Notes under the pieces: generated by a model
Told to the model about the DNA's origin: nothing
Seen by the model: only the letters and a program-made list of their open reading frames with translations
The model's database searches: none
Shown: positions 1 to 64,000 of the stretch, in pieces
Numbering within the stretch: the stretch's first letter is position 1
Layout of the letters: each line of letters begins with the position of its first letter
Translations under genes and position numbers: made by a program
From: Lachnospiraceae bacterium
GTDB taxonomy: Bacteria > Bacillota > Clostridia > Lachnospirales > Lachnospiraceae
DNA length: 64,000 nt
Assembly (NCBI GenBank): GCA_022794255.1
Contig: JAAWEL010000083.1
Coordinates: 1-64,000, forward strand
Direction: 5' to 3'

Positions 1-31
1 ATATCCTTTTTTCTCGCTGTTTGTTTTAGTG

Positions 32-61
32 TTGTTTTTTGATGATTCACAACTGTAATAC
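32..61 (+). promoter_or_regulatory. Possible promoter of the polysaccharide operon
   Basis: A TTGTTT box at 32-37 and a TAATAC box at 56-61 are separated by 18 bases, close to a sigma-A promoter. The 11-bp dyad starts about ten bases downstream. It is the best promoter candidate before the first antiterminator gene, but the -10 is imperfect and the region is A+T-rich, so chance matches are possible. Confidence 0.3.
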
Positions 62-71
62 GTATTTTGAA

Positions 72-98
72 TGTAACACAATCATTCATTGTGTTACA
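72..98. promoter_or_regulatory. Perfect 11-bp inverted repeat (operator-like dyad or early hairpin)
   Basis: TGTAACACAAT at 72-82 is followed by a 5-base spacer and its exact reverse complement at 88-98. No T-run follows, so it is not a normal intrinsic terminator. Its place just downstream of a candidate promoter fits a repressor operator, or a hairpin at the 5' end of the leader RNA. Which of the two cannot be decided from sequence. Confidence 0.6.
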
Positions 99-217
99 CC
101 AAATTGGGAAATATCCGAAAAATTGCATTTAAGATGTGGTTTGCCGGATGCTCAGAAGTCATATACTCCCCGTGTTTTAGGATAAAACATTCTCATAACC
201 AAAGAGAAGGAGATTAT

Positions 218-421
218 ATGACCAATTTTTTGCTCAAAACCAGGAAAGAGAATTGTGAGTCCAGAGGCTGCATTTCTCCTGAAAGGGGTTATATTGGTGG
301 CAGCTTTGCCACAGGTTTTGTGTATTCCGGCTGTTTTATACATAGTCGGGAAATGGCGAAGCCTGCCCTTTTTTGCCGAAATGATCTGCACATGAGAAGT
401 CAGCAGCTGGGTGAGGCCTGA
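218..421 (+). CDS. Possible 67-residue leader peptide
   Basis: An ATG at 218 lies five bases after a good Shine-Dalgarno (GAAGGAG, 206-212) and opens a 67-codon frame ending at 421. The product has no recognisable domain and an unusual composition, with several Cys and Arg. It sits in the leader before the first LoaP-like gene and overlaps a possible hairpin/T-run, so it could be a translated leader element. It may equally be a chance frame, since only the ribosome binding site supports it. Confidence 0.22.
   Translation: MTNFLLKTRKENCESRGCISPERGYIGGSFATGFVYSGCFIHSREMAKPALFCRNDLHMRSQQLGEA
348..374 (+). terminator. Possible leader attenuator
   Basis: GGG (348-350) can pair with CCC (366-368) around an inner GGC-GAA-GCC stem, and six T follow at 369-374. 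The stem is short and has an internal loop, so it would be a weak intrinsic terminator. Lying about 125 bases before the first antiterminator gene, it could be the kind of site a LoaP protein reads through. Confidence 0.27.
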
Positions 422-500
422 ACAGCATTATTTATTATGGTCACATAAAAGTGTAGCGGCAGGGCAGCTGGAAAGAAGTCTTGAAGGAAGGGAATCGATT

Positions 501-1277
501 ATGCAGTGGTATGTATTGCAGACGAAAACAGGAGAGGAGCAGAAATTAGTTCTTCTTATCCGCAAGATAGTGCCAGGCCACTTGTATAATGAATGCTTCG
601 TAGTTTATCAGGAACAGCTTTGGAGAAGGCAGGGACAGAATTTTGTCCACGTAAGGCGGGCTTTTCCTGGATATGTGTTTATTACATCAGATGAGCCAGA
701 GCTTTTGTTTCTCTGCTTAAAGCAGGTTCCGGCCATGGCAAAAATGATAGCGGATGGAAACTACTTTTTCCTTCCCTTAGAGCCAGGGGAGGCAGAATTT
801 TTGGGACAGATCATGAATGATGGCCATGTGATCAGTCTTTCTTATTTGTCAACGGATGGTCATGGAGACATTTGTCAGGTATCAGGGCCTTTGGCTTTTT
901 GCGTATCTCAGATCGTCCGCATCCGTTTTGGAAAAAGGCATGTGTTGGTGCGCTTGAAGCTTCTTGGAGAGGAAAAGACTATTTTGCTGGGAATCGTACT
1001 CAATGAGGATATTTGTCAGGAATTAAGGTACGGAAAGGTGGAGGCGCCAATACAGGTTCCGGAAGAGTATATGCTTGCAGCATCAGAGAAAGCGGCCAAA
1101 GCAAAGGTGCCGATGCTTTTTCCGGGCGATTCGATTGTAGTAAGCCATGGCGTGTTTGAGGGAATGTCCGGAAGGATTTACAGGGTAAAAAACAATCGAG
1201 CAAAAATTGGTATCCATCTGTTTGGACAAGATATGACAATCGATATGCCTTTGAATATATTGGCGAAATGTAAATGA
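501..1277 (+). CDS. loaP: LoaP-like NusG-family antiterminator with tandem KOW domains
   Basis: A 258-residue NusG paralogue. It begins MQWYVLQTKTG, the typical NGN opening, and has FPGYVFI near residues 55-61. A KOW-like segment follows (about 124-170, with VSGPLAF and IVRIRFGKRHVLV). A second, better KOW is at about 206-255 (FPGDSIVVSHGVFEGMSG). Ordinary LoaP/NusG has one KOW, so the C-terminal copy is unusual. The ATG at 501 is chosen because GAAGGAAGGG (483-492) precedes it; in-frame upstream codons lack a good site. LoaP proteins load onto RNA polymerase at leader hairpins and prevent termination in long polysaccharide operons, which fits its position as the first gene. Product confidence is high; the specific target is inferred. 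Confidence 0.85.
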   Translation: MQWYVLQTKTGEEQKLVLLIRKIVPGHLYNECFVVYQEQLWRRQGQNFVHVRRAFPGYVFITSDEPELLFLCLKQVPAMAKMIADGNYFFLPLEPGEAEFLGQIMNDGHVISLSYLSTDGHGDICQVSGPLAFCVSQIVRIRFGKRHVLVRLKLLGEEKTILLGIVLNEDICQELRYGKVEAPIQVPEEYMLAASEKAAKAKVPMLFPGDSIVVSHGVFEGMSGRIYRVKNNRAKIGIHLFGQDMTIDMPLNILAKCK

Positions 1278-1424
1278 GTCAGTACACTAGATATGCATCT
1301 TCAAAAAAGCCGTCTATGTGTTTGTCCCGGTCATTTGTCCAACGATGTACTTGCCAAATTGGTTTTCTATGGGAAAGGTATTTCGTGTAATTCAGATTCT
1401 TTGTGGAGGAGGGATGAAAGCCCT

Positions 1425-2000
1425 GTGCAATGGTATCTATTGAAAACATGGGTGGGAAGGGAAGCGGAGCTAATAAAAGAGATTCGCAGAACCGTCCCAC
1501 CTTATATGTATGGTGAATGTTTTGTGATCCGGCAGGAGCGGATATGGAGAAAACAACAGAGAAGTGTTGTTCATGTAGAGCCCTTGTTTCCCGGGTGTGT
1601 GTTTCTTACTTGCAGGGAGACAGGGCAGCTTTTTAAACGATTGGAACAAATCCCGTCCATGGCTGGGCTTATGGCCCATGGCAGTCTTACCGTCCTTCCT
1701 ATGATGAAGGAGGACGTGGATTTTCTGACAAAAATATCTGGTCCGGATCATATGGTCCGGCTTTCTTATGTGACGAAGAATGAACAGGGACAGATCTGTA
1801 ACATGTCAGATCCTTTGAAGGCTTGTCAGGGGCAGATAGAGCGTTACCAGTTTAAAAAGCGGTATGCTATGGTTCGCCACTGGTTGTGGGGGGAGGAGCA
1901 GGCAATTGTGATGGGAATTATACTGAAGGAGGATGCTGAGCGGAAGCTTTTGTATGAAAATATGGAGGTTTCGGTGGAAATACCTGAAATGATTGGGTAA
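1425..2000 (+). CDS. loaP: Second LoaP-like NusG-family antiterminator
   Basis: A 191-residue paralogue of the upstream protein. It shows the same opening (VQWYLLKTWVGREAEL), the same YGECFVIRQERIWR block, FPGCVFLT and a single KOW-like C-terminus (MSDPLKACQGQIERYQFKKR). It lacks the second KOW of its neighbour. The start is a GTG at 1425 with GGAGGAGGG at 1405-1413. An ATG-initiated longer frame begins upstream, but its N-terminus does not resemble the family. Two adjacent, divergent LoaP genes suggest duplication, perhaps with different leader specificities, for example one for each of the two glycan clusters downstream. That last point is speculation. Confidence 0.8.
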   Translation: MQWYLLKTWVGREAELIKEIRRTVPPYMYGECFVIRQERIWRKQQRSVVHVEPLFPGCVFLTCRETGQLFKRLEQIPSMAGLMAHGSLTVLPMMKEDVDFLTKISGPDHMVRLSYVTKNEQGQICNMSDPLKACQGQIERYQFKKRYAMVRHWLWGEEQAIVMGIILKEDAERKLLYENMEVSVEIPEMIG

Positions 2001-2020
2001 TGGCAGAACACTGAAAGAGG

Positions 2021-4096
2021 ATGAACAGTTCAAAAAATAAAATATTCGTAAAAGGAAACTGGCAGATCATGGACATTGGTCTGCTTTTGTATGATATAGG
2101 GGCAGTTAATCTTTCATTTTTTCTGGCTTTATGGTTCCGGTTTGACTGTCAGTACAGCATGATACCAGGCGTTTATATGGAACCCTTTTTTCGGTTCGCC
2201 CCTGTTTACTCATTATTTTGTATAGCGGTATTTTCTTATTTTCGGCTATATAAAAGTATTTGGAGATTTGCAAGCTATAACGAATTAGCCAGAGTGCTGG
2301 CATCTGTGACAATTGTTTCTATTTTTCACATAGTGGGGATTACAGTTACCTGTCAGCTGGTTGAAAGCATAAAGGTCTATCGGATGCCCTTGTTTTACTA
2401 TGCCTTTGGCGTGATGCTGCAGGCTGTTTTATTGTTGGTGGTTCGGTTTTCCTATCGCTTTATTCTCCTTTTATGGGGACTGAAAAGAAAAGGGAATAAT
2501 CTGGAATATTCCAGGCGGGTGATGTTAATCGGGGCCGGGACTGCCGGGCAGACGATTTTGCGTGATCTTCATGAGGCAGTAGAGAGCAATGAAAGAGTCT
2601 GCTGCATCATTGATGACAACCCAGATAAATGGAGTCGTTTTATTGACGGGGTACCCATTGTAGGCGGTCGGGAAGATATTCTTCAGAATGTGGAAAAATA
2701 CCATATTGAAAAGATATTGATTGCCATTCCCAGTGCAAGCGCTGGCCAAAGGCGGGATATTTTAAATATCTGTAAGGAGACAGGCTGTGAATTGAAGATT
2801 TTGCCTGGCATATACCAGCTGGCTAACGGAGAGGTTGCAATCAGTCACATGAAGGAGGTTGCAATCGAGGACCTGCTGGGACGAGAGCCGATCAAGGTGA
2901 ATCTGGATGAGGTCTTTCAGTATCTGAACGGAAAAGTGATTCTGGTCACAGGCGGAGGCGGTTCTATCGGAAGCGAGCTGTGCCGGCAGATCGCCAGACA
3001 TAATCCCCAAAAGCTGATCATCTTTGACGTGTATGAGAATAATGCCTATGAGATTCAGCAGGAGCTGCGGGCAAATTATCCAAATCTGAAGCTGGAGGTG
3101 TTGATTGGGTCGGTGAGGGACAGCCGGAGAATCAACAGTGTGTTTGCCACATATCGCCCGGAGGTTGTGTATCATGCGGCCGCCCATAAACATGTGCCGC
3201 TGATGGAGGACAGTCCAAGAGAGGCGATTAAAAATAATGCGATTGGTACTTATAAGACGGCTTATGCGGCTATGATGAATGGCTGTAAAAGATTTGTACT
3301 TATCAGCACCGACAAAGCGGTGAATCCCACGAATATTATGGGGGCAAGCAAACGGCTTTGTGAGATGGTGATTCAGACATTTGATGAGAAGATTAAGGCA
3401 GGAAAGGCCGGGGAGCTTCCCGTGCTTTATGCTCATAGCAATGATGAGGATGGGAGTATGAGGGGAATGGGGGGCCAGACTGCTGAAGGAGCAAAGACGG
3501 AAGCTGTAGGTATACCGTTCAGACTGCCAGAAAAATCAGATATGAATGTAGTTCCCGCAAAAACAGAGTTTGTGGCTGTGCGGTTTGGAAATGTTTTGGG
3601 AAGCAATGGATCGGTGATTCCGTTTTTTAAAAAGCAGATTGCAGCAGGTGGTCCGGTTACTGTGACTCATCCGGACATTGTACGGTATTTTATGACCATC
3701 TCAGAGGCGGTAAGCCTGGTTTTGCAGGCAGGGACCTATGCCAGGGGCGGCGAGATTTTTGTGTTGGATATGGGAGAGCCGGTGAAGATAGATGCTTTGG
3801 CAAAGAATTTGATTAAGCTTTCCGGATTTAAGCCGGATGTGGATATCAAGATTGAGTATGTGGGCTTAAGGCCGGGAGAAAAGCTGTATGAGGAGAAACT
3901 GATGGAAGAGGAAGGAATGAAAACAACCCCTAGTCATTTGATTCATATAGGAGCGCCCATTCCCTTTGATACGGATCGGTTTTTAGTGCAGCTGAAAGAG
4001 CTGATGGACGCCAGCTATGGAGAGAGTAGGGATATTCGGGAGTTAGTGGCGGAAGTGGTGGAAACTTATAGGCCATATAAGAGAGTGGAGGAATAA
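2021..4096 (+). CDS. CapD/PglF-type membrane UDP-N-acetylhexosamine 4,6-dehydratase
   Basis: 691 residues. About four N-terminal membrane segments lie within residues 17-150, followed by a Rossmann-like domain (VMLIGAGTAG, 168-177). The catalytic SDR domain starts with VTGGGGSIGSE (309-319), then HAAAHKHVPLMED and STDKAVNPTNIMGASKR (429-445). Met replaces the usual SDR Tyr before Lys, as in WbpM/PglF. The family removes water from UDP-GlcNAc to give a UDP-4-keto-6-deoxy sugar. Residues about 457-513 are an extra low-conservation loop between the catalytic motif and FVAVRFGNVLGSNGSV. With the aminotransferase three bases downstream it would make a UDP-4-amino-4,6-dideoxy sugar, a common first sugar of surface glycans. 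Confidence 0.9.
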   Translation: MNSSKNKIFVKGNWQIMDIGLLLYDIGAVNLSFFLALWFRFDCQYSMIPGVYMEPFFRFAPVYSLFCIAVFSYFRLYKSIWRFASYNELARVLASVTIVSIFHIVGITVTCQLVESIKVYRMPLFYYAFGVMLQAVLLLVVRFSYRFILLLWGLKRKGNNLEYSRRVMLIGAGTAGQTILRDLHEAVESNERVCCIIDDNPDKWSRFIDGVPIVGGREDILQNVEKYHIEKILIAIPSASAGQRRDILNICKETGCELKILPGIYQLANGEVAISHMKEVAIEDLLGREPIKVNLDEVFQYLNGKVILVTGGGGSIGSELCRQIARHNPQKLIIFDVYENNAYEIQQELRANYPNLKLEVLIGSVRDSRRINSVFATYRPEVVYHAAAHKHVPLMEDSPREAIKNNAIGTYKTAYAAMMNGCKRFVLISTDKAVNPTNIMGASKRLCEMVIQTFDEKIKAGKAGELPVLYAHSNDEDGSMRGMGGQTAEGAKTEAVGIPFRLPEKSDMNVVPAKTEFVAVRFGNVLGSNGSVIPFFKKQIAAGGPVTVTHPDIVRYFMTISEAVSLVLQAGTYARGGEIFVLDMGEPVKIDALAKNLIKLSGFKPDVDIKIEYVGLRPGEKLYEEKLMEEEGMKTTPSHLIHIGAPIPFDTDRFLVQLKELMDASYGESRDIRELVAEVVETYRPYKRVEE

Positions 4097-4098
4097 CG

Positions 4099-5424
4099 AT
4101 GTACAACTATCTGAACGATCCACGTTTTAAAAATATACAGCCGTTGAATGAAAGGGTACTCCTCGCATCACCAACAATGCATAAAGTTGAAATGCAATAT
4201 ATTCAGGAAGCTTATGATACAGGTTGGATGACTACAGTGGGAGAAAATATAAATGAGATTGAACGATTAGCGAGCAATTATATAGGAGTTAGTCATGCCG
4301 TAGCACTTACTTGCGGAACAGCTGCACTGCATTTGGCAGTTAAACTGGCAGCTGAAAAATTATACAATAGTTCAACTGGAATCAGTACACCTGCAGGCCT
4401 GGGATATGGGGGTGCATTGCTGGGAAAAAGGGTTTTCTGTTCAGATCTTACCTTTGATGCAACGATTAACCCAATTGTTTATGAAGGAGGAGAGCCGATT
4501 TTCATTGATTCTGAATATGAGACCTGGAATATGGACCCAAAGGCACTTGAAAAAGCATTTGAATTATATCCGGATGTAAAATTGGTTGTTTTGGTGCATC
4601 TTTATGGTACACCAGCAAAGGTAGAGGAGATACGCAGTATTTGTAAAAAGCACAATGCTCTGATTATCGAAGATGCGGCAGAAAGTCTGGGTGCAATGGT
4701 AAATAATTCCAAGACAGGTTCACTTGGAGATTATGGGGTGATTTCATTTAATGGAAATAAGATCATTACAGGCAGTGCGGGTGGTATGCTGTTGGTAAAT
4801 GATGAATACAGCGCAGATAAAGCCAGAAAGTGGTCAACACAATCCCGGGAAGCAGCACCATGGTATGAACACGAAGAATTAGGATACAATTATAGGATTT
4901 CCAATGTTGTGGCTGGAGTGGTCCGTGGGCAGTGGGAATATATTGAAAAACATATAGCGCAAAAGCACAAAATTTACCTTCGGTATAAAGAAGGGTTAAA
5001 AGATTTACCGGTTGAAATGAACCCGATTGGAAGCAATAGGAACCAAGTGAATTATTGGCTTAGTTGTCTGCTTATTGACAGAGAAAACATGTCCGAAACC
5101 ACACGATCAGGAAGAACTGTGACATACAAGCAGGAGACAGGGAAAAGTTGTCCATCGGAGATATTGGAGGCATTGGATAGCTTTAATGCAGAGGGGAGGC
5201 CTGTTTGGAAGCCCATGCATTTACAGCCTATATATAGAAATAATAGGTTTGTAACGGCCAGTGGAAATGGTCGGGGAAATTCTAATGCCTATATTGGTGG
5301 TACAAATTGTTTGGATGTTGGAGCAGATATTTTTGAGAGAGGATTGTGTTTACCCAGTGATAATAAAATGACAGAAGAAAAACAGAATGTCGTAATTGAG
5401 ATAATACATAGGTGCTTTCAATGA
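4099..5424 (+). CDS. DegT/DnrJ/EryC1/StrS-type sugar aminotransferase (PLP)
   Basis: 441 residues. Family motifs include SHAVALTCGTAALHLAV (65-81), the PLP-ring aspartate in IIEDAAESLGA (189-199) and the Schiff-base lysine K221 in SFNGNKIITGSAGG. This fold-type-I family transaminates 4-keto nucleotide sugars; the closest role is PglE-like conversion of UDP-4-keto-6-deoxy-GlcNAc to the 4-amino sugar. The neighbouring dehydratase supports that. An insertion of about 20 residues (90-110, Gly-rich) lies after the CGTAAL helix. The gene overlaps the next one by an ATGA, so the two are translationally coupled. Confidence 0.88.
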   Translation: MYNYLNDPRFKNIQPLNERVLLASPTMHKVEMQYIQEAYDTGWMTTVGENINEIERLASNYIGVSHAVALTCGTAALHLAVKLAAEKLYNSSTGISTPAGLGYGGALLGKRVFCSDLTFDATINPIVYEGGEPIFIDSEYETWNMDPKALEKAFELYPDVKLVVLVHLYGTPAKVEEIRSICKKHNALIIEDAAESLGAMVNNSKTGSLGDYGVISFNGNKIITGSAGGMLLVNDEYSADKARKWSTQSREAAPWYEHEELGYNYRISNVVAGVVRGQWEYIEKHIAQKHKIYLRYKEGLKDLPVEMNPIGSNRNQVNYWLSCLLIDRENMSETTRSGRTVTYKQETGKSCPSEILEALDSFNAEGRPVWKPMHLQPIYRNNRFVTASGNGRGNSNAYIGGTNCLDVGADIFERGLCLPSDNKMTEEKQNVVIEIIHRCFQ

Positions 5425-6308
5425 AAAAATGTATAGCTTGCCCTATAAAATCATTAGTAAACAGAGCTTTTCACCCATCAGCTACGCCGCATAAGGCGAA
5501 TAAGATAAAGTGGCTTATATCTACCCTCATAGGAGCTGTGGCATGTGCCGGAATTTATAAAGCAACAAAGCATAAACAAGAAAAAGCACGAAAAGCAGGC
5601 AAGCACGTTCCATATGGTCCGTATGAAGCGTTATTCAAAAGACCAATGGATGCTGTGCTCGGTGTGCTGGCATTAATTGTCTTAAGCCCTGTGCTTCTCA
5701 TCATAGAGATACTTGTGCGGGTGAATCTTGGGAGCCCGGTGGTATTTAAGCAGGAGAGACCGGGTAAGGATGAGAAAATATTTACGATGTATAAGTTTCG
5801 TACCATGACGGATAAGAAAGATGAAAATGGAAATCTGCTACCAGATGAAGAGAGGCTAACTGATTTCGGCAAGCGTCTCAGGGCATCTAGTGCAGACGAG
5901 CTTGGTGAGCTCGTGAATATAATTAAGGGAGATATGGCCATCGTAGGACCTCGCCCGCAGCTGATTAGAGATATGGTTTTTATGAATGATATGCAGCGGC
6001 GCAGGCATTCTGTCAGACCAGGTTTAACAGGACTTGCGCAGGTGATGGGCAGAAATTCAATAACGTGGGATGAGAAGTTTCTATGGGATTTAAAATATAT
6101 TGACAATATCAGTTTCGTTAATGATATCAAAATACTGTGGTTGACTTTCAGAAAAGTATTTGGAAAAAATGAAAGTAATGATGAAATAGAAATTACGGAT
6201 GACTATGGGGATTGGTTGCTGTCAGAGGGTATGGTGACACAACTAGAATATGCAAAATTACAGAAAAAAGCAAAACAGCTAACTGAAAGATTCAATCATT
6301 TGAATTAA
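5421..6308 (+). CDS. Initiating monotopic phosphoglycosyl transferase
   Basis: 295 residues starting at the ATG of an ATGA overlap; a GTG at 5412 would add three residues. The family core is complete: FKRPMDAVLGVLALIVLSPVLL (re-entrant membrane helix), VVFKQERPGK, MYKFRTMT, the Asp-Glu dyad in SSADELGELVNI, GDMAIVGPRP and RPGLTGLAQVMGRN. Such enzymes move sugar-1-phosphate from a UDP sugar to undecaprenyl phosphate and so start the repeat unit. An extra N-terminal hydrophobic stretch (residues about 30-50) and an acidic C-terminal tail are additions. Given the two genes before it, the likely substrate is a UDP-diNAcBac-like or 4-amino-6-deoxy sugar (inference). Confidence 0.92.
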   Translation: MKKCIACPIKSLVNRAFHPSATPHKANKIKWLISTLIGAVACAGIYKATKHKQEKARKAGKHVPYGPYEALFKRPMDAVLGVLALIVLSPVLLIIEILVRVNLGSPVVFKQERPGKDEKIFTMYKFRTMTDKKDENGNLLPDEERLTDFGKRLRASSADELGELVNIIKGDMAIVGPRPQLIRDMVFMNDMQRRRHSVRPGLTGLAQVMGRNSITWDEKFLWDLKYIDNISFVNDIKILWLTFRKVFGKNESNDEIEITDDYGDWLLSEGMVTQLEYAKLQKKAKQLTERFNHLN

Positions 6309-6382
6309 ACGCAAAAAGAGCTTAAAAGATGCGAGAAAGGTGCTTTTTTTCTGAAAAAGTCGATGATACAAAGGAATCAAAA

Positions 6383-7156
6383 ATGAAATCAGATTGTGGG
6401 TTAGTATCAATTATTATGCCTTCATTTAACACAGAAGATTACATTGTCGAATCAATCAGTTCTATCATAAAACAGACCTATGAAGATTGGGAACTGATTA
6501 TCGTTGATGATTGCTCCACTGATAATTCAGTAGATATTATAAGATCGTTCCGTGAGACGCGGATCAAACTTCTTCAGAATGAAAAGAATTCAGGAGCTGC
6601 CATATCACGAAATTATGCACTTCGGGAAGCCAGAGGAAAATGGATTGCATTTCTTGATTCTGATGACACTTGGGCCCCGGAGAAACTTGAAAAGCAAATT
6701 GCTTTTATGATGGAGAATAACTATTCATTTACCTTCACAGACTATCGTATTTGTCTGAATGGAGAGTGGATGCCATACATAAATACCGGACCGAATGTTG
6801 TAAACAAGAGAAAGATGTATGATTATTGTTATTTCTCAACAATTACGGTGATGTATGAAAGAGAAAAGATTGGTCTTATTCAGATTGCTGACATCAGAAA
6901 GAATAATGATTATGCCATGTGGTTACTGGCAATTGAAAAGAGCAATGCTTACCGGTTAGCAGAATGCTTATCGTTTTATATAAAACATGATGGATCTGTT
7001 TCAAGTGGAAGCAAGACCAAACTGATTAAATGGCATTATAAGTTATTCAGATATGGTCTAGGAAAAAATCCCGTAATAGCAGGCGTTTTGACTGTTAATA
7101 ATTTGTTTCATGGCGTATGGAAGAAGATGTACTATAAAGAGCCGGTTAAAGAATAA
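6383..7156 (+). CDS. GT2 family glycosyltransferase
   Basis: 257 residues with a GT-A fold. VSIIMPSFNTEDYIVESI opens the domain, followed by WELIIVDDCSTDNS, and the metal-binding signature is FLDSDDTWAP. The ATG at 6383 is used because AAAGGA (6370-6375) sits eight bases upstream; an ATG at 6329 would add 18 residues unlike the family. It resembles the C-terminally short transferases that add one sugar to a lipid-linked acceptor. The specific donor cannot be read from the sequence. It lies directly after the initiating transferase and may add the second sugar. Confidence 0.85.
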   Translation: MKSDCGLVSIIMPSFNTEDYIVESISSIIKQTYEDWELIIVDDCSTDNSVDIIRSFRETRIKLLQNEKNSGAAISRNYALREARGKWIAFLDSDDTWAPEKLEKQIAFMMENNYSFTFTDYRICLNGEWMPYINTGPNVVNKRKMYDYCYFSTITVMYEREKIGLIQIADIRKNNDYAMWLLAIEKSNAYRLAECLSFYIKHDGSVSSGSKTKLIKWHYKLFRYGLGKNPVIAGVLTVNNLFHGVWKKMYYKEPVKE

Positions 7157-7182
7157 TGATAGATGGTAAGGAGAAGAGGTAA

Positions 7183-8505
7183 ATGATGCTTTATGAAAAA
7201 TTAGTTGCAAATAAAGAAGCTCTTTCCTTGGTTGGACTTGGTTATGTCGGCATGCCTATTGCCCATGCTTTTGCAAAGAAGGGTTTAAATGTTATTGGCT
7301 TTGATCTTAATAAAGAGAAAATTGAACGATACAAATCTGGTATTGATCCGACCAAAGAGATCGGTGATACTGAGATAAAAAAGACAAAGATAAATTTTAC
7401 ATCTTATGAGAAAGAACTTCAAAAAGCTAAATTTCATATTGTTGCAGTACCTACTCCCGTAAATACAGATCATACGCCCGATCTAACACCTGTAATCGGT
7501 GCGTCTGAGATTGTTGGCAGAAATCTTGTAAAAGGTAGTATTGTAGTTTATGAGTCTACTGTTTATCCTGGCTGTACCGAAGACGTATGCATTCCGATTT
7601 TGGAGAAGATGTCAGGCTTAAAATGCAGTACAGATTTTAAAGTCGGATATAGTCCGGAGCGTATCAATCCAGGAGATAAGGTTCATCGACTTGAAAATAT
7701 CCACAAGATTGTGAGCGGTATTGATGAACAGAGTCTGGCAGAGATAAAGGCGGTATATGATCTTGTTATTGAGGCTGGGACATATCCGGTATCAAATATT
7801 CGTACAGCAGAAGCTGTGAAGGTTGTAGAAAATAGCCAGCGCGACATCAACATCGCTTTCATGAACGAACTGGCAATGGTATTCGACCGTATGGATATCG
7901 ACACGAATGAGGTTGTTGATGGTATGAATACCAAGTGGAATGCCCTCGGCTTTCGCCCGGGGTTGGTTGGTGGTCACTGTATTGGTGTTGATCCATATTA
8001 TTTTACCTATGAGGCAGAGAAACTGGGTTATCACAGTCAGATTATTCTGAATGGTCGGATTGTGAACGATTCCATGGGAGCTTTTGTGGCGGATAAAGCT
8101 GTTAAGAAGATGATTGACGCTGGACAAGCTCCAAAGAAGAGTAATGTAGTCATTCTGGGATTAACATTCAAAGAAAATTGCCCTGATACCAGAAACAGTA
8201 AGGTTGATGACATAATCAAACGACTGAAAACGTATGGCATTGAGCCGGTAGTTGTAGATCCTTGGGCATCTGAATGTGATGCTATGCACGAATACGGTGT
8301 GTCACTTACAAAGCTAGAAGAAGTCAAGGATGCAGATTGTGTAATTGTAGCTGTGGCGCATAACGAGTTTAAAAATTTGAGCCTGATAGATATTCGGAAA
8401 TTATTTAAAAAAGGTGAGGATGAAGAAAAAGTGCTTATAGATGTTAAGGGCTTATATAAGGTAAATGAATTAAAGGCTTCAGGAATGAAATGGTGGAGAT
8501 TATGA
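7183..8505 (+). CDS. Nucleotide-sugar dehydrogenase (TviB/WbpA type, UDP-HexNAc 6-dehydrogenase)
   Basis: 440 residues. The NAD-binding loop is VGLGYVGMPIAHAF (17-30). The middle domain has VGYSPERINPGDK, and the nucleophile C266 is in PGLVGGHCIGVDPYYFTYE, the form found in TviB/WbpA-like enzymes. VVILGLTFKENCPDTRNSK marks the C-terminal domain. The family oxidises C6 twice to yield a UDP-N-acetylhexosaminuronic acid. A strong GGAGAAGAGG site precedes an ATGATG start, so either ATG could be used. The uronic acid would provide a carboxylate in the capsule, relevant to the ATP-grasp/PLP genes at 15.7-18.5 kb. Confidence 0.9.
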   Translation: MMLYEKLVANKEALSLVGLGYVGMPIAHAFAKKGLNVIGFDLNKEKIERYKSGIDPTKEIGDTEIKKTKINFTSYEKELQKAKFHIVAVPTPVNTDHTPDLTPVIGASEIVGRNLVKGSIVVYESTVYPGCTEDVCIPILEKMSGLKCSTDFKVGYSPERINPGDKVHRLENIHKIVSGIDEQSLAEIKAVYDLVIEAGTYPVSNIRTAEAVKVVENSQRDINIAFMNELAMVFDRMDIDTNEVVDGMNTKWNALGFRPGLVGGHCIGVDPYYFTYEAEKLGYHSQIILNGRIVNDSMGAFVADKAVKKMIDAGQAPKKSNVVILGLTFKENCPDTRNSKVDDIIKRLKTYGIEPVVVDPWASECDAMHEYGVSLTKLEEVKDADCVIVAVAHNEFKNLSLIDIRKLFKKGEDEEKVLIDVKGLYKVNELKASGMKWWRL

Positions 8506-8511
8506 CAAAGG

Positions 8512-9672
8512 ATGACAGTGGGGAATAAATCATTGAGAGTGCTGCTTATAGATCCGTGGGGAACAAATAATACATCGGAATATCTTAATGGATTGATTTA
8601 TGGATTCTCTGGGATTGTTGAACTGGACGTTTTTACCAATTACTATTTTAATCAATATGTTGTGTCTTCGGCCTCTGTAAAAAGGATTTTTTTTAGAACT
8701 TCCGAAAAAATGAAGGTGACAAAGAAAAGAACTTTTATACGTGGGATGGAATATGTTTTTGGCTATTATAAAATACTTAAAACAATTAAAAATGAGAATT
8801 ATGATGTAGTTCATATTAATTGGCTACTGAACTATCCATTGGATAAATTTTTCTTAAAAGAAATCAAAAAATTATGTAATCGGGTGGTATATACAGCACA
8901 TAATGTTTTGCCTCATGTGAATGGGGTGAGCGCAAAACAAGATTTGAAAGTAATATATGGTTTTGTTGACAGGATTATCGTTCATGGTAATTCGGTAAAA
9001 GATGAACTTATATCTTTATTTCCGGAAACATCAGATAAGATACATATTCAAAAACATGGATGTGTACTAAAAGCACCTGTAAAAGCATCATTTGATAAAA
9101 GAAATGCCGGTTTAGCAGAGAAGATAAATTCATACAATAAAGTTTTTCTGTGTTGTGGTGCAGTTTTTTTCAACAAAGGGATAGATAGATTGATTGAAAT
9201 ATGGATAGAAAACTATAAAGATGCGGATGCTTTATTGATTGTCGGAGGTCGTCAGATGGAATGTTATCCAGAGTATGAGGCCCAAAAAAAGATTATAAAC
9301 GAGATTGAGAATATAGTACTGTTCGATGGTTTTATCGAAGATCGTGTTATGGATGCTTTATTTGATAGTTGCACTGTAGTGGTTCTTCCGTATAGACATG
9401 CGAGTATGAGCGGGGTTGTATTTTCAGCAGCCCAGTTTTCAAAACCTATTATTTGTACACAGGTAGGAGCATTGCCGGAGTATCTTGAAGATAACCAAGA
9501 TAGCTTCTTATGTGATAATTCCCAGGAAGGATTAAAATCTGCTATGGATAAGACGATGGAAACGAACATGACAGATTTAAAAAAGATGGGAGAGAATCTC
9601 CATAATAATATCAGTAAAAAATGTGACTGGAAAACCATTTGTAAAGGATTATACACGAAGGTATATAGATAG
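8512..9672 (+). CDS. GT4-like (GT-B fold) glycosyltransferase
   Basis: 386 residues. An N-terminal Rossmann domain (RVLLIDPWGTNNTSEYL; VYTAHNVLPH near residue 130) is followed by a donor-binding domain (VFLCCGAVFFNKGIDRLIEIW; VVVLPYRHASMSGVVFSAAQFSKPIICTQVG). The last segment has the GT4-like E-x7-type layout in altered form. The start is the ATG at 8512; a GTG at 8518 is also possible. It starts 6 bases after the dehydrogenase gene, in the same operon. Donor and linkage are unknown. Confidence 0.8.
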   Translation: MTVGNKSLRVLLIDPWGTNNTSEYLNGLIYGFSGIVELDVFTNYYFNQYVVSSASVKRIFFRTSEKMKVTKKRTFIRGMEYVFGYYKILKTIKNENYDVVHINWLLNYPLDKFFLKEIKKLCNRVVYTAHNVLPHVNGVSAKQDLKVIYGFVDRIIVHGNSVKDELISLFPETSDKIHIQKHGCVLKAPVKASFDKRNAGLAEKINSYNKVFLCCGAVFFNKGIDRLIEIWIENYKDADALLIVGGRQMECYPEYEAQKKIINEIENIVLFDGFIEDRVMDALFDSCTVVVLPYRHASMSGVVFSAAQFSKPIICTQVGALPEYLEDNQDSFLCDNSQEGLKSAMDKTMETNMTDLKKMGENLHNNISKKCDWKTICKGLYTKVYR

Positions 9673-9680
9673 GTGTTTTT

Positions 9681-10222
9681 ATGGGACGTTTAAAAGTATT
9701 GGTATATGATTTTGTCTATATTTTTATAAATTATTTTGTGGCAGGTATTCCATGTTGGTCTATCCGAAAAATGTTATATAAACTTTTTGGAATGAAAATT
9801 GGGAAGGGTTCAAGAATTAATATGAAATGCTTCGTGATAGAGCCATGGAATGTAAAAATTGGAGAAAACAGCATCATAAATGAAGTATGTCTTATAGACG
9901 GGCGGGGGGGGGATTTATAGGAGACAACTGTTCAATATCTATGAGAGTTACCATATATACAGCAAGTCACAATGTGGATGATGATAAGTTTGGCTATTAT
10001 GAAAAAAGTACCGTTATAAATGATGGTGTATGGCTTGGAGTGGGAGCTGTTGTTTTAGCTGGATCAGAAATAGAGGATGGGTGTGTTATTGCGGCTGGTG
10101 CTGTATGTACGCCAAAAAAATACGAAAGAAAATGCATTTATGCAGGTGTTCCGGCAATCAAGATAAGAGAAAGAAATATTAATGAAATAGAGAATTTAAA
10201 ACATGATATGGTTTTTAGATAA
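9681..10222 (+). CDS. Phase-variable hexapeptide acyltransferase, OFF at G9
   Basis: A left-handed beta-helix acetyltransferase broken by a G9 run at 9904-9912. The first frame reads 79 codons and stops at 9918-9920 just past ...EVCLIDGRGG. The remaining 104 residues (FIGDNCSISMRVTIYTASHNVD... VWLGVGAVVLAG... AGVPAIKIRE) continue in another frame. Ten or seven G would join them into a product of 180 or 179 residues. G10 gives RGGGFIGD, closest to the usual spacing of these proteins. The family transfers acetyl from acetyl-CoA to a sugar hydroxyl or amine, so switching would add or remove an O-acetyl group. As written the gene is OFF. A miscounted homopolymer in the assembly is the alternative. 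Confidence 0.85.
9904..9912 (+). repeat. G9 homopolymer tract in acyltransferase gene 1
   Basis: Nine consecutive G at 9904-9912 inside an A+T-rich coding region, in the Gly-rich stretch of a hexapeptide acyltransferase. Both sides are coding but in different frames. Such runs mutate in length by slipped-strand mispairing. Confidence 0.9.
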
Positions 10223-10278
10223 GACAGCATAGAATTGTGATTAAGGAGTCTAATTCCAAAAGGAAAGGAAGCATAGAA

Positions 10279-11415
10279 ATGTTGCATGTTTTACACTATA
10301 TAACAGGACTTCCAAAATCAAAAGGTGGCGTAGAGTCGTTTTTATTAAATATATATGATAGAGTGGACAAAGAAAAGTATCGGTTTTCGTTATTGACACG
10401 GAATTATGTGCCAAATTCGGAATTGTATAATGAATTCTGCAGGAAAGGAATAAAGATATATTCTCTTGACTCAAACAGAATATGTGGACTCAAGGATTAT
10501 ATAGCCTTTAAAAACAAGGTCAAAAAATTTTTTGACAAACATGTTGGAGAATTTGATTTTATTCATTCGCATTACATTGATGATCCGTTTATCCTTAGGT
10601 ATGCAAAAAGAAATGGGATAAAGAAAGCCGCATTACATGCACATGCTATGGAGAGAGAGGTAAACTCAAAACTTAAGAGAATAATAAAATCTTTATACTC
10701 TTACGAAAATATGCGATTTGCAGATTTTTTATTTGCATGTTCGGATAATGCAGGAAGATTTTATTATGGTAAAAAATATTACATTTTGATAAGAAATACC
10801 CTAAATACTGAAAAATACAAATTTCAGGAAAAAGTTAGAGAAAAGATTAGAACGGAATTAAACATAGAAAAATCCACATGTGCTTTATGTTACACGGGCA
10901 GATTTAGCAAAATAAAGAATATCCCTTTTTTATTGGAAGTTTTGTATGAGCTTGTAAAGAAAAATGAAGATTATAAGCTTTTTTTAATAGGAACGGGAAC
11001 TGATTCAGAAATTAATGCGTTAAATGAAATAGTTAATCAATATAAATTAAAGAATCATGTGATTTTTACAGGTGTGCGAGATGATGTTGAGTGTGTACTT
11101 CAAGGAATGGATATTTACATTCAATCATCAATAAGTGAAGGGTTTCCCTTTTCTGTCTTAGAGGCTGAATGTTCTGGATTACCTTGTTTGCTTTCAGAAG
11201 GAATTCCTGACAGTGTTGTGCTTACAGATCTTCCGCATAAAATCCCATTGGAAAGTGGAAGCGTGGCGTGGGCTGATTATCTAAACGAATTAATTAATTC
11301 AGATTTTTATAGAGATTTAAACAGGGGAAAGTATGCAATACAAATCGAACAACATGGTTTTGACGCTAAATCAGAAGCAAAAAGGTTATGCGAGTTTTAT
11401 GGAAAAGTCATATAG
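10279..11415 (+). CDS. GT4 family glycosyltransferase
   Basis: 378 residues of GT-B fold. The N-terminal domain opens MLHVLHYITGLPKSKGGVE, typical of EpsD/EpsF-like capsule transferases. The C-terminal domain has ALCYTGRFSKIKNIPFLLEV, the loop LFLIGTGTDSE and SISEGFPFSVLEAECSGLP with the retaining-GT E-x7-E pattern. The ATG at 10279 follows AAAGGAA by eight bases; a GTG at 10237 would add 14 poorly conserved residues. Its last 17 bases overlap the next gene. Confidence 0.87.
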   Translation: MLHVLHYITGLPKSKGGVESFLLNIYDRVDKEKYRFSLLTRNYVPNSELYNEFCRKGIKIYSLDSNRICGLKDYIAFKNKVKKFFDKHVGEFDFIHSHYIDDPFILRYAKRNGIKKAALHAHAMEREVNSKLKRIIKSLYSYENMRFADFLFACSDNAGRFYYGKKYYILIRNTLNTEKYKFQEKVREKIRTELNIEKSTCALCYTGRFSKIKNIPFLLEVLYELVKKNEDYKLFLIGTGTDSEINALNEIVNQYKLKNHVIFTGVRDDVECVLQGMDIYIQSSISEGFPFSVLEAECSGLPCLLSEGIPDSVVLTDLPHKIPLESGSVAWADYLNELINSDFYRDLNRGKYAIQIEQHGFDAKSEAKRLCEFYGKVI

Positions 11416-12691
11416 ATATAGAAGAAGAGGAATACAGTTAAACTGGAGAAGCTTTCTAGGAACATTACCCTTTGCCTTTCTGCTATTCAGATTCTATATA
11501 GGGGGAATAAGTAAAATACTTCAGTTAAGTATGGTTCTTATATTTATTGGACTGTACTTTTTTCAAAATATTTCGAGAGTCAGAAATAGATTGACTATAT
11601 TTATCAAAGGGTTTTTAATATTTTTCTTGTTTTTTATTATATCGATTTTGTATCCAGCATTTCTAGGTACAGGGGACTTTACTTACGCAAGGCTATTGGC
11701 ACCTTATTTTATTGATTTAGGATCATGGTCAGTATTTGTTTTACACTGTGACAAGCAACGGAATGAGAATAAAACCATTCTTAACATTCTTGCAGAGGAA
11801 TTTTGTAAAATAGTAACATTGTATATCATGTTTACCGTATTGTGTATGATAATTTCTCCGTTAAGAGAATTTGTCATCTCACACTCAAATTTAGATGATG
11901 CTATTTTGATGGACTTAAGGTATGAAAAGTATCTGGCAAGAGTCAGTTGGGATGGATTTGCCGGGTTCAAGGCTACTTTTATGTGTTCTTTGGGAGTTTT
12001 TCTATCATTAGTAAGTATTTCAAGTACAAAGAACAGGCTCTTACAAAGACGTTCTTACATATATTTAGGGATTATGTTGCTGGGAAATACATTCTACGGA
12101 AGAACGGGGCTTGTTACTTCTGGAGGATTGATTGTCATATATATATGTCGTGAGATAGTAGCAAAAAGGAAGTTAAAGACATTATTACGGATTGGATTTA
12201 TTTTTATTGCACTGATTGGAATTTACACAGTGATTGCACAGTTTAATGATTCATTACAATTTATATATAATTGGGCGTTTGAGCCAATTATTAACTATTT
12301 AAAAGGAAATGGACTCACCACAACATCATCCAGTAACTGGCTGACAATGTGGAACAGGGAATTTGAAATGGGTACTCTGCTACATGGGGACGGAAGATAT
12401 ACTCTGCCGGATGGGCATTATTACATGCGCATTGATATTGGAATCTATAGAATGATTTATATGTGGGGTATACCTATGATGTTACTATATTATTTTTATT
12501 GCCTAAATGAGTATAAAAAGACTGTGCTGTATAAAATCAATCACTTCACGTTTGTATATGTATTCTTTATATTTATGTTGTTTGAGATTAAGGGAGAGAT
12601 AGTCAGAAATTTATATGCAATCTTTATAGCATTTACGTTGTTAAGAGATGACGGTTTCATGTTAAGTGGAAGAAGATATGAAAAAAGTTAG
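11399..12691 (+). CDS. wzy: Wzy-like polysaccharide polymerase (O-antigen polymerase family)
   Basis: About 430 residues with roughly ten to eleven hydrophobic membrane segments and one large loop before the last segments (about residues 305-350), the usual Wzy plan. Wzy proteins have little sequence conservation, so the call rests on topology and context: Wzx is two genes downstream and no other candidate exists in this block. The ATG at 11399 overlaps the preceding gene by 17 bases; a longer in-frame start at 11333 would run deep into it. It would polymerise undecaprenyl-linked repeats at the outer face of the membrane. Confidence 0.72.
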   Translation: MEKSYRYRRRGIQLNWRSFLGTLPFAFLLFRFYIGGISKILQLSMVLIFIGLYFFQNISRVRNRLTIFIKGFLIFFLFFIISILYPAFLGTGDFTYARLLAPYFIDLGSWSVFVLHCDKQRNENKTILNILAEEFCKIVTLYIMFTVLCMIISPLREFVISHSNLDDAILMDLRYEKYLARVSWDGFAGFKATFMCSLGVFLSLVSISSTKNRLLQRRSYIYLGIMLLGNTFYGRTGLVTSGGLIVIYICREIVAKRKLKTLLRIGFIFIALIGIYTVIAQFNDSLQFIYNWAFEPIINYLKGNGLTTTSSSNWLTMWNREFEMGTLLHGDGRYTLPDGHYYMRIDIGIYRMIYMWGIPMMLLYYFYCLNEYKKTVLYKINHFTFVYVFFIFMLFEIKGEIVRNLYAIFIAFTLLRDDGFMLSGRRYEKS

Positions 12692-13634
12692 TGTTTTAAT
12701 GAGTGTTTTTAATGAGCCAGTAGGAATGCTTCGGGAAAGCATTGATTCAATATTGAAGCAATCATATAAAGAGATTGAATTTATTATTGTGTTGGATAAT
12801 CCCCAAAATACGTTGGTATTTCAACTTCTAAAAGACTATTCTTCAGCAGATGGCAGAATTGTTTTACTTGTGAACGATAAGAACATTGGATTGGCAATGA
12901 GTCTAAACAGAGCATTGTCTCTTGCAACAGGTGAGTACGTTGCCAGAATGGATGCTGACGATATTTCTAGTTTAAATCGTATAGAGGAAGAAATCCGATT
13001 TCTTGAGGAAAAAAGCTACGACATGGTTTTTTCTGACAGGGTTGATATTGATGAAAATGGTAAAAAGCTTAGATTAAAGGAAATCGAATCACATTCAGAT
13101 AAATATATAGAAAATGTTTTACCTTACAATTGTATTGTTAATCATCCGAGTATTTTGATTAAAACAAATGTGATTAAAGAATTATCGGGATACCGTAATT
13201 TTCATGCTTCTCAAGATTATGACTTGTGGTTAAGACTTTTAACTTCAGGATATAGGATTGGCTGCGTGCCCAAGCCACTTATAAGGTATCGCATTAGACA
13301 AGGATCAATATCAAAAGGGAAGAGATTTATACAATTTGAAACAGCAAGATATATCAGAAGCTTATATTATGAACGAAAAAAATGTGGATTCGATTCATAT
13401 TCCTTAGAAGCTTACACAGCCTATCTCACAAAGAGAGGGGTTTATGATGTGAGAATACAGAATAAGTTTAGTGATTCTATGAACTTTTATGAGAAAGCAA
13501 TGATTAGCCGAAGCAGGGGTGAAACGAAAGAGTTTTTAAAGAACTTTATTAAATCACTAAAGGGTTTGGAATGGGTCAGATACGTGGTTTTAATTACACT
13601 AAAGGAAAGAAAGATCAGTGTGCCCTATCTATGA
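12678..13634 (+). CDS. GT2 family glycosyltransferase
   Basis: 318 residues. KVSVLMSVFNEPVGMLRESIDSI starts the GT-A domain, followed by IVLDNPQNT, NIGLAMSLNRAL and the DxD-type metal site in YVARMDADDISSLNRIEEE. HASQDYDLWLRLL supplies the catalytic-base region. The ATG at 12678 follows GGAAGAAG; it overlaps the wzy end by 14 bases. It resembles capsule galactosyl/rhamnosyl transferases but the donor is unknown. Confidence 0.87.
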   Translation: MKKVSVLMSVFNEPVGMLRESIDSILKQSYKEIEFIIVLDNPQNTLVFQLLKDYSSADGRIVLLVNDKNIGLAMSLNRALSLATGEYVARMDADDISSLNRIEEEIRFLEEKSYDMVFSDRVDIDENGKKLRLKEIESHSDKYIENVLPYNCIVNHPSILIKTNVIKELSGYRNFHASQDYDLWLRLLTSGYRIGCVPKPLIRYRIRQGSISKGKRFIQFETARYIRSLYYERKKCGFDSYSLEAYTAYLTKRGVYDVRIQNKFSDSMNFYEKAMISRSRGETKEFLKNFIKSLKGLEWVRYVVLITLKERKISVPYL

Positions 13635-13655
13635 CAGAATGGAAGGATATAATAT

Positions 13656-15164
13656 ATGCGCACAACAAGAGCTGCAAAAAATGTAATAGCCTCTTTGTTA
13701 TATAAGATTGTAGCACTTATATGCGGGCTAATTGTTCCAAGGTTGATGCTTTCACACTTTGGATCCGAGTATAACGGTGTAGTTGCTTCAGCAACCCAGT
13801 TTATGAATTACATAACAATATTGACGATCGGTATTGCTGGTCCTACAAGAGTTGCCTTATATGATTCGTTAGCTAAGCATGATGAAGAAAAGACCAATGG
13901 GGTATTAAAAGCAACATCCGCTTATATGCAAAAGTTTTCGATTGCAATAGTGCTATATGCTTCTTTGATTATGATATTGCTCCCTCAGCTTGCGCATACC
14001 TCGCTTCCTGCGATGGAAGTAGCGCTTTTAGTAGCTATAGTTTCTTTTTCGATGTTTGTGGAGTACTTTTTTACAGTCACGAATCATACTTTATTGTCTG
14101 CTGATCAGCGAGAATATGTTTTTGATATTACATCAACAATAACGATAATTGCTAACTGTATCGTCATTTATGCTTTGATTAAATCGGGGTACGGTATTAT
14201 TATAGTCCGATTTGTTTCGGCATTAGTATTTTTTTTAAAACCAGTTATCATTGCATTATTTATTAAGAGAAACTATCAGATTAATAGAAAGGTGGATCCT
14301 GATTATTCTGCACTAAAAGAACGAGGTGATGCAGCGGCAACCTCGATTGCAAACCTAGTTCATGATAATATTGATTTGGTTATTTTAACTCTTTTTGTGG
14401 ATATCAAGCTTGTGTCTGTGTACACCGTTTACAATATGATAGCCGCACAGATAAGATCAGTAATGCAGGTATTTACAGGAGGTATGGAAGCTGGATTTGG
14501 AAACATTATAGCTAGAAATGAAAAGGAAACACTACAAAGAAATTTTAGGATTTATGAATATCTGGTTTTTGGTTTTGTTTCTGTGGTTATTTCATGTGCG
14601 TTTGTGCTTATTCTTCCTTTTATAAAAAACTATACAGAAGGTATACATGATATAAATTACATTGTTCCATCGTTTGCCTTTTTGATGGTATTTTGCGAGG
14701 CTACATATTGTATACGACAACCTTATGTCACAATTGTACAGGCAGCGGGGAAATATAGAGAAACTAGAGATGGCGCAATATTTGAGGCTGTATTGAATGT
14801 TATCTTATCGCTAATTTTTGTAAGGCTCATAGGTTTCCAAGGTGTGATTGTGGGAACAATATTTGCTAATATATTCCGCTCTGTGCAATACTGCATTTAT
14901 GTTTACAAAAATATTTTATATAAGAAACAGGATATAGTTTTATATAGAATAATATGGTGCATAGCTAATATAACGATTATATGTTTCTGCTCAAAATTAA
15001 TAATCTATCATGTAACATTTTTAAATGGATGGTTACTCTGGGTTTTGCATGCTGGAATCGCCTTGCTGGTTGCAGCATTTGTAACATTGATGTCATCGAT
15101 GATGTTTTATAAGTCAGATTTGTTAGGGATGAAGGAAACCATTCTGAGAGTTGTAAAGCATTGA
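13656..15164 (+). CDS. wzx: Wzx-type polysaccharide flippase
   Basis: 502 residues with about twelve to fourteen predicted membrane helices in the MOP-superfamily arrangement. The opening (ASLLYKIVALICGLIVPRLML) and the Tyr-Asn-Gly loop (FGSEYNGVVASATQF) are characteristic of polysaccharide transporters. Residues about 228-245 (ATSIANLVHDNIDLVILTLF) correspond to the conserved membrane-embedded charged helix. It would translocate the lipid-linked repeat unit. Together with Wzy it makes block 3 a Wzx/Wzy-dependent system. Confidence 0.88.
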   Translation: MRTTRAAKNVIASLLYKIVALICGLIVPRLMLSHFGSEYNGVVASATQFMNYITILTIGIAGPTRVALYDSLAKHDEEKTNGVLKATSAYMQKFSIAIVLYASLIMILLPQLAHTSLPAMEVALLVAIVSFSMFVEYFFTVTNHTLLSADQREYVFDITSTITIIANCIVIYALIKSGYGIIIVRFVSALVFFLKPVIIALFIKRNYQINRKVDPDYSALKERGDAAATSIANLVHDNIDLVILTLFVDIKLVSVYTVYNMIAAQIRSVMQVFTGGMEAGFGNIIARNEKETLQRNFRIYEYLVFGFVSVVISCAFVLILPFIKNYTEGIHDINYIVPSFAFLMVFCEATYCIRQPYVTIVQAAGKYRETRDGAIFEAVLNVILSLIFVRLIGFQGVIVGTIFANIFRSVQYCIYVYKNILYKKQDIVLYRIIWCIANITIICFCSKLIIYHVTFLNGWLLWVLHAGIALLVAAFVTLMSSMMFYKSDLLGMKETILRVVKH

Positions 15165-15183
15165 GTACTTTTATTGAGGAAGA

Positions 15184-15728
15184 ATGATCATGTTCAGGAT
15201 TATAGGATTTATAGTATATTTGTGCGCTCCGTTATTGGAAAAGTGGTTAAATTTTAAATATAATGCAGGCAGCTTTTTGAGAAAAAGATATTATGAATCG
15301 ACACTGGGCGCTTGTGGAAGAGAATTGGTTATTAATGGGAGACCAATATTATTTAATCTCCAAAAGATAAGTATTGGCAACCACGTGACCATAAATAATG
15401 GTTGTCAAATTTCCCCACAGGCTGGGACTGTTAAGATAGATGACTATGTTGTTATGTCACGAGGTTCACAGATAACAGCTGGTCAACTTGATACAAAGAA
15501 TTGGAAAATGTGTGTGGGGGGGGGTATAAAAGTGCTCCACATATTGCTTCAGATGTACATATTGGTGAAGGATGCTGGCTTTGTGTTAATTCAGTTGTTC
15601 TGCCAGGGGTTAATATTTCGGGGAAGGGAGTTATAGTAGCTGCCGGAGCGATAGTTACAAAAGACATAGAAGAGGACTATGTTGTAGTTGCAGGGGTTCC
15701 GGCAAAAATTGTTAAAAGGCTAGTATAG
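15184..15728 (+). CDS. Phase-variable hexapeptide acyltransferase, OFF at G9
   Basis: A second beta-helix acyltransferase split by G9 at 15516-15524. The first frame runs from 15184 (or ATG 15190, after GAGGAAGA) through ISIGNHVTINNGCQISPQAG and ...MSRGSQITAGQLDT, then becomes unrelated and stops at 15636. The true C-terminus (SAPHIASDVHIGEGCWLCVNSVVLPG... AGVPAKIVKRLV) is in another frame to 15728. G10 (or G7) restores 181 (or 180) residues. It should acetylate or otherwise acylate a sugar. It differs clearly from the switch at 9.9 kb, so two independently varying acylations are possible. Confidence 0.85.
15516..15524 (+). repeat. G9 homopolymer tract in acyltransferase gene 2
   Basis: Nine G at 15516-15524 at the join between the two halves of a hexapeptide acyltransferase. 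The surrounding gene is A+T-rich, which makes a run of nine G by chance unlikely. Confidence 0.9.
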
Positions 15729-15738
15729 AAAACGCTTT

Positions 15739-16416
15739 ATGATGAATCATGACATAAAAAAGGAGAAGCTGGCTGTGTTTGATTTTTGCGGAACCATAGC
15801 GAATTTTCAGACTTTTGATCCGTATTTACTTTTCGTTTTAGGAAAAGCTAAGAGAAGAAGGCCAGTAATAGAAAAACGAATAGTAAGATCAATAATAGAG
15901 TACATTGATCGAGTGATACATATATTTGATAATGATTTTTATTTACATAAATACTTACTGGTTTGGATGACGCGTGGAATTTCGGAAGAAGAGTTGGTCG
16001 AATTTGGAAAGCAATACTATGATGAATGTATAAAACCAAATCTTATATCTGAGACAATTTCCTTAATTAAACAATTCCAAAAGGAAGGATATTATATGAT
16101 AATAGCCAGTGCGGGAAGCAAATACTATATCAAGCACTTTGCTGACGATTATGGATTTGATAAATGTATCACTGCTGAGATTGGGATGATAAATGGACAG
16201 TCAACAGGGAGACTTATCACTGATTGTATGGGGGAGAGAAAAGCATTTCTATTAAGGAATTATGCTAAGGAATTAGAGGAAATGATTGAAATAATTGTAT
16301 CAGATAGCATTTCAGATTTGCCGATTTTTAGAATGGGAAAACGGAAAATAGTTATTTCAAAAGAGAAGCATCAGTACTGGGTAGATAACAGTATGGAGGA
16401 AATTTTATGTCATTAA
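15739..16416 (+). CDS. HAD-superfamily (IB-like) phosphatase with variant motif I
   Basis: 225 residues. Motif I is VFDFCGTIANFQT: the nucleophile Asp is present, but the second Asp of the normal DxD is Cys. Motif II (IIASAGSKYY), a Lys region (GERKAFLLRNY) and motif III (IIVSDSISDLPIF) are present. HAD-IB enzymes hydrolyse small phosphomonoesters. It starts 10 bases after the acyltransferase, without a clear ribosome binding site, so its translation may depend on that gene and hence on the G-tract state. By analogy with C. jejuni capsule genes it could dephosphorylate a phospho-amino-alcohol after attachment (inference). Confidence 0.75.
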   Translation: MMNHDIKKEKLAVFDFCGTIANFQTFDPYLLFVLGKAKRRRPVIEKRIVRSIIEYIDRVIHIFDNDFYLHKYLLVWMTRGISEEELVEFGKQYYDECIKPNLISETISLIKQFQKEGYYMIIASAGSKYYIKHFADDYGFDKCITAEIGMINGQSTGRLITDCMGERKAFLLRNYAKELEEMIEIIVSDSISDLPIFRMGKRKIVISKEKHQYWVDNSMEEILCH

Positions 16417-17360
16417 AAGATCAAATTAAGAAGAATGATTTTATATATTTTTCTTTGAAAAAATCACTATTCTTCTTAAAGTATACGGTACCAAATGCTG
16501 CTTTTAGAGAAAAATATGCGGAGTATGTTATCAAAAAGAGATTTAGGCAGACATTTGGGAGAGAGATTAACTTAGAGAGCCCCACAACACTTAATGAGAA
16601 ACTACAATGGCTTAAATTGAATATACATGAAGATTTTCATACACAGTGCGCAGATAAATATAAAGCCAGGGATGTTTGGAGAAAATATGGTGAAGATGGA
16701 CTGATTCCTTTGTTGTTTAAGACATATGACTATAGAGACATAACCATAGAATCCATTCCTGATGAACCATGTATAATCAAAGCTAATACTGGCTGTGGGT
16801 CATATCATATTATAAGAGATAAGTCGGATATTAATATAAAGAGTATTCAACGTGAATGTCGGTCTTGGTTAGTGGGTAACTATTATTATGTATCGCAAGA
16901 GTGGCAGTATAAGAACATAAAACCTTGTATTTTAATAGAAAAACTTCTTTTAGATGCTAATGGGAAAATACCCAATGATTATAAATTTAACTTTATTAAT
17001 GGAGAATTGCAATTTATTTATTGCTCAGTTGATAGAGAAGGACAAAACTATCGGAGCATCTATGGACCTGATTGGAAAAGATTGAATATCGAATGGGTTG
17101 GCAAGAACAATCATAAGGGAACCCTTGTTGGAGCAGATATTCAGCCTCCGCATAATTTAGACAGGATGATTGAAATTGGCAAGGACATTGCTAAAAGATT
17201 TTGCTATGTACGAGTTGATTTTTATGAGGTAGATAAAAGATTATATTATGGGGAAATAACACTTCATCATGGATCCGGTTTTGATACATTTGAACCAGAA
17301 GAATACGACTATATATATGGGGAAAAATTAAAATTACCAGTCAATAAGGGGAATCATTGA
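16407..17360 (+). CDS. TupA-like ATP-grasp protein
   Basis: 317 residues matching the TupA-like ATP-grasp family of polysaccharide loci: TLNEKLQWLKLN, CADKYKARDVWRKYG, PCIIKANTGCGSYHII (ATP-binding), ILIEKLLLD, PNDYKFNFINGEL and the metal-binding end (VRVDFYEVDKRLYYGEITL HHGSGF). TupA takes part in teichuronopeptide synthesis, so an amide- or ester-forming ligase acting on uronic acid carboxylates is reasonable. It overlaps the HAD gene by 10 bases. A uronic acid donor is provided by the dehydrogenase at 7.2 kb. Confidence 0.85.
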   Translation: MSLKDQIKKNDFIYFSLKKSLFFLKYTVPNAAFREKYAEYVIKKRFRQTFGREINLESPTTLNEKLQWLKLNIHEDFHTQCADKYKARDVWRKYGEDGLIPLLFKTYDYRDITIESIPDEPCIIKANTGCGSYHIIRDKSDINIKSIQRECRSWLVGNYYYVSQEWQYKNIKPCILIEKLLLDANGKIPNDYKFNFINGELQFIYCSVDREGQNYRSIYGPDWKRLNIEWVGKNNHKGTLVGADIQPPHNLDRMIEIGKDIAKRFCYVRVDFYEVDKRLYYGEITLHHGSGFDTFEPEEYDYIYGEKLKLPVNKGNH

Positions 17361-17362
17361 TC

Positions 17363-18469
17363 ATGAGCTATATAAACAAGTATTTGAGAAACTTCAAGCC
17401 TTATAGTGTGGCATCTCATAAAGTATGGACAGTTGATGCAGAAGATAGAAACTCTATTCTAAAACTGGATTGGAATGAGGCTACACTCGAACCTTCGCCA
17501 TTGGTTAAGGAAAGGCTATTCAAGTTATTGAATACAGATTTTCTCCATTTATACCCTGCGACATATAATGCAAAGCTTCACGAGCTGTTATCAAAGTATG
17601 TTGAGTTGCCAATGGATAATGTTCAGTATTTCGCTAGCTCAGATTCTCTTCATGAATACATATCAAAACTTTATATTACAGTTGGAGATCCTGCATTAAT
17701 CCTGTGGCCTAGTTATGATAACTTCAGACTTACAGCCCAAGTTGCTGGAGCCCATGTAATGTTTTTTGAGCTGAGTGATGATTTTACATTTGATAGTGAG
17801 GCTTTTGAAACAAAAATAGAAAGGAAGCAACCATCCCTGGTGTATATTTGTAACCCCAATAACCCTACCGGTTTATTGCTGGAAAAAGAATATATTCGAC
17901 ATCTTTTAGAAACGTTTGATACTACGATGTTCCTTATTGATGAAGCATATATTGAATTCGAACCAGATAAATCATGCAAAGATTTAGTTCTCCAATATGA
18001 GAATATTCTTATAACGCGAACAATGTCAAAGGCATTTGGGCTTGCAAATGTTCGCTTTGGATATTTGATTGCGTCTTCTGATAATATAAAGTATATCTCT
18101 AGCATTAGGAACCCAAAAAACATAACGACTTTTGCACAAGAGGCTGTTATAGGAGCTTTATCAGATGTGGAATATATGAGGAGATATGTTCAGAGAGTTA
18201 ATGAAGCGAGAGCGTATTTTATTAAGGAGATTAATGATAAGTATTCAGATAGGTTTGTTGCCCATACTGGTCATGGTAATTTTGTGATGATCGAATGCTG
18301 TGACAAACTTACAAAGTGTGAGATTATAGATTATTTAGAACGTAATAATGTTTTTGTCAGGAATATATGTCAAAGTGAAATTGTGCAAGATTGTGTACGC
18401 GTAACCATTGGTACTTTGGACCAGATGCAGTATGTAGCTGCTCTATTTGGAAAATACTATAACATGTAA
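17363..18469 (+). CDS. HisC/CobD-like PLP enzyme (aminotransferase or decarboxylase)
   Basis: 368 residues of fold-type-I aminotransferase: LDWNEATLEPSP (HisC-like N-terminus), YICNPNNPTGLLL, LIDEAYIEFEPD and the Schiff-base lysine K223 in TRTMSKAFGLANVRFGY. The family includes histidinol-phosphate aminotransferase and phospho-amino-acid decarboxylases (CobD, and the serine-phosphate decarboxylase of the C. jejuni capsule locus). No histidine gene is near, so a glycan role is more likely. The ATG at 17363 is used; a TTG at 17357, spaced better from AAGGGG, overlaps the previous stop and would add two residues. Confidence 0.8.
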   Translation: MSYINKYLRNFKPYSVASHKVWTVDAEDRNSILKLDWNEATLEPSPLVKERLFKLLNTDFLHLYPATYNAKLHELLSKYVELPMDNVQYFASSDSLHEYISKLYITVGDPALILWPSYDNFRLTAQVAGAHVMFFELSDDFTFDSEAFETKIERKQPSLVYICNPNNPTGLLLEKEYIRHLLETFDTTMFLIDEAYIEFEPDKSCKDLVLQYENILITRTMSKAFGLANVRFGYLIASSDNIKYISSIRNPKNITTFAQEAVIGALSDVEYMRRYVQRVNEARAYFIKEINDKYSDRFVAHTGHGNFVMIECCDKLTKCEIIDYLERNNVFVRNICQSEIVQDCVRVTIGTLDQMQYVAALFGKYYNM

Positions 18470-18471
18470 TA

Positions 18472-18494
18472 CATTGTCTTATTGTGAGACAATG
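18472..18494 (+). terminator. Hairpin after the PLP-enzyme gene
   Basis: CATTGTCT (18472-18479) and AGACAATG (18487-18494) form a perfect 8-bp stem with a 7-base loop, followed by a mixed A/T stretch rather than a clean T-run. It may be a weak or partial terminator inside the operon. Confidence 0.35.
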
Positions 18495-18587
18495 ATTATT
18501 ATTTTATGTATTTGGAAGGAAACAAATAGACGTATAAAGTATTATTCAACGAATCATTCGGATAAAAAAGAATCGAGATGACAACAT

Positions 18588-19700
18588 ATGCTTAAAATCA
18601 AAAGGAAGCTAATAAAAATATACATTCGCATGTATCAGTTGCTTCACCCTATAGAAAAACAAGTTACATTTGATAGTTTTAATGGTATGCAATATTCAGA
18701 TAATCCAAGAGCGATATCTGAGAAATTACATGAACTGGATCCAAATTATAAGATTGTCTGGCTCATGAGGGAATTCGATAGTAAAAATGTAGAAGTGCCT
18801 CAATATGTTAGGATTGTCAATTATAATGGAAGAAATATGCTTCAGGAGATTTCAAAATCGAAAGCATATGTCACCAATTGTGAGTTGACATCTGAATTTG
18901 CAAAAAGGAAGGGGCAGATATTTATTCAAACCTGGCATGGAGATATTTGTTTCAAAAAAATGCTTTTAGAAGTCGATAGGAGCTTGCCAGTTTTTGACAA
19001 TAAATATACGGACTATTGCTTAAGCGGATCGGAATATGGAAAAAGGCGATATAAAACGGTTTTTGAATACAATGGAAGTATATTAAATGTTGGATCACCA
19101 AGGAATGACATTCTTTTCAAAAATGATGCCGCAGAGATTCTTAGGGTAAAAGAGAAATTAGGTATAGATGGCAATGCAATGGTATTACTTTTTGCCCCGA
19201 CATTTAGAGACAGCAATAAAGAAGGATTGAATATCGGATTTGACATTGAAAAGATCTTAAAATTACTTAAAAAGAAGACGGATAAAACATGGATTTGTCT
19301 TGTCCGTGCACATGTAGGTTCGACTATTCTAAAATCCCCCAACTGCATTGATGTTACATCCTACCCGGATATGGCAAGAATACTTTTAATTACAGATTAT
19401 TTAATATCGGATTATTCATCTTGCGCGACTGATTTTTTGATCAAAGATAAACCAGTTATATTATATCAATACGATATAGAAAAATATGAAAAAAAGGATA
19501 GGAAGCTTGATTTTGATTCTAAAGAAGCCGGATTTATTGTTGCAGATACAGAAAAAGAGCTGTATAGGATAGTGGAACATACGAGTCTTGATGCGTTCAA
19601 AGAGAGCAATCAACGGGTTCGGGACTACTTTCAGATGAATGAAACGGGGAAAGCTTCTGAAATTGTAGCCAAAATAATAATTAACGGGAGACCCAAATAA
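18588..19700 (+). CDS. TagF/TagB-like CDP-glycerol glycerophosphotransferase
   Basis: 370 residues with the family signatures FIQTWHGDICFKKM, TDYCLSGSEYGKRRY, LLFAPTFRDSN, LISDYSSCATDFLIKDKPVILYQYD. These GT-B proteins transfer glycerol- or ribitol-phosphate from CDP donors to teichoic acids and capsules. The length is about that of TagB, so a single-unit transferase is more likely than a long-chain polymerase. No separate tagD gene is seen, but the N-terminal domain of the 927-residue protein at 20.8 kb is a cytidylyltransferase that could provide the donor. A 118-base gap precedes it and the Shine-Dalgarno is weak. Confidence 0.87.
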   Translation: MLKIKRKLIKIYIRMYQLLHPIEKQVTFDSFNGMQYSDNPRAISEKLHELDPNYKIVWLMREFDSKNVEVPQYVRIVNYNGRNMLQEISKSKAYVTNCELTSEFAKRKGQIFIQTWHGDICFKKMLLEVDRSLPVFDNKYTDYCLSGSEYGKRRYKTVFEYNGSILNVGSPRNDILFKNDAAEILRVKEKLGIDGNAMVLLFAPTFRDSNKEGLNIGFDIEKILKLLKKKTDKTWICLVRAHVGSTILKSPNCIDVTSYPDMARILLITDYLISDYSSCATDFLIKDKPVILYQYDIEKYEKKDRKLDFDSKEAGFIVADTEKELYRIVEHTSLDAFKESNQRVRDYFQMNETGKASEIVAKIIINGRPK

Positions 19701-19701
19701 T

Positions 19702-20753
19702 ATGGAAAAGAATGTGGATGTGATAATCCAGCGGAGAGAAGAGTTATTACAAAGGCTCAATGATGAAATAAATTTTTATGGGGGGGGGTATGATGAATGG
19801 TGGAATGAATATGATGATTTCAGGAAATCCATTGGCTGCTATACAAAGTTGATATTTGGAAAAACCTACAAAATTTTTCCAACAATATTAAAGGATGGAA
19901 ATTTAATTGATCATCATATCATATCTTATCTAGCGCCTATGAGTTTTAAGGCGAGAGGATGGAATGGAATGTATCTTACCCCAGCGGAACATCTGAGCTT
20001 ATTTGCCAATTATTTTATTGAGAAAGGGATAAGATTCATTTATGTTCCGCTTCCAAATAAAGGTGTTATATATCCTTCTATTATTTCTAAAGTTGATTGC
20101 TATTCCAGCTACAACTCACCACAATGGAGAAAGTATATTCACTCTATACTGAATCAGTCCCCTGGCATTGAAATAGTTGATGGATTTGATGTTTTGAATC
20201 GCAATAAAGCTTCAAATAATGTTTTTGCAAAAGGACACCATATATCAAGTATTGGTGCAGACATTATTGCCAGTGAAGTAGCCGAATATCTTTTGAAAAG
20301 TACAAATGATATAAAGCCACAAATCGATTTATATAGAAAGATAGAATCGTATAAGTATTATGATTGGGATTATATTTCAAGGGACCATTTGTATACTGAG
20401 GAATTAGTGATTCATTATGACAAAAAAACGATAAACCATTCTATGCAACGGATTTTTGTAACACTAGTAAGATAGGAATCATTGGTGATTGCAACATACA
20501 GCATTATCAAACACATGCGGCAAGTCTTGTAACAAGTCTCAGTTATTATACAAATTATACTTTTGATGAGGTTGGAAGATACCTTCCATTTGATTGGGTG
20601 AACTCTATTACGACAGATATATTAAAGAGGCTGTGCGAAAAAGAAATTGTAATTTATATCGCTTTTGCATCAGCATCATTCGTAAGATCGAGACTTTTTA
20701 GTCGAAGAAGGTTAGGAAATCCTAACATGTGGAGTAGTATAAAGTTAGTTTAG
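19702..20753 (+). CDS. AlgX/AlgJ-like (SGNH) protein, G9-containing, frameshifted at A7
   Basis: The frame from 19702 passes in phase through G9 (19780-19788, coding Gly-Gly-Gly) and shows SGNH/AlgX-like features: GIRFIYVPLPNKGVIYPS and the His-containing KGHHISSIGADIIASEVAEYL. It stops at 20475. The C-terminal part (SKIGIIGDCNIQHYQTHAASL..., then EIVIYIAFASASFVRSRLF) continues in another frame to 20753. The shift falls at an A7 run (20422-20428), where eight A would give one protein of 350 residues. Family D-x-H and GDS triad positions read as GHH and GDC here. AlgX-like proteins O-acetylate polysaccharides outside the membrane, but no signal peptide or membrane helix is visible. Either the gene is truncated, or A7 is an assembly error. 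Confidence 0.6.
19780..19788 (+). repeat. G9 homopolymer tract in AlgX-like gene
   Basis: Nine G at 19780-19788 about 26 codons into the gene. At this length the frame is open across the run (ON state for this part), unlike the other four tracts. Confidence 0.9.
20422..20428 (+). repeat. A7 run at the frame break of the AlgX-like gene
   Basis: Seven A at 20422-20428 between HYDKK in one frame and NDKPFYATDF in another. One extra A would join them. It may be a second slippage site, a fixed mutation or a sequencing error. Confidence 0.6.
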
Positions 20754-20769
20754 TGAGGTAGGCTTATAA

Positions 20770-23553
20770 ATGAACATATCTTATTCTTTCGGCATGGTTG
20801 ATCTGATGCATTTTGGTCACATAACAGCTATAAGAAAAGCGTCTGTTGGATCTGACTTAAATATTTTTGGGCTTGTTAGTGATGAAGCATCTGATGCTTG
20901 GTTTGGGGCGCATGTTTCGAGTGAAGATGAACGATGTACCGTTCTTGAAAGTATTAAATATATTGATGAAGTTTGGCCTCAAACAACATTTGATCCTTTG
21001 GATAATTTGCGTGAAATTCACAAGAAATACCCCAATGCTGTGATTTCCTTATTTACTGGGAACGAGTGGGGGATAATAGCTGCAAAAAAATATGTGGAGT
21101 CAATAGGCGGCAGAGTTGTTAAACTTGATTATTATGACAAATTGTCACCACAAGCCATTCTTGATACGCTAAATAATAATAGAACAGAAAAAAAGCCTCT
21201 TAACAATAATTTAATTTCAACAAAGGCGAACACATTACAGTCCCTAAAGGATGTAATAACAAAAGCGTATATCGAGGATATTTTTGTAATTACAGTTGGT
21301 GAATTTAAAACAGAGGAAACCGAAGTATTAAGGAAAATATCGGGGTATTTTGAAAACGGCCGAATTGTTGTGAGAAGTTCATCTAAAAGAGAAGATGCTT
21401 TTGAAGAATCGAATGCTGGTCACTTTACATCAATTTTAAATGTTGATATACATGATTCAGAAGCAGTAAAACACGCAATTTCAACGGTAATCCTTTCCTA
21501 CGGTGAAGATGTGGAAGATGACGAGCAGGTGTTAATTCAAAGACAGACAGATCATGTTCTTTCTTCTGGTGTGGTTTTCACTCGCGACATACAAAGAAAT
21601 CGTCCCTATTATGTAATCAATTATGATGATAGTGGGAGGACCGATTCAGTAACTTCAGGCTCTGGCAGTACCTCGGCGTGGATGTCATATTCATTAACCA
21701 GAGAAAACATACCCGAAAAATGGCGTATGCTCATGGATGCGGTGTGGGAGATAGAGGATCTTTTAGCTGGTATACTTCTGGACATAGAATTTGCGATTAC
21801 CCCTGAATCCGTTGTTGTTTTTCAGGTACGTCCCCTGGCTGCTGCTTATAAATTCGGGAGAGTAAATAATGATCAAATTGTCGAGGAAGTAAAGTCGGAA
21901 GTGATCAAAAAATATCTGAAATGGAAGGATCTTGGGCTAACTTGCTTTTCTGATATGGCGTTTTGGAATCCTGCCGAGATAATAGGAGATAATCCGAAGA
22001 ATCTTGACTATTCATTATATCGTGAAATCATAACAAAATCTGCTTGGAATGTCGGCCTTGTTCCTATGGGTTACAGGCCGGTCTCAAAAGAACTTATGTT
22101 TCGCATTGGAAATAAACCATACATAAGCGTTGAAAGATCTTTTGAGGCATTGATGCCTGGAACAATATCAGATAAACTGGCTGTCAAGCTTCGGAAATAT
22201 TATGTTGATAATTTAAATAGAGACCTGTCTGCTCATGATAAGATAGAATTTGAGATTTCTCACAATTGTTTTGATTTCTCAATGCATAAACGTCTTGCAA
22301 ACCTTATGGCTGACAGGTTCTCAACAGAGGAAGTGCTTGAGCTTGAAATCGCTTTAAAGAATTTGACAGTAAAGAATATAAAATACTATAAAGATGTTTT
22401 GGAAGCGGACATTGCTGATTTAAGACAACTTGAAGGTGTTCGTCTTGATGTTCAGAACATAACAAAAGACAGCAATGATTATCGTTTAATATCTAAATCT
22501 ATTCATACTTTGCTTGATGCGGTTAATAAGTTCGGTACCCCTCAGTTCTCCCGCCATGCGCGATGTGCTTTTATTGCTAAATCGATATGCAAATCCCTTG
22601 TCACAGAAAAATACATAAATTCGGATCAATATAGTACATTTATGTCGAGTATTCATACGGTTGCAGTAGATTATGACAAGGACTATCATGCTGTTTTGGA
22701 AAGCAGGATGACTAAAGAGGAGTTCTGCTTTACTTATGGTCATCTCAGAGCTGGAACATACAACATAAGAAGTCCTCGATATGATCAAATGGATGAACTT
22801 TTTACGGAAAATGAAAAAAGTCCAAGAACGATTGATAATGGGATAATTGATTGTGATGAAATTATACAGAAGGCATTAGATAAAGCAATAATTGATGCTG
22901 GATTTGAAAATATTAGTGGTGAGGAAGTTCTTCATTTTATAAAGACGGCTACTGAGCAGAGAGAATATTTTAAGTTTATATTTACGAAGAGTTTGAGCTT
23001 TACTATAGAACTAATCAAACAAGTGGGAAGTATAGCAAAAATAGATATAAACGATTTGTCCTATCTTGAACTCCCGGAAATCTATGCTTCTGAGTATTAT
23101 TCAGATGTTGATCGCTTGCATGAATTTTGGTCACTTATCATAAATAAAAGACGTGAACTTTTCAAAATAAATGCAGAGATGATTCTTCCGGAGGTTATAA
23201 CATCAGAACAGGACTTTGGATACATTGAGAATATAGATTCGCGGCCGAATTATATTACTGAAGGTATAATAACGGGTGAAATAGTGGTTCTAAAGGACGA
23301 GACATTCCAATCGATTGATGGGAAGATAGTGGTTATAGAAAAAGCCGACCCAGGTTTTGACTGGATTTTTTCCAAGGGAATTGCAGGACTTATTACAAAA
23401 TATGGTGGTGCGGCATCACACATGGCAATCCGCTGTGCGGAGTTCAAAATTCCTGCAGCAATTGGAAGTGGAAACAAATTGTATGAGTATGCTGCAAAAT
23501 CCAAACAAATCATGATTGACTGTATGCACGAAAGAATTATAAGGATGGAGTAA
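20770..23553 (+). CDS. Cytidylyltransferase fused to L-glutamine kinase-like PEP-synthase protein
   Basis: 927 residues. Residues 1-140 are a small cytidylyltransferase domain with the HxGH signature (H14-F-G-H17 in MVDLMHFGHITAIRKAS), like CDP-glycerol or CDP-choline synthetases. Residues about 150-365 are the ATP-binding domain of the pyruvate-phosphate dikinase family (GRIVVRSSSKREDAFE; VLSSGVVFTRD; EFAITPESVVVFQVRPLA). Residues 827-925 are the swivelling phosphohistidine domain (KYGGAASHMAIRCAEF, H884). Removing the first ~150 residues leaves the size and order of C. jejuni Cj1418, the L-glutamine kinase that phosphorylates the amide nitrogen of glutamine. The next two genes match its partners. 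The start is ATG 20770, after GTGAGG. The added cytidylyltransferase is the unusual part. Confidence 0.82.
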   Translation: MNISYSFGMVDLMHFGHITAIRKASVGSDLNIFGLVSDEASDAWFGAHVSSEDERCTVLESIKYIDEVWPQTTFDPLDNLREIHKKYPNAVISLFTGNEWGIIAAKKYVESIGGRVVKLDYYDKLSPQAILDTLNNNRTEKKPLNNNLISTKANTLQSLKDVITKAYIEDIFVITVGEFKTEETEVLRKISGYFENGRIVVRSSSKREDAFEESNAGHFTSILNVDIHDSEAVKHAISTVILSYGEDVEDDEQVLIQRQTDHVLSSGVVFTRDIQRNRPYYVINYDDSGRTDSVTSGSGSTSAWMSYSLTRENIPEKWRMLMDAVWEIEDLLAGILLDIEFAITPESVVVFQVRPLAAAYKFGRVNNDQIVEEVKSEVIKKYLKWKDLGLTCFSDMAFWNPAEIIGDNPKNLDYSLYREIITKSAWNVGLVPMGYRPVSKELMFRIGNKPYISVERSFEALMPGTISDKLAVKLRKYYVDNLNRDLSAHDKIEFEISHNCFDFSMHKRLANLMADRFSTEEVLELEIALKNLTVKNIKYYKDVLEADIADLRQLEGVRLDVQNITKDSNDYRLISKSIHTLLDAVNKFGTPQFSRHARCAFIAKSICKSLVTEKYINSDQYSTFMSSIHTVAVDYDKDYHAVLESRMTKEEFCFTYGHLRAGTYNIRSPRYDQMDELFTENEKSPRTIDNGIIDCDEIIQKALDKAIIDAGFENISGEEVLHFIKTATEQREYFKFIFTKSLSFTIELIKQVGSIAKIDINDLSYLELPEIYASEYYSDVDRLHEFWSLIINKRRELFKINAEMILPEVITSEQDFGYIENIDSRPNYITEGIITGEIVVLKDETFQSIDGKIVVIEKADPGFDWIFSKGIAGLITKYGGAASHMAIRCAEFKIPAAIGSGNKLYEYAAKSKQIMIDCMHERIIRME

Positions 23554-23566
23554 TTGGGGACGAAAA

Positions 23567-24178
23567 GTGAAGACAATTATTTATACACAAAGAGTCGAAA
23601 CGATTGAATCATATGGTGAGAGAAGAGACTGCGCTGATCAGCGTATCGCTGAATTTATCCGGATATGTGGATATCTTCCAATACCTATACCGAATAATCC
23701 TAAACTTGTTAAGGACATAATGGACGTATTGAATCCTGATGGGATTATTCTTGTGGGAGGAAACAGTTTAGTAAAATATGGAGGAAACGCTCCTGAGAGA
23801 GATGAAACAGACAAGCGGTTAATAGAAATGTCTATAGATAAGCGTATTCCGCTCTATGGTTTCTGTCGAGGAATGCAGTCAATCCTTGACTATTTTGGCA
23901 ATGATTTGATTAGAGTTCCCAACCATGTTGCGGTAAGGCATGCTGTTTTCGGAGAAGAAGAAACAACTTTAGTGAATAGTTATCATAATGAAGCTTGCGT
24001 TGAACTTAAGAGTAATGAAATAAAATGCGTGATGCGTGGGGAAGATGGTGTGATAGAGAAAATTAAGCACAAATCTTTACCTGTCGTTGGTACAATGTGG
24101 CATCCGGAACGAGAAAACCCCTTCCGTGAAGGCGACATATTATTTATAAAGAAATTTATGGGAGATATAGAAGAATGA
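23567..24178 (+). CDS. Class-I glutamine-amidotransferase-like hydrolase (gamma-glutamyl-CDP-amidate hydrolase candidate)
   Basis: 203 residues. It has the nucleophile C100 in LYGFCRGMQSILDYFG and the partner H179/E181 in VGTMWHPERENPF, so the Cys-His-Glu triad is complete. The family (peptidase C26-like) cleaves gamma-glutamyl bonds. In C. jejuni the homologous Cj1417 releases CDP-phosphoramidate from gamma-glutamyl-CDP-amidate, and here the gene is placed between kinase and cytidylyltransferase just as expected. It starts at GTG 23567 six bases after GGGGA, and overlaps the next gene by ATGA. A general gamma-glutamyl-GABA hydrolase is the less contextual alternative. Confidence 0.82.
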   Translation: MKTIIYTQRVETIESYGERRDCADQRIAEFIRICGYLPIPIPNNPKLVKDIMDVLNPDGIILVGGNSLVKYGGNAPERDETDKRLIEMSIDKRIPLYGFCRGMQSILDYFGNDLIRVPNHVAVRHAVFGEEETTLVNSYHNEACVELKSNEIKCVMRGEDGVIEKIKHKSLPVVGTMWHPERENPFREGDILFIKKFMGDIEE

Positions 24179-24978
24179 AAGGAATTATCTTAGCTGCTGG
24201 TTCAGGTACAAGGTTAAAAAAATACACGGAGAATCTTCCTAAAGGGATGCTTTCTTTTATGGGGAAAACTATCATTGAAAGGCAAATTGCAGTTTATCGC
24301 TCTTGTGGAATCCAAGATATTATTATTGTTCGAGGTTTTGCGGCTGAAAAGATAGACTATGAAGGTGTGAAATACTACACAAACGAACAATATGCTTCTA
24401 CAAATATGGTAGAGTCTTTAATGGAGGCTAAAAAGGAATTTACGGATGATATTATTGTAAGTTATTCAGACGTACTTTTTGAGCCGGAGATGCTTAGGAG
24501 GATGATGGCTTCAAAGGCGGATTTTGCTTGTGCGGTCGATGACAATTGGAAAGTATATTGGATGAAGCGGTATGGAAAGATCAATTTTGATACTGAGAGT
24601 TTAACGATTGATAAGAGCGATAATATTACAGAGTTAGGGTTGGAAAATCCTCCAATTGAGAAAATAAGTGCAAGGTATATAGGACTCCTTAAGTTCTCCG
24701 TTAATGGGCTTAGATTTATTCAGGAAACAATGGAAGCAGCATATAAAAAGTTTGAAGAAAAACCATGGCAACAGTCAGGTAAGACTGTGAGAAAAGCATA
24801 TATGACAGATCTTTTAAATGCAATCATTGAGTCTGGACGAGAAGTCAAGGCAGTTCATTTTAACAATGGGTGGATAGAGTTTGATACCAATGAAGATTAC
24901 GAGAATGCGATTGAATGGGTTAAGGATAAAACTATTTCAGAGGTTATAAAATGTTTAAAGAATGTCCGAAAGGTATAA
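24175..24978 (+). CDS. Nucleotidyltransferase (phosphoglutamine cytidylyltransferase candidate)
   Basis: 267 residues with the sugar-phosphate/choline-phosphate nucleotidyltransferase fold. It opens MKGIILAAGSGTRLKKYTENLPKGML; NEQYASTNMVESLMEA and IIVSYSDVLFEP carry the metal-binding Asp; the end has GWIEFDTNEDYENAIEWV. This matches LicC/Cj1416-type enzymes, which use CTP to activate phosphocholine or L-glutamine phosphate. With its two upstream neighbours the best assignment is CTP:phosphoglutamine cytidylyltransferase. A phosphocholine enzyme is possible but no choline kinase or transporter is next to it. Confidence 0.8.
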   Translation: MKGIILAAGSGTRLKKYTENLPKGMLSFMGKTIIERQIAVYRSCGIQDIIIVRGFAAEKIDYEGVKYYTNEQYASTNMVESLMEAKKEFTDDIIVSYSDVLFEPEMLRRMMASKADFACAVDDNWKVYWMKRYGKINFDTESLTIDKSDNITELGLENPPIEKISARYIGLLKFSVNGLRFIQETMEAAYKKFEEKPWQQSGKTVRKAYMTDLLNAIIESGREVKAVHFNNGWIEFDTNEDYENAIEWVKDKTISEVIKCLKNVRKV

Positions 24979-24983
24979 TACAA

Positions 24984-26461
24984 ATGAAACATAGAAAAAA
25001 AGTGTTTGATATTATCTTTTTGTTAAGCCTATTCTTCTTGTGCTACATATTTTTCACTAATATTCATCCGCTTACAATATATGATTCAGATGACTGGGCA
25101 CAATACTTCCGATACAGGAATGCAATTCCGATATGGGGATCTTTTAATCCGGTTAAGTTATTTCCTGAAACATTAATGCCATTATCTGCTGATATAGCGG
25201 GATATATACTATATCCTTTGCTTCATGATTTTATCTACTCTTTAACTTTGGTGACGGCATTTTGGCTATGCTTTTTCATCACTTGGTATATATATGAGAT
25301 ATATAGATTCATTGAATATTTAGGGGTTGATGGTTATGGCCGAATAATTGCTTTTTGTATATTTTTTCTGCATTTTGTATTATTTAAAATATCTGACAAA
25401 GGCTATATACCATATCTCTTTGGAGCACATAATGTATCATGTGTGTTTCACTATTCCATTCCCATGCTGCTTAATATGATTTTAGTGATAAGACTGGCTG
25501 TAGGGGGGGGGAATTGGGAAAAGGTGAATTAGCTAAAGGAGTTACGCTGCTATGCGTATATTTGGCTATTTTTTCGAATTTGTATTGTAGTATTATCCTT
25601 ATGTCATATGCAGCATCTAAGATAATAATTGGATATGTCAGAAAAACTCGTCCCAAATACTTTAAACTATATATAGGCATTTCTCTTTTGTATATTTGCT
25701 CTCTGATGTTTGAATGGAATGGAACACATAGAAGGGGGTTTGTTACCAGTGAAACCAGAATAGACTTATGGGGAAGTATAATATCATTATTCAGAATACT
25801 TAGCCGAATGAACGGAATCGCTTATATTCTGCTTATTATTTTATGTATAGGTATTGTAATATTCATAAAATATAGATCCGATTATTTTGAAACATATAAT
25901 ACACTGACAGAACTTGTTCTGGCATATGGGGGAGCATTGACCGCGTACATTATCTTGCAGGCCACAACTGGTTCTACCGGAGTTTGGTATGTCTCCAGAG
26001 TGGAAGTTTTACTGGGTATAGCATTTTATCCATTTTTGTTTTTGTGTTGTTCGCTATATGTCATATACAAAAAGATGGATTATCTTTTTCGGGTTATACC
26101 TATTCTAAGCTATATTCTTGTTGTCAATTGGGTATTGAAATTTGATTACTATATGCCATCAACCTGCGATTGTGTAAAGGAGTCATATGCCTATGAATTA
26201 GCTTCTTATGAATTGAGGGAATGTGAGAAAGCTGAACAAGGTGAAAAGATGCCTGTATATACAATATTGATTCCAATTCATGATACTTTTGAGTCAAGAG
26301 AAAATTGGCCGCATATGGGGTTTGGCGATTCTTTGTCCAAAGCAGCGTTTCGATATGGTTTTACGAAAACAAAAATACCAATCAATGTAAAACCAGATAT
26401 CAGCGTGAATGAGAAATATAATATACCATATAATTTCTACAATAGTGGTTTGGTGTATTAA
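24984..26461 (+). CDS. Phase-variable GT-C-like membrane glycosyltransferase, OFF at G9
   Basis: A polytopic membrane protein cut by G9 at 25503-25511. The first frame has five or six helices and a luminal IYDSDDWAQYFR motif after helix 1 (the acidic pair used by GT-C catalysis) and stops at 25532. The remaining 312 residues with about six more helices and a soluble tail run to 26461 in another frame. G10 (or G7) gives 492 (or 491) residues. ATG 24984 after GAAAGG is used. It lies just before gtrBA-like genes, so it probably adds a sugar from an undecaprenyl-phosphate carrier to the finished polymer (GtrC role, inference). Confidence 0.78.
25503..25511 (+). repeat. G9 homopolymer tract in GT-C-like gene 1
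   Basis: Nine G at 25503-25511 about 173 codons into the gene, at the end of a membrane helix (MILVIRLAV then Gly codons). The flanking frames differ by one base. Confidence 0.9.
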
Positions 26462-26506
26462 TAAGATTAAAATTCAATCTATTGAAAGGAGATGACACAC
26501 AATAAT

Positions 26507-28008
26507 ATGGATGGATTAAACGAAAGAAAAAACTATCTGATAATTTTGCTTTGTATATTAGCGATAATTCCCATGGTTGCTATGGGCATATATTGTAGAC
26601 CTTTGGCTGACGACTATGGTGCATGTCTACAAACGCGTCCCGTTCTGGAAAATGGGGGGGGGTAGTCGAACTGATAAAGGCGGCGTTTGAGCATGTTTAT
26701 ATTATTTATAACTCATGGCAAGGAGTTTACACATCTGAGTTTTTGTTCTCTATATATCCGGGGTTGTTTAATGAAAAATACTATATTTTAACGCCGCTTA
26801 TTTTTACAATTATTCCTTTGGTTTTGGGGTATGCATCAATTCGATTGATGGATAAGTATCTGCTGAAAGAATCAAAGAGCTTTTGCCTTGCATTGACCCT
26901 TTTTATCGTGATGTTTTATCTGCTTTGGTTGCCCCATCCCAATGAGGGATATTATTGGTATTCGGGGGCGATTAACTATCTTCCATGGTTTTTTCTTTCA
27001 ATTTATAATATATGTTTGTTAATTGACCTATATCAAGTAAGTTTAAAATGTGATGTCAGCATACGCAAATACATAATATACACGATTGCAAGCTGTTTTT
27101 GTGGCTTTCTGATATCTGGAGCACATTTGTCAATAGCATTTGAAAATGTTCTTGTGATGCTATTGATCGAAGTGTTTTTTTTGGTTAAAGGTAAATATAA
27201 GATTGCTGTTATCCCATTGATTGTATGTATAGTGTGTTTTTATATCAATATATCTGCACCCGGTACTGCTGTCAGGAGAACTAATTTTACAGGAGAACCG
27301 CTCTTAAAATCAGTGGAGATGACACTTCAGAGGCTATATTATTGTATTTTTGAATATACTACATTGCATGTTGTGGTTTTTCTAATAGCACTGACACCAA
27401 TTGCAGTCAGAATAACAGAAAAGATAAAGACAATAATTAAGCAGTGGCATATTATAGCATCAATGGTAATCAGTTTTCTTTTGATGTGTGCAACAATAAT
27501 TATGCCATACTATTCCATGGGTTACTGGGGAGATGGAAGGTATGTAAATCTTGTATGGGTAAACCATATCTTCTTTTTATCATTAAACTATATCATGATA
27601 GTGATTTATTTATTGCAAAAAGATTGGTTTTCCGGCATTAAAGATATTGGTAGAACCGTGTCTGGCGGTAAATTGACCGTATTTACATGTATCGCTTTGA
27701 CGATAATTGTATTTATTCCCAAACCAGATACTTTTAATAATAAGTATGGATTTACTAGTGAATTGGGGTATTCAAACAGTATAAAAGCAGTTATAGAGAT
27801 TTCAAATGGATCCGCAGCACAATATGCAAAGGAACTGGATGAAAGGATTGAACTGTATAATGATGATTCAGTTGAGGAGGTGGTTGTAAGTTATCTGACA
27901 AGAAAGCCATATCTTTTATATTTCAGTGATCTCACATCTGATCCAACAGTTTTTCCTAATACTTCTGTCATCAAGTATTATGGGAAGAAGTCGGTTGTAG
28001 CACAATAG
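26507..28008 (+). CDS. Phase-variable GT-C-like membrane protein, OFF at G9
   Basis: The start is ATG 26507, with GAAAGGAG (26483-26490) upstream. It reads 52 codons (signal-anchor helix then CRPLADDYGACLQ, an acidic GT-C-like motif) into G9 at 26654-26662 and stops immediately. The rest (VVELIKAAFEHVYIIYNSWQGVYT... about ten helices) is open to 28008 in another frame. An internal ATG at 26623 could open that frame but skips the first helix and the ADDYG motif, so a working protein needs G10 or G7 (500 or 499 residues). It resembles DUF6056-like membrane proteins. A second switchable GtrC-type transferase is the favoured reading. Confidence 0.78.
26654..26662 (+). repeat. G9 homopolymer tract in GT-C-like gene 2
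   Basis: Nine G at 26654-26662, directly followed by TAG in the current frame, so translation ends there. The tract lies shortly after the presumed catalytic ADDYG motif. Confidence 0.9.
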
Positions 28009-28051
28009 AAAAGTCGCTTGTAACAGTAAGGATGGATTAGAGGTGAAAAGT

Positions 28052-28780
28052 ATGAAAAGAAACGAAATGCTATTTGTGGTTATTCCTGCATATAATGAAG
28101 AAGAAAACATTCCGAATTTATTAAGTAGTTGGTATCCTGAATTGCAGGTATGCATGGGTGAAAATGGGGATTTTCGTCTGATAATAATCAATGATGGCAG
28201 TACTGATAAAACATATGATATTTTACAAGAATTAAAGGCTACTTATGATAAGATTATTCCTGTTACCAAGATAAATGGCGGTCATGGCTCGGCTGTTCTC
28301 TATGGCTATAGATATGCCATCGAGAATGGTGCTGACTGGATTTTTCAAACGGATTCCGATGGTCAGACAAATCCGATGGAGTTTGCCCGGTTTTGGGAAA
28401 AGCGTAAACAATATGATGCGATCCTTGGAAATCGTGAAGTCAGGGGCGATGGACAGGGCCGAAAGTTTGTTGAAAATGTTGTTTGCTTTTTGCTTAGATT
28501 GTTTTTTGGAGTAAAAGTAAAAGATGCAAATGCTCCATTTAGACTGATGAGAGCAGAGCTGGTAAATAAGTATATTGGAAAGCTTCCGCAGGATTTCAAT
28601 ATACCGAACATTATGTTTACAACCTATTTTACATATTTTAGAGAGAATATCCTTTTCCTTCCTATAAGTTTCAAACCGAGGGAAAAGGGAACCAACACAA
28701 TCAACCCCCAAAAGATTATGAGAATTGGATGGAAAGCAGTTGGCGATTTCCAAAGGCTGCGGAGGGAAATGAATGATTAA
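28052..28780 (+). CDS. gtrB: GtrB-like undecaprenyl-phosphate glycosyltransferase (GT2)
   Basis: 242 residues. FVVIPAYNEEENIPNLL, LIIINDGSTDKTYDIL, INGGHGSAVLYGYRYA and WIFQTDSDGQTNP are the dolichyl-phosphate-mannose-synthase/GtrB signatures. KDANAPFRLMR and FKPREKGTNTINPQKI end the soluble domain. The two C-terminal membrane helices of typical GtrB are absent, so it is probably held at the membrane by an amphipathic end or by GtrA. It would make an undecaprenyl-phosphate-linked sugar for the two GT-C-like proteins just upstream. ATG 28052 after GAGGTG is preferred over GTG 28043. Confidence 0.83.
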   Translation: MKRNEMLFVVIPAYNEEENIPNLLSSWYPELQVCMGENGDFRLIIINDGSTDKTYDILQELKATYDKIIPVTKINGGHGSAVLYGYRYAIENGADWIFQTDSDGQTNPMEFARFWEKRKQYDAILGNREVRGDGQGRKFVENVVCFLLRLFFGVKVKDANAPFRLMRAELVNKYIGKLPQDFNIPNIMFTTYFTYFRENILFLPISFKPREKGTNTINPQKIMRIGWKAVGDFQRLRREMND

Positions 28781-29180
28781 GGCCCTTCTTATCAGATATA
28801 AAAGCTTTATTATGTATGCAGTCTTTGGAGTATTTACTACATTAGTAAATATGTTGTCGTACTATCTATGCTTTAATACCATTGGTATATCCAATGTTCC
28901 GTCAACAATTATTGCATGGATTCTCGCTGTAGTGTTTGCTTTTATTACAAATAAATTATGGGTGTTCGAAAGCAAATCTTTTGATTCAAAGATTCTGAAA
29001 CGTGAGATACCAGCCTTCTTTGGCGCAAGGATAGTCACGGGTATACTTGATGTTGTTATTATGTATATAGCAGTAGATGTAATGTTTTGGAACTCCACTG
29101 TTTGGAAAATGATAAGTAATATATTTATAATTATTATTAATTATATTGCAAGTAAGCTGATTATTTTCCAGAAGGGATAA
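28773..29180 (+). CDS. gtrA: GtrA-like lipid-linked sugar flippase
   Basis: 135 residues with four membrane helices. FIMYAVFGVFTTLVNMLSYY, FAFITNKLWVF and the final NYIASKLIIFQK are typical of the GtrA family. GtrA helps turn undecaprenyl-phosphate-sugar to the outer side. It overlaps gtrB by 8 bases and is the last gene before a strong terminator, completing a Gtr-like three-part module (A, B and two alternative C candidates). Confidence 0.88.
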   Translation: MIKALLIRYKSFIMYAVFGVFTTLVNMLSYYLCFNTIGISNVPSTIIAWILAVVFAFITNKLWVFESKSFDSKILKREIPAFFGARIVTGILDVVIMYIAVDVMFWNSTVWKMISNIFIIIINYIASKLIIFQKG

Positions 29181-29319
29181 AGATAAAAGGAATTTCCAAA
29201 ACCCAGGTAAATTTCTCATTGACATCCAGCCAATTTCATACTATCATTTAACCACAAACCTGTCACACACCAGTGTGCTGGAGAAAACAGGCGTGGATTT
29301 TGGGTAAGTAATACTTTTC

Positions 29320-29365
29320 GCCACACAACGATTACCGGTTTCGGGAGCGTTGTGTGGCTTTTTTT
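29320..29365 (+). terminator. Strong intrinsic terminator ending the A+T-rich capsule block
   Basis: GCCACACAACG (29320-29330) pairs perfectly with CGTTGTGTGGC (29348-29358) across a 17-base loop, and seven T follow. It separates gtrA from the MATE gene. Genes beyond it would need a new promoter or LoaP-modified polymerase. Confidence 0.9.
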
Positions 29366-29436
29366 ATGCCTCTGGGGTCTTTTCCCTGTGATTTTACGTG
29401 ATCCCGGAGGCAAATGAGACAATGAGGAGGAAAAAA

Positions 29437-30765
29437 ATGGAACAAACATTCATGAAGGAAAAACCGGTCTTGCCACTGGTGCTGTCCATGTCTCTGCCAA
29501 TGGTCCTCTCCATGATGGTAGCATCTCTCTACAATATTATTGACAGCTATTTTGTGGCGAAGATCAGTGAGGATGCCATGACGGCCCTGGCGCTGGTGTT
29601 CCCTGTGCAAAATCTTATCAATGCAGTCACCATAGGATTTTCCATTGGGATTAATGCGGTGATTGCCTATCATTTGGGAGCGAAAATGGAAGGGTTGGCT
29701 AACCGTGCCGCCACCTGGGGGGTGATCCTCTCCACAGTCCATGGCGTGATTCTCACAATTTTTTGTATTGGAATCATGCCACTTTTTCTGGGCATGTTCA
29801 CCTCCTCTTTGGTAATTACGGATTTGGCGCTTCAGTATTCACGAATTGTCTTTGGATTTGCGGTGGTCATTTCCTGGGGAATGGCATATGAGAAGATCTT
29901 TCAGTCTGTTGGGAGAATGTTTCTGACTATGATCAGTATGCTTGCCGGGTGTATTGCCAACATCATCCTGGATCCGATTCTGATTTTTGGATGGGGGCCA
30001 TTTCCTGAGCTGGGGATTGAGGGGGCGGCTTTGGCCACCGGACTGGGACAGACCGTCAGCCTTTGCATGTATCTGATCATCTGTCTGATAAAGCCGATTC
30101 CGGTAAAGGTAGGATATAAATATTTAAGCTGGGATAAGGGGATGGTGGCACGGCTGTATGGTATTGGAATTCCGGCCACTTTGAATATGGCTTTGCCATC
30201 TTTGCTGATCTCGTCTCTGAATGTGATTCTGGCGGCTTATTCCCAGGCCTATGTGACGGTGTTAGGAGTGTATTATAAGCTTCAGACCTTTTTGTATCTT
30301 CCGGCCAATGGGATTGTCCAAGGGATGCGTCCTTTAGTGGGATATAATTATGGAGCAAATGAGAAGGGGAGGGTGAGAGAAATCTATCAGGTGGCTCTTT
30401 GTCTGGCAGCGGGAATCATGGTGATGGGAACTGTTTTGTGCCAGACGGTGCCGGTGTGGCTTATGGGACTTTTTGCTACAAGCAATGAGACCATACAGGC
30501 AGGGGCAACGGCTTTGCGGATGATTAGTGTGGGATTTTTGGTGTCCTCGGTGTCGGTGATTTCTTCCGGGGCCTTAGAGGGCTTGGGAAAGGGTGGACCG
30601 TCCCTGATGATTTCCCTATTGCGGTATGTGCTTGTGATGATCCCGGCAGCTTTGGTGCTTAGCCGGTTTTTGGGCCCGGTGGGAGTGTGGCATGGATTTT
30701 GGGTGACAGAGCTGGTGACGGCTGTGGCAGCTTATTGGATTTACCGCAGCAAAACCGTTTCGTGA
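29437..30765 (+). CDS. MATE-family transporter
   Basis: 442 residues with about twelve helices. LSMSLPMVLSMMVASLYNIIDSYFV is the MATE opening; GALEGLGKGGPSLMISLLRYVLVMIPAALVL is typical near the end. ATG 29437 follows GAGGAGG by six bases. MATE proteins export cationic drugs or metabolites with Na+ or H+; being in the same superfamily as Wzx, a glycan role cannot be excluded, but the sequence is of the ordinary drug-exporter type. Base composition is clearly more G+C-rich than the genes before it. Confidence 0.88.
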   Translation: MEQTFMKEKPVLPLVLSMSLPMVLSMMVASLYNIIDSYFVAKISEDAMTALALVFPVQNLINAVTIGFSIGINAVIAYHLGAKMEGLANRAATWGVILSTVHGVILTIFCIGIMPLFLGMFTSSLVITDLALQYSRIVFGFAVVISWGMAYEKIFQSVGRMFLTMISMLAGCIANIILDPILIFGWGPFPELGIEGAALATGLGQTVSLCMYLIICLIKPIPVKVGYKYLSWDKGMVARLYGIGIPATLNMALPSLLISSLNVILAAYSQAYVTVLGVYYKLQTFLYLPANGIVQGMRPLVGYNYGANEKGRVREIYQVALCLAAGIMVMGTVLCQTVPVWLMGLFATSNETIQAGATALRMISVGFLVSSVSVISSGALEGLGKGGPSLMISLLRYVLVMIPAALVLSRFLGPVGVWHGFWVTELVTAVAAYWIYRSKTVS

Positions 30766-30880
30766 TGCTATTTTAGTGATAATAAGGTCAGACAGGAAAA
30801 GCTTTTGCTTTAAGGGATGAGCATTACCGGGAGTCATAAACAAAAACTTGTGTTTCCTGTGTTGGTATCATTTTAATGGG

Positions 30881-30909
30881 TTGAAAGCAGCCAGCGTTTG
30901 TGATATTCT
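30881..30909 (+). promoter_or_regulatory. Possible promoter of the second glycan cluster
   Basis: TTGAAA at 30881-30886 and TATTCT at 30904-30909 are separated by 17 bases. The predicted transcript would start about 20 bases before the ribosome binding site of the ABC ATPase gene. It would allow separate transcription of block 4. Confidence 0.4.
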
Positions 30910-30941
30910 TTAAGGAAAACAGAGGGAATGAGAGGAAAATC

Positions 30942-32294
30942 ATGCCGTTGGAGGAAAATGTGGAATATGCCATCCAGGTACAGGATGTGAGCAAGGTGTA
31001 TCGCTTGTATGAGAAGCCAATCGACCGTTTGAAAGAGTCACTGAGCCTGTCCCACAAGAATTATCATAAAGATTTTTTTGCCCTGAACGGGATCTCCTTT
31101 AAAGTGAAGAGGGGGGAGACGGTGGGGATTATCGGGACCAATGGTTCCGGAAAATCAACGATTTTAAAGATTATCACCGGGGTCTTGACACCTACGGCCG
31201 GGCAGGTTCAGGTGGCGGGAGTGATCTCGGCTCTTTTGGAGCTGGGCGCTGGTTTTAATATGGATTATACAGGGATTGAGAATATCTACATGAATGGAAC
31301 CATGATGGGCTTTTCCCGCAGGGAGATGGAGGAGAAGCTGCAGGATATTCTGGACTTTGCGGATATTGGGGATTTTGTGTATCAGCCGGTAAAGACCTAT
31401 TCCAGCGGTATGTTTGTGCGGCTGGCTTTTGCTCTGGCAATCAACGTGGAGCCGGAGATTTTGATTGTGGACGAGGCATTGTCAGTGGGGGATGTGTTTT
31501 TTCAGTCTAAATGCTATCGGCGGATGGAGGAGATACGAAAAAACGGCACTACCATTTTGATGGTAACTCATGATATGGGAAGTGTGATCAAATATTGTGA
31601 CCGGGTGGTGCTTTTAAATAAAGGAAGCTTTATTGCGGAGGGGGCGCCAGGCGCCATGGTGGATCTTTACAAAAAGATTCTGGCCAATCAGATGGAGGAG
31701 TTGCAGGAGGAATTAACCGAGATGACGGATTTTTCCGGTGGCATGGATGAAAAAGGAGAGGCGGACAGACAAAACCAGGGGAAGAAGCCCCGGGCGGGGA
31801 TGATGCGGGATCACCTGACCATCAATCCGTCCCGCACGGAATATGGGGACGGAAGAGCGGAGATCTATGATCTGGGAATGTTTGATGAGAGGGGGAATCT
31901 GACAAATCTTTTGCTTAAGGGAGAGTATTTTACTATTCGGGAAAAAATCCGTTTTCACAGAGAGATTCAGGCCCCGATTTTTACCTATACGATCAAAGAT
32001 AAAAAAGGCGCAGAGCTGTCGGGGACCAATACGATGTTTGAGGGAGCGGAGATTCATCCGGTAAAGGCCGGCGATGAGTATGAGGTCAATTTCCGGCAGA
32101 AGATGACCTTGCAGGGAGGAGAGTATTTGCTGTCCATGAGTTGTACGGGATTTGAAATGGGAGAGCATACGGTGTATCACCGGCTTTACGATGTGGCGAA
32201 TATTACGGTGATCTCCAATAAGAATACGGTGGGGGTCTATGATATGGAGTCAGAGGTGGAGGCGGTATACCATCCGGCGGAAGATGAAGGGTGA
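30942..32294 (+). CDS. Wzt/TagH-like polysaccharide ABC transporter ATPase with carbohydrate-binding-type C-terminus
   Basis: 450 residues. Residues 1-245 are an ABC ATPase: Walker A GTNGSGKST, signature YSSGMFVRLAFA, Walker B EILIVDEALSVGD, switch VTHDM. The subfamily (VKRGETVGIIGTNGSGKS; ISALLELGAGFNMDYTG) is that of polysaccharide and teichoic exporters. The last ~170 residues form a Wzt-C-like beta domain that in O-antigen systems recognises the chain end. No Wzm-type permease gene exists in the window, so the membrane partner must be elsewhere. ATG 30942 follows AGAGG. Confidence 0.88.
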   Translation: MPLEENVEYAIQVQDVSKVYRLYEKPIDRLKESLSLSHKNYHKDFFALNGISFKVKRGETVGIIGTNGSGKSTILKIITGVLTPTAGQVQVAGVISALLELGAGFNMDYTGIENIYMNGTMMGFSRREMEEKLQDILDFADIGDFVYQPVKTYSSGMFVRLAFALAINVEPEILIVDEALSVGDVFFQSKCYRRMEEIRKNGTTILMVTHDMGSVIKYCDRVVLLNKGSFIAEGAPGAMVDLYKKILANQMEELQEELTEMTDFSGGMDEKGEADRQNQGKKPRAGMMRDHLTINPSRTEYGDGRAEIYDLGMFDERGNLTNLLLKGEYFTIREKIRFHREIQAPIFTYTIKDKKGAELSGTNTMFEGAEIHPVKAGDEYEVNFRQKMTLQGGEYLLSMSCTGFEMGEHTVYHRLYDVANITVISNKNTVGVYDMESEVEAVYHPAEDEG

Positions 32295-32418
32295 AGTGTT
32301 TTTGGACAGGCAATTGGAAGCATTGCAGGCTGAACCGTGGGATGCATGGAAGGACAGACAAAATCTCTGAAAGAAGATATGGCCAGTTACAGACCGCCCA
32401 TAAGATGAGGAACAAAAT

Positions 32419-35400
32419 ATGAAGAGAATTGACGAAGAGATTCAGATGACTTTAAAAGCCTATGAAGGGAATATCCGGCAGGCGCTTGCGGACAATCACC
32501 GGTTGGATTATTTATATGCCCTCTCAGACGAGAGGGAGCTATTGCTGGAGTGGTATGATTTTGAGCCGGATGCCAGACTCTTGCAGGTGGGGGCGGATTA
32601 TGGTGCTATGACCAGGCTTTATCAGTCTATGGTGGCTCATGTGACAGTGCTAGACCCGGAGGAAGCATCCCTTGAGACTGTGAGGATGCGCTGCGCAGGG
32701 GCAAAGAATGTGGTTTATGTGCAGGATTCTCTGGCTGGTTATGGGGAGAGAGGGGAAAAGCCCTATGACTATGTGGTGATGATCGGAATGGAAAAGGCAC
32801 CGGATGAGAAGGATATCCAGGCAGCCAAAAAGCTTTTAAAGCCAGACGGGGTTCTGATTGTGGCTGCATCGAATCCTCTGGGAATGAAATACTGGGCGGG
32901 AACGAAGCGGGAGGATAATGGGCTGACAAAACAGCAGATAGAAGGATTGCTGGGGGGAGGAAGATTTTATTACCCCATGCCGGATTACCGGACACCGATC
33001 AACATCTATTCTGACGAATATCTGCCGAAGAGAGGGGATCTGACCCGGACAATCCCGGCTTACGACTATCCCCGGTATCATGTGATGGATATGGGGGAGG
33101 GATTTGATATCGTCTGTGAGGCAGGATTGTTTGATCTTTACGCCAATTCTTATCTGGTATTCTGGAGCAAAGAACCGGAGCGGCTTAACATGGCCAACCG
33201 CCGGATTTTCATCAAATATAATAAGACCAGAAAAGAAGCGTTCCAGATCAAGACCTGTATTTGCCGGGGAAGTGTAAATGATACCGGAACCAGGAAGGGG
33301 GAGCCATGCCAACTGGAAGCGGGCGGGACAAAGGAAGAATACAGACCGGGAATTGCCCAAGGCTGGTATGTGGAAAAGGCGGCTCTCAGCCTGGAGGGTA
33401 TGGGCCATATTTGGTCCTTTGAGGAAAAGCATCGCCTTTTGTCCGGGCAACACCGGGCTCTGAAGGTGGCGGCGCCCGAGTACCGGGATGACAAAAACGC
33501 GGCGTTTTTTCCCTATCTGACCGGGCAGACCTGGGCGGAGAAGCTGGGGGAGGAATTGTCCCGGGGAGAGATACCCTTAAGGCTTCTTGGAGATGCCATG
33601 GAACAGATCTATGATATGGAACCGGAATACCGGGGAGCATTTGTCCGGACGGAGGAATTTGCGGAGGTGTTCGGCCGAGGCCTTACGGAGGAGGAACTGG
33701 CTCTTTTGGAGGAGGATACCGCCTGCCGGGTTTCCAATATCGATGCCTTGTTTGAGAATATTTTGCTTACCGGGGACGGCAATTATTGTCTCGATTATGA
33801 GTGGGTGTTTACCTTTCCGGTTCCGGAGCATTTTGTCAAATACCGGATTCTCTATTATTTCTGTGAGCAGTACGGAAGCCTTATGGGGAAGGTGGGCACG
33901 GACGAGATTCTGGCAGCCTTTGATATTACCGGGGAAATGGTCCGGGTGTATGAGAAGATGGAGGTCAGCTTCCAGAATTATGTTCACGGGGAAAATCAGC
34001 AGCTGTATCTGGGCAATTATATGGTCAGCTCTCTGGGAAGCGAGGACATTCGCCGGGCGGAGAGTGATCTGGCCCGGGCAAGGGAGCGGATCGAGCAGAT
34101 GAAGATTCATGCCAGGGAAAAGGATGTGACCATCCGCAAGATGACGGAGGTGCAGCGGCTGACCAACAATCATGTGACTAACCTGGAGATTATGATTCAG
34201 GATCTGCGCCATGAGATAGATGAGATGGGGAAAACGCTTGCCTATTTAAACCGCCATGAGGCACTGTTGTTTAAGGCGAAACGAAAGCTGGGGGAGCAGG
34301 TGAACAAGAAGTATCCCCCCGGATCCCTGGATAGAAAGAAACTGAAATACAAAAAGGAATATTTACTTCACCCGGTCCGGTCGGCTAGACTGTATTCCAC
34401 CGAGGAGGGGAAAAATCTGCGGGACGGGGATTTTAATATTGGGGATATTTACCGGGAGCATGGGAAGCTTCGCTTTGAGCAGCAGGAGAATCCCCAGGTA
34501 TCTATTGTGATTCCGGTGTACAACCAGATTCACTATACCTATGCCTGTCTGCTGTCCATTTTGGAGCATACAAAAGATATCAGCTATGAGATACTGATTG
34601 CAGATGATGTGTCAACCGATGCAACCAGGCGCCTGGGAGATTTTGCGGAAGGGCTGGTGATCTGCAGAAATAAAGAGAACCAGGGCTTTCTGAAAAATTG
34701 TAATCAGGCAGCCGAAAAGGCCAGGGGAAAGTATATTATGTTTCTCAACAATGATACCCAGGTGACAGATGGATGGCTTAGCTCACTGGTTCGGTTGATT
34801 GAGTCCGATCATACCATTGGTATGGTGGGTTCTAAGCTGGTGTATCCTGACGGCCGGCTGCAGGAGGCCGGGGGAATTATCTGGAGTGATGGATCAGGAT
34901 GGAATTACGGGCGTCTGGATGATCCGGATAAGCCAGAATATAACTATGTGAAGGATGTGGATTATATTTCTGGTGCAGCAATATTGCTGCCGGCCTGGCT
35001 GTGGAAGCAGATCGGAGGGTTTGATATCCGGTTTGCTCCGGCTTACTGTGAGGATTCAGACTTGGCCTTTGAAGTGAGGCGGGCAGGCTATAGGGTAGTT
35101 TATCAGCCTCTTTCCAAGGTGATTCATTTTGAGGGGATTTCCAATGGCACAGATGTAGAAGGGACGGGGCTTAAGCGCTACCAGGTGGAGAACAGCCGGA
35201 AGCTAAAAGAAAAATGGGCAGCGGAGTTTGCCTGCCAGTGTGAAAACAATGGGAACCCGGATCCCTTCCGGGCCAGGGAGCGGAGCATGGGCAAACCAAT
35301 TATCCTGGTCGTGGATCACTATGTGCCCACCTATGACCGGGACGCCGGCTCCAAAACCACCTTCCAGTATCTGAAGATGTTTTTAAAGAAGGGCTATGTG

Positions 35401-36414
35401 GTCAAATTTTTGGGGGATAATTTCCTCCATGAAGAGCCTTATTCCACAGTGCTTCAGCAGATGGGAATCGAGATTTTATACGGGGCCGAGTACCAGGTGA
35501 AGATCTGGGACTGGCTGCGGGATCATGGGGATGATATTGGGGTGGCATATTTAAACCGACCCCACATCGCTTCCAAATATATCGACTATATTCTGGATAA
35601 TACGGATATGAAGGTGATTTACTATGGCCATGATCTTCATTTTCTGCGGGAAGGGCGGGAGTATCAGCTGACCGGGGATCTGAAGAAGCGGGAGGAGGCC
35701 GAGTACTGGAAGTCCATTGAGCTGTCTTTGATGGGCAAAGCATCTGTGTCCTACTATCCGTCCTATGTGGAGCGGGATGCTATTCGGGCAATGGATCCTA
35801 CTATTTCTGTAAAGGACATCACGGCTTATGTGTTTGATGAGTTTAAGAAAAATTTGCAGGAAGACTTTGCAAAAAGGGAAGGGCTTTTGTTTGTGGGTGG
35901 CTTTGCCCATCCGCCGAATGCAGATGCAGTGCTGTGGTTTGCAAAAGAGATATACCCACGGATCCGGCAGCAGATGGAGACAGCTAGACAGAGAGTACCG
36001 GAGTTTGTGGTGGTGGGTTCTAAGGTAACGGAGGAGATCAAGGCTTTAGAACAGCCAGGTAATGGGATTATTATCAAAGGCTTTGTGACTGAGGAGGAGC
36101 TTGACCGTCTGTACGGAGAATGCAGGATCGTGGTGGTGCCTTTGCGGTATGGGGCAGGGGTGAAAGGAAAGGTGGTGGAAGCCATCTACAATGGGGCACC
36201 GGTTGTGACTACGGCTATTGGGGCAGAGGGGATTCCCCAGGCAGAGGAGGTGCTTTTGGTGGAGGACGAACCGGACGGATTTGCCCGGGCGGTGGTGAGG
36301 CTTTATCAGGATCCGGATAAATGCCGGGAGCTTTGCCGTAAAACCCAGGTATATATTCGGGAGCATTTCAGCGTAGATGGGGCCTGGAAACGGATTGAGG
36401 AGGATTTTGCGTGA
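32419..36414 (+). CDS. 1331-residue methyltransferase / GT2 / GT4 multi-domain glycan enzyme
   Basis: In order: a SAM-methyltransferase-like domain (about 45-170, motif I RLLQVGADYGAMT at 53-65); a middle region with VSNIDALFENILLTGDG and LDYEWVFTFPVPEHFVKYR, a pattern recurring in large clostridial glycan proteins; a coiled coil (about 545-625); a GT2 domain from about 692 (VSIVIPVYNQIHYTYACL; FLNNDTQVTDGW; YCEDSDLAFEVR); and a GT4/GT1 domain from about 958 (FVGGFAHPPNADAVLWF; VPLRYGAGVKGKVVEAIYNGAPVV). Such arrays resemble WbdD/WbdA-type chain synthesis and termination proteins of ABC-exported glycans. The adjacent Wzt-like ATPase fits that. The order of sugars is unknown. Confidence 0.85.
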   Translation: MKRIDEEIQMTLKAYEGNIRQALADNHRLDYLYALSDERELLLEWYDFEPDARLLQVGADYGAMTRLYQSMVAHVTVLDPEEASLETVRMRCAGAKNVVYVQDSLAGYGERGEKPYDYVVMIGMEKAPDEKDIQAAKKLLKPDGVLIVAASNPLGMKYWAGTKREDNGLTKQQIEGLLGGGRFYYPMPDYRTPINIYSDEYLPKRGDLTRTIPAYDYPRYHVMDMGEGFDIVCEAGLFDLYANSYLVFWSKEPERLNMANRRIFIKYNKTRKEAFQIKTCICRGSVNDTGTRKGEPCQLEAGGTKEEYRPGIAQGWYVEKAALSLEGMGHIWSFEEKHRLLSGQHRALKVAAPEYRDDKNAAFFPYLTGQTWAEKLGEELSRGEIPLRLLGDAMEQIYDMEPEYRGAFVRTEEFAEVFGRGLTEEELALLEEDTACRVSNIDALFENILLTGDGNYCLDYEWVFTFPVPEHFVKYRILYYFCEQYGSLMGKVGTDEILAAFDITGEMVRVYEKMEVSFQNYVHGENQQLYLGNYMVSSLGSEDIRRAESDLARARERIEQMKIHAREKDVTIRKMTEVQRLTNNHVTNLEIMIQDLRHEIDEMGKTLAYLNRHEALLFKAKRKLGEQVNKKYPPGSLDRKKLKYKKEYLLHPVRSARLYSTEEGKNLRDGDFNIGDIYREHGKLRFEQQENPQVSIVIPVYNQIHYTYACLLSILEHTKDISYEILIADDVSTDATRRLGDFAEGLVICRNKENQGFLKNCNQAAEKARGKYIMFLNNDTQVTDGWLSSLVRLIESDHTIGMVGSKLVYPDGRLQEAGGIIWSDGSGWNYGRLDDPDKPEYNYVKDVDYISGAAILLPAWLWKQIGGFDIRFAPAYCEDSDLAFEVRRAGYRVVYQPLSKVIHFEGISNGTDVEGTGLKRYQVENSRKLKEKWAAEFACQCENNGNPDPFRARERSMGKPIILVVDHYVPTYDRDAGSKTTFQYLKMFLKKGYVVKFLGDNFLHEEPYSTVLQQMGIEILYGAEYQVKIWDWLRDHGDDIGVAYLNRPHIASKYIDYILDNTDMKVIYYGHDLHFLREGREYQLTGDLKKREEAEYWKSIELSLMGKASVSYYPSYVERDAIRAMDPTISVKDITAYVFDEFKKNLQEDFAKREGLLFVGGFAHPPNADAVLWFAKEIYPRIRQQMETARQRVPEFVVVGSKVTEEIKALEQPGNGIIIKGFVTEEELDRLYGECRIVVVPLRYGAGVKGKVVEAIYNGAPVVTTAIGAEGIPQAEEVLLVEDEPDGFARAVVRLYQDPDKCRELCRKTQVYIREHFSVDGAWKRIEEDFA

Positions 36415-36631
36415 GATATTCAAAGAAGTGTTCTCCTTGCCGCCTGTTTTTGTTACGCTAAGTGTTCATAACCACATAGCTTATGACAGCTTTGTAAAAG
36501 GCTCCTTTCTTCTATATGAGACAGAGCAAGGCTTATGGTTGTTGTTCTTTTTTATCGCTCTGTTATGCTTAATGCTTCAATGGCACCTATGGGAATTTTT
36601 AGTGCCAGAAATGTGCGTGCCAAGAAAAAAG

Positions 36632-36661
36632 TTGGACAGATCGGAACGAATACGGTATACT
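36632..36661 (+). promoter_or_regulatory. Promoter candidate before the heptose genes
   Basis: TTGGAC at 36632-36637 and TATACT at 36656-36661 with an 18-base spacer. It is the best element in the 330-base gene-free stretch 36415-36744, which otherwise shows no convincing gene or terminator. It would give hddC and the following genes their own transcript. Confidence 0.5.
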
Positions 36662-36744
36662 TAAGAGAAATTTATTATTTTATGAAGATAGTGGAATCTT
36701 TATGAAAAAAATGGTAGAATCTCGGCATGGATAAGGAGCGAAGA

Positions 36745-37470
36745 ATGGAGGCAATTTTATTGGCAGGGGGGCTGGGAACCCGGCTTCGGAGTGTGGTTAA
36801 TGACCGCCCAAAGCCCATGGCACTGGTGAATGGAAAGCCTTTTATGGCATATGTGGTACATGAGCTGTCCCGCCATGGGATTACAGATATTATATTTGCA
36901 GTGGGCTATAAGGGTTCACTTGTGGAGGAGTATTTTCAGGACGGCAGCGGTTTTAAACTGCCGGGAGGACAGCATTTGACGGTAAAATATGCTTATGAGG
37001 AAGCGCTTTTAGGTACTGCCGGGGCTATCAAAAATGCTGGTCGTCTGGTGACAGAGGATGCCTTTTTTGTGCTGAATGCAGATACTTTTTATCAGATTGA
37101 CTATGGCCGGCTGGTTCGGATCCAGGAAGAGAAGAATCTGGATCTGGCTTTGGTTTTGCGGCAGGTGCCGGATATATCCCGGTACGGTCAGGCAGTTTTA
37201 AAGGATGGATATCTGACAGGATTTAACGAGAAAACCACAGAGGCAATGCCTGGTACGATCAATGGAGGGGTATACCGGATGAGCCGGAAGCTGTTAGAGG
37301 AGATTCCGGAGGGAAAGGTTTCCCTGGAGAATGACAGGATCCCTAAGTGGCTGTCTGAGGGACGGCAACTGGGCGGCTTTGTCAATGACGGATATTTTAT
37401 AGATATTGGAGTGCCAGAGGATTATTTTCGGTTTATTCAGGATGTGAAGAAGGGAGTTGTGACATGGTAA
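36745..37470 (+). CDS. hddC: D-glycero-D-manno-heptose-1-phosphate guanylyltransferase
   Basis: 241 residues of sugar-nucleotidyltransferase: MEAILLAGGLGTRLRSVVNDRPKPMALVNGKPF, EEALLGTAGAIKNAG, FFVLNADTFYQ and NDGYFIDIGVPEDYFRFIQD. The family includes mannose-1-P guanylyltransferases, but the neighbours gmhA, gmhB and hddA fix the substrate as heptose-1-phosphate. ATG 36745 follows AAGGAGCG; ATG 36727 would add six residues before the conserved opening. It overlaps hddA by seven bases. Confidence 0.87.
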   Translation: MEAILLAGGLGTRLRSVVNDRPKPMALVNGKPFMAYVVHELSRHGITDIIFAVGYKGSLVEEYFQDGSGFKLPGGQHLTVKYAYEEALLGTAGAIKNAGRLVTEDAFFVLNADTFYQIDYGRLVRIQEEKNLDLALVLRQVPDISRYGQAVLKDGYLTGFNEKTTEAMPGTINGGVYRMSRKLLEEIPEGKVSLENDRIPKWLSEGRQLGGFVNDGYFIDIGVPEDYFRFIQDVKKGVVTW

Positions 37471-38534
37471 TCAGGGGAAGAGCACCACTGCGCATCAGCT
37501 TTGGAGGGGGAGGAACGGATGTGGCGCCTTTTTGTGTGGAGCAGGGAGGAGCTATTATTGGCAGCACCATCAACAAATATGCTTATTGTTCCATTGTACC
37601 CAGAAAGGATGACCAGATCATTGTACACTCACTGGACTTTGACATGACAGTGAAATACAATGCCCGGGAAAACTATGTCTATGACGGCAGACTGGATTTG
37701 GTGACAGCAGCTTTAAAAGCTATGGAGATCCACCAGGGCTGTGAGGCGTATCTCCAGTGTGACGCGCCTCCCGGTTCGGGACTGGGGACCTCTTCTACTG
37801 TGATGGTGGCTCTTTTGATTGCCATGGCCCGGTGGAAGGGGGTGGAGATGGATGGATATCGTCTGGCAGATCTGGCCTATCAAGTGGAACGGGAGGATCT
37901 CGGGATTGATGGAGGGTATCAGGACCAGTATGCATCTACCTTCGGCGGCTTTAATTTTATTGAATTTCACGGGCGCAATGATGTGGTGGTGAATCCTTTG
38001 CGGATCAAGAAGGACATTATTCATGAGCTGCAGTACAACCTGCTTTTGTGCTATACCGGCAATATTCACGTGTCAGCGAATATTATCAGGGATCAGGTGA
38101 AAAATTATGAAAAGAAGGATGCTTTTGATGCGATGTGTGAGGTGAAGGCGCTGGCATATGCGATGAAGGATGAGCTGCTAAAGGGAAATCTTCACAGCTT
38201 TGGTAAGCTTCTGGACTATGGATGGCAGAGTAAAAAGCGGATGAGTGATAAGATTTCCAATCCCCAGATCGATGAGCTCTATGAGGAGGCCATCAAGGCA
38301 GGTGCTTTAGGAGGCAAGCTTTTGGGAGCCGGCGGCGGCGGATATCTGCTGATGTACTGTCCTTATAATGTAAAGCATAAGGTGGCAGCCCGGATGGAGG
38401 AAGTGGGGGGCCAGCTGACAGACTGGAATTTTGAGCTGCGGGGAGCCCAGGCCTGGGTGGCAGATGAAAGCCGGTGGGATTATAATCAGGTGAAGGTGAA
38501 GCTGGCAGGAGGAGAATACCAGTTTCCAATCTGA
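37464..38534 (+). CDS. hddA: D-glycero-D-manno-heptose-7-phosphate kinase
   Basis: 356 residues, GHMP kinase family. RGRAPLRISFGGGGTDVAPF begins the protein, the ATP loop is PPGSGLGTSSTVMVAL, and GALGGKLLGAGGGGYLLMY is the third motif. These are the forms found in HddA, which phosphorylates the heptose-7-phosphate C1 position to the 1,7-bisphosphate. All four enzymes of the GDP-heptose route lie consecutively from 36.7 to 39.9 kb. Confidence 0.9.
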   Translation: MVIRGRAPLRISFGGGGTDVAPFCVEQGGAIIGSTINKYAYCSIVPRKDDQIIVHSLDFDMTVKYNARENYVYDGRLDLVTAALKAMEIHQGCEAYLQCDAPPGSGLGTSSTVMVALLIAMARWKGVEMDGYRLADLAYQVEREDLGIDGGYQDQYASTFGGFNFIEFHGRNDVVVNPLRIKKDIIHELQYNLLLCYTGNIHVSANIIRDQVKNYEKKDAFDAMCEVKALAYAMKDELLKGNLHSFGKLLDYGWQSKKRMSDKISNPQIDELYEEAIKAGALGGKLLGAGGGGYLLMYCPYNVKHKVAARMEEVGGQLTDWNFELRGAQAWVADESRWDYNQVKVKLAGGEYQFPI

Positions 38535-38545
38535 GACAGGAGCGG

Positions 38546-39199
38546 ATGACAATGGAGCGGGTGATATTTTTAGACAGGGATGGGACGCTTAATGAGGAGG
38601 TTCATTATCTCCACAAAAAGGAGGATTTAAAGCTCCTGGATGGAGTGGCCAAGGCCCTCTGCAGATTGCGGAAAAATGGTTATAAGCTGGTGGTTATTAC
38701 GAACCAGGCGGGAGTGGCCCGGGGATATTATCAGGAATCAGATGTAGCAGGGCTTCATGAATACATGAATGACTTGTTAAAACCTTTGGGAGCAGAGATC
38801 GACCGGTTTTTTTACTGTCCCCATCATCCGGACCATGGTATTGGAGAGTACAAAAAAATCTGTCATTGCCGCAAGCCGGATATCGGAATGTTTGAACAGG
38901 CAGAGCGATATTTTGACGTGGACAAGGCCCGCTCCTGGATGATAGGCGATAAGCTGATTGATGTGGAAGCAGGAAAAAATTACGGAGTGAGGACCGTGCT
39001 GGTGGGAACCGGCTATGGAGCGCAGATCCACAGAGAGCTGACGGAGAGTCTTTGGCAGGCAGGCTCTGATGACCGGAAAAAAGGAAAATCTGGCAGGCCT
39101 GGTATGGAAGGAAGGAGAACACTGCCCTATGATTTTTACGCCGAAACACTTATTGACGCCGCCAGTGCGATACTTGAAAGTGAAGATGACTGCCGGTGA
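38546..39199 (+). CDS. gmhB: D-glycero-D-manno-heptose-1,7-bisphosphate 7-phosphatase
   Basis: 217 residues, HAD family. VIFLDRDGTLNEEVHYL holds the DxD nucleophile pair; LVVITNQAGVARGYY, the zinc-binding CPHHPDHGIGEYKKICHCRKP loop and SWMIGDKLIDVEAG are all GmhB hallmarks. ATG 38546 or 38552 are both in frame after AGGAGCGG. The C-terminus is about 25 residues longer than usual and overlaps nothing. Confidence 0.92.
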   Translation: MTMERVIFLDRDGTLNEEVHYLHKKEDLKLLDGVAKALCRLRKNGYKLVVITNQAGVARGYYQESDVAGLHEYMNDLLKPLGAEIDRFFYCPHHPDHGIGEYKKICHCRKPDIGMFEQAERYFDVDKARSWMIGDKLIDVEAGKNYGVRTVLVGTGYGAQIHRELTESLWQAGSDDRKKGKSGRPGMEGRRTLPYDFYAETLIDAASAILESEDDCR

Positions 39200-39227
39200 T
39201 CCGGGGGAAAACGGAGAAAAAGAGATT

Positions 39228-39875
39228 ATGCTAAATGAGAGACAAAAACAAATTCTGGATGAGCTGATGACCCGCTATCCGTCTCTGCAGGTGGTTCGGG
39301 ACTCGATTGTGGAGGCATACGGAGTTCTGGAAAGCTGTTTTGCAGGCGGGGGAAAGCTTTTGATTGCGGGAAACGGAGGCAGTTGTGCCGATGCGGAGCA
39401 CATTGTGGGAGAGCTGATGAAAGGCTTTGTCAAAAAACGGGAGCTGGGCACAGAGCTTAAAGAGAGATTGAAGGCAGAGGATGAGAAGCAGGGGGCGGTT
39501 CTGGCCCAATCTCTTCAGGCCGGGCTTCCTGCCATAGCTCTTAACGGCCACCCAGGATTGTCCACAGCCTTTGCAAATGATGTGGATGCAGATATGGTCT
39601 ATGCCCAGCAGGTCTGTGGATATGGCGTGGCGGGGGATGTGTTTTTGGGCATATCTACCTCTGGCAATGCAAAAAATGTGGATTATGCAGTGACTGTGGC
39701 AAAGGCAAAGAATATGGCGGTTATCGGTCTTACGGGAAAGGACGGAGGACGTCTGGGAAAGAGGGCGGATGTGGCAATAATCGTGCCGGAGAATGAGACA
39801 TTTAAGATCCAGGAGTTTCATCTTCCGGTGTATCATGTGCTGTGTCTTATGCTGGAGGAGCATTTTTTTTCGTAA
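39228..39875 (+). CDS. gmhA: Sedoheptulose-7-phosphate isomerase
   Basis: 215 residues, SIS domain. LLIAGNGGSCADAEHIVGELMKGF and DVFLGISTSGNAKNVDYAV are diagnostic; the metal/catalytic His and Glu lie in EFHLPVYHVLCLMLEEHFF. It isomerises sedoheptulose-7-phosphate to D-glycero-D-manno-heptose-7-phosphate, the first step. ATG 39228 is chosen from the family N-terminus (MLNERQKQILDEL) with GGAG nearby; longer frames overlap gmhB. Confidence 0.92.
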   Translation: MLNERQKQILDELMTRYPSLQVVRDSIVEAYGVLESCFAGGGKLLIAGNGGSCADAEHIVGELMKGFVKKRELGTELKERLKAEDEKQGAVLAQSLQAGLPAIALNGHPGLSTAFANDVDADMVYAQQVCGYGVAGDVFLGISTSGNAKNVDYAVTVAKAKNMAVIGLTGKDGGRLGKRADVAIIVPENETFKIQEFHLPVYHVLCLMLEEHFFS

Positions 39876-39925
39876 ATACTTGCATACTTCAAAAGTACTT
39901 TCCAATAGGAAAGACAGGAGCCAAA

Positions 39926-40708
39926 ATGTTTACACATACCTATGCAATTTGTGCCTATAAGGATTCTCCATATCTGGAACACTGTATTCGGTCGCTGAAA
40001 AGACAGTCCATTCCGGCGGCAGTTATTTTATGCACGTCCACCCCAAGTTTGTTTCTTGAGAAAATGGCAGGCAAATATAAGCTTCCCTATTATGTGAGAG
40101 AGGGAGAAAGCGATATTCAGGCAGACTGGAATTTTGCATATAAGATGGCAGATTCCGATCTGGTGACGATTGCCCATCAAGATGATATTTACCACAGAGA
40201 TTATGGAAAATATGTCCGGCAGTGCTGGAAACAGTACCCGGACACATCCGTTTTTACTACAGATTGTGCTCTGTGGAAGGATGGGAGGATCCGCAGGCAT
40301 GGGATGGTGCTGGAGATAAAGCGGCTTTTGCGCATACCATTACGGCTGCGGCTGCTTGCCAACCAGAGAATCGTGAAGAAAGCAGTATTTGTGTGGGGAA
40401 ATCCGGTGATTTGTCCGTCTTGTACCTACAATAAAAAGACTTTGGGGTACCCGCTTTTTCATTCTTCCTTTAAGTTTGCCCTGGATTGGGATACCATGTG
40501 GCAATTGGCGTCACAGCCGGGGCGGTTTGTCTGTGAGGAGAAGTCCCTGATATGTTATCGGATTCATAAGGAGGCTACAACAAAAGCTTGCATAAAGGAT
40601 CAGCGCCGTCCAAGGGAAGAACTTGCCATGTATCAGAGAATCTGGCCGTTGCCGATGGCAAAACTGTGGATGCATTTTTACAAAAAAGCGTATGATTCCT
40701 ATGACTGA
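39926..40708 (+). CDS. GT2-like glycosyltransferase
   Basis: 260 residues. HTYAICAYKDSPYLEHCIRSL opens a GT-A domain, and DLVTIAHQDDIYHRDYGKY contains the DD metal site. FALDWDTMWQLA is in the acceptor region. ATG 39926 follows AGGAG by five bases. It lies directly after the heptose genes and is a candidate heptosyl donor user, but that is positional inference only. Confidence 0.8.
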   Translation: MFTHTYAICAYKDSPYLEHCIRSLKRQSIPAAVILCTSTPSLFLEKMAGKYKLPYYVREGESDIQADWNFAYKMADSDLVTIAHQDDIYHRDYGKYVRQCWKQYPDTSVFTTDCALWKDGRIRRHGMVLEIKRLLRIPLRLRLLANQRIVKKAVFVWGNPVICPSCTYNKKTLGYPLFHSSFKFALDWDTMWQLASQPGRFVCEEKSLICYRIHKEATTKACIKDQRRPREELAMYQRIWPLPMAKLWMHFYKKAYDSYD

Positions 40709-40770
40709 GAGGAAAGCGCAGCAATGCTTTTCTCATCAGAGATGTTGCATGGCATTGCCAGGGGAAAGGA

Positions 40771-43017
40771 ATGGTGAAGGGAATGAAAAGGCAGAAAACC
40801 GCTTTTTTATGGCTGGCAGGGCTTTTGGTTGCCGGAATCACCGGTTACTCGGCGTGGAAGCTGCTTGGAACAGGGGTTCTGTCCTGGCATATTACCCAAA
40901 GGGATTATCATTTCATGATGATTGAAATGCTGGGTCTCTGGCTGGCATTGCTTTTTCTTTTTAACAGAACAGCAGGCAGAAAACAAGTGGTGGGATTGGC
41001 CGGAATTGTGATAGTGGTTTGCTGGCTCCATGAGATTTTTCTTCCTGTTTTGTTTACTGGCTGTTATGTGGCTTATCTGGTTTTAATGGGCCGGTGGCTT
41101 GGAGGAAAGCGGCGCTTCAGTTTGTGCTGGCAGTTTATTTGCGGGTCTGCCTTTACAATCCTGGTTTTTTGTCTTTTGTCTCTGGTAAAACTTGGAAGTA
41201 TTTCCATGCTGCGCATATGGGTGCTTGGAAGCGGGGGACTTTTGCTGGCAGCAAACCTTTGGGCAGGAAGAACACAGGGCAGGCGGAAAATCCCGGTTTC
41301 TTCGTATCCTTTTGCCTGGTCTGTGATGGCGGCGGCTATTTTGGCTCTTTTACTCTTGCAGGCTGGCCGACTCAATCTGACCGTGGACTTTGACAGTCTG
41401 TGGTATGGGGTACGTTCCCATGTAATGTTGGACAGCGGTCGGGGAATCTATGAGAATTTGGGAACGCTGGGGGTGGTTTACACCTACCCGAAAGGGTGGG
41501 AGGTGCTGTCTCTGCCTTTGGCGGGTCTGCCTTCCTACTGCTTTTCCACGGCTATGAATCTGTGGGTGTCTGGCTTGGCTCTCCTTGCTCTTTACGAGAC
41601 AGCAACCATTATCATGGACAGGGAGAGGGCGTTGTGGGTGCCGTTTTTGGCGGCATCCGTACCAGGGATTATGAATATGGCGGACACTGCCAAGGCAGAT
41701 ATGATGACTTTTTTCTGCCAGATTCTCATGATTCAGGCTGTGCTGCAGTATGAAAAAAAGAAGGATTCAAACCTTTTGATTATGGGTTTGGCCGCCGGAC
41801 TGGTGAGCCTTACCATGAAGCCAACGGCTGTGGTATTTTCCACAGCGATTGTGGGGCTGGCGGTGCTTTATCTGCTTTTGAAGCGATTTAGAAACAAGGA
41901 GAAGGGGAAAGAGAGGCCAGGAAATGGGAGTCAGCCTTTTTGGCTGTTACTGCTGCTGTCCATTGGCGCATTAGCCGGTATATGGGGCAGAACCATGCAT
42001 CTTGTGGGAGTGCCAGTAACTTCCATATTTTATCAGATTTTCCAGAAAATCGGTTTTCAGGTTAAATATCCTTTTTATGCTTCCGGGTTTCCAGCAGCAG
42101 GAAGGGAAATGACGCTGAGCGGGCAGCTAAGGTTTTTGCTTGGCCGTCTCTATGGGGTTCTGCTAAATCCTCAGGGGGAGGATATGGCCCATGTAATTAT
42201 TGCCTGGGGTGGGATTTTGCCTTTAGCTCTTATAGGGATGACAAGCAGTCTTTTGGCCGGAAAAAGGAAAACAGTAACGGTTCGGGACGGAGTTCCTTTT
42301 CTGACTGTATTGCTAGGCGCCCTTTTGCTGATTGATCTGGTTAGCCTTCATGCATTGTCTCAGATTGACGGAAACTATTATATGCTTACTTATGGGGTGC
42401 TTATTCTGGCAGGCTGCAGTTGGATGGACTCAGTGAACAGCCAGAGCTGCAAAAAGATGGCGCTGACAGCATTACTGCCGGCATGGTGTTATGGAGTGCT
42501 TCTGTGTGGACTGACAAACTGGGCCTGGGCATTGGGAAATGGTGGATTTCATCTGCTGAATAAAGGATACATCTCTCATGTGGAGGCAGAGCGGGAGAAA
42601 AGAGCTGCACAGGGAAGCGCTGCCATATGGGATACTTTTGCCGCGAATCCCAAAAACCGGGTGATTGCTTTGGGAGAACATCCTGGGGTGCTGTCTTTTC
42701 CCTGCTGGGTTCAATCTTATGTGGATGTGTCCGGCTACTGGGGCAATCCAAAGGTGGTGGAGGATGCACCGAATTTTCTGGAATATCTGCATTACGCTGA
42801 TGTGGATTATCTGTATATGGAAAAGGAATATGTGGATACCAGTGTAAGAATCTATCAGATCATACGTGTACTGATTGAGGAGGGATGGCTGTATGACGTC
42901 CGGGATGAAAACGGAAACCTGATGTTAAGGGTGTGCAGGGAGAAGGAAGAACGCCGCATGGACGGGACGGAGCAGGATTTATTTGTGTTTGACAGAATGT
43001 ATATCCAACATCCTTAA
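40771..43017 (+). CDS. Large polytopic membrane protein, GT-C-like
   Basis: 748 residues with about fourteen hydrophobic helices through residue ~590 and a soluble C-terminal part of about 150 residues (NPKNRVIALGEHPGVLSFP; YLHYADVDYLYMEKEYVD). LTVDFDSLWYGVRSHVML after an early helix gives the acidic loop expected of GT-C glycosyltransferases. MKPTAVVFSTAIVGLAVLY is like ArnT/PMT-type proteins. The specific substrate is unknown. It would use a lipid-linked sugar, consistent with the GtrB-like gene at 50.5 kb. Confidence 0.68.
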   Translation: MVKGMKRQKTAFLWLAGLLVAGITGYSAWKLLGTGVLSWHITQRDYHFMMIEMLGLWLALLFLFNRTAGRKQVVGLAGIVIVVCWLHEIFLPVLFTGCYVAYLVLMGRWLGGKRRFSLCWQFICGSAFTILVFCLLSLVKLGSISMLRIWVLGSGGLLLAANLWAGRTQGRRKIPVSSYPFAWSVMAAAILALLLLQAGRLNLTVDFDSLWYGVRSHVMLDSGRGIYENLGTLGVVYTYPKGWEVLSLPLAGLPSYCFSTAMNLWVSGLALLALYETATIIMDRERALWVPFLAASVPGIMNMADTAKADMMTFFCQILMIQAVLQYEKKKDSNLLIMGLAAGLVSLTMKPTAVVFSTAIVGLAVLYLLLKRFRNKEKGKERPGNGSQPFWLLLLLSIGALAGIWGRTMHLVGVPVTSIFYQIFQKIGFQVKYPFYASGFPAAGREMTLSGQLRFLLGRLYGVLLNPQGEDMAHVIIAWGGILPLALIGMTSSLLAGKRKTVTVRDGVPFLTVLLGALLLIDLVSLHALSQIDGNYYMLTYGVLILAGCSWMDSVNSQSCKKMALTALLPAWCYGVLLCGLTNWAWALGNGGFHLLNKGYISHVEAEREKRAAQGSAAIWDTFAANPKNRVIALGEHPGVLSFPCWVQSYVDVSGYWGNPKVVEDAPNFLEYLHYADVDYLYMEKEYVDTSVRIYQIIRVLIEEGWLYDVRDENGNLMLRVCREKEERRMDGTEQDLFVFDRMYIQHP

Positions 43018-43040
43018 GAAAATGCCGGAGAGTGAAGGAA

Positions 43041-44870
43041 ATGGAAAAACAGACGAAAATTTTTTTGAAATGGAGAACAGACCTGATTGTGCTGTTTGTT
43101 TTGGCAAGTGTTGGTTTTTGGGTCAATCAGGGAATAGAGATCAAGGGACTCTACATGGATGATCTGTATTTGTGGTCTTGCTATGGGGAGCAGTCCTTTT
43201 TCCAGTTTGTATTTCCTGTAGGAAGCACCCGTTTCCGCTTTCTGTATTATCTGGCGGCATGGCTGGAGCTGGCATTGATTGGAAATCATATCGGGCTGAT
43301 TGTTCCCATCAATATCCTGCTGAATATTGGAGTAGCCTTTACCTTGTACCGGATGGCACACCGGTTTAGTCATTCGGCTTATGTTGGAGCGCTTGTGGGA
43401 CTTGGGTTTATTCTTTCCCGGATGGCCTATTATCAGATCGGTCAGCTTTACGGGCTTATGGAGACTATGGCTTTATGGATGGCACTGGGAATTTTGTACC
43501 AGCTTTGCTTATATCTGAACGGTGAGGGAAGAGCCCAGGCCAAATGCTTTGTGACAGCCTGCATTTTGTATGTGGGTGTGTGTTTTGTCCATGAGCGGTA
43601 TATGGTTTTGCTTCCTTTGTTTTTTATGGTGCTTTTGTTCCATCGGTCACGGGATTTAAAAATGTGGTTGTGGCCGGCCGCTGGTTTTGGTTTCGTGCAG
43701 GCAGTCCGGTATTTGACAATCGGCGGCCTGATGCCGGCGGGAACTGGTGGAACCAATGTAGCGGATACCTGGTCGGTAAAAACAGCGGTTCAGTACGGAT
43801 GCAGTCAGATTGCCTATCTGTTTGGAATCAATGCAGGGCCGGAGCACTTAAATGGACAGAATTTCAGACAGTCTCCGATCTGGATTCTTCTTCTGATAGC
43901 AATAGCGGATTTTTTGCTTCTGGCAATGGTGATTGCTTTTGCTGCAAATCTGGTGCGCCATAAAATAAAGCATCCCCGAATCTATCAGAACTGCGTGTTG
44001 TTTATCAGTTTTATCGGAGGCTGTATCGCCTGTTCTAGCGTGACGATCCGTGTGGAGATGCGGTGGGTTTATGTGTCTTATGGGGCAGCCCTGCTTTTTT
44101 TGTCCTGGATGTATGGAGTGCTCACTGATTTATGGATGAAGAGAGGCCAGCTGCTTCATGCAGTGCCTTATCTGGTTATGGTAACAGCTTATCTGGTGGT
44201 TATGACGCCAGTGGAGCTTTATTACCGTCAAATGTATCCGAATCTGTATTATTGGCCGGATCAGCAGCGGTACAATTCGCTGGCAGAGGAGACCTATGGG
44301 ACTTACAGGGACGGGATTTTTGGAAAAACGATCTATATTGTGGGAAATGAGTATGAGATGAGTGATTTTACAGCGGATACGTTTTTTAAGGTTTTTGACC
44401 CGGCCCGCAGAGCGGAGAATACACAGGTGGTTCATATTGATGATATTTGGAAGGCCGGATTAGTGACTGAGGATATGCTGATTCTTCAGGAGGAGCCGGA
44501 GTTTAACCGGTTTCGGGATATTACGGAAACTGTCCGCAGCATTCGGTGCAAAAGCAATTATGGCTACTACCGGGATGGGTGGATGGATGAGCGGGCTGAG
44601 ATCCAGCTGATGGCCGGAGAATCTGGAAAGGTGGAAATGAGCTTTTTCTATCCGCGGGATCTGACACCAGACCAATGGCTGACCGTTTATATAAATGGGG
44701 AGGCTTCCTACTATCTGGAGTTTGATCAGAATCAAAAGGATATTTCGATTCAGCTTCTTCCTTATGAGAGAGTGAGTCTTAAGATGGAAACCAATTTTTA
44801 TGTACCGGAGGCTCAGGAGCAGCGGGGAAAGGATCGTCTGGCGGTACTGCTGACCATGAAAGCAGACTAA
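43041..44870 (+). CDS. Polytopic membrane protein, GT-C-like
   Basis: 609 residues. The first helix is followed by KGLYMDDLYLWSCYG, an acidic-pair loop as in GT-C enzymes. About eleven helices run to residue ~390, then a soluble C-terminal domain of roughly 200 residues that is beta-rich and ends in a sugar-binding-like shape (MSFFYPRDLTPDQWLTVYIN). ATG 43041 is used; a GTG at 43032 would add three residues. No closer family could be recognised by eye. Confidence 0.65.
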   Translation: MEKQTKIFLKWRTDLIVLFVLASVGFWVNQGIEIKGLYMDDLYLWSCYGEQSFFQFVFPVGSTRFRFLYYLAAWLELALIGNHIGLIVPINILLNIGVAFTLYRMAHRFSHSAYVGALVGLGFILSRMAYYQIGQLYGLMETMALWMALGILYQLCLYLNGEGRAQAKCFVTACILYVGVCFVHERYMVLLPLFFMVLLFHRSRDLKMWLWPAAGFGFVQAVRYLTIGGLMPAGTGGTNVADTWSVKTAVQYGCSQIAYLFGINAGPEHLNGQNFRQSPIWILLLIAIADFLLLAMVIAFAANLVRHKIKHPRIYQNCVLFISFIGGCIACSSVTIRVEMRWVYVSYGAALLFLSWMYGVLTDLWMKRGQLLHAVPYLVMVTAYLVVMTPVELYYRQMYPNLYYWPDQQRYNSLAEETYGTYRDGIFGKTIYIVGNEYEMSDFTADTFFKVFDPARRAENTQVVHIDDIWKAGLVTEDMLILQEEPEFNRFRDITETVRSIRCKSNYGYYRDGWMDERAEIQLMAGESGKVEMSFFYPRDLTPDQWLTVYINGEASYYLEFDQNQKDISIQLLPYERVSLKMETNFYVPEAQEQRGKDRLAVLLTMKAD

Positions 44871-44894
44871 AATCGTTGAAGAAAGAGGAAATCT

Positions 44895-46343
44895 GTGGGA
44901 TCATCACGGACAATAAAGAGTATGGACAAGGTTGATAACAGGAACCGGCAAAGGCTGATTTACGGCGGGCTGCCTGTTTTGGGTATGCTTTTATGCCTCT
45001 GGTATGTCAAGGAGGCCACCTGTGATATTGTATATACGGATTATATTCGTCTGGTAAATACTTATCTGCCGGATGTGTGGGACCCCCGGAAATTTTTTGT
45101 TCCGGATGTGCTGACCAGGATCCCTGTCAATTATCTGGGAAGAATCATTAATGTGACTTTTTTCGGATACAGTACCACCTTTGATATGATTTTGGGGATT
45201 CTGGGGCTGGGACTTTCCGGTCTGGCTCTTGGAGCTTTCTGTCGGGAGCAGCGGGTTGGCGGCGGATGGTTTTTGTTTCTGATGTTTATTCTGTTTGGTC
45301 TGAATAAGTGGGAGATGATGACCAACGGGACCGGATGGGCACATTTTCTTGCCTTTGCTGGCTTTTACACCTATTATCTGGTTTTTGACCGGGTGGTTTT
45401 CGGGAGCGGAGGGAGTCATAGCAAGGGACTGCTTTTGGTAATGCCGGTCATACTTACTCTGGGGATTGCCGGTCCTTACTGTGCTGTCTATTCCGTTGTG
45501 GTGCTTTTGGCTTGCGGTGGGGCTTGGCTGGTTTGCAGAGGCAAAGAGATACGTGAAGGCCGTTTCTGGTTTGCTGTATCAGCGATTACACTGATTTCTT
45601 TGCTTCTTTATATGTGGAGCAATTCCTATGCCATTGAGGATCATGCCGGGGCAGTGGATCTGGGACTGGCAGAGCTTATTGTGACAACGCCAGGTTTTTT
45701 TCTCCGTTTTCTTTTAAAATCACTGGCATCCATGCTGGTGGGCGGTGAGACGATTACGACCTGGATGGAACAGGGAAGGATCGGTGATGGCACGGTTTAT
45801 CTGATGGGGCTTATAGTGGCAGCCGGGTATCTTTTGGCCTTTTGGCTGAATGTCCGGTTCTGCTTGTACCGGCGTACATTCATGCCGTTAATGCTGCTCT
45901 TTTCAGGAGCGGGCAGTCACGGGATTGTCCTTATATCCCGCTATATCTTTGTCAATGAAAATTATGGCATGAGCTCCCGCTATGCTTTACAGTATCAGGC
46001 TGGGCTTTTGGGGATTTTATTAACCTTTTCCCTGGTCTGGAAGGCCTTGGGAGAGAAGAAAAGTCTGGAAAAGTTTTTAAGCCGGTGCCTGATGGCAGGC
46101 TTTTGTCTGGCGTTATTGGCAGGCCATGGATATACGGACTATATGGAGATAAAAAAGGCTCCTGACCGGGAGGCCTACGGAAAAAGGATTGAAGAGGTAG
46201 CTGTCCGGTTTGAGTCTGTGGACGATGAGGTGCTGAGAGAGACTTTTGATTATCGGCGCAGCCGCCCGGACAGTGGGGCTAAGGTGCGAAATGCATTGAC
46301 GATCTTAAAAGAAAACGATTGGAACGTATTTGGAAGGCAGTGA
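44895..46343 (+). CDS. Polytopic membrane protein of unknown function, GT-C-like
   Basis: 482 residues, about ten helices. After helix 1 there is CDIVYTDYIRLVNTYLPDVWD, acidic and in the place of the GT-C catalytic loop. The start is a GTG at 44895 after AGAGGA. The third of three consecutive large membrane proteins, it may be a further transferase or a polymerase. Sequence alone gives no specific family. Confidence 0.55.
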   Translation: MGSSRTIKSMDKVDNRNRQRLIYGGLPVLGMLLCLWYVKEATCDIVYTDYIRLVNTYLPDVWDPRKFFVPDVLTRIPVNYLGRIINVTFFGYSTTFDMILGILGLGLSGLALGAFCREQRVGGGWFLFLMFILFGLNKWEMMTNGTGWAHFLAFAGFYTYYLVFDRVVFGSGGSHSKGLLLVMPVILTLGIAGPYCAVYSVVVLLACGGAWLVCRGKEIREGRFWFAVSAITLISLLLYMWSNSYAIEDHAGAVDLGLAELIVTTPGFFLRFLLKSLASMLVGGETITTWMEQGRIGDGTVYLMGLIVAAGYLLAFWLNVRFCLYRRTFMPLMLLFSGAGSHGIVLISRYIFVNENYGMSSRYALQYQAGLLGILLTFSLVWKALGEKKSLEKFLSRCLMAGFCLALLAGHGYTDYMEIKKAPDREAYGKRIEEVAVRFESVDDEVLRETFDYRRSRPDSGAKVRNALTILKENDWNVFGRQ

Positions 46344-46393
46344 CAACTGCCATTTGACAGAGAAGGGAAATAGAAATTAAAGGAGAGCAGGAA

Positions 46394-47182
46394 ATGAAGG
46401 TAGTGATTCTGGCAGGAGGACTGGGGACAAGAATCAGTGAGGAAAGTCATTTAAAACCGAAGCCTATGATTGAGATCGGCGGAAAACCTATTTTGTGGCA
46501 TATAATGAAATATTATTCTGAGTTTGGATTCCATGATTTTATTATCTGTCTGGGCTATAAGCAGTATGTGGTGAAGGAATTTTTTGCGGATTATTTTCTT
46601 CACATGTCGGATGTGACTTTTGATCTGGCCAACAATGAGATGGAGGTTCATAACAACTATTCTGAGCCCTGGCGGGTGACACTGGTGGATACAGGGCTTC
46701 ACACCATGACCGGCGGGCGGGTGAAACGGATCCAGCCCTATATTGGGAATGAGCCTTTTATGCTCACTTACGGAGATGCGGTATGTACTGTGGATTTGAA
46801 GGAGCTGGTGAGGTTTCACAAAAACCATGGCAGGACGGCCACTATTACCACGGTGAATATCGGGCAGCAAAAGGGAGTGCTGGACATAGGGGAGGATCAC
46901 GTGATCCGGGCTTTTCGGGAGAAATCCTCCACAGACGGAGCCGTGGTGAACGGAGGATTTATGGTGATGAATCCGGAGATTTTTTCTTATTTAAAAGATG
47001 ACACCACTGTGTTTGAGCAGGAGCCCATGCAGCAACTGGTTTTCAAGGGGCAGCTTATGTCTTTTTTCCATGACGGATTCTGGCAATGTATGGATACCCA
47101 GCGGGAGATGCAGCTTTTGGAGAGAATGTGGCAGTCAGGGGAAGCTCCATGGAAGATCTGGAAGGAGAACGGCAATGTATAA
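46394..47182 (+). CDS. rfbF: Glucose-1-phosphate cytidylyltransferase
   Basis: 262 residues. MKVVILAGGLGTRISEESHLKPKPMIEIGGKPILWHIM is the RfbF opening; the metal site is in FMLTYGDAVCTVDL, and DGAVVNGGFMVMN and GFWQCMDTQREMQLLE are typical of CDP-glucose synthases. It makes CDP-glucose from CTP and glucose-1-phosphate. A GGAGAGCAGG site precedes it and its end overlaps rfbG by eight bases. Confidence 0.93.
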   Translation: MKVVILAGGLGTRISEESHLKPKPMIEIGGKPILWHIMKYYSEFGFHDFIICLGYKQYVVKEFFADYFLHMSDVTFDLANNEMEVHNNYSEPWRVTLVDTGLHTMTGGRVKRIQPYIGNEPFMLTYGDAVCTVDLKELVRFHKNHGRTATITTVNIGQQKGVLDIGEDHVIRAFREKSSTDGAVVNGGFMVMNPEIFSYLKDDTTVFEQEPMQQLVFKGQLMSFFHDGFWQCMDTQREMQLLERMWQSGEAPWKIWKENGNV

Positions 47183-48245
47183 TTGGGAAGAATGCAGAAA
47201 ATTTTACCAGGGAAAGAGGGTTTTAGTGACCGGACACACAGGCTTTAAGGGAAGCTGGCTGTGCAGAATCCTTCTTCTGGCAGGCGCACGGGTCACTGGC
47301 TATTCCCTGAAGCCACCTACGGATCCTTCTTTGTTTCAGATCATGGAATTGGAGACAGAGATGGATTCTGTTATAGGGGATATTCGGGATTTGGAAGCCT
47401 TGAAACAAACCTTTGACCGGGTTCGGCCGGAGCTAGTGATCCACCTGGCAGCTCAGCCGATTGTCCGGGATTCCTACAAGGATCCGGTGTATACCTATGA
47501 GACCAATGTGATGGGCACAGTCAATCTTTTAGAATGTGTCAGGCTTCACCCCTGTGTGAAATCGGTTTTGAATGTGACCACAGACAAGGTTTATGAGAAC
47601 AGGGAGTGGGAATATGGATACAGAGAATGCGATCCCCTTGACGGGTATGATCCTTATTCCAACAGCAAATCTTGTTCTGAGCTGGTTACTCACAGCTATC
47701 AGAAAGCATTTTGGAGTGACGGCCGCTGCGCTATCTCTACCGCCCGGGCCGGAAATGTGATCGGTGGCGGAGATTTTGCCAATGACCGGATTATTCCTGA
47801 CTGTGTGCGGGCTCAGGCAGCGGGAAAGGAGATTGTGGTGCGCAACCCCTTTTCCACCCGGCCTTTTCAGCATGTGCTGGAGCCGCTCTTTGCCTATTTG
47901 GAAATAATGGAGAGGCAGTATGAAGACCTTGTGTTTCAGGGATATTATAATGTAGGGCCTGATGACTGCGACTGTGTGACTACCGGCCAGCTGGTGACGA
48001 TGTTCTGCCGGTTGTGGGGAGAGGAAGCCAAATGGATTAACCGTCATGACGGAGGCCCTCATGAGGCGAATTTTTTGAAGCTGGATTGCTCGAAATTTAA
48101 GAAAACCTTTGAATGGACTCCCCGCTGGCATATTGGGGAGGCTTTGGAAAAGACGGTGGAATGGTCAAAGGCTTATCTGGATGGGCAGGATATGCGGTTG
48201 GTGACAGATCAGCAGATCCGGGAATATTCCCGGGCCATGGGATGA
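47175..48245 (+). CDS. rfbG: CDP-glucose 4,6-dehydratase
   Basis: 356 residues, SDR family. VLVTGHTGFKGSWLCRILL is the RfbG-type NAD loop, HLAAQPIVRDSYKDPVYTYETNVMGT follows, and the catalytic YDPYSNSKSCSELV carries Tyr-x3-Lys. NVIGGGDFANDRIIPDCVRA completes the pattern. ATG 47175 after AAGGAG is used; the open frame extends upstream inside rfbF. It makes CDP-4-keto-6-deoxyglucose. Confidence 0.94.
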   Translation: MYNWEECRKFYQGKRVLVTGHTGFKGSWLCRILLLAGARVTGYSLKPPTDPSLFQIMELETEMDSVIGDIRDLEALKQTFDRVRPELVIHLAAQPIVRDSYKDPVYTYETNVMGTVNLLECVRLHPCVKSVLNVTTDKVYENREWEYGYRECDPLDGYDPYSNSKSCSELVTHSYQKAFWSDGRCAISTARAGNVIGGGDFANDRIIPDCVRAQAAGKEIVVRNPFSTRPFQHVLEPLFAYLEIMERQYEDLVFQGYYNVGPDDCDCVTTGQLVTMFCRLWGEEAKWINRHDGGPHEANFLKLDCSKFKKTFEWTPRWHIGEALEKTVEWSKAYLDGQDMRLVTDQQIREYSRAMG

Positions 48246-48293
48246 TATAGAATTTGGCAAAGCAAAATTTAGGAAAGATAGGAGAACTGATTT

Positions 48294-49643
48294 ATGGAAA
48301 AGACGCAGCAGCAAGCGAAGCAGGAGATTCTGGGGCTTGTGGCAGATTATTATAAAACGTATCATCTGGAAAACAAAAAAAACTATCAGACCGGGGATCG
48401 GATTCCCTATGCATCCAGAGTTTACGATGAGCGGGAAATGGTAAACCTGGTAGACAGCGCCCTGGAATTCTGGCTGACCTCAGGCCGGTATACGGAAGAA
48501 TTTGAGAGAAGGATGGCAGAGTATTTGGGGGTAAGGTACTGTTCCCTTGTAAATTCCGGTTCTTCTGCCAATTTGAATGCCTTTATGGCACTCACTTCGC
48601 CCCTTTTGGGAGAGCGCCAGATCCTGCCGGGGGATGAGGTTATCACAGTGGCAGCAGGTTTTCCCACCACGGTGACACCAATGATCCAGTATGGCGCGGT
48701 GCCGGTTTTTTTGGATGTGACGATTCCTCAGTACAATATTGATGTGACGCAATTAGAACAGGCCTGCTCAGACAAGACAAAGGCCGTGATGCTTGCTCAT
48801 ACTCTGGGCAATCCTTTTGATTTAAAGGCTGTGAAAGCATTCTGTGACCGCCATAAGCTGTGGCTGGTGGAGGACAACTGCGATGCCCTGGGAAGCCGGT
48901 ATACATTGGATGGAAAAGAGCATTTTACGGGAACCGTGGGGGATATCGGCACATCCAGCTTCTATCCGCCTCATCATATGACCATGGGAGAAGGGGGCGC
49001 AGTATATACCAATAATGGGCTGCTTCATAAGATCATCCGGTCTTTCCGAGACTGGGGAAGAGATTGTTCCTGTCCGTCCGGAATGGATAATACCTGCAAT
49101 CATCGCTTTGACCGCCAGTATGGACAGCTTCCTCTGGGGTATGACCACAAATATGTTTATTCCCATTTTGGATATAATCTAAAGGCAACGGATCTGCAGG
49201 CATCCATCGGCTGTGCGCAGCTGGATAAAATAGAAGGCTTTGTCAACCGCCGCCGTCACAATTTTGAACGCCTGAGAACTGCTCTTTCGGATCTATCGGA
49301 TCAATTGATTTTGCCAGAGCCGTGTAAAGATTCCCGGCCCAGCTGGTTTGGCTTTTTGATTACCTGTAAAGAGGGAACAAACCGGAATACTATGGTGCAG
49401 TATATTGAGGAAAAAGGAGTTCAGACCCGAATGCTGTTTGCAGGCAATTTGACGCGCCATCCTTGTTTTGATCAGATGCGTACACGGGGGCAGGGATACC
49501 GGGTGGTAGGGGACCTTCATGTGACAGATCAGATTATGGAAAATACTTTTTGGGTGGGAGTATACCCGGGAATGTCAGATGCCATGATTGATGACATGGC
49601 CCAGGTGATTCGGCAGGCGGCAGAAAAAAGCGCAGGAAAGTGA
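48294..49643 (+). CDS. rfbH: CDP-4-keto-6-deoxyglucose-3-dehydrase (E1)
   Basis: 449 residues, DegT-like fold. In place of the Schiff-base Lys it has His (SFYPPHHMTMGEGG, H227/H228), the mark of the PMP-dependent E1 dehydrases. Cysteines in GRDCSCPSGMDNTCNHRF (C258, C260, C268) fit the [2Fe-2S] cluster. It removes the C3 hydroxyl on the way to 3,6-dideoxyhexoses. The matching E3 reductase and final 4-reductases are not in the window. It overlaps the licD start by GTGA. Confidence 0.92.
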   Translation: MEKTQQQAKQEILGLVADYYKTYHLENKKNYQTGDRIPYASRVYDEREMVNLVDSALEFWLTSGRYTEEFERRMAEYLGVRYCSLVNSGSSANLNAFMALTSPLLGERQILPGDEVITVAAGFPTTVTPMIQYGAVPVFLDVTIPQYNIDVTQLEQACSDKTKAVMLAHTLGNPFDLKAVKAFCDRHKLWLVEDNCDALGSRYTLDGKEHFTGTVGDIGTSSFYPPHHMTMGEGGAVYTNNGLLHKIIRSFRDWGRDCSCPSGMDNTCNHRFDRQYGQLPLGYDHKYVYSHFGYNLKATDLQASIGCAQLDKIEGFVNRRRHNFERLRTALSDLSDQLILPEPCKDSRPSWFGFLITCKEGTNRNTMVQYIEEKGVQTRMLFAGNLTRHPCFDQMRTRGQGYRVVGDLHVTDQIMENTFWVGVYPGMSDAMIDDMAQVIRQAAEKSAGK

Positions 49644-50509
49644 GAAAAGGTGTGGAGAAGGATAATAAAACAGAATATGATTTGACCAAAGCACATCAGG
49701 TCAATTTAAAGATTTTAAAGGAAATTGACCGAATCTGCCGAAAATATAAGATCAGGTATATGCTGGATGCAGGGACCCTTTTGGGGGCAGTCCGTCACCA
49801 GGGCTTTATTCCCTGGGATGATGATGCAGATGTGGCATTTACAAGAAAGAACTATGAGGCATTTCTCAAGGTGGTGAGGAGGGAGCTGCCGGATACGATG
49901 GAGCTTTTGATGCCCTGGGATTTTCAGAGAGGAAAAGCTTTTTTTGACTTTACGGCCCGGATCTATTATAAAAACAGCCAGATTCATGAGGAATCCTCTG
50001 AGACCAGATTTTATGAGGGGAAGATGAACCATTTGTGGGTGGATCTGTTTACCATCGATGTGCTGCCTGAAAACAAGCTATGTTCTACAGTGACGCTTCT
50101 GCTTCATAAAATCGTATACGGAATGGCAATGGGACATCGCTACCATCTGGATTTTGGAAAATATAGTTTATTTCACAAGCTGGCAGTGGGCGGTTTGTCC
50201 ACAGCGGGGCGGTTTGTCCCTTTGAAGTTTTTGTTCCGACTTCAGCGCATGGTGGCGCTTAAGGATAAAAAGTGCAAGAGCAGTCTGCGGTATTACAGCA
50301 ATTACCAGCCGGATTATTTGTATGTGACTTTGCAGAAGGAGTGGTGCCAGGAGGTGGAGGATATGGCTTTTTGTGACACAAAGCTAATGGTTCCCAGCCA
50401 CTGGGATGAGGTGCTCACCTGGATTTACGGGGATTATAGGAAGCTGCCTCCTGAGGAGAAGAGAGTTCCTTCTCATTCCACAACACAGATTCAGGTGTTT
50501 GGGGAATAA
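49640..50509 (+). CDS. LicD-family phosphotransferase
   Basis: 289 residues. MLDAGTLLGAVRHQGFIPWDDDADVAFTRKNYEAF is the LicD/fukutin core with the DDD metal site. LicD enzymes add phosphocholine or related phospho-groups from CDP donors to glycans. The GTG start at 49640 overlaps the preceding TGA. No choline-uptake or kinase genes are adjacent, so the transferred group is uncertain; CDP-activated groups are made elsewhere in the locus (20.8-25 kb). Confidence 0.85.
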   Translation: MRKGVEKDNKTEYDLTKAHQVNLKILKEIDRICRKYKIRYMLDAGTLLGAVRHQGFIPWDDDADVAFTRKNYEAFLKVVRRELPDTMELLMPWDFQRGKAFFDFTARIYYKNSQIHEESSETRFYEGKMNHLWVDLFTIDVLPENKLCSTVTLLLHKIVYGMAMGHRYHLDFGKYSLFHKLAVGGLSTAGRFVPLKFLFRLQRMVALKDKKCKSSLRYYSNYQPDYLYVTLQKEWCQEVEDMAFCDTKLMVPSHWDEVLTWIYGDYRKLPPEEKRVPSHSTTQIQVFGE

Positions 50510-50541
50510 AAACAGCAGCGAAGTGAAGAATGGAGAAACCT

Positions 50542-51477
50542 ATGGGAAAGGTATTGTCAGTAGTTGTGTCTGTGTATAATGAGGAACAGGCGCTGCCCAT
50601 GTTCTATCAGGCGGCAAAGCCGGTTCTGGACGGGCTCTCCTGGGACTATGAGCTTTTGTTTGTCAATGACGGGAGCCGGGATGACAGCCTTCGGATTCTG
50701 CATGATCTGGCAGACCAGGACAGCCATGTGAGGGTGGTGGGATTGTCCCGCAACTTCGGCCATGAAGCAGCCATGATTGCCGGGATTGATTATGCTGCAG
50801 GGGATGGAATCGTGTGTATGGATGCAGATCTTCAGCATCCCCCGCACTGCCTGCCAACGATTGTGGAAAAGCTGGACCAGGGCTGCGGAGTCATTACCAT
50901 GGTGCGGACCAGCAACCAGTCTGCCGGGATGGTAAAAAATATTACCTCAGCTTCCTTTTACTGGCTGATCAATACCTTATCGGATGTAAAATTTGAACCT
51001 AATGCATCTGATTTCTTTGCCGTTTCCCGGAAAGCGGCAGATGTGCTGCGGGGGAATTACAGAGAGAAAGTCCGTTTCCTCAGGGGATATGTGCAGAATA
51101 TTGGATTTAAAAGAGCGGTTATCTGTTATGAGGCGCAAAAGCGGGCAGCAGGAGAGAGCAAATACAGTATTCGGAAGCTCTTTGACTTTTCCATAAATAC
51201 AATTCTGTGCTTTTCCAACCTTCCTCTGAAACTGGGAATCTATGCAGGAGGGCTGGCAGCGCTGATGGGGCTGGCAGTAATGGTCTACACGCTGTGTACC
51301 CGTCAGGGGGCGCCCAGTGGCTATGCCACCATTGTGATTCTCAACTGTTTTATGTTTGCCGTATTGTTTCTGATTGTGGGGATTATCGGTGAGTATATCG
51401 GAATTTTGTTCAGCGAGGTGAAAGATCGTCCCATTTACATTGTGGAGGATACGAAAAATATAGATTTGTCAAAATGA
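50542..51477 (+). CDS. gtrB: GtrB-like undecaprenyl-phosphate glycosyltransferase with two membrane helices
   Basis: 311 residues. VLSVVVSVYNEEQALPMFY, YELLFVNDGSRDDSL, LSRNFGHEAAMIAGIDYA and IVCMDADLQHPPH are DPM1/GtrB signatures. Two C-terminal helices (LKLGIYAGGLAALMGLAVMV; FMFAVLFLIVGIIGEYIG) anchor it, as in canonical GtrB and unlike the shorter copy at 28 kb. It would charge undecaprenyl phosphate with a sugar for the GT-C-like proteins of block 4. ATG 50542 after GGAG is used; ATG 50530 is possible. Confidence 0.9.
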   Translation: MGKVLSVVVSVYNEEQALPMFYQAAKPVLDGLSWDYELLFVNDGSRDDSLRILHDLADQDSHVRVVGLSRNFGHEAAMIAGIDYAAGDGIVCMDADLQHPPHCLPTIVEKLDQGCGVITMVRTSNQSAGMVKNITSASFYWLINTLSDVKFEPNASDFFAVSRKAADVLRGNYREKVRFLRGYVQNIGFKRAVICYEAQKRAAGESKYSIRKLFDFSINTILCFSNLPLKLGIYAGGLAALMGLAVMVYTLCTRQGAPSGYATIVILNCFMFAVLFLIVGIIGEYIGILFSEVKDRPIYIVEDTKNIDLSK

Positions 51478-51506
51478 CGGATTTTTGTGATTAAGCTTTT
51501 TCAGAC

Positions 51507-51535
51507 TTGTGCATTTTACCTCTTTCCAGTATAAT
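51507..51535 (+). promoter_or_regulatory. Promoter of the phosphoribosyltransferase gene
   Basis: TTGTGC (51507-51512), 17 bases, TATAAT (51530-51535): a consensus -10 with a reasonable -35, about 40 bases before the ATG. It marks the end of the glycan cluster. Confidence 0.65.
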
Positions 51536-51576
51536 AAGAGTAAAGCAGGATTCTTATTCAGAGAAGGGGGATTATT

Positions 51577-52215
51577 ATGGAGACCAGATATCAAAAGATT
51601 CACACAGCAGGAACGAACGCGGCGATTAAGGTTACACCGGGGCATTTTGCAACAAATCACTCTCATATCAATTATTATCTGGATATGACCACCTTAAAAA
51701 CCAGAGCCAGCGAGGCGCAGGACGTGGCAAAAGGGATGATGGGAACGTATCTTTACGGGATGGTGGTGGATACGATTGTGTGTATGGAAGGAACCGAGGT
51801 AATTGGGGCCTTTTTGTCAGAGGAGCTGACAAAAAGCGGGGTTCTTTCCAAGAATATGCATAAGACCATCTATATTGTGCGCCCGGAGTTTAACAATAAC
51901 AGTCAGATTATTTTTCGGGACAATATCGTGCCTATGATAAGAGACAAGCATGTGATTATTCTGATGGCGACAGTGACCACAGGATTTTCTGTGGTTAAGG
52001 CGATTGAGAGTGTGCAGTATTATGGAGGAAAGCTGCAGGGGGTGTCAGCCATTTTCAGTGCGGTTGATGAGGTGAGTGGTGTGCCAGTCCACGCGGTGTT
52101 TGGGAAAAAGGATGTGCCGGATTATGTGGATTATGATTACCGGGAGTGTCCTTTATGCAGAAGCGGGCAGAAGCTGGATGCATTGGTCAATGCATATGGG
52201 TATTCCAAGTTGTAG
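51577..52215 (+). CDS. Phosphoribosyltransferase-domain protein (orotate PRTase-like)
   Basis: 212 residues. AKGMMGTYLYGMVVDTIVCMEGTEVIGAF and the PRPP-loop region KHVIILMATVTTGFSVVKAI show a type-I PRTase fold; the usual DD before TTG is Ala-Thr. Three C-terminal Cys include a CPLC pair that could bind zinc. It resembles orotate phosphoribosyltransferase-like proteins of Clostridia but may be a regulatory or salvage enzyme. It has its own promoter and a GAAGGGGG site. Confidence 0.72.
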   Translation: METRYQKIHTAGTNAAIKVTPGHFATNHSHINYYLDMTTLKTRASEAQDVAKGMMGTYLYGMVVDTIVCMEGTEVIGAFLSEELTKSGVLSKNMHKTIYIVRPEFNNNSQIIFRDNIVPMIRDKHVIILMATVTTGFSVVKAIESVQYYGGKLQGVSAIFSAVDEVSGVPVHAVFGKKDVPDYVDYDYRECPLCRSGQKLDALVNAYGYSKL

Positions 52216-52242
52216 AGACCCAGGAAATGATGTGATCTTTTC

Positions 52243-52271
52243 TTGACACAGAGGCAGGAATCTGTTAGTAT
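52243..52271 (+). promoter_or_regulatory. Promoter of metK
   Basis: TTGACA (52243-52248), 17 bases, TAGTAT (52266-52271). The -35 is perfect. The predicted transcript would begin just before the SAM riboswitch. Confidence 0.72.
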
Positions 52272-52313
52272 AGGTTCTGTAACAGAAAATAACAATTGAA
52301 AAGTACGTAATAT

Positions 52314-52430
52314 CCCTTATTCAGAGTGATGGAGATACAAAGGATCTGTGAAGTCACGGCAACCCCGGCCGGCATGTTTGCATGAGCGTCTGGAAGGTGC
52401 CAACCTGAGCGAGAAATCGAGCAATAAGAG
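52314..52430 (+). ncRNA. SAM-I (S-box) riboswitch
   Basis: Closing helix P1 is CTTATT (52316-52321) with AATAAG (52423-52428). Inside are AGAGTGATGGAG, GTGAAGTCACGGCAACC and AAGGTGCCAACCTGAGCGA in the order of S-box RNAs. It is upstream of metK, a classic S-box target. It senses S-adenosylmethionine and, with the terminator that follows, should stop metK transcription when SAM is plentiful. Confidence 0.9.
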
Positions 52431-52452
52431 GATTTGATGTGCCAAATATATC

Positions 52453-52486
52453 AAGTCCGCAGTATGATTGCTTCGGACTTTTCTTT
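52453..52486 (+). terminator. Riboswitch-controlled terminator before metK
   Basis: AAGTCCG (52453-52459) pairs with CGGACTT (52474-52480), then a T-rich run with one C. It is about 25 bases after the riboswitch and 64 before the start codon, the usual S-box expression platform. Confidence 0.75.
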
Positions 52487-52549
52487 TGTCCGGATTTCCG
52501 GGCTGACGGAAATCTGAGAGGAGTTTTTGATTCAAAGGAGGAATATTCA

Positions 52550-53737
52550 GTGGAGAAATTATTGTTTACATCAGAATCTGTGACAGAAGGCCATCCGGAT
52601 AAGATGTGCGATGCCATTTCCGATGCGGTATTGGATGCACTGATGGAGCAGGATCCAATGAGCCGTGTGGCTTGTGAGACCTGTACAACCACAGGGCTGG
52701 TGCTGGTGATGGGTGAGATCACCACCAAGGGCTATGTGGACATTCAAAGACTTGTTCGGGATACGGTGAAGGAAATCGGCTATGACTGTGCAGATTACGG
52801 GTTTGACGGCAATACCTGCGGGGTGATCGTGGCCCTGGATGAGCAGTCCGGCGATATTGCCATGGGAGTTGATAAGGCTCTTGAGGCTAAGGAGAATCGG
52901 ATGAGCGACTGTGAGCTGGCGGCTATCGGAGCCGGAGATCAGGGAATGATGTTCGGTTTTGCCAGCAATGAAACCGAGGAATATATGCCTTATCCCATTG
53001 CGCTGGCCCACAAGCTGGCACGCCGCCTGACAGAGGTCCGCAAGGATGGCACGCTGTCCTATTTAAGGCCGGATGGGAAGAGTCAGGTGACAGTGGAGTA
53101 TGATGAGAATGGAAAACCTCTTCGTCTGGAGGCGGTGGTTCTCTCTACGCAGCATGATCCGGACGTAGAGCAGGAGCAGATCCATGAGGATGTAAAGAAA
53201 TACATTTTTGATGAAGTGCTTCCTTCTGCTCTCATTGATGAAAACACCAAGTTTTTTGTGAACCCCACCGGACGTTTTGTGATTGGCGGACCTCACGGGG
53301 ACAGTGGACTGACAGGAAGAAAGATCATTGTGGATACATACGGTGGTTATGCCCGTCACGGCGGCGGTGCATTTTCCGGAAAGGATTGTACCAAGGTTGA
53401 TCGTTCGGCAGCCTATGCTGCTCGCTATGCGGCAAAGAACCTGGTGGCAGCAGGCCTTGCAGATAAGTGTGAGATTCAGCTTTCCTACGCCATTGGAGTG
53501 GCCTATCCCACCTCCATTATGGTGGATACTTTTGGAACCGGAAAGGTGAGCAATGAAAAGCTGGTGGAGATTATCCGGGAGAATTTTGATCTGCGTCCGG
53601 CAGGGATTATCAAGATGCTGGATCTGAGAAGACCCATTTACCGACAAACCGCAGCTTATGGACATTTCGGGAGGAATGATCTTGATCTGCCCTGGGAGAA
53701 GCTAGATAAGGTGGAAGTGCTGAAAAAGTATTTATAA
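52550..53737 (+). CDS. metK: S-adenosylmethionine synthetase
   Basis: 395 residues. It opens [41 protein letters not shown] and the [21 protein letters not shown] active-site loop are diagnostic. It joins methionine and ATP to make SAM. The GTG start at 52550 follows AAAGGAGG by eight bases; an in-frame longer reading would run back into the terminator. Regulation by the upstream SAM riboswitch is clear. It supplies methyl groups, also to the methyltransferase domain at 32.4 kb. Confidence 0.97.
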
Positions 53738-53746
53738 TAAGTTGTG

Positions 53747-53784
53747 GCCGGCGTCTGTGCGAAAGCATGGATGCCGGCTTTTTT
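53747..53784 (+). terminator. Intrinsic terminator after metK
   Basis: A 14-bp stem (53747-53760 with 53765-53778, three G-U pairs) capped by a GAAA tetraloop and followed by six T. Confidence 0.92.
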
Positions 53785-53849
53785 GACAGTTCTGATCCAC
53801 AAAGGAAAGCGATTAAGGAAAATGTAAGACAACGTAAGGGCCTTTGAAC

Positions 53850-53877
53850 TTGTATTTGGCAGACAATTGGATATAAT
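53850..53877 (+). promoter_or_regulatory. Promoter of the DUF5722 gene
   Basis: TTGTAT (53850-53855), 16 bases, TATAAT (53872-53877), about 45 bases before the start codon, which has a strong AAAGGAGG site. Confidence 0.55.
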
Positions 53878-53922
53878 TAGGAATAACAATGGATAGACTG
53901 AAAAAGGAGGCAAAATCGATTT

Positions 53923-55650
53923 ATGAGAAAATATCCAATTGGAAAAAGTATGATAACTCTGGCCCTGGCCGGGCTTTTGGCAGGAATAGGCAGTATTTGC
54001 GCAATGGCAAATCCTGAGGCAAATCTTTCCCAAACAGAGGCAGCAGCAAAGCCGGAACCTACAGAATTTGCACATATTTTGTCTTGTGCCATCGAGGGAG
54101 GGAATCAGATTGCCATCCGCGGGCAGATGGAAGGAACCTGGTCGGATCCGGCCTTTTATGATAATTATCTGTATCTGTTTGAGCTGCAGCCCTATCAGGA
54201 CAGCCTGGACGGCAGGACGGATTATTGCGGATGGATTACAAAAGGCGATGCCTTATCTTTTGATATTCCTCTGAATCTGGGGACAGAACAGAACCGTCTC
54301 TATTCCCGTTTTGTGGTGGCAGTATATGACGGAGAGAACTATATCCAGGTCAGCAACACAGCCTATGTGACCAATCCGGAGGTGCTGGCAAAGCATACGG
54401 ATCCTTATCGGACAGCACAGAATAAAAAGGGTCTTCTGATCCAGAACACAGATAGCATGGTGGCAGATGCTTTTGAGCTGGGAGTCAACCATGTGATTGT
54501 TAATATCCCGTTTCATCATATTTTAGGACAGGGAATTGACTACACTTATGATGGGAAGAGGTACAGCTTTAACAAAGAAGTGCTGGAGAATTTGGACTAT
54601 ACGATTCGGAGAATGTCGGAAAAGAGTATGACTGTGACTGCTGTTATACTGAATGGATGGAACGATAGCACACCGCAGCTGGTCTACCCGGGGGTCACAA
54701 AGCAGCCGGAAAACCAGGTGTTTTATTATGGCTTTAATGCTTCCACCAAGGAGGGATATGAAACCATCAAGGCCATTGCCTCTTTCCTTGCAGAGCGGTA
54801 CAGCAGTGTGGCATCTGCCCATGGAAAGGTATCTAACTGGATTATTGGCAATGAGATCAACAATCAGCAGTGGAACTATGTAGGCCCTATGGAGATTGAC
54901 CGGTATATTCAGGAGTATGAACGGGCATTCCGGGTGTTTTATACGGCAATCCGCAGCACCAACCAGAATGACCGTCTGTTCTTTTCCACGGATTATAACT
55001 GGAATCATGATGCCAATGGAACTACAAAATATAATGCAAAAGATATAGTAGACAAATTTGCAGACAAGACAGGGGCCGGCGGGGCAATGGATTGGGGACT
55101 GGCCTACCATCCTTATTCGATTCCTTTGACGGAGCCGGAGTTTTGGGATGATGATCAGACCGGTCTGATCAAAAATGATCCAAGCTCTCCGGTGGTGAAC
55201 CTTAAAAATCTTAACGTGCTGACCGATTATATGCAGAGTCCCCAGCTGCGGGGCAGAGATGGCAAGGTGCGGCATATTATCCTGTCAGAGCAGGGATTTA
55301 CCTCTGTCAGTGCTACCAGGGGAGAAAATAATGACTTGCAGGCGGCAGCCATTGCTTATGCTTACTATGTGGCTGACAGTAATCCCTACATTGATGCATT
55401 TATTATGAGCAGGCAGGTGGATGCGCCTTCGGAGGCAGCTGCATCTCAGAATTTCGGACTGTGGAAATGTGATATGAGCAAGCCGAATGATATCGTTCCC
55501 ACTATGCGGAAAAAATCGTGGACCGTGTATAAAAATATAGATAACCGGAAAACAACTTTGGAAACCACAGAGTTTGCCAAATCGATTATTGGGATTCAGA
55601 AGTGGAGTGATGTGATTCCTAATTTCCGGTGGCGGTCTCAGGAAAAATAA
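53923..55650 (+). CDS. Secreted DUF5722-like protein, glycoside-hydrolase-type barrel
   Basis: 575 residues with an N-terminal signal peptide (ITLALAGLLAGIGSICAMA, cleavage about residue 29). A beta-type domain (50-165) precedes a TIM-barrel-like domain. NWIIGNEINNQQWNYV holds the NE acid/base and HIILSEQGFTSV a second Glu, as in clan GH-A hydrolases. The family is DUF5722, function unproven. Export together with the nearby polysaccharide loci suggests a role in cutting an extracellular glycan, but it has its own promoter. Confidence 0.78.
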   Translation: MRKYPIGKSMITLALAGLLAGIGSICAMANPEANLSQTEAAAKPEPTEFAHILSCAIEGGNQIAIRGQMEGTWSDPAFYDNYLYLFELQPYQDSLDGRTDYCGWITKGDALSFDIPLNLGTEQNRLYSRFVVAVYDGENYIQVSNTAYVTNPEVLAKHTDPYRTAQNKKGLLIQNTDSMVADAFELGVNHVIVNIPFHHILGQGIDYTYDGKRYSFNKEVLENLDYTIRRMSEKSMTVTAVILNGWNDSTPQLVYPGVTKQPENQVFYYGFNASTKEGYETIKAIASFLAERYSSVASAHGKVSNWIIGNEINNQQWNYVGPMEIDRYIQEYERAFRVFYTAIRSTNQNDRLFFSTDYNWNHDANGTTKYNAKDIVDKFADKTGAGGAMDWGLAYHPYSIPLTEPEFWDDDQTGLIKNDPSSPVVNLKNLNVLTDYMQSPQLRGRDGKVRHIILSEQGFTSVSATRGENNDLQAAAIAYAYYVADSNPYIDAFIMSRQVDAPSEAAASQNFGLWKCDMSKPNDIVPTMRKKSWTVYKNIDNRKTTLETTEFAKSIIGIQKWSDVIPNFRWRSQEK

Positions 55651-56202
55651 ATGAAGAAGCCACAGAGGTTGCAGCATATGAAGGATAAAGGGAGAGGCAA
55701 AAATGGATCCCCGGCATTATACGGCATGTTGATTGCCCTGGCATTTGTTTTCAGCTATGTGGAGGCGATGATTCCTATTCCAGTGCCAGTGCCGGGGGTT
55801 AAGCTGGGGCTGGCGAATCTGGTCAATGTGGTGGGACTTTATACGGTAGGAGCGGCAGGAACCGTGATGGTTGCTCTGGTGAGAATTGTTTTGACAGGCT
55901 TTACCTTTGGCAATACATTCAGTATGCTGTATGCACTGGCTGGAGGAGCGGCGAGCATAACTGCTATGGTTGCTGCCAGAAAAAGCGGCTTTTTGGGGAC
56001 TGTGGGAGTCAGTATTCTGGGAGGTGTTTTTCATAATATCGGACAGCTTGTGGTGGCATCCTGGGTGACTCGGACAGTTGGTGTGTTTTCCTATTTTCCG
56101 TTGCTGCTGGCAGCTGGAGTGGTGACAGGCGGGGTTATCGGATTTTTGGGCGGGCTGGTGGTGGAGCGAATCAGGGCAGTGGCTGAAAAGTTCCGCATTT
56201 AG
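55651..56202 (+). CDS. Gx transporter family (heptaprenyl diphosphate synthase component I-like) membrane protein
   Basis: 183 residues with five or six helices. IPIPVPVPGVKLGLANLVNVVGLY and FTFGNTFSMLYALAGGAASITAM are characteristic of the Gx/HepPPS-I family, thought to be an S-component-like transporter. The ATG directly follows the stop of the DUF5722 gene, so both are in one transcript. The Gx name comes from a Gly-rich repeat pattern, and the substrate is unknown. ApbE, which acts on FMN, is two genes downstream, and the two are often neighbours in Clostridia. Confidence 0.82.
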   Translation: MKKPQRLQHMKDKGRGKNGSPALYGMLIALAFVFSYVEAMIPIPVPVPGVKLGLANLVNVVGLYTVGAAGTVMVALVRIVLTGFTFGNTFSMLYALAGGAASITAMVAARKSGFLGTVGVSILGGVFHNIGQLVVASWVTRTVGVFSYFPLLLAAGVVTGGVIGFLGGLVVERIRAVAEKFRI

Positions 56203-56344
56203 AGAATAGAATACATTATTCCATGGCATTTTTGGGGGAAAAGAGTTATACTGGAATGGAAGTGAAGCTGGAGCGGCCAGGCAGAAGTGCTGTGTGGGAA
56301 TGTGATGGCCATTTCGAAATAAAAGCCGGGAGGTTGGGGTACAG

Positions 56345-57856
56345 ATGGTTTATGAAGGAATTAAAAAGCTGGTGCAGTATGGAGTGGAGACCGGGTTATG
56401 CGAGGACACAGACCGGATCTATGTGACGAACCGGATTTTGGAGGCTTTACATATGGATGAGTATGAGGAGCCAGATGAAGATTACAGAAATGTGGATTTG
56501 GAGGAGACATTAAAGGAACTTCTTGACTATGCCTGTGAGCGGGGGATTGTTCAGGACAGCATAGGATATCGGGACCTTTTTGATACAAAGCTGATGGATT
56601 GCCTGATGCCGCGTCCATCGGAGGTGACTTCCAGATTTTGGGAGATTTACAGGGAACAGGGTTCCAGACAAGCCACAGATTATTTTTATAAGCTGAGTCA
56701 GGATTCGGATTATATTCGCAGATACCGGGTATGCAAGGATCAGAAATGGGTGACAAAGACCCCTTATGGGGAACTGGATATTACCGTGAATCTGTCTAAG
56801 CCGGAGAAGGATCCCAAGGCGATTGCAGCGGCCAAGTTGGCAAAGCAGAGCGGATATCCCAAATGCCTTTTGTGTATGGAGAATGAAGGGTATGCAGGAC
56901 GTCTGAATCATCCGGCCAGGAATAACCACCGGATTATCCGGATTACGGTCAATGACAGCCAGTGGGGATTTCAGTACTCCCCCTATGTGTACTACAATGA
57001 GCACTGTATTGTGTTTAATGGTCAGCATACCCCTATGAAGATTGAGCGGGCAGCTTTTGTAAAGCTCTTTGATTTTGTGAAACAGTTCCCTCACTATTTT
57101 TTAGGCTCCAATGCAGATCTTCCGATTGTGGGCGGTTCCATTTTGAGTCATGACCATTTCCAGGGCGGACATTATACTTTTGCCATGGCAAAAGCAGGCA
57201 TAGAGCAGAGATTTGTGATGCCAGGCTTTGAGGATGTGGAGGCTGGGATTGTGCACTGGCCAATGTCGGTGCTCCGGCTTCGGGGAAAGGATCCGGAGAG
57301 ACTTATTGATCTGGGAGATAAGGTGCTGGGGGCATGGAGAGAGTATACGGATGAGGCGTCTTTTGTTTACGCACAGACAGACGGAGAACCACACAATACG
57401 ATTACGCCTATTGCCCGGAAGAACGGGGAGATGTATGAGCTGGATCTGGTGTTGAGAAACAATATTACAACGGAAGAATTTCCGCTGGGTGTGTATCATC
57501 CCCACCAGGAACTGCATCATATTAAGAAAGAAAATATCGGATTAATTGAGGTGATGGGGCTGGCAGTTCTGCCTTCCAGACTAAAGGATGAGCTGGCTTT
57601 GCTGGGAGAGTATCTGGTGGAAGGGAAGAATGTACGGGAAAACGAGATGCTTAAGAAGCACGGAGACTGGGTGGATGAGTTTTTGCCTGGATACGAGAAG
57701 ATCACCAGAGAAAATGTCCATGAGATTTTGCAGGATGAAGTGGGGAAGGTATTTGCCCGGGTGTTGGAGGATGCAGGTGTTTATAAGTGTACGCCGGAGG
57801 GCCGAAAGGCTTTTGCACGGTTTTTGGACAGCGTAGGGTTTAAGCACCTGGATTAA
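56345..57856 (+). CDS. galT: UDP-glucose--hexose-1-phosphate uridylyltransferase (Firmicutes type)
   Basis: 503 residues, the size of the second GalT class. FPKCLLCMENEGYAG-like (SGYPKCLLCMENEGYAG), SQWGFQYSPYVYYNEHCIVFN, GSNADLPIVGGSILSHDHFQGGHY and GVYHPHQELHHIKKENIGLIEVMGL are diagnostic. It exchanges UMP between UDP-glucose and galactose-1-phosphate, linking galactose use to the sugar nucleotide pool. ATG 56345 follows GGGAGG. The 142-base gap before it holds no clear gene. Confidence 0.94.
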   Translation: MVYEGIKKLVQYGVETGLCEDTDRIYVTNRILEALHMDEYEEPDEDYRNVDLEETLKELLDYACERGIVQDSIGYRDLFDTKLMDCLMPRPSEVTSRFWEIYREQGSRQATDYFYKLSQDSDYIRRYRVCKDQKWVTKTPYGELDITVNLSKPEKDPKAIAAAKLAKQSGYPKCLLCMENEGYAGRLNHPARNNHRIIRITVNDSQWGFQYSPYVYYNEHCIVFNGQHTPMKIERAAFVKLFDFVKQFPHYFLGSNADLPIVGGSILSHDHFQGGHYTFAMAKAGIEQRFVMPGFEDVEAGIVHWPMSVLRLRGKDPERLIDLGDKVLGAWREYTDEASFVYAQTDGEPHNTITPIARKNGEMYELDLVLRNNITTEEFPLGVYHPHQELHHIKKENIGLIEVMGLAVLPSRLKDELALLGEYLVEGKNVRENEMLKKHGDWVDEFLPGYEKITRENVHEILQDEVGKVFARVLEDAGVYKCTPEGRKAFARFLDSVGFKHLD

Positions 57857-57884
57857 TGTTGAACGAACTGTATAAAGAGGTGAT

Positions 57885-57922
57885 ACTGGCCGCAGTGGAG
57901 ACACACTGCGGCCAGTGTTTTT
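57885..57922 (+). terminator. Intrinsic terminator after galT
   Basis: A 13-bp perfect stem (ACTGGCCGCAGTG at 57885-57897 with 57904-57916), a six-base loop, then G and five T. Confidence 0.93.
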
Positions 57923-57970
57923 GTTGTCTGCAAGCGGCGCTTAGGCCTGCCATTTTTCAGACTCAGGGCT

Positions 57971-57998
57971 TTGCACTGTTTGGTTTTTGTGATATGAT
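57971..57998 (+). promoter_or_regulatory. Promoter of apbE
   Basis: TTGCAC (57971-57976), 16 bases, TATGAT (57993-57998), about 40 bases before the start codon. Confidence 0.5.
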
Positions 57999-58039
57999 AG
58001 GAGGAACTGTAACCGCTTTGATGAATAAAGAGGAGAATT

Positions 58040-59080
58040 ATGAGAAAATGGAACTGGATTGGGATGATAATTACCGTTGTGCTTTTGACAGGATGTGTCA
58101 GGACAGACAAGAAAAAAGTGTTTGATTCCCAGTACTTTGAGTATTTTGATACGTTTACCAGCTTTACGGTATATGCAGAGAACGAGAAGCAGTTTGAGGA
58201 GTATGAGAAGCTGTTTAAGTCTCAGTTAGAGCGGTATCATCAGCTTTTTGATATATATGAAAGCTACAGCGGAATGAATAATGTGAGAACGATCAATAAG
58301 AATGCCGGGATTGCTCCGGTCCAGGTGGATGATGAGATTTTAGAGCTGTTGGAGTTTTCCAGAAAGGAGTATGAAAAGACTGGTGGAAAGGTGAATGTTG
58401 CCATGGGAGGAGTGCTCCTTATATGGCATGAATACCGGCAGACGGGAATTAAAAATCCGGAACAGGCACAGCTTCCCAGTATGCAGGCGCTTGAGAAAGC
58501 GGCAAAACATATGGATATGGACAAGGTATGCATAGACAGACAAAAGGGAACGGTATACCTGTCAGATCCAGATATGAGCCTGGACGTGGGGGCTGTGGCA
58601 AAGGGGTATGCTGTTGAGAAGATTTGCGAAGAGCTGAGAAAGGCCGGTGTTACCTCTGCGCTGGTCAATATTGGAGGAAATGTCCAGACAATTGGGGCTA
58701 AGGAGGACAAAAAGCCATGGAGGGTGGGGATTCAGAACCCGGATTTATCCGCGTCCTCTCCATATCTCCATGCTTTGAGACTGCAGGATATGGCATTGGT
58801 GACAAGCGGAACCTATCAGAGATACTATGAGGTGGATAATATACGATACCATCACATTATCGACCCAGAAACACTTATGCCCCGGCAGGGATATGCATCG
58901 GTGACAGTTTTATGTGCAAATGGAGGAGTGGCAGATGCCTTGTCCACTGCCTTGTTTAATATGTCCTTGGAGGAAGGACAAAAGCTGATCGGATCAATGG
59001 AAGGAACAGAGGCGTTTTGGGTGCTTGAAGACGGAAACCAGGTATACAGCCCGGGCTTTGAGCAGTATGTGGAGGATTGA
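58040..59080 (+). CDS. apbE: FAD:protein FMN transferase lipoprotein
   Basis: 346 residues. The lipobox is LLTGC (Cys about 18), so it is a membrane-anchored extracellular lipoprotein. FDTFTSFTVYAE, GGKVNVAMGG, SLDVGAVAKGYAVEKI, VNIGGNVQTIG and HHIIDPETLMPRQGYASVTV are ApbE motifs. It attaches FMN covalently to Thr in Rnf/Nqr-type and other extracytoplasmic flavoproteins. ATG follows GAGGAG. Confidence 0.95.
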   Translation: MRKWNWIGMIITVVLLTGCVRTDKKKVFDSQYFEYFDTFTSFTVYAENEKQFEEYEKLFKSQLERYHQLFDIYESYSGMNNVRTINKNAGIAPVQVDDEILELLEFSRKEYEKTGGKVNVAMGGVLLIWHEYRQTGIKNPEQAQLPSMQALEKAAKHMDMDKVCIDRQKGTVYLSDPDMSLDVGAVAKGYAVEKICEELRKAGVTSALVNIGGNVQTIGAKEDKKPWRVGIQNPDLSASSPYLHALRLQDMALVTSGTYQRYYEVDNIRYHHIIDPETLMPRQGYASVTVLCANGGVADALSTALFNMSLEEGQKLIGSMEGTEAFWVLEDGNQVYSPGFEQYVED

Positions 59081-59126
59081 CAGGATCTGACAAACGTTTT
59101 GGGAGATGACAGGAGGAATACAAGGG

Positions 59127-60059
59127 ATGAAAACAGGAAACAAAAATTCTGTGAAAAGCAGCGGGATGTTAGTGTTAACTGCTCTGATCTGGGGAATCGC
59201 ATTTGTGGCACAGAGTGAAGGAATGAACTATGTGGGAGGATTTACTTTTAATGCCTGCCGTTTTTTGATCGGTGGAATGGTGCTGATTCCCTGTGTTTTT
59301 TTGCTGCGCAGGGTCAACCGGGAACCGTGGGAGAACCTTTCCGGAGAGGAAAAACGACAGCAGACACGGACCGGGATCACAGGAGGGATTTGCTGCGGAA
59401 TCTTTCTCTGTGTAGCCAGCTCTTTGCAGCAGTTTGGTATTGCTCACACCACTGTGGGAAAGGCAGGATTTATTACTGCTCTTTATATAATCCTTGTGCC
59501 GGTTTTCGGGCTATTTATGAAAAAACAGGTGGGATTTAATGTATGGATCAGTGTGGTCATTGCTGCAGTGGGGATGTACCTGCTCTGTATCAAGGAAGGA
59601 TTTTCTGTGGGGAGAGGGGATTTTCTTGTGTTTCTTTGCTCCATTGGATTTTCCCTGCACATATTGGTTATTGATTATTTTTCACCCCGGGCAGACGGGG
59701 TGGTGATTTCCTGTGTGCAGTTTTTTACGGCGGGAATAATTTCCGCATTGCTGACCCTGGTGTTTGAGGAGTGGTCCTGGAAAGGGGTGACAGCAGCGTG
59801 GTTGCCGGTTTTGTATGCAGGAGTTATGTCCTGTGGGGTAGCTTATACTTTGCAGGTGGTAGCGCAGAAAAATATTGCACCTACCGTTGCATCACTGTTG
59901 ATGAGTCTGGAATCTGTGTTTTCTGTGCTGGCAGGATGGGTTTTACTGGGTCAGAGACTGACGGGAAAGGAAATGGCTGGATGTGCTCTGGTGTTTGCGG
60001 GAATTGTGCTGGCTCAGCTTCCGGTGGAAAATTTGGGAAAAGAAAAACGGATTCGGTGA
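59127..60059 (+). CDS. EamA/DMT-superfamily transporter
   Basis: 310 residues, ten helices in two EamA repeats. LTALIWGIAFVAQSEGMNYVGGFTFNACRF opens the first; YAGVMSCGVAYTLQVVAQKNIAPTVASLLMSLESVFSVLAGW is the second-repeat signature. Substrate unknown. ATG 59127 after AGGAGG is preferred over ATG 59106. Confidence 0.9.
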   Translation: MKTGNKNSVKSSGMLVLTALIWGIAFVAQSEGMNYVGGFTFNACRFLIGGMVLIPCVFLLRRVNREPWENLSGEEKRQQTRTGITGGICCGIFLCVASSLQQFGIAHTTVGKAGFITALYIILVPVFGLFMKKQVGFNVWISVVIAAVGMYLLCIKEGFSVGRGDFLVFLCSIGFSLHILVIDYFSPRADGVVISCVQFFTAGIISALLTLVFEEWSWKGVTAAWLPVLYAGVMSCGVAYTLQVVAQKNIAPTVASLLMSLESVFSVLAGWVLLGQRLTGKEMAGCALVFAGIVLAQLPVENLGKEKRIR

Positions 60060-60067
60060 GGAGAAGA

Positions 60068-60114
60068 AAAGGGCAGAGGGAGAATGATATCAAATCAGAC
60101 TCCTCTGCCTTTTA
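60068..60114. terminator. Bidirectional intrinsic terminator between EamA and argG
   Basis: GGCAGAGG (60072-60079) pairs with CCTCTGCC (60102-60109), with A-run on the left and T-run on the right, so it can serve both convergent genes. Confidence 0.82.
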
Positions 60115-60140
60115 TTCTTGTATCATAGAGAAAATTTTAT

Positions 60141-61361
60141 TTAGCGGTTGTCAGCCTCAGCCATTTTTAAGGCACGAACCTTTAGGGGGAGACCAAACAG
60201 AGTGATAAAGCCATCGGCATCGTGGTGGTCATACAGATCACCCGTGGTGAAGGAGGCTAAGGATTCGCTGTACAAAGAGTAGGGGGAGGTAGTTCCTGCT
60301 TTAATGATGTTGCCCTTGTATAGTTTAAACCTTACTTCTCCGGTTACATATTGCTGGGTGGATTCCACAAAGGCCTGAACGGCTTCCCTGAGGGGAGTAA
60401 ACCATTTGCCCTCATAAACAATCTGAGCCATTTTGTTGCCCATGTCTTTTTTTACTTCCATGGTAGCACGGTCTAAGACCAGCTCTTCTAACTGTTGGTG
60501 AGCTTCCATCAGGATAGTGCCTCCAGGAGTCTCATAGACACCCCGGGATTTCATGCCTACTACCCGGTTCTCTACAATGTCCACAATCCCAATGCCATGC
60601 TTGCCTCCTAACTGATTCAGGGTGCGGATAATGTCGGATACTTTCATTTTCTGGCCATTGACGCTTGTGGGGATGCCTTTTTCAAAGGTCATGGTTATAT
60701 ACTCCCCTTCGTCTGGCGCTTTCTCCGGGGTCACGCCAAGTACCAGAAGATGATCGTAGTTAGGCTCATTGGCAGGGTCCTCCAGCTCCAGGCCCTCATG
60801 GCTGATGTGCCACAGGTTTCGGTCACGGCTGTAACTGTTGTCTGCGGAAAATGGAAGATTGATACCATGCTGCCGACAGTATTCAATCTCATCCTCCCGG
60901 GACTGCATGGTCCACACATCAGTCATACGCCATGGGGCAATAATCTTTAAATCAGGGGCCAGAGCCTTGATGCCCAGTTCAAAGCGGATCTGATCGTTGC
61001 CCTTTCCGGTAGCACCGTGGCAGATAGCACTGGCGCCTTCTTTGCGGGCGATCTCTACCAGACGTTTAGCAATGGCCGGACGTGCCATGGAAGTGCCCAA
61101 CAGATACTTGTTTTCATATACAGCGTTAGCCTGTACGCAGGGGATGATATAATTATCGCAGAAATCATCCACCAGATCTTCAATGTAAAGCTTGGAAGCG
61201 CCGGAGAGCTTCGCCCTCTCCTCCAGGCCGTCTAATTCATTGCCCTGGCCACAATCGATGCAGCAGCAGATAACCTCATAGTCAAAATGCTCTTTCAGCC
61301 ACGGAATGATGGCTGTGGTGTCCAGTCCTCCGGAGTAGGCCAGAATTACTTTTTCTTTCAT
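60141..61361 (-). CDS. argG: Argininosuccinate synthase
   Basis: 406 residues on the reverse strand. [22 protein letters not shown] is the PP-loop start; [37 protein letters not shown] and [18 protein letters not shown] are typical. It ligates citrulline and aspartate with ATP. An AGGAGG site lies just upstream. It is divergent from argC, with shared control region 61362-61748. Confidence 0.97.
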
Positions 61362-61446
61362 TTTTATGTCCTCCTGAAATTTTGTATGTTAAGGATTTTT
61401 GCAAATAGTTTTGTCCCCTTCTGTACTGAAAAAGATGACGTTCATA

Positions 61447-61475
61447 AATATACAATATTTTTTCGGGAAATGCAA
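61447..61475 (-). promoter_or_regulatory. argG promoter with overlapping ARG-box-like dyad
   Basis: On the reverse strand TTGCAT (61475-61470) and TATATT (61452-61447) are spaced by 17. TTCATAAATATACAAT at 61441-61456 resembles an ArgR box over the -10. Confidence 0.55.
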
Positions 61476-61504
61476 TAGGTAAAAAGAAAAAATTTAAAGA
61501 AAGG

Positions 61505-61540
61505 ATTGCATAATATTCATTTATAATGTATAATTATGAA
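61505..61540 (+). promoter_or_regulatory. argC promoter with two ARG-box-like sites
   Basis: TTGCAT (61506-61511), 17 bases, TATAAT (61529-61534). TTGCATAATATTCATT (61506-61521) and ATGTATAATTATGAA (61526-61540) look like adjacent ArgR half-palindrome sites covering the promoter, so repression by arginine is probable. Confidence 0.6.
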
Positions 61541-61748
61541 ACGCTGGTCATAAGGCCGGTGGATTTTTTTGAAAAAAAGGCTTTTCTTATAGAAAGAAAC
61601 CACCTATAATGAGTAGGATGTATCCCTAGAGGTACGAAGTATGCCATAATTTAGGAATGGAAATTGATTGCCGGTTTATTTCATGGCCAAAGATAAAAAC
61701 TCAGTTTATCTGGACTTCTACATCAAAAACAGAAGGAGGAAAAAAGAC

Positions 61749-62792
61749 ATGATTAAGGTTGGAATTATCGGAGCAACGGGATATGCAGGGGCAGAGCTGG
61801 CGAGGCTTTTGCTACAGCGGGAGGATGTGGAGATTGTATGGTATGGATCCCGCAGCTATGTGGGGGAGGATTTTGCTTCCATATACAGAAATGTGGCCCA
61901 TGTGGCAAAGAATGAGCCTTGCAAAGATGACAATATGGCAGAGCTGGCAAAGATTGCAGATGTGATTTTCACAGCAACTCCTCAGGGCTTTTGTGCATCC
62001 TGTGTGACGGAAGAGATCCTGTCTAAGACGAAGATTATTGATCTGAGTGCAGATTTCAGAATAAAGGATGTGGAGGTTTACCAAAAATGGTATAAGATCG
62101 ATCATCCCACCCCTCAGTTTATCGGGGAAGCGGTTTATGGCCTGCCAGAGGTGAATCGGGAAAAAATTAAAAAGGCACGCCTCATTGCCAACCCCGGATG
62201 TTATCCTACCTGTTCTTTTTTGACCCTGTATCCTATGGTGAAGGAGGGATTGATTGATGCGGGTACGATTATTATTGACGCCAAGTCAGGAACATCCGGG
62301 GCAGGAAGAAGTGCCAAGGTACCCAGCCTTTACTGTGAGGTCAATGAGAGCATGAAGCCCTATGGGGTGGCCAGTCACCGCCATACACCGGAGATTGAGG
62401 AGCAGCTTTCTTATGCGGCAGGAAAGCCGGTGGTGATCAGTTTTACCCCTCATCTGGTGCCTATGAACCGGGGAATTTTGGTAACTGCCTACGGGAGTCT
62501 GACAAGACCAGTGACAGCAGAGGAAGTGAAGGGGATTTATGATAAGTATTATGGAGAGGAATATTTTGTGCGCGTGATGAAGCCGGGGATGGTTCCCCAG
62601 ACCCGCTGGGTAGAAGGAAGCAATTTCATGGATATTGGTTTTCAGATTGATGAGAGAACCAATCGTCTGGTAATGATGGGAGCGATTGACAATATGGTAA
62701 AAGGGGCAGCCGGGCAGGCGGTTCAGAATATGAATCTGATGTTCGGACTAGAGGAAAATACAGGACTGAAGCAGATTGCTGTATTTCCGTAA
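61749..62792 (+). CDS. argC: N-acetyl-gamma-glutamyl-phosphate reductase
   Basis: 347 residues. MIKVGIIGATGYAGAELARLLL is the NADP-binding start, IANPGCYPTCSFL contains the catalytic Cys, and the catalytic His lies in SHRHTPEIEEQL or nearby. VEGSNFMDIGFQIDERTNRL is typical of the C-terminus. Third step of arginine synthesis. ATG 61749 follows AGAAGGAGG by eight bases; the long in-frame upstream reading has no family match. The leader of about 200 bases holds no clear riboswitch. Confidence 0.96.
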   Translation: MIKVGIIGATGYAGAELARLLLQREDVEIVWYGSRSYVGEDFASIYRNVAHVAKNEPCKDDNMAELAKIADVIFTATPQGFCASCVTEEILSKTKIIDLSADFRIKDVEVYQKWYKIDHPTPQFIGEAVYGLPEVNREKIKKARLIANPGCYPTCSFLTLYPMVKEGLIDAGTIIIDAKSGTSGAGRSAKVPSLYCEVNESMKPYGVASHRHTPEIEEQLSYAAGKPVVISFTPHLVPMNRGILVTAYGSLTRPVTAEEVKGIYDKYYGEEYFVRVMKPGMVPQTRWVEGSNFMDIGFQIDERTNRLVMMGAIDNMVKGAAGQAVQNMNLMFGLEENTGLKQIAVFP

Positions 62793-62859
62793 TAAGACAT
62801 AAAAAAGGCAGAGATTTTTAAGAGATGGTATGTCTGCCAGAATGAAGGAGGATAAAGCG

Positions 62860-63324
62860 ATGGGTGGGACCATGAGTATCATCATCCGGGAGATGACAAT
62901 GGGTGATTACGATAAGGTATACAGGCTGTGGACAGAGATCCAGGGCTTTGGGATCCGGTCCATTGATGATTCCAGAGAAGGTGTGGAAAGATTTTTGAGA
63001 CGTAATCCGGCTACCAGTGTGGTGGCAGAGCAGAACGGAAGAATTGTGGGAGCAATTCTTTGTGGACATGATGGGCGGAGAGGATGTTTCTATCATGTAT
63101 GTGTGGCCAAGGATTACCGGAAGCACGGTGTGGGACACCGGATGGCTCAGTATTGTATGCGGGCTCTTAAGGAGGAAGGGATTAACAAGGTGAGTCTGAT
63201 TGCATTTAAGAGTAATGAGGTGGGAAATGCATTCTGGCAGGGGGTGGGCTGGACCAGGCGCGAGGATCTGAATTATTATGATTACACCCTGAATGAAGAG
63301 AATATTACTAATTTCGTCAAGTAG
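62860..63324 (+). CDS. GNAT-family N-acetyltransferase
   Basis: 154 residues. IIIREMTMGDYDKVYRLW opens the fold; FYHVCVAKDYRKHGVGHRMAQ is the acetyl-CoA-binding motif A (Q/RxxGxG/A form KHGVGH), and NAFWQGVGWTRRED is motif B. Lying between argC and argJ, it may acetylate glutamate at the pathway entry or an unrelated amine; the substrate is not proven. ATG 62860 follows AAGGAGG by eight bases. Confidence 0.85.
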   Translation: MGGTMSIIIREMTMGDYDKVYRLWTEIQGFGIRSIDDSREGVERFLRRNPATSVVAEQNGRIVGAILCGHDGRRGCFYHVCVAKDYRKHGVGHRMAQYCMRALKEEGINKVSLIAFKSNEVGNAFWQGVGWTRREDLNYYDYTLNEENITNFVK

Positions 63325-63355
63325 AGAGGCATAAAAGGATAGGAGGGAATTTCAG

Positions 63356-64000
63356 ATGAAACAGATAGAAGGCGGAGTGACTGCGGCTTTGGGGTTTAAG
63401 GCGGCTTCAGCGGCAGCAGGGATTAAATATAAGGATCGGATGGACATGGCAATGATTTTCAGCCAGGAGCCTTGCAGGGCTGCGGGAGCTTTTACCACCA
63501 ATGTGGTGAAGGCGGCGCCGGTAAAGTGGGATCAGCAGGTGGTAAAAGAGTCCTCCTATGTACAAGCGGTGGTTGTCAATGCGGGGATTGCCAATGCATG
63601 TACGGGAGCTGAGGGATATGGCTATTGTCAGGAGACAGCCCAGGCAGTATCGGAAGTGCTGGGGGTGCCAAAGACGGCAGTGTTAGTAGCGTCCACGGGA
63701 GTCATTGGCATGCAGCTTCCGGTGGATCGGATCAAGGCAGGGATCGGTATGATGGTACCCCATCTGGATGAAAGTCTGGAAAGTGGGACACGGGCGGCCA
63801 AGGCGATCATGACTACAGATACACGGAAAAAGGAAGTGGCGGTTCAGGTAGAGATAGGTGGAAAAACCGTGACAGTAGGTGGGATGTGCAAGGGCTCTGG
63901 GATGATTCATCCTAACATGTGTACCATGCTGGCATTCGTGACTACAGATTTGGCGATCTCTAAGGAGCTTTTACAGGAAGCTTTAAGTGAGGATATTAAG
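63356..64000 (+). CDS. argJ: Glutamate N-acetyltransferase / ornithine acetyltransferase, cut by the window end
   Basis: 215 codons are visible, with no stop before the window end. GGVTAALGFKAASAAAGIKYKDR, GAFTTNVVKAAPVKWDQ, VVVNAGIANACTGAEG and STGVIGMQLPVDRI are ArgJ motifs. The self-cleavage site lies in KGSGMIHPNMCTMLAF: the nucleophile Thr is present and the residue before it is Cys where Ala is usual. It recycles the acetyl group between ornithine and glutamate. AGGAGGG precedes ATG 63356. Confidence 0.95.
   Translation, partial: MKQIEGGVTAALGFKAASAAAGIKYKDRMDMAMIFSQEPCRAAGAFTTNVVKAAPVKWDQQVVKESSYVQAVVVNAGIANACTGAEGYGYCQETAQAVSEVLGVPKTAVLVASTGVIGMQLPVDRIKAGIGMMVPHLDESLESGTRAAKAIMTTDTRKKEVAVQVEIGGKTVTVGGMCKGSGMIHPNMCTMLAFVTTDLAISKELLQEALSEDIK

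Follow-up and report, generated by a model that had tools for sequence, protein, structure and literature searches.

Nine-guanine tracts as probable contingency sequences in a surface-polysaccharide locus of a Lachnospiraceae bacterium

The locus and its tract genes

The stretch of DNA analysed here, referred to as the window, covers 64 kb of a genome assembly of a Lachnospiraceae bacterium, and it holds genes for a surface polysaccharide. A scan for homopolymers located runs of nine G beginning at 9904, 15516, 19780, 25503 and 26654, all on the + strand, and no further G or C run of at least seven in the window; shorter runs are limited to seven G6 and one C6. A runs and T runs of 7-8 number 16 and 18, respectively. 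The block that carries the five tracts (9681-28008) has a G+C content of 34% and is devoid of G7 and G8. A preliminary description of this DNA had reported five runs of exactly nine G at these positions, an A+T-rich block around them and core genes free of such runs, and on all three points the scan agrees with it.

The polysaccharide core genes (2021..6308, +) have Pfam matches to a CapD-like dehydratase and an initiating sugar transferase and contain no G run of at least seven. Between the two, inspection by eye suggests a gene resembling a DegT-type aminotransferase. The genes at 13656 and 11333, called wzx and wzy by the earlier reader, have no Pfam match at E 0.001, and the labels are therefore that reader's alone.

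The first tract (9904..9912, +) lies within a hexapeptide (left-handed beta-helix) O-acyltransferase gene (9681..10222, +), which is interrupted and is recovered by profile search as two pieces. These occupy different frames, 9669-9917 upstream and 9884-10219 downstream, and align one after the other with the WcaF-family profile NF007797, at 39-86 and 95-181. A second interrupted hexapeptide acyltransferase gene (15184..15728, +), delimited by its frames and profile matches, carries the second tract (15516..15524, +); its downstream piece matches the C-terminal parts of the WbbJ and maltose acetyltransferase profiles, and its upstream piece gives a weak Hexapep match (E 0.015).

The third tract (19780..19788, +) lies early in an AlgX-like (SGNH) gene (19702..20753, +), whose match to PF16822 (E 3.6e-5, 24.0 bits) falls below the cut-off of 26.5. 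The frame is open across this tract, as previously described, but the gene is not intact: frame one ends at 20475, frame two runs over 20421-20750, and the change takes place at an A7 run (20422..20428, +). Both pieces match one homologue (L055) in congener G011, itself split at a G10. The nominal count of up to 2^5 surface variants, proposed earlier from five switchable genes, has to be read with this second break in mind.

The fourth tract (25503..25511, +) interrupts a gene (24951..26461, +) read in frame 24951-25532 and then in frame 25475-26461. Its downstream part stays open for 315 codons, for which the chance probability is 4e-11. Neither piece matches a Pfam family or has a homologue among the fetched congener loci, and for the downstream piece there is no relative among solved structures or plasmids. 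That the two pieces form one gene is confirmed by no homologue. The fifth tract (26654..26662, +) interrupts a gene of Pfam family DUF6056 (26486..28008, +), assigned from frames, Pfam and homologue loci, with a downstream part open for 447 codons (chance 2e-18). A single-sequence structure model of that downstream piece alone had very low confidence (mean pLDDT 40.5). The labels given earlier survive in part: the two acyltransferases hold, and so does the AlgX-like protein below the cut-off, but the GT-C-like label is not confirmed for the other two, of which one is a DUF6056 gene and one matches no Pfam family. The acyltransferase, AlgX-like and DUF6056 tract genes all sit within the polysaccharide locus.

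In the genes at 9681, 15184, 24951 and about 26486 the frame is lost at the tract, where both frames meet, and the offset is identical in all four. This bears out the earlier statement that four genes are interrupted at the tract and share one restoring change. A change of one unit in the length of the tract alters the frame of these split genes, and open and shifted states are likewise found in congeners.

A phosphoramidate-like triad between the tract genes

Downstream of a gene for a CDP-glycerol glycerophosphotransferase family protein (18588..19700, +, PF04464) are three adjacent genes that may form a cassette. A protein of 927 aa (20770..23553, +; PF01467, PF01326, PF00391) fuses a cytidylyltransferase-like domain with a PEP-utilising kinase and is a candidate glutamine kinase. 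It precedes a C26-type glutamine amidotransferase (23567..24178, +, PF07722) and an NTP transferase of the phosphocholine-cytidylyltransferase type (24175..24978, +, PF12804), both candidate members of the cassette; the closest solved chain to the latter is 1jyk (E 7e-17). In Campylobacter jejuni, Cj1416-Cj1418 belong to these same classes: kinase, C26 hydrolase and cytidylyltransferase. By Pfam domain class, the gene content of a Campylobacter-type phosphoramidate cassette is present, and the triad, placed between tract genes, resembles the phosphoramidate pathway of that organism.

Relatives occur elsewhere. Homologues that cover most of the kinase part occur in nine other genomes of the family (35-46% identity), with a partial one in one more, while scans of named genomes with the kinase and with the DUF6056 piece found no relative; in three other genera the kinase and the C26 hydrolase match one same open frame, as a fusion, and the triad is also present in G311 and G143. 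A Vibrio alfacsensis plasmid carries the triad in the same order, followed by a gene annotated to the glycerophosphotransferase family.

The excess of G9 runs in the genome

Could five such tracts arise by chance? Run lengths counted across the whole genome give the strongest test: there are 39 G7, 5 G8, 16 G9 and no run of ten or more. Extrapolation of the decay, derived from just the five G8 runs, predicts 0.64 G9 runs against the 16 seen (Poisson P ~2e-17). When the block was simulated with order-1 and order-2 models, the mean was 0.01-0.04 hits (100 runs each). Dinucleotide shuffling of the whole window (n = 100) gave a mean of 1.04 and a maximum of 10, with five hits reached in 2/100; this shuffle, in which GG pairs contributed by the tracts are retained, speaks only moderately against chance. 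The repeat tracts within these genes are longer than expected by chance.

The tracts of this genome are also clustered, with 9 pairs at most 10 kb apart where 0.70 are expected, and 13 lie on the coding strand, 2 on the opposite strand, with 1 unassigned. Among 397 genomes of the family, representing 334 genera, the exact-G9 count ranks fourth; so large a number of genera in itself makes Lachnospiraceae a very likely identity for the family. Three G9 runs between genes were scanned for promoters and returned only consensus matches.

Tracts in congeners and other genera

Comparison with related genomes had been suggested as a check, and the outcome is favorable. Runs of at least nine G are present in 23/23 congeners searched, and of 203 such runs 138 were fetched, with preference for clusters. 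In this sample G9 (66) and G10 (45) prevail over G11 (15), G12 (8) and longer runs (4); lengths span G9-G18 and differ between tracts and between species, each represented by one genome. Where long frames flank the tract (n = 47), the longest-frame rule finds 21 open and 26 shifted.

Clustering was tested in those 10 of the 23 congeners that have at least 8 sites. It is evident in G009 (14 pairs vs 2.8 expected), G011 (10 vs 1.7) and G023 (4 vs 0.2), marginal in 1/10 (G022, whose list lacks one of its 18 sites) and absent in 3/10 (G004, G012 and G013).

Which genes carry these tracts? In 93 of the 94 congener tract pieces, hexapeptide acyltransferases account for 7/93, against at most 1/93 among neighboring genes on these stretches that lack a tract. 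The reverse holds for sugar epimerases (at most 1/93 vs 5/93 tract-free neighbors), and glycosyltransferases are not enriched, three Pfam families having 3, 3 and 3 members in tract pieces vs 4, 3 and 2 in neighbors. PADLOC, run on the 93 pieces, gave no general defence signal among the 25 of 104 families listed, most of them single members (restriction, reverse-transcriptase and other models) and mad2 having three. The position of the tract varies among homologous genes, as in the AlgX-like homologue in G011 and a LytTR regulator in G004.

The homologues of the tract-5 gene in other genera are informative in another way. A single frame of 483-566 aa is found in 27/29 loci, and 27/29 are without any G or C run of at least seven. 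In 14/29 a single frame is matched by the upstream piece as well as by the downstream one, at an upstream E <0.005 with composition correction off.

At the level of the family, G9 runs occur in 227/397 genomes, many genera having a few. One genome of another genus, G185, has 105, and of the ten read seven are open, two shifted and one in short frames; by eye, the open tract genes look like housekeeping genes. As the tracts read in G185 are mostly open and in apparent housekeeping genes, count alone proves nothing, and a high number of G9 runs was dropped as a sufficient mark of phase variation.

Weighing the explanations

The five G9 runs are very probably slipped-strand contingency tracts of a surface-polysaccharide locus, itself probably for a capsule. 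The pattern of slipped-strand phase variation, recognized in the preliminary description, is supported by the G9 excess, the clustering, the length differences between species, the mixed states in congeners, the homologues of the tract-5 gene, most of which are intact and lack a tract, and the open downstream frames. The uniform length of the tracts raises the question of the assembly. If runs longer than nine were undercalled, some or all four interrupted genes would be intact in the dominant cells, a reading that we consider possible, although on the unlikely side. All 16 runs of at least nine G in this genome are exactly nine, vs 66/138 in congeners, and runs longer than nine number 72/138 there and 0/16 here (chance ~8e-6). 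Nine of the interrupted genes of this genome can be compared, and the offset is the same in 8/9, in favor of an undercall; it differs in the remaining one, which counts against it. For A/T runs, those of at least ten number 0 and those of exactly nine 25, vs 20 and 168 in 14 congeners pooled (chance ~0.06); despite the 34 A/T runs of 7-8, however, long frames span most of the window by eye. Two G8 runs, both on contig C35, were interpreted of the five present, and by eye one is in an interrupted gene and one in an open gene, so tract lengths do differ. Moreover, no length is commoner than G9 in the sample of the genus, and its prevalence fits the slippage bias described in a study of C. jejuni (PMC8355987), from which G9 would be expected. 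An undercall, if true, would make the OFF states given here wrong, and the mechanism would remain.

A neutral origin, with the runs as mere G-rich sequence in a composition-skewed genome and the breaks as those of ordinary decaying pseudogenes, is improbable. The few G9 runs in many genera and the mostly open tracts read in G185 agree with neutrality, but a block of 34% G+C without G7 or G8, a G9 bump that lacks a G8 shoulder, and the fourth place of this genome in its family do not; nor do the coding-strand preference, the frames of four split genes that meet at the tract and the downstream frames that remain open. Likewise improbable is that the G9 runs are sites of programmed ribosomal frameshifting or transcriptional slippage, with both products in every cell. 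The uniform length and the uniform offset of the four window genes would suit such sites; however, lengths and offsets differ in congeners, 21/47 genes there are simply open, homologues have the tract elsewhere or none, and the tract genes of the window belong to different families.

Comparison with known systems

The best-known carriers of poly-G contingency genes are Campylobacter and similar bacteria whose mismatch repair is weak. Stochastic switching of polysaccharides in a commensal is known from the capsules of Bacteroides, which use invertible promoters, whereas replication slippage inside genes is proposed here. Outside the Proteobacteria, papers on the Gram-positive-type bacteria Gardnerella (PMC11287997) and Mycobacterium tuberculosis (PMC11898584) deal with phase variation and mention homopolymeric tracts, in phyla and genes other than those of this work.

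The closest parallel is C. jejuni. According to two reports (PMC8355987, PMC9561416), its capsule poly-G genes (cj1421, cj1422, cj1426 and others) have mostly G9-10, as here; several tract genes share a locus, also as here, and take ON/OFF states, to which the open and shifted frames here would correspond; and they add non-essential modifications to the capsule, a role in decoration that is likewise predicted for the tract genes of this locus. An insertion bias at G8 and a deletion bias at G11 and above keep its tracts mainly at G9 and G10 (PMC8355987). The pathway by which C. jejuni makes its capsular O-methyl phosphoramidate combines the same three enzyme classes that lie here between tract genes. 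The phosphoramidate transferases of C. jejuni are phase-variable (PMC9561416, PMC8355987). The likeness is one of domain class: the kinase described here has an extra N-terminal cytidylyltransferase-like domain, and the methylation step known for C. jejuni has no counterpart identified in this locus.

There are further differences. The host is a clostridium, other gene families are involved, and the switching is predicted from sequence. C. jejuni is without functional mismatch repair (PMC8355987), while MutS is present in this genome. The presence of MutS counts against slippage, whose rates it should lower.

Outlook

How would such a system operate? During replication, a G9 run would gain or lose one G, and the remainder of the gene would shift into or out of frame. 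Separate decoration enzymes (two acyltransferases, the AlgX-like protein, the DUF6056 protein and one protein matching no family) would then be expressed in a fraction of the cells that changes over time, with the polymer backbone made throughout the population. Three points are inferred: variation in tract length inside a single population, expression of the joined tract genes, and a capsule as the product of the locus. The tracts would be part of a repertoire that extends over the genus; the proposed set includes several polysaccharide loci, the LytTR regulator, and G9 runs before flagellin and other genes. The habitat of the genus is only presumed to be the gut.

A literature search found no prior report of such poly-G switching. 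More tentatively, the genus as a whole may practice a contingency of the Campylobacter style in the presence of MutS, with phase variation, in this species, of the decoration of a phosphoramidate-bearing capsule, so that chemistry and switching would both be convergent with C. jejuni; this broader view, although possible, is on the unlikely side. If the genus-wide set is true, the surface decorations of these Clostridia would vary from cell to cell, a matter of consequence for sensitivity to phages, for recognition by the immune system, for the typing of strains and for the reading of broken genes in metagenome assemblies.

Five tracts in one polysaccharide block

Runs of exactly nine G occur five times in the window, starting at 9904, 15516, 19780, 25503 and 26654 on the forward strand (tracts 1 to 5), just as the preliminary description had them, and no further G or C run of at least seven is found within the 64 kb. 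The polysaccharide block that holds them (9681-28008) was said to be A+T-rich, and its composition is 34% G+C. Low-order simulations of the block predict 0.01-0.04 such runs; whole-window dinucleotide shuffles, a control that retains the tracts' own GG pairs, give a mean of 1.04 and reached five in 2 of 100 cases.

The gene pieces lying 5' and 3' of each tract were searched separately. Of the gene functions proposed earlier, three agree with the search results: two split hexapeptide acyltransferases (at 9904, with pieces matching positions 39-86 and 95-181 of a WcaF-family profile, and at 15516, with a good match for the downstream piece only) and an AlgX-like gene (at 19780; PF16822, E 3.6e-5, slightly below the cut-off). 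For the other two, both split, the searches gave no known family at 25503 and the Pfam family DUF6056 at 26654. All four split genes show an identical frame offset across the tract, in agreement with the earlier claim that these four are interrupted at the tract and that the same change restores each. Downstream of tracts 1, 2, 4 and 5, the frames stay open for 102, 67, 315 and 447 codons, and the chance of this at the local stop rate is 1e-4, 3e-3, 4e-11 and 2e-18, respectively. The remaining gene, the AlgX-like one at tract 3, had been regarded as uninterrupted. It is open through its G9 run but switches frame near 20422, at an A7 run, so that it is not simply ON; both of its pieces match a homologue in a species of the same genus (G011), itself split at a G10 run.

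Elsewhere in the window, the polysaccharide locus opens with two adjacent genes that look NusG-like, probably of the LoaP type (411-2000; the first by PF02357, the second by look), and a SAM riboswitch lies at 52314-52430 (RF00162, 61 bits).

Tracts in the genome and the genus

The whole assembly (3.42 Mb, 90 contigs, 86.8% complete) contains 39 runs of G7, 5 of G8, 16 of G9 and none longer. The fall from G7 to G8 predicts 0.64 G9 runs, a figure that depends on just five G8 runs, and the Poisson chance of the observed 16 is about 2e-17. The G9 runs are also clustered, with 9 pairs within 10 kb versus 0.70 expected.

Comparison with related genomes, suggested earlier as a check, shows that lengths differ between tracts and between species of the genus, and that open and shifted states both occur. 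Each of the 23 further species searched within the genus carries runs of at least nine G (1 to 39 each, 203 sites in total). Among 138 of these sites, picked with a preference for clusters, there are 66 of G9, 45 of G10, 15 of G11, 8 of G12 and 4 longer; relative to the longest local frame, 94 are on its coding strand and 17 on the opposite one, and 27 fall in a short frame or none. For the 47 sites flanked on each side by 150 or more open bases, a longest-frame rule that makes no use of homology scores 21 as open across the tract and 26 as shifted. Of the ten congeners with at least eight sites, six show significant clustering (G003, G009, G011, G019, G021 and G023) and three show none (G004, G012 and G013); G022 is marginal.

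Which genes carry the tracts? Within the best 25 of 107 Pfam families in 93 coding tract pieces, Hexapep (7) and methyltransferases (4) are commonest, followed by several glycosyltransferase families and formyl transferase (3 each) and by AlgX, acyltransferase-3 and LytTR (2 each). The control consisted of 93 open frames without tracts, out of 506 in the stretches that contain the tracts. Here epimerase/dehydratase families come first (5), the glycosyltransferase families count 4, 3 and 2, and neither Hexapep nor methyltransferases are among the families with at least two members. From these tallies, acyltransferases are enriched at tracts and precursor-sugar enzymes depleted, while glycosyltransferases are neither; methyltransferases are perhaps enriched.

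Probable slippage and the length of the runs

The tract pattern is consistent with frame switching through replication slippage at poly-G. In Campylobacter jejuni, according to PMC8355987, slippage favors insertion at G8 and, from G11 upward, deletion, a bias with the apparent effect that tracts stay chiefly at G9 and G10. The present lengths are in accord with this. The same source describes C. jejuni as devoid of functional mismatch repair, whereas MutS1 scores above the curated cut-off both here and in 13 of the 14 congeners examined, and slippage rates may therefore be lower than in C. jejuni. The uniformity of the window tracts could have a technical origin. All sixteen runs of at least nine G in this assembly are exactly nine, versus 72 of 138 longer ones in congeners, and its A/T runs include 25 of exactly nine and none of ten or more, compared with 168 and 20 in 14 congeners. 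It is therefore possible that the assembly caps run length; some interrupted genes would then be intact, and the tracts would remain.

A candidate phosphoramidate-like cassette

Between the tracts of the polysaccharide locus, Pfam matches mark out a fused cytidylyltransferase-like and PEP-utilising kinase gene (20770), a C26 amidotransferase (23567) and an NTP transferase (24175). By domain class, this set resembles the enzymes that make up the phosphoramidate pathway in C. jejuni. The stretch 20770-24978 is a candidate phosphoramidate-like cassette, and homologous cassettes occur in several genera and on a plasmid: the triad stands in unchanged order on a Vibrio alfacsensis plasmid, where the next gene belongs by annotation to the CDP-glycerol glycerophosphotransferase family, the triad is present in two other genera of the family, and the C26 protein and kinase match one open frame in three other genera. 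In C. jejuni the pathway begins with a glutamine kinase (PMC6429109), and the phosphoramidate transferases are phase-variable (PMC9561416 and PMC8355987).

Beyond the genus

Elsewhere in the family, 30 of 298 genomes match the downstream piece of the tract 5 gene. A single frame of 483-566 aa is found in 27 of 29 fetched loci, the exceptions being L206 (split, 305 + 210 aa) and L208 (a 431-aa frame). Upstream and downstream pieces fall on the same frame in 14 of the 29 (upstream E <0.005, composition correction off), and the upstream piece does so in 5 at E <=0.001 with default statistics. G or C runs of at least seven are absent from 27 of these loci; L181 has a G8 elsewhere in the frame.

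At least one exact G9 occurs in 227 of 397 genomes of the family, among which the present one (16) ranks fourth. The first (G185, from another genus) has 105 in a 1.6-Mb, 68%-complete assembly; 7 of 10 tracts read there are open, in genes that look housekeeping-like by eye, and a G9 count alone is therefore no mark of switching.

Other tracts of the genome and outlook

Read by eye, 12 of the 16 G9 runs are intragenic, with 9 genes interrupted and 3 open; two of the nine interrupted calls (contig positions C35:2432 and C63:57357) were made with upstream pieces as short as 36 and 32 aa, respectively. One offset is common to eight of the nine; the exception, with the other offset, is a hexapeptide acyltransferase gene on C63. 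Matches for tract genes outside the window include family-2 glycosyltransferase, GDSL esterase and, weakly, GtrII. Contig C35 holds two G9 and two G8 runs, the latter in one interrupted and one open gene (acyltransferase-3), again by eye.

The four extragenic runs lie before a DctM transporter gene, in a leader immediately 5' of a gene judged by eye to encode flagellin (C64:129588; locus L045, 7589) and before two further genes. Extragenic G9 runs on C90 and C86 (L047, 6894; L046, 7515) are near promoter-like motifs: one between TTGACA and TAAAAT by eye, with a 15-base spacer that is below the promoter-scan minimum, the other just 5' of TTGTCA-17-TATAAT, ahead of a gene with a signal-peptide-like start.

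Poly-G phase variation is already known as a kind; what appears new is the group of hosts and its spread across a genus. In line with the preliminary description, which knew of no case in Lachnospiraceae capsules, the open-access records searched, mostly titles and the beginnings of abstracts, yielded no report of it in this family. The candidate switches may also extend to regulation. At C64:112846 (L044, 6847), a G9 run separates the receiver and LytTR domains of a split response regulator. In a homologue from the congener G004 (L167), a G10 run sits right where the open frame begins or immediately ahead of it. If this regulator does switch, the effects would be wide.
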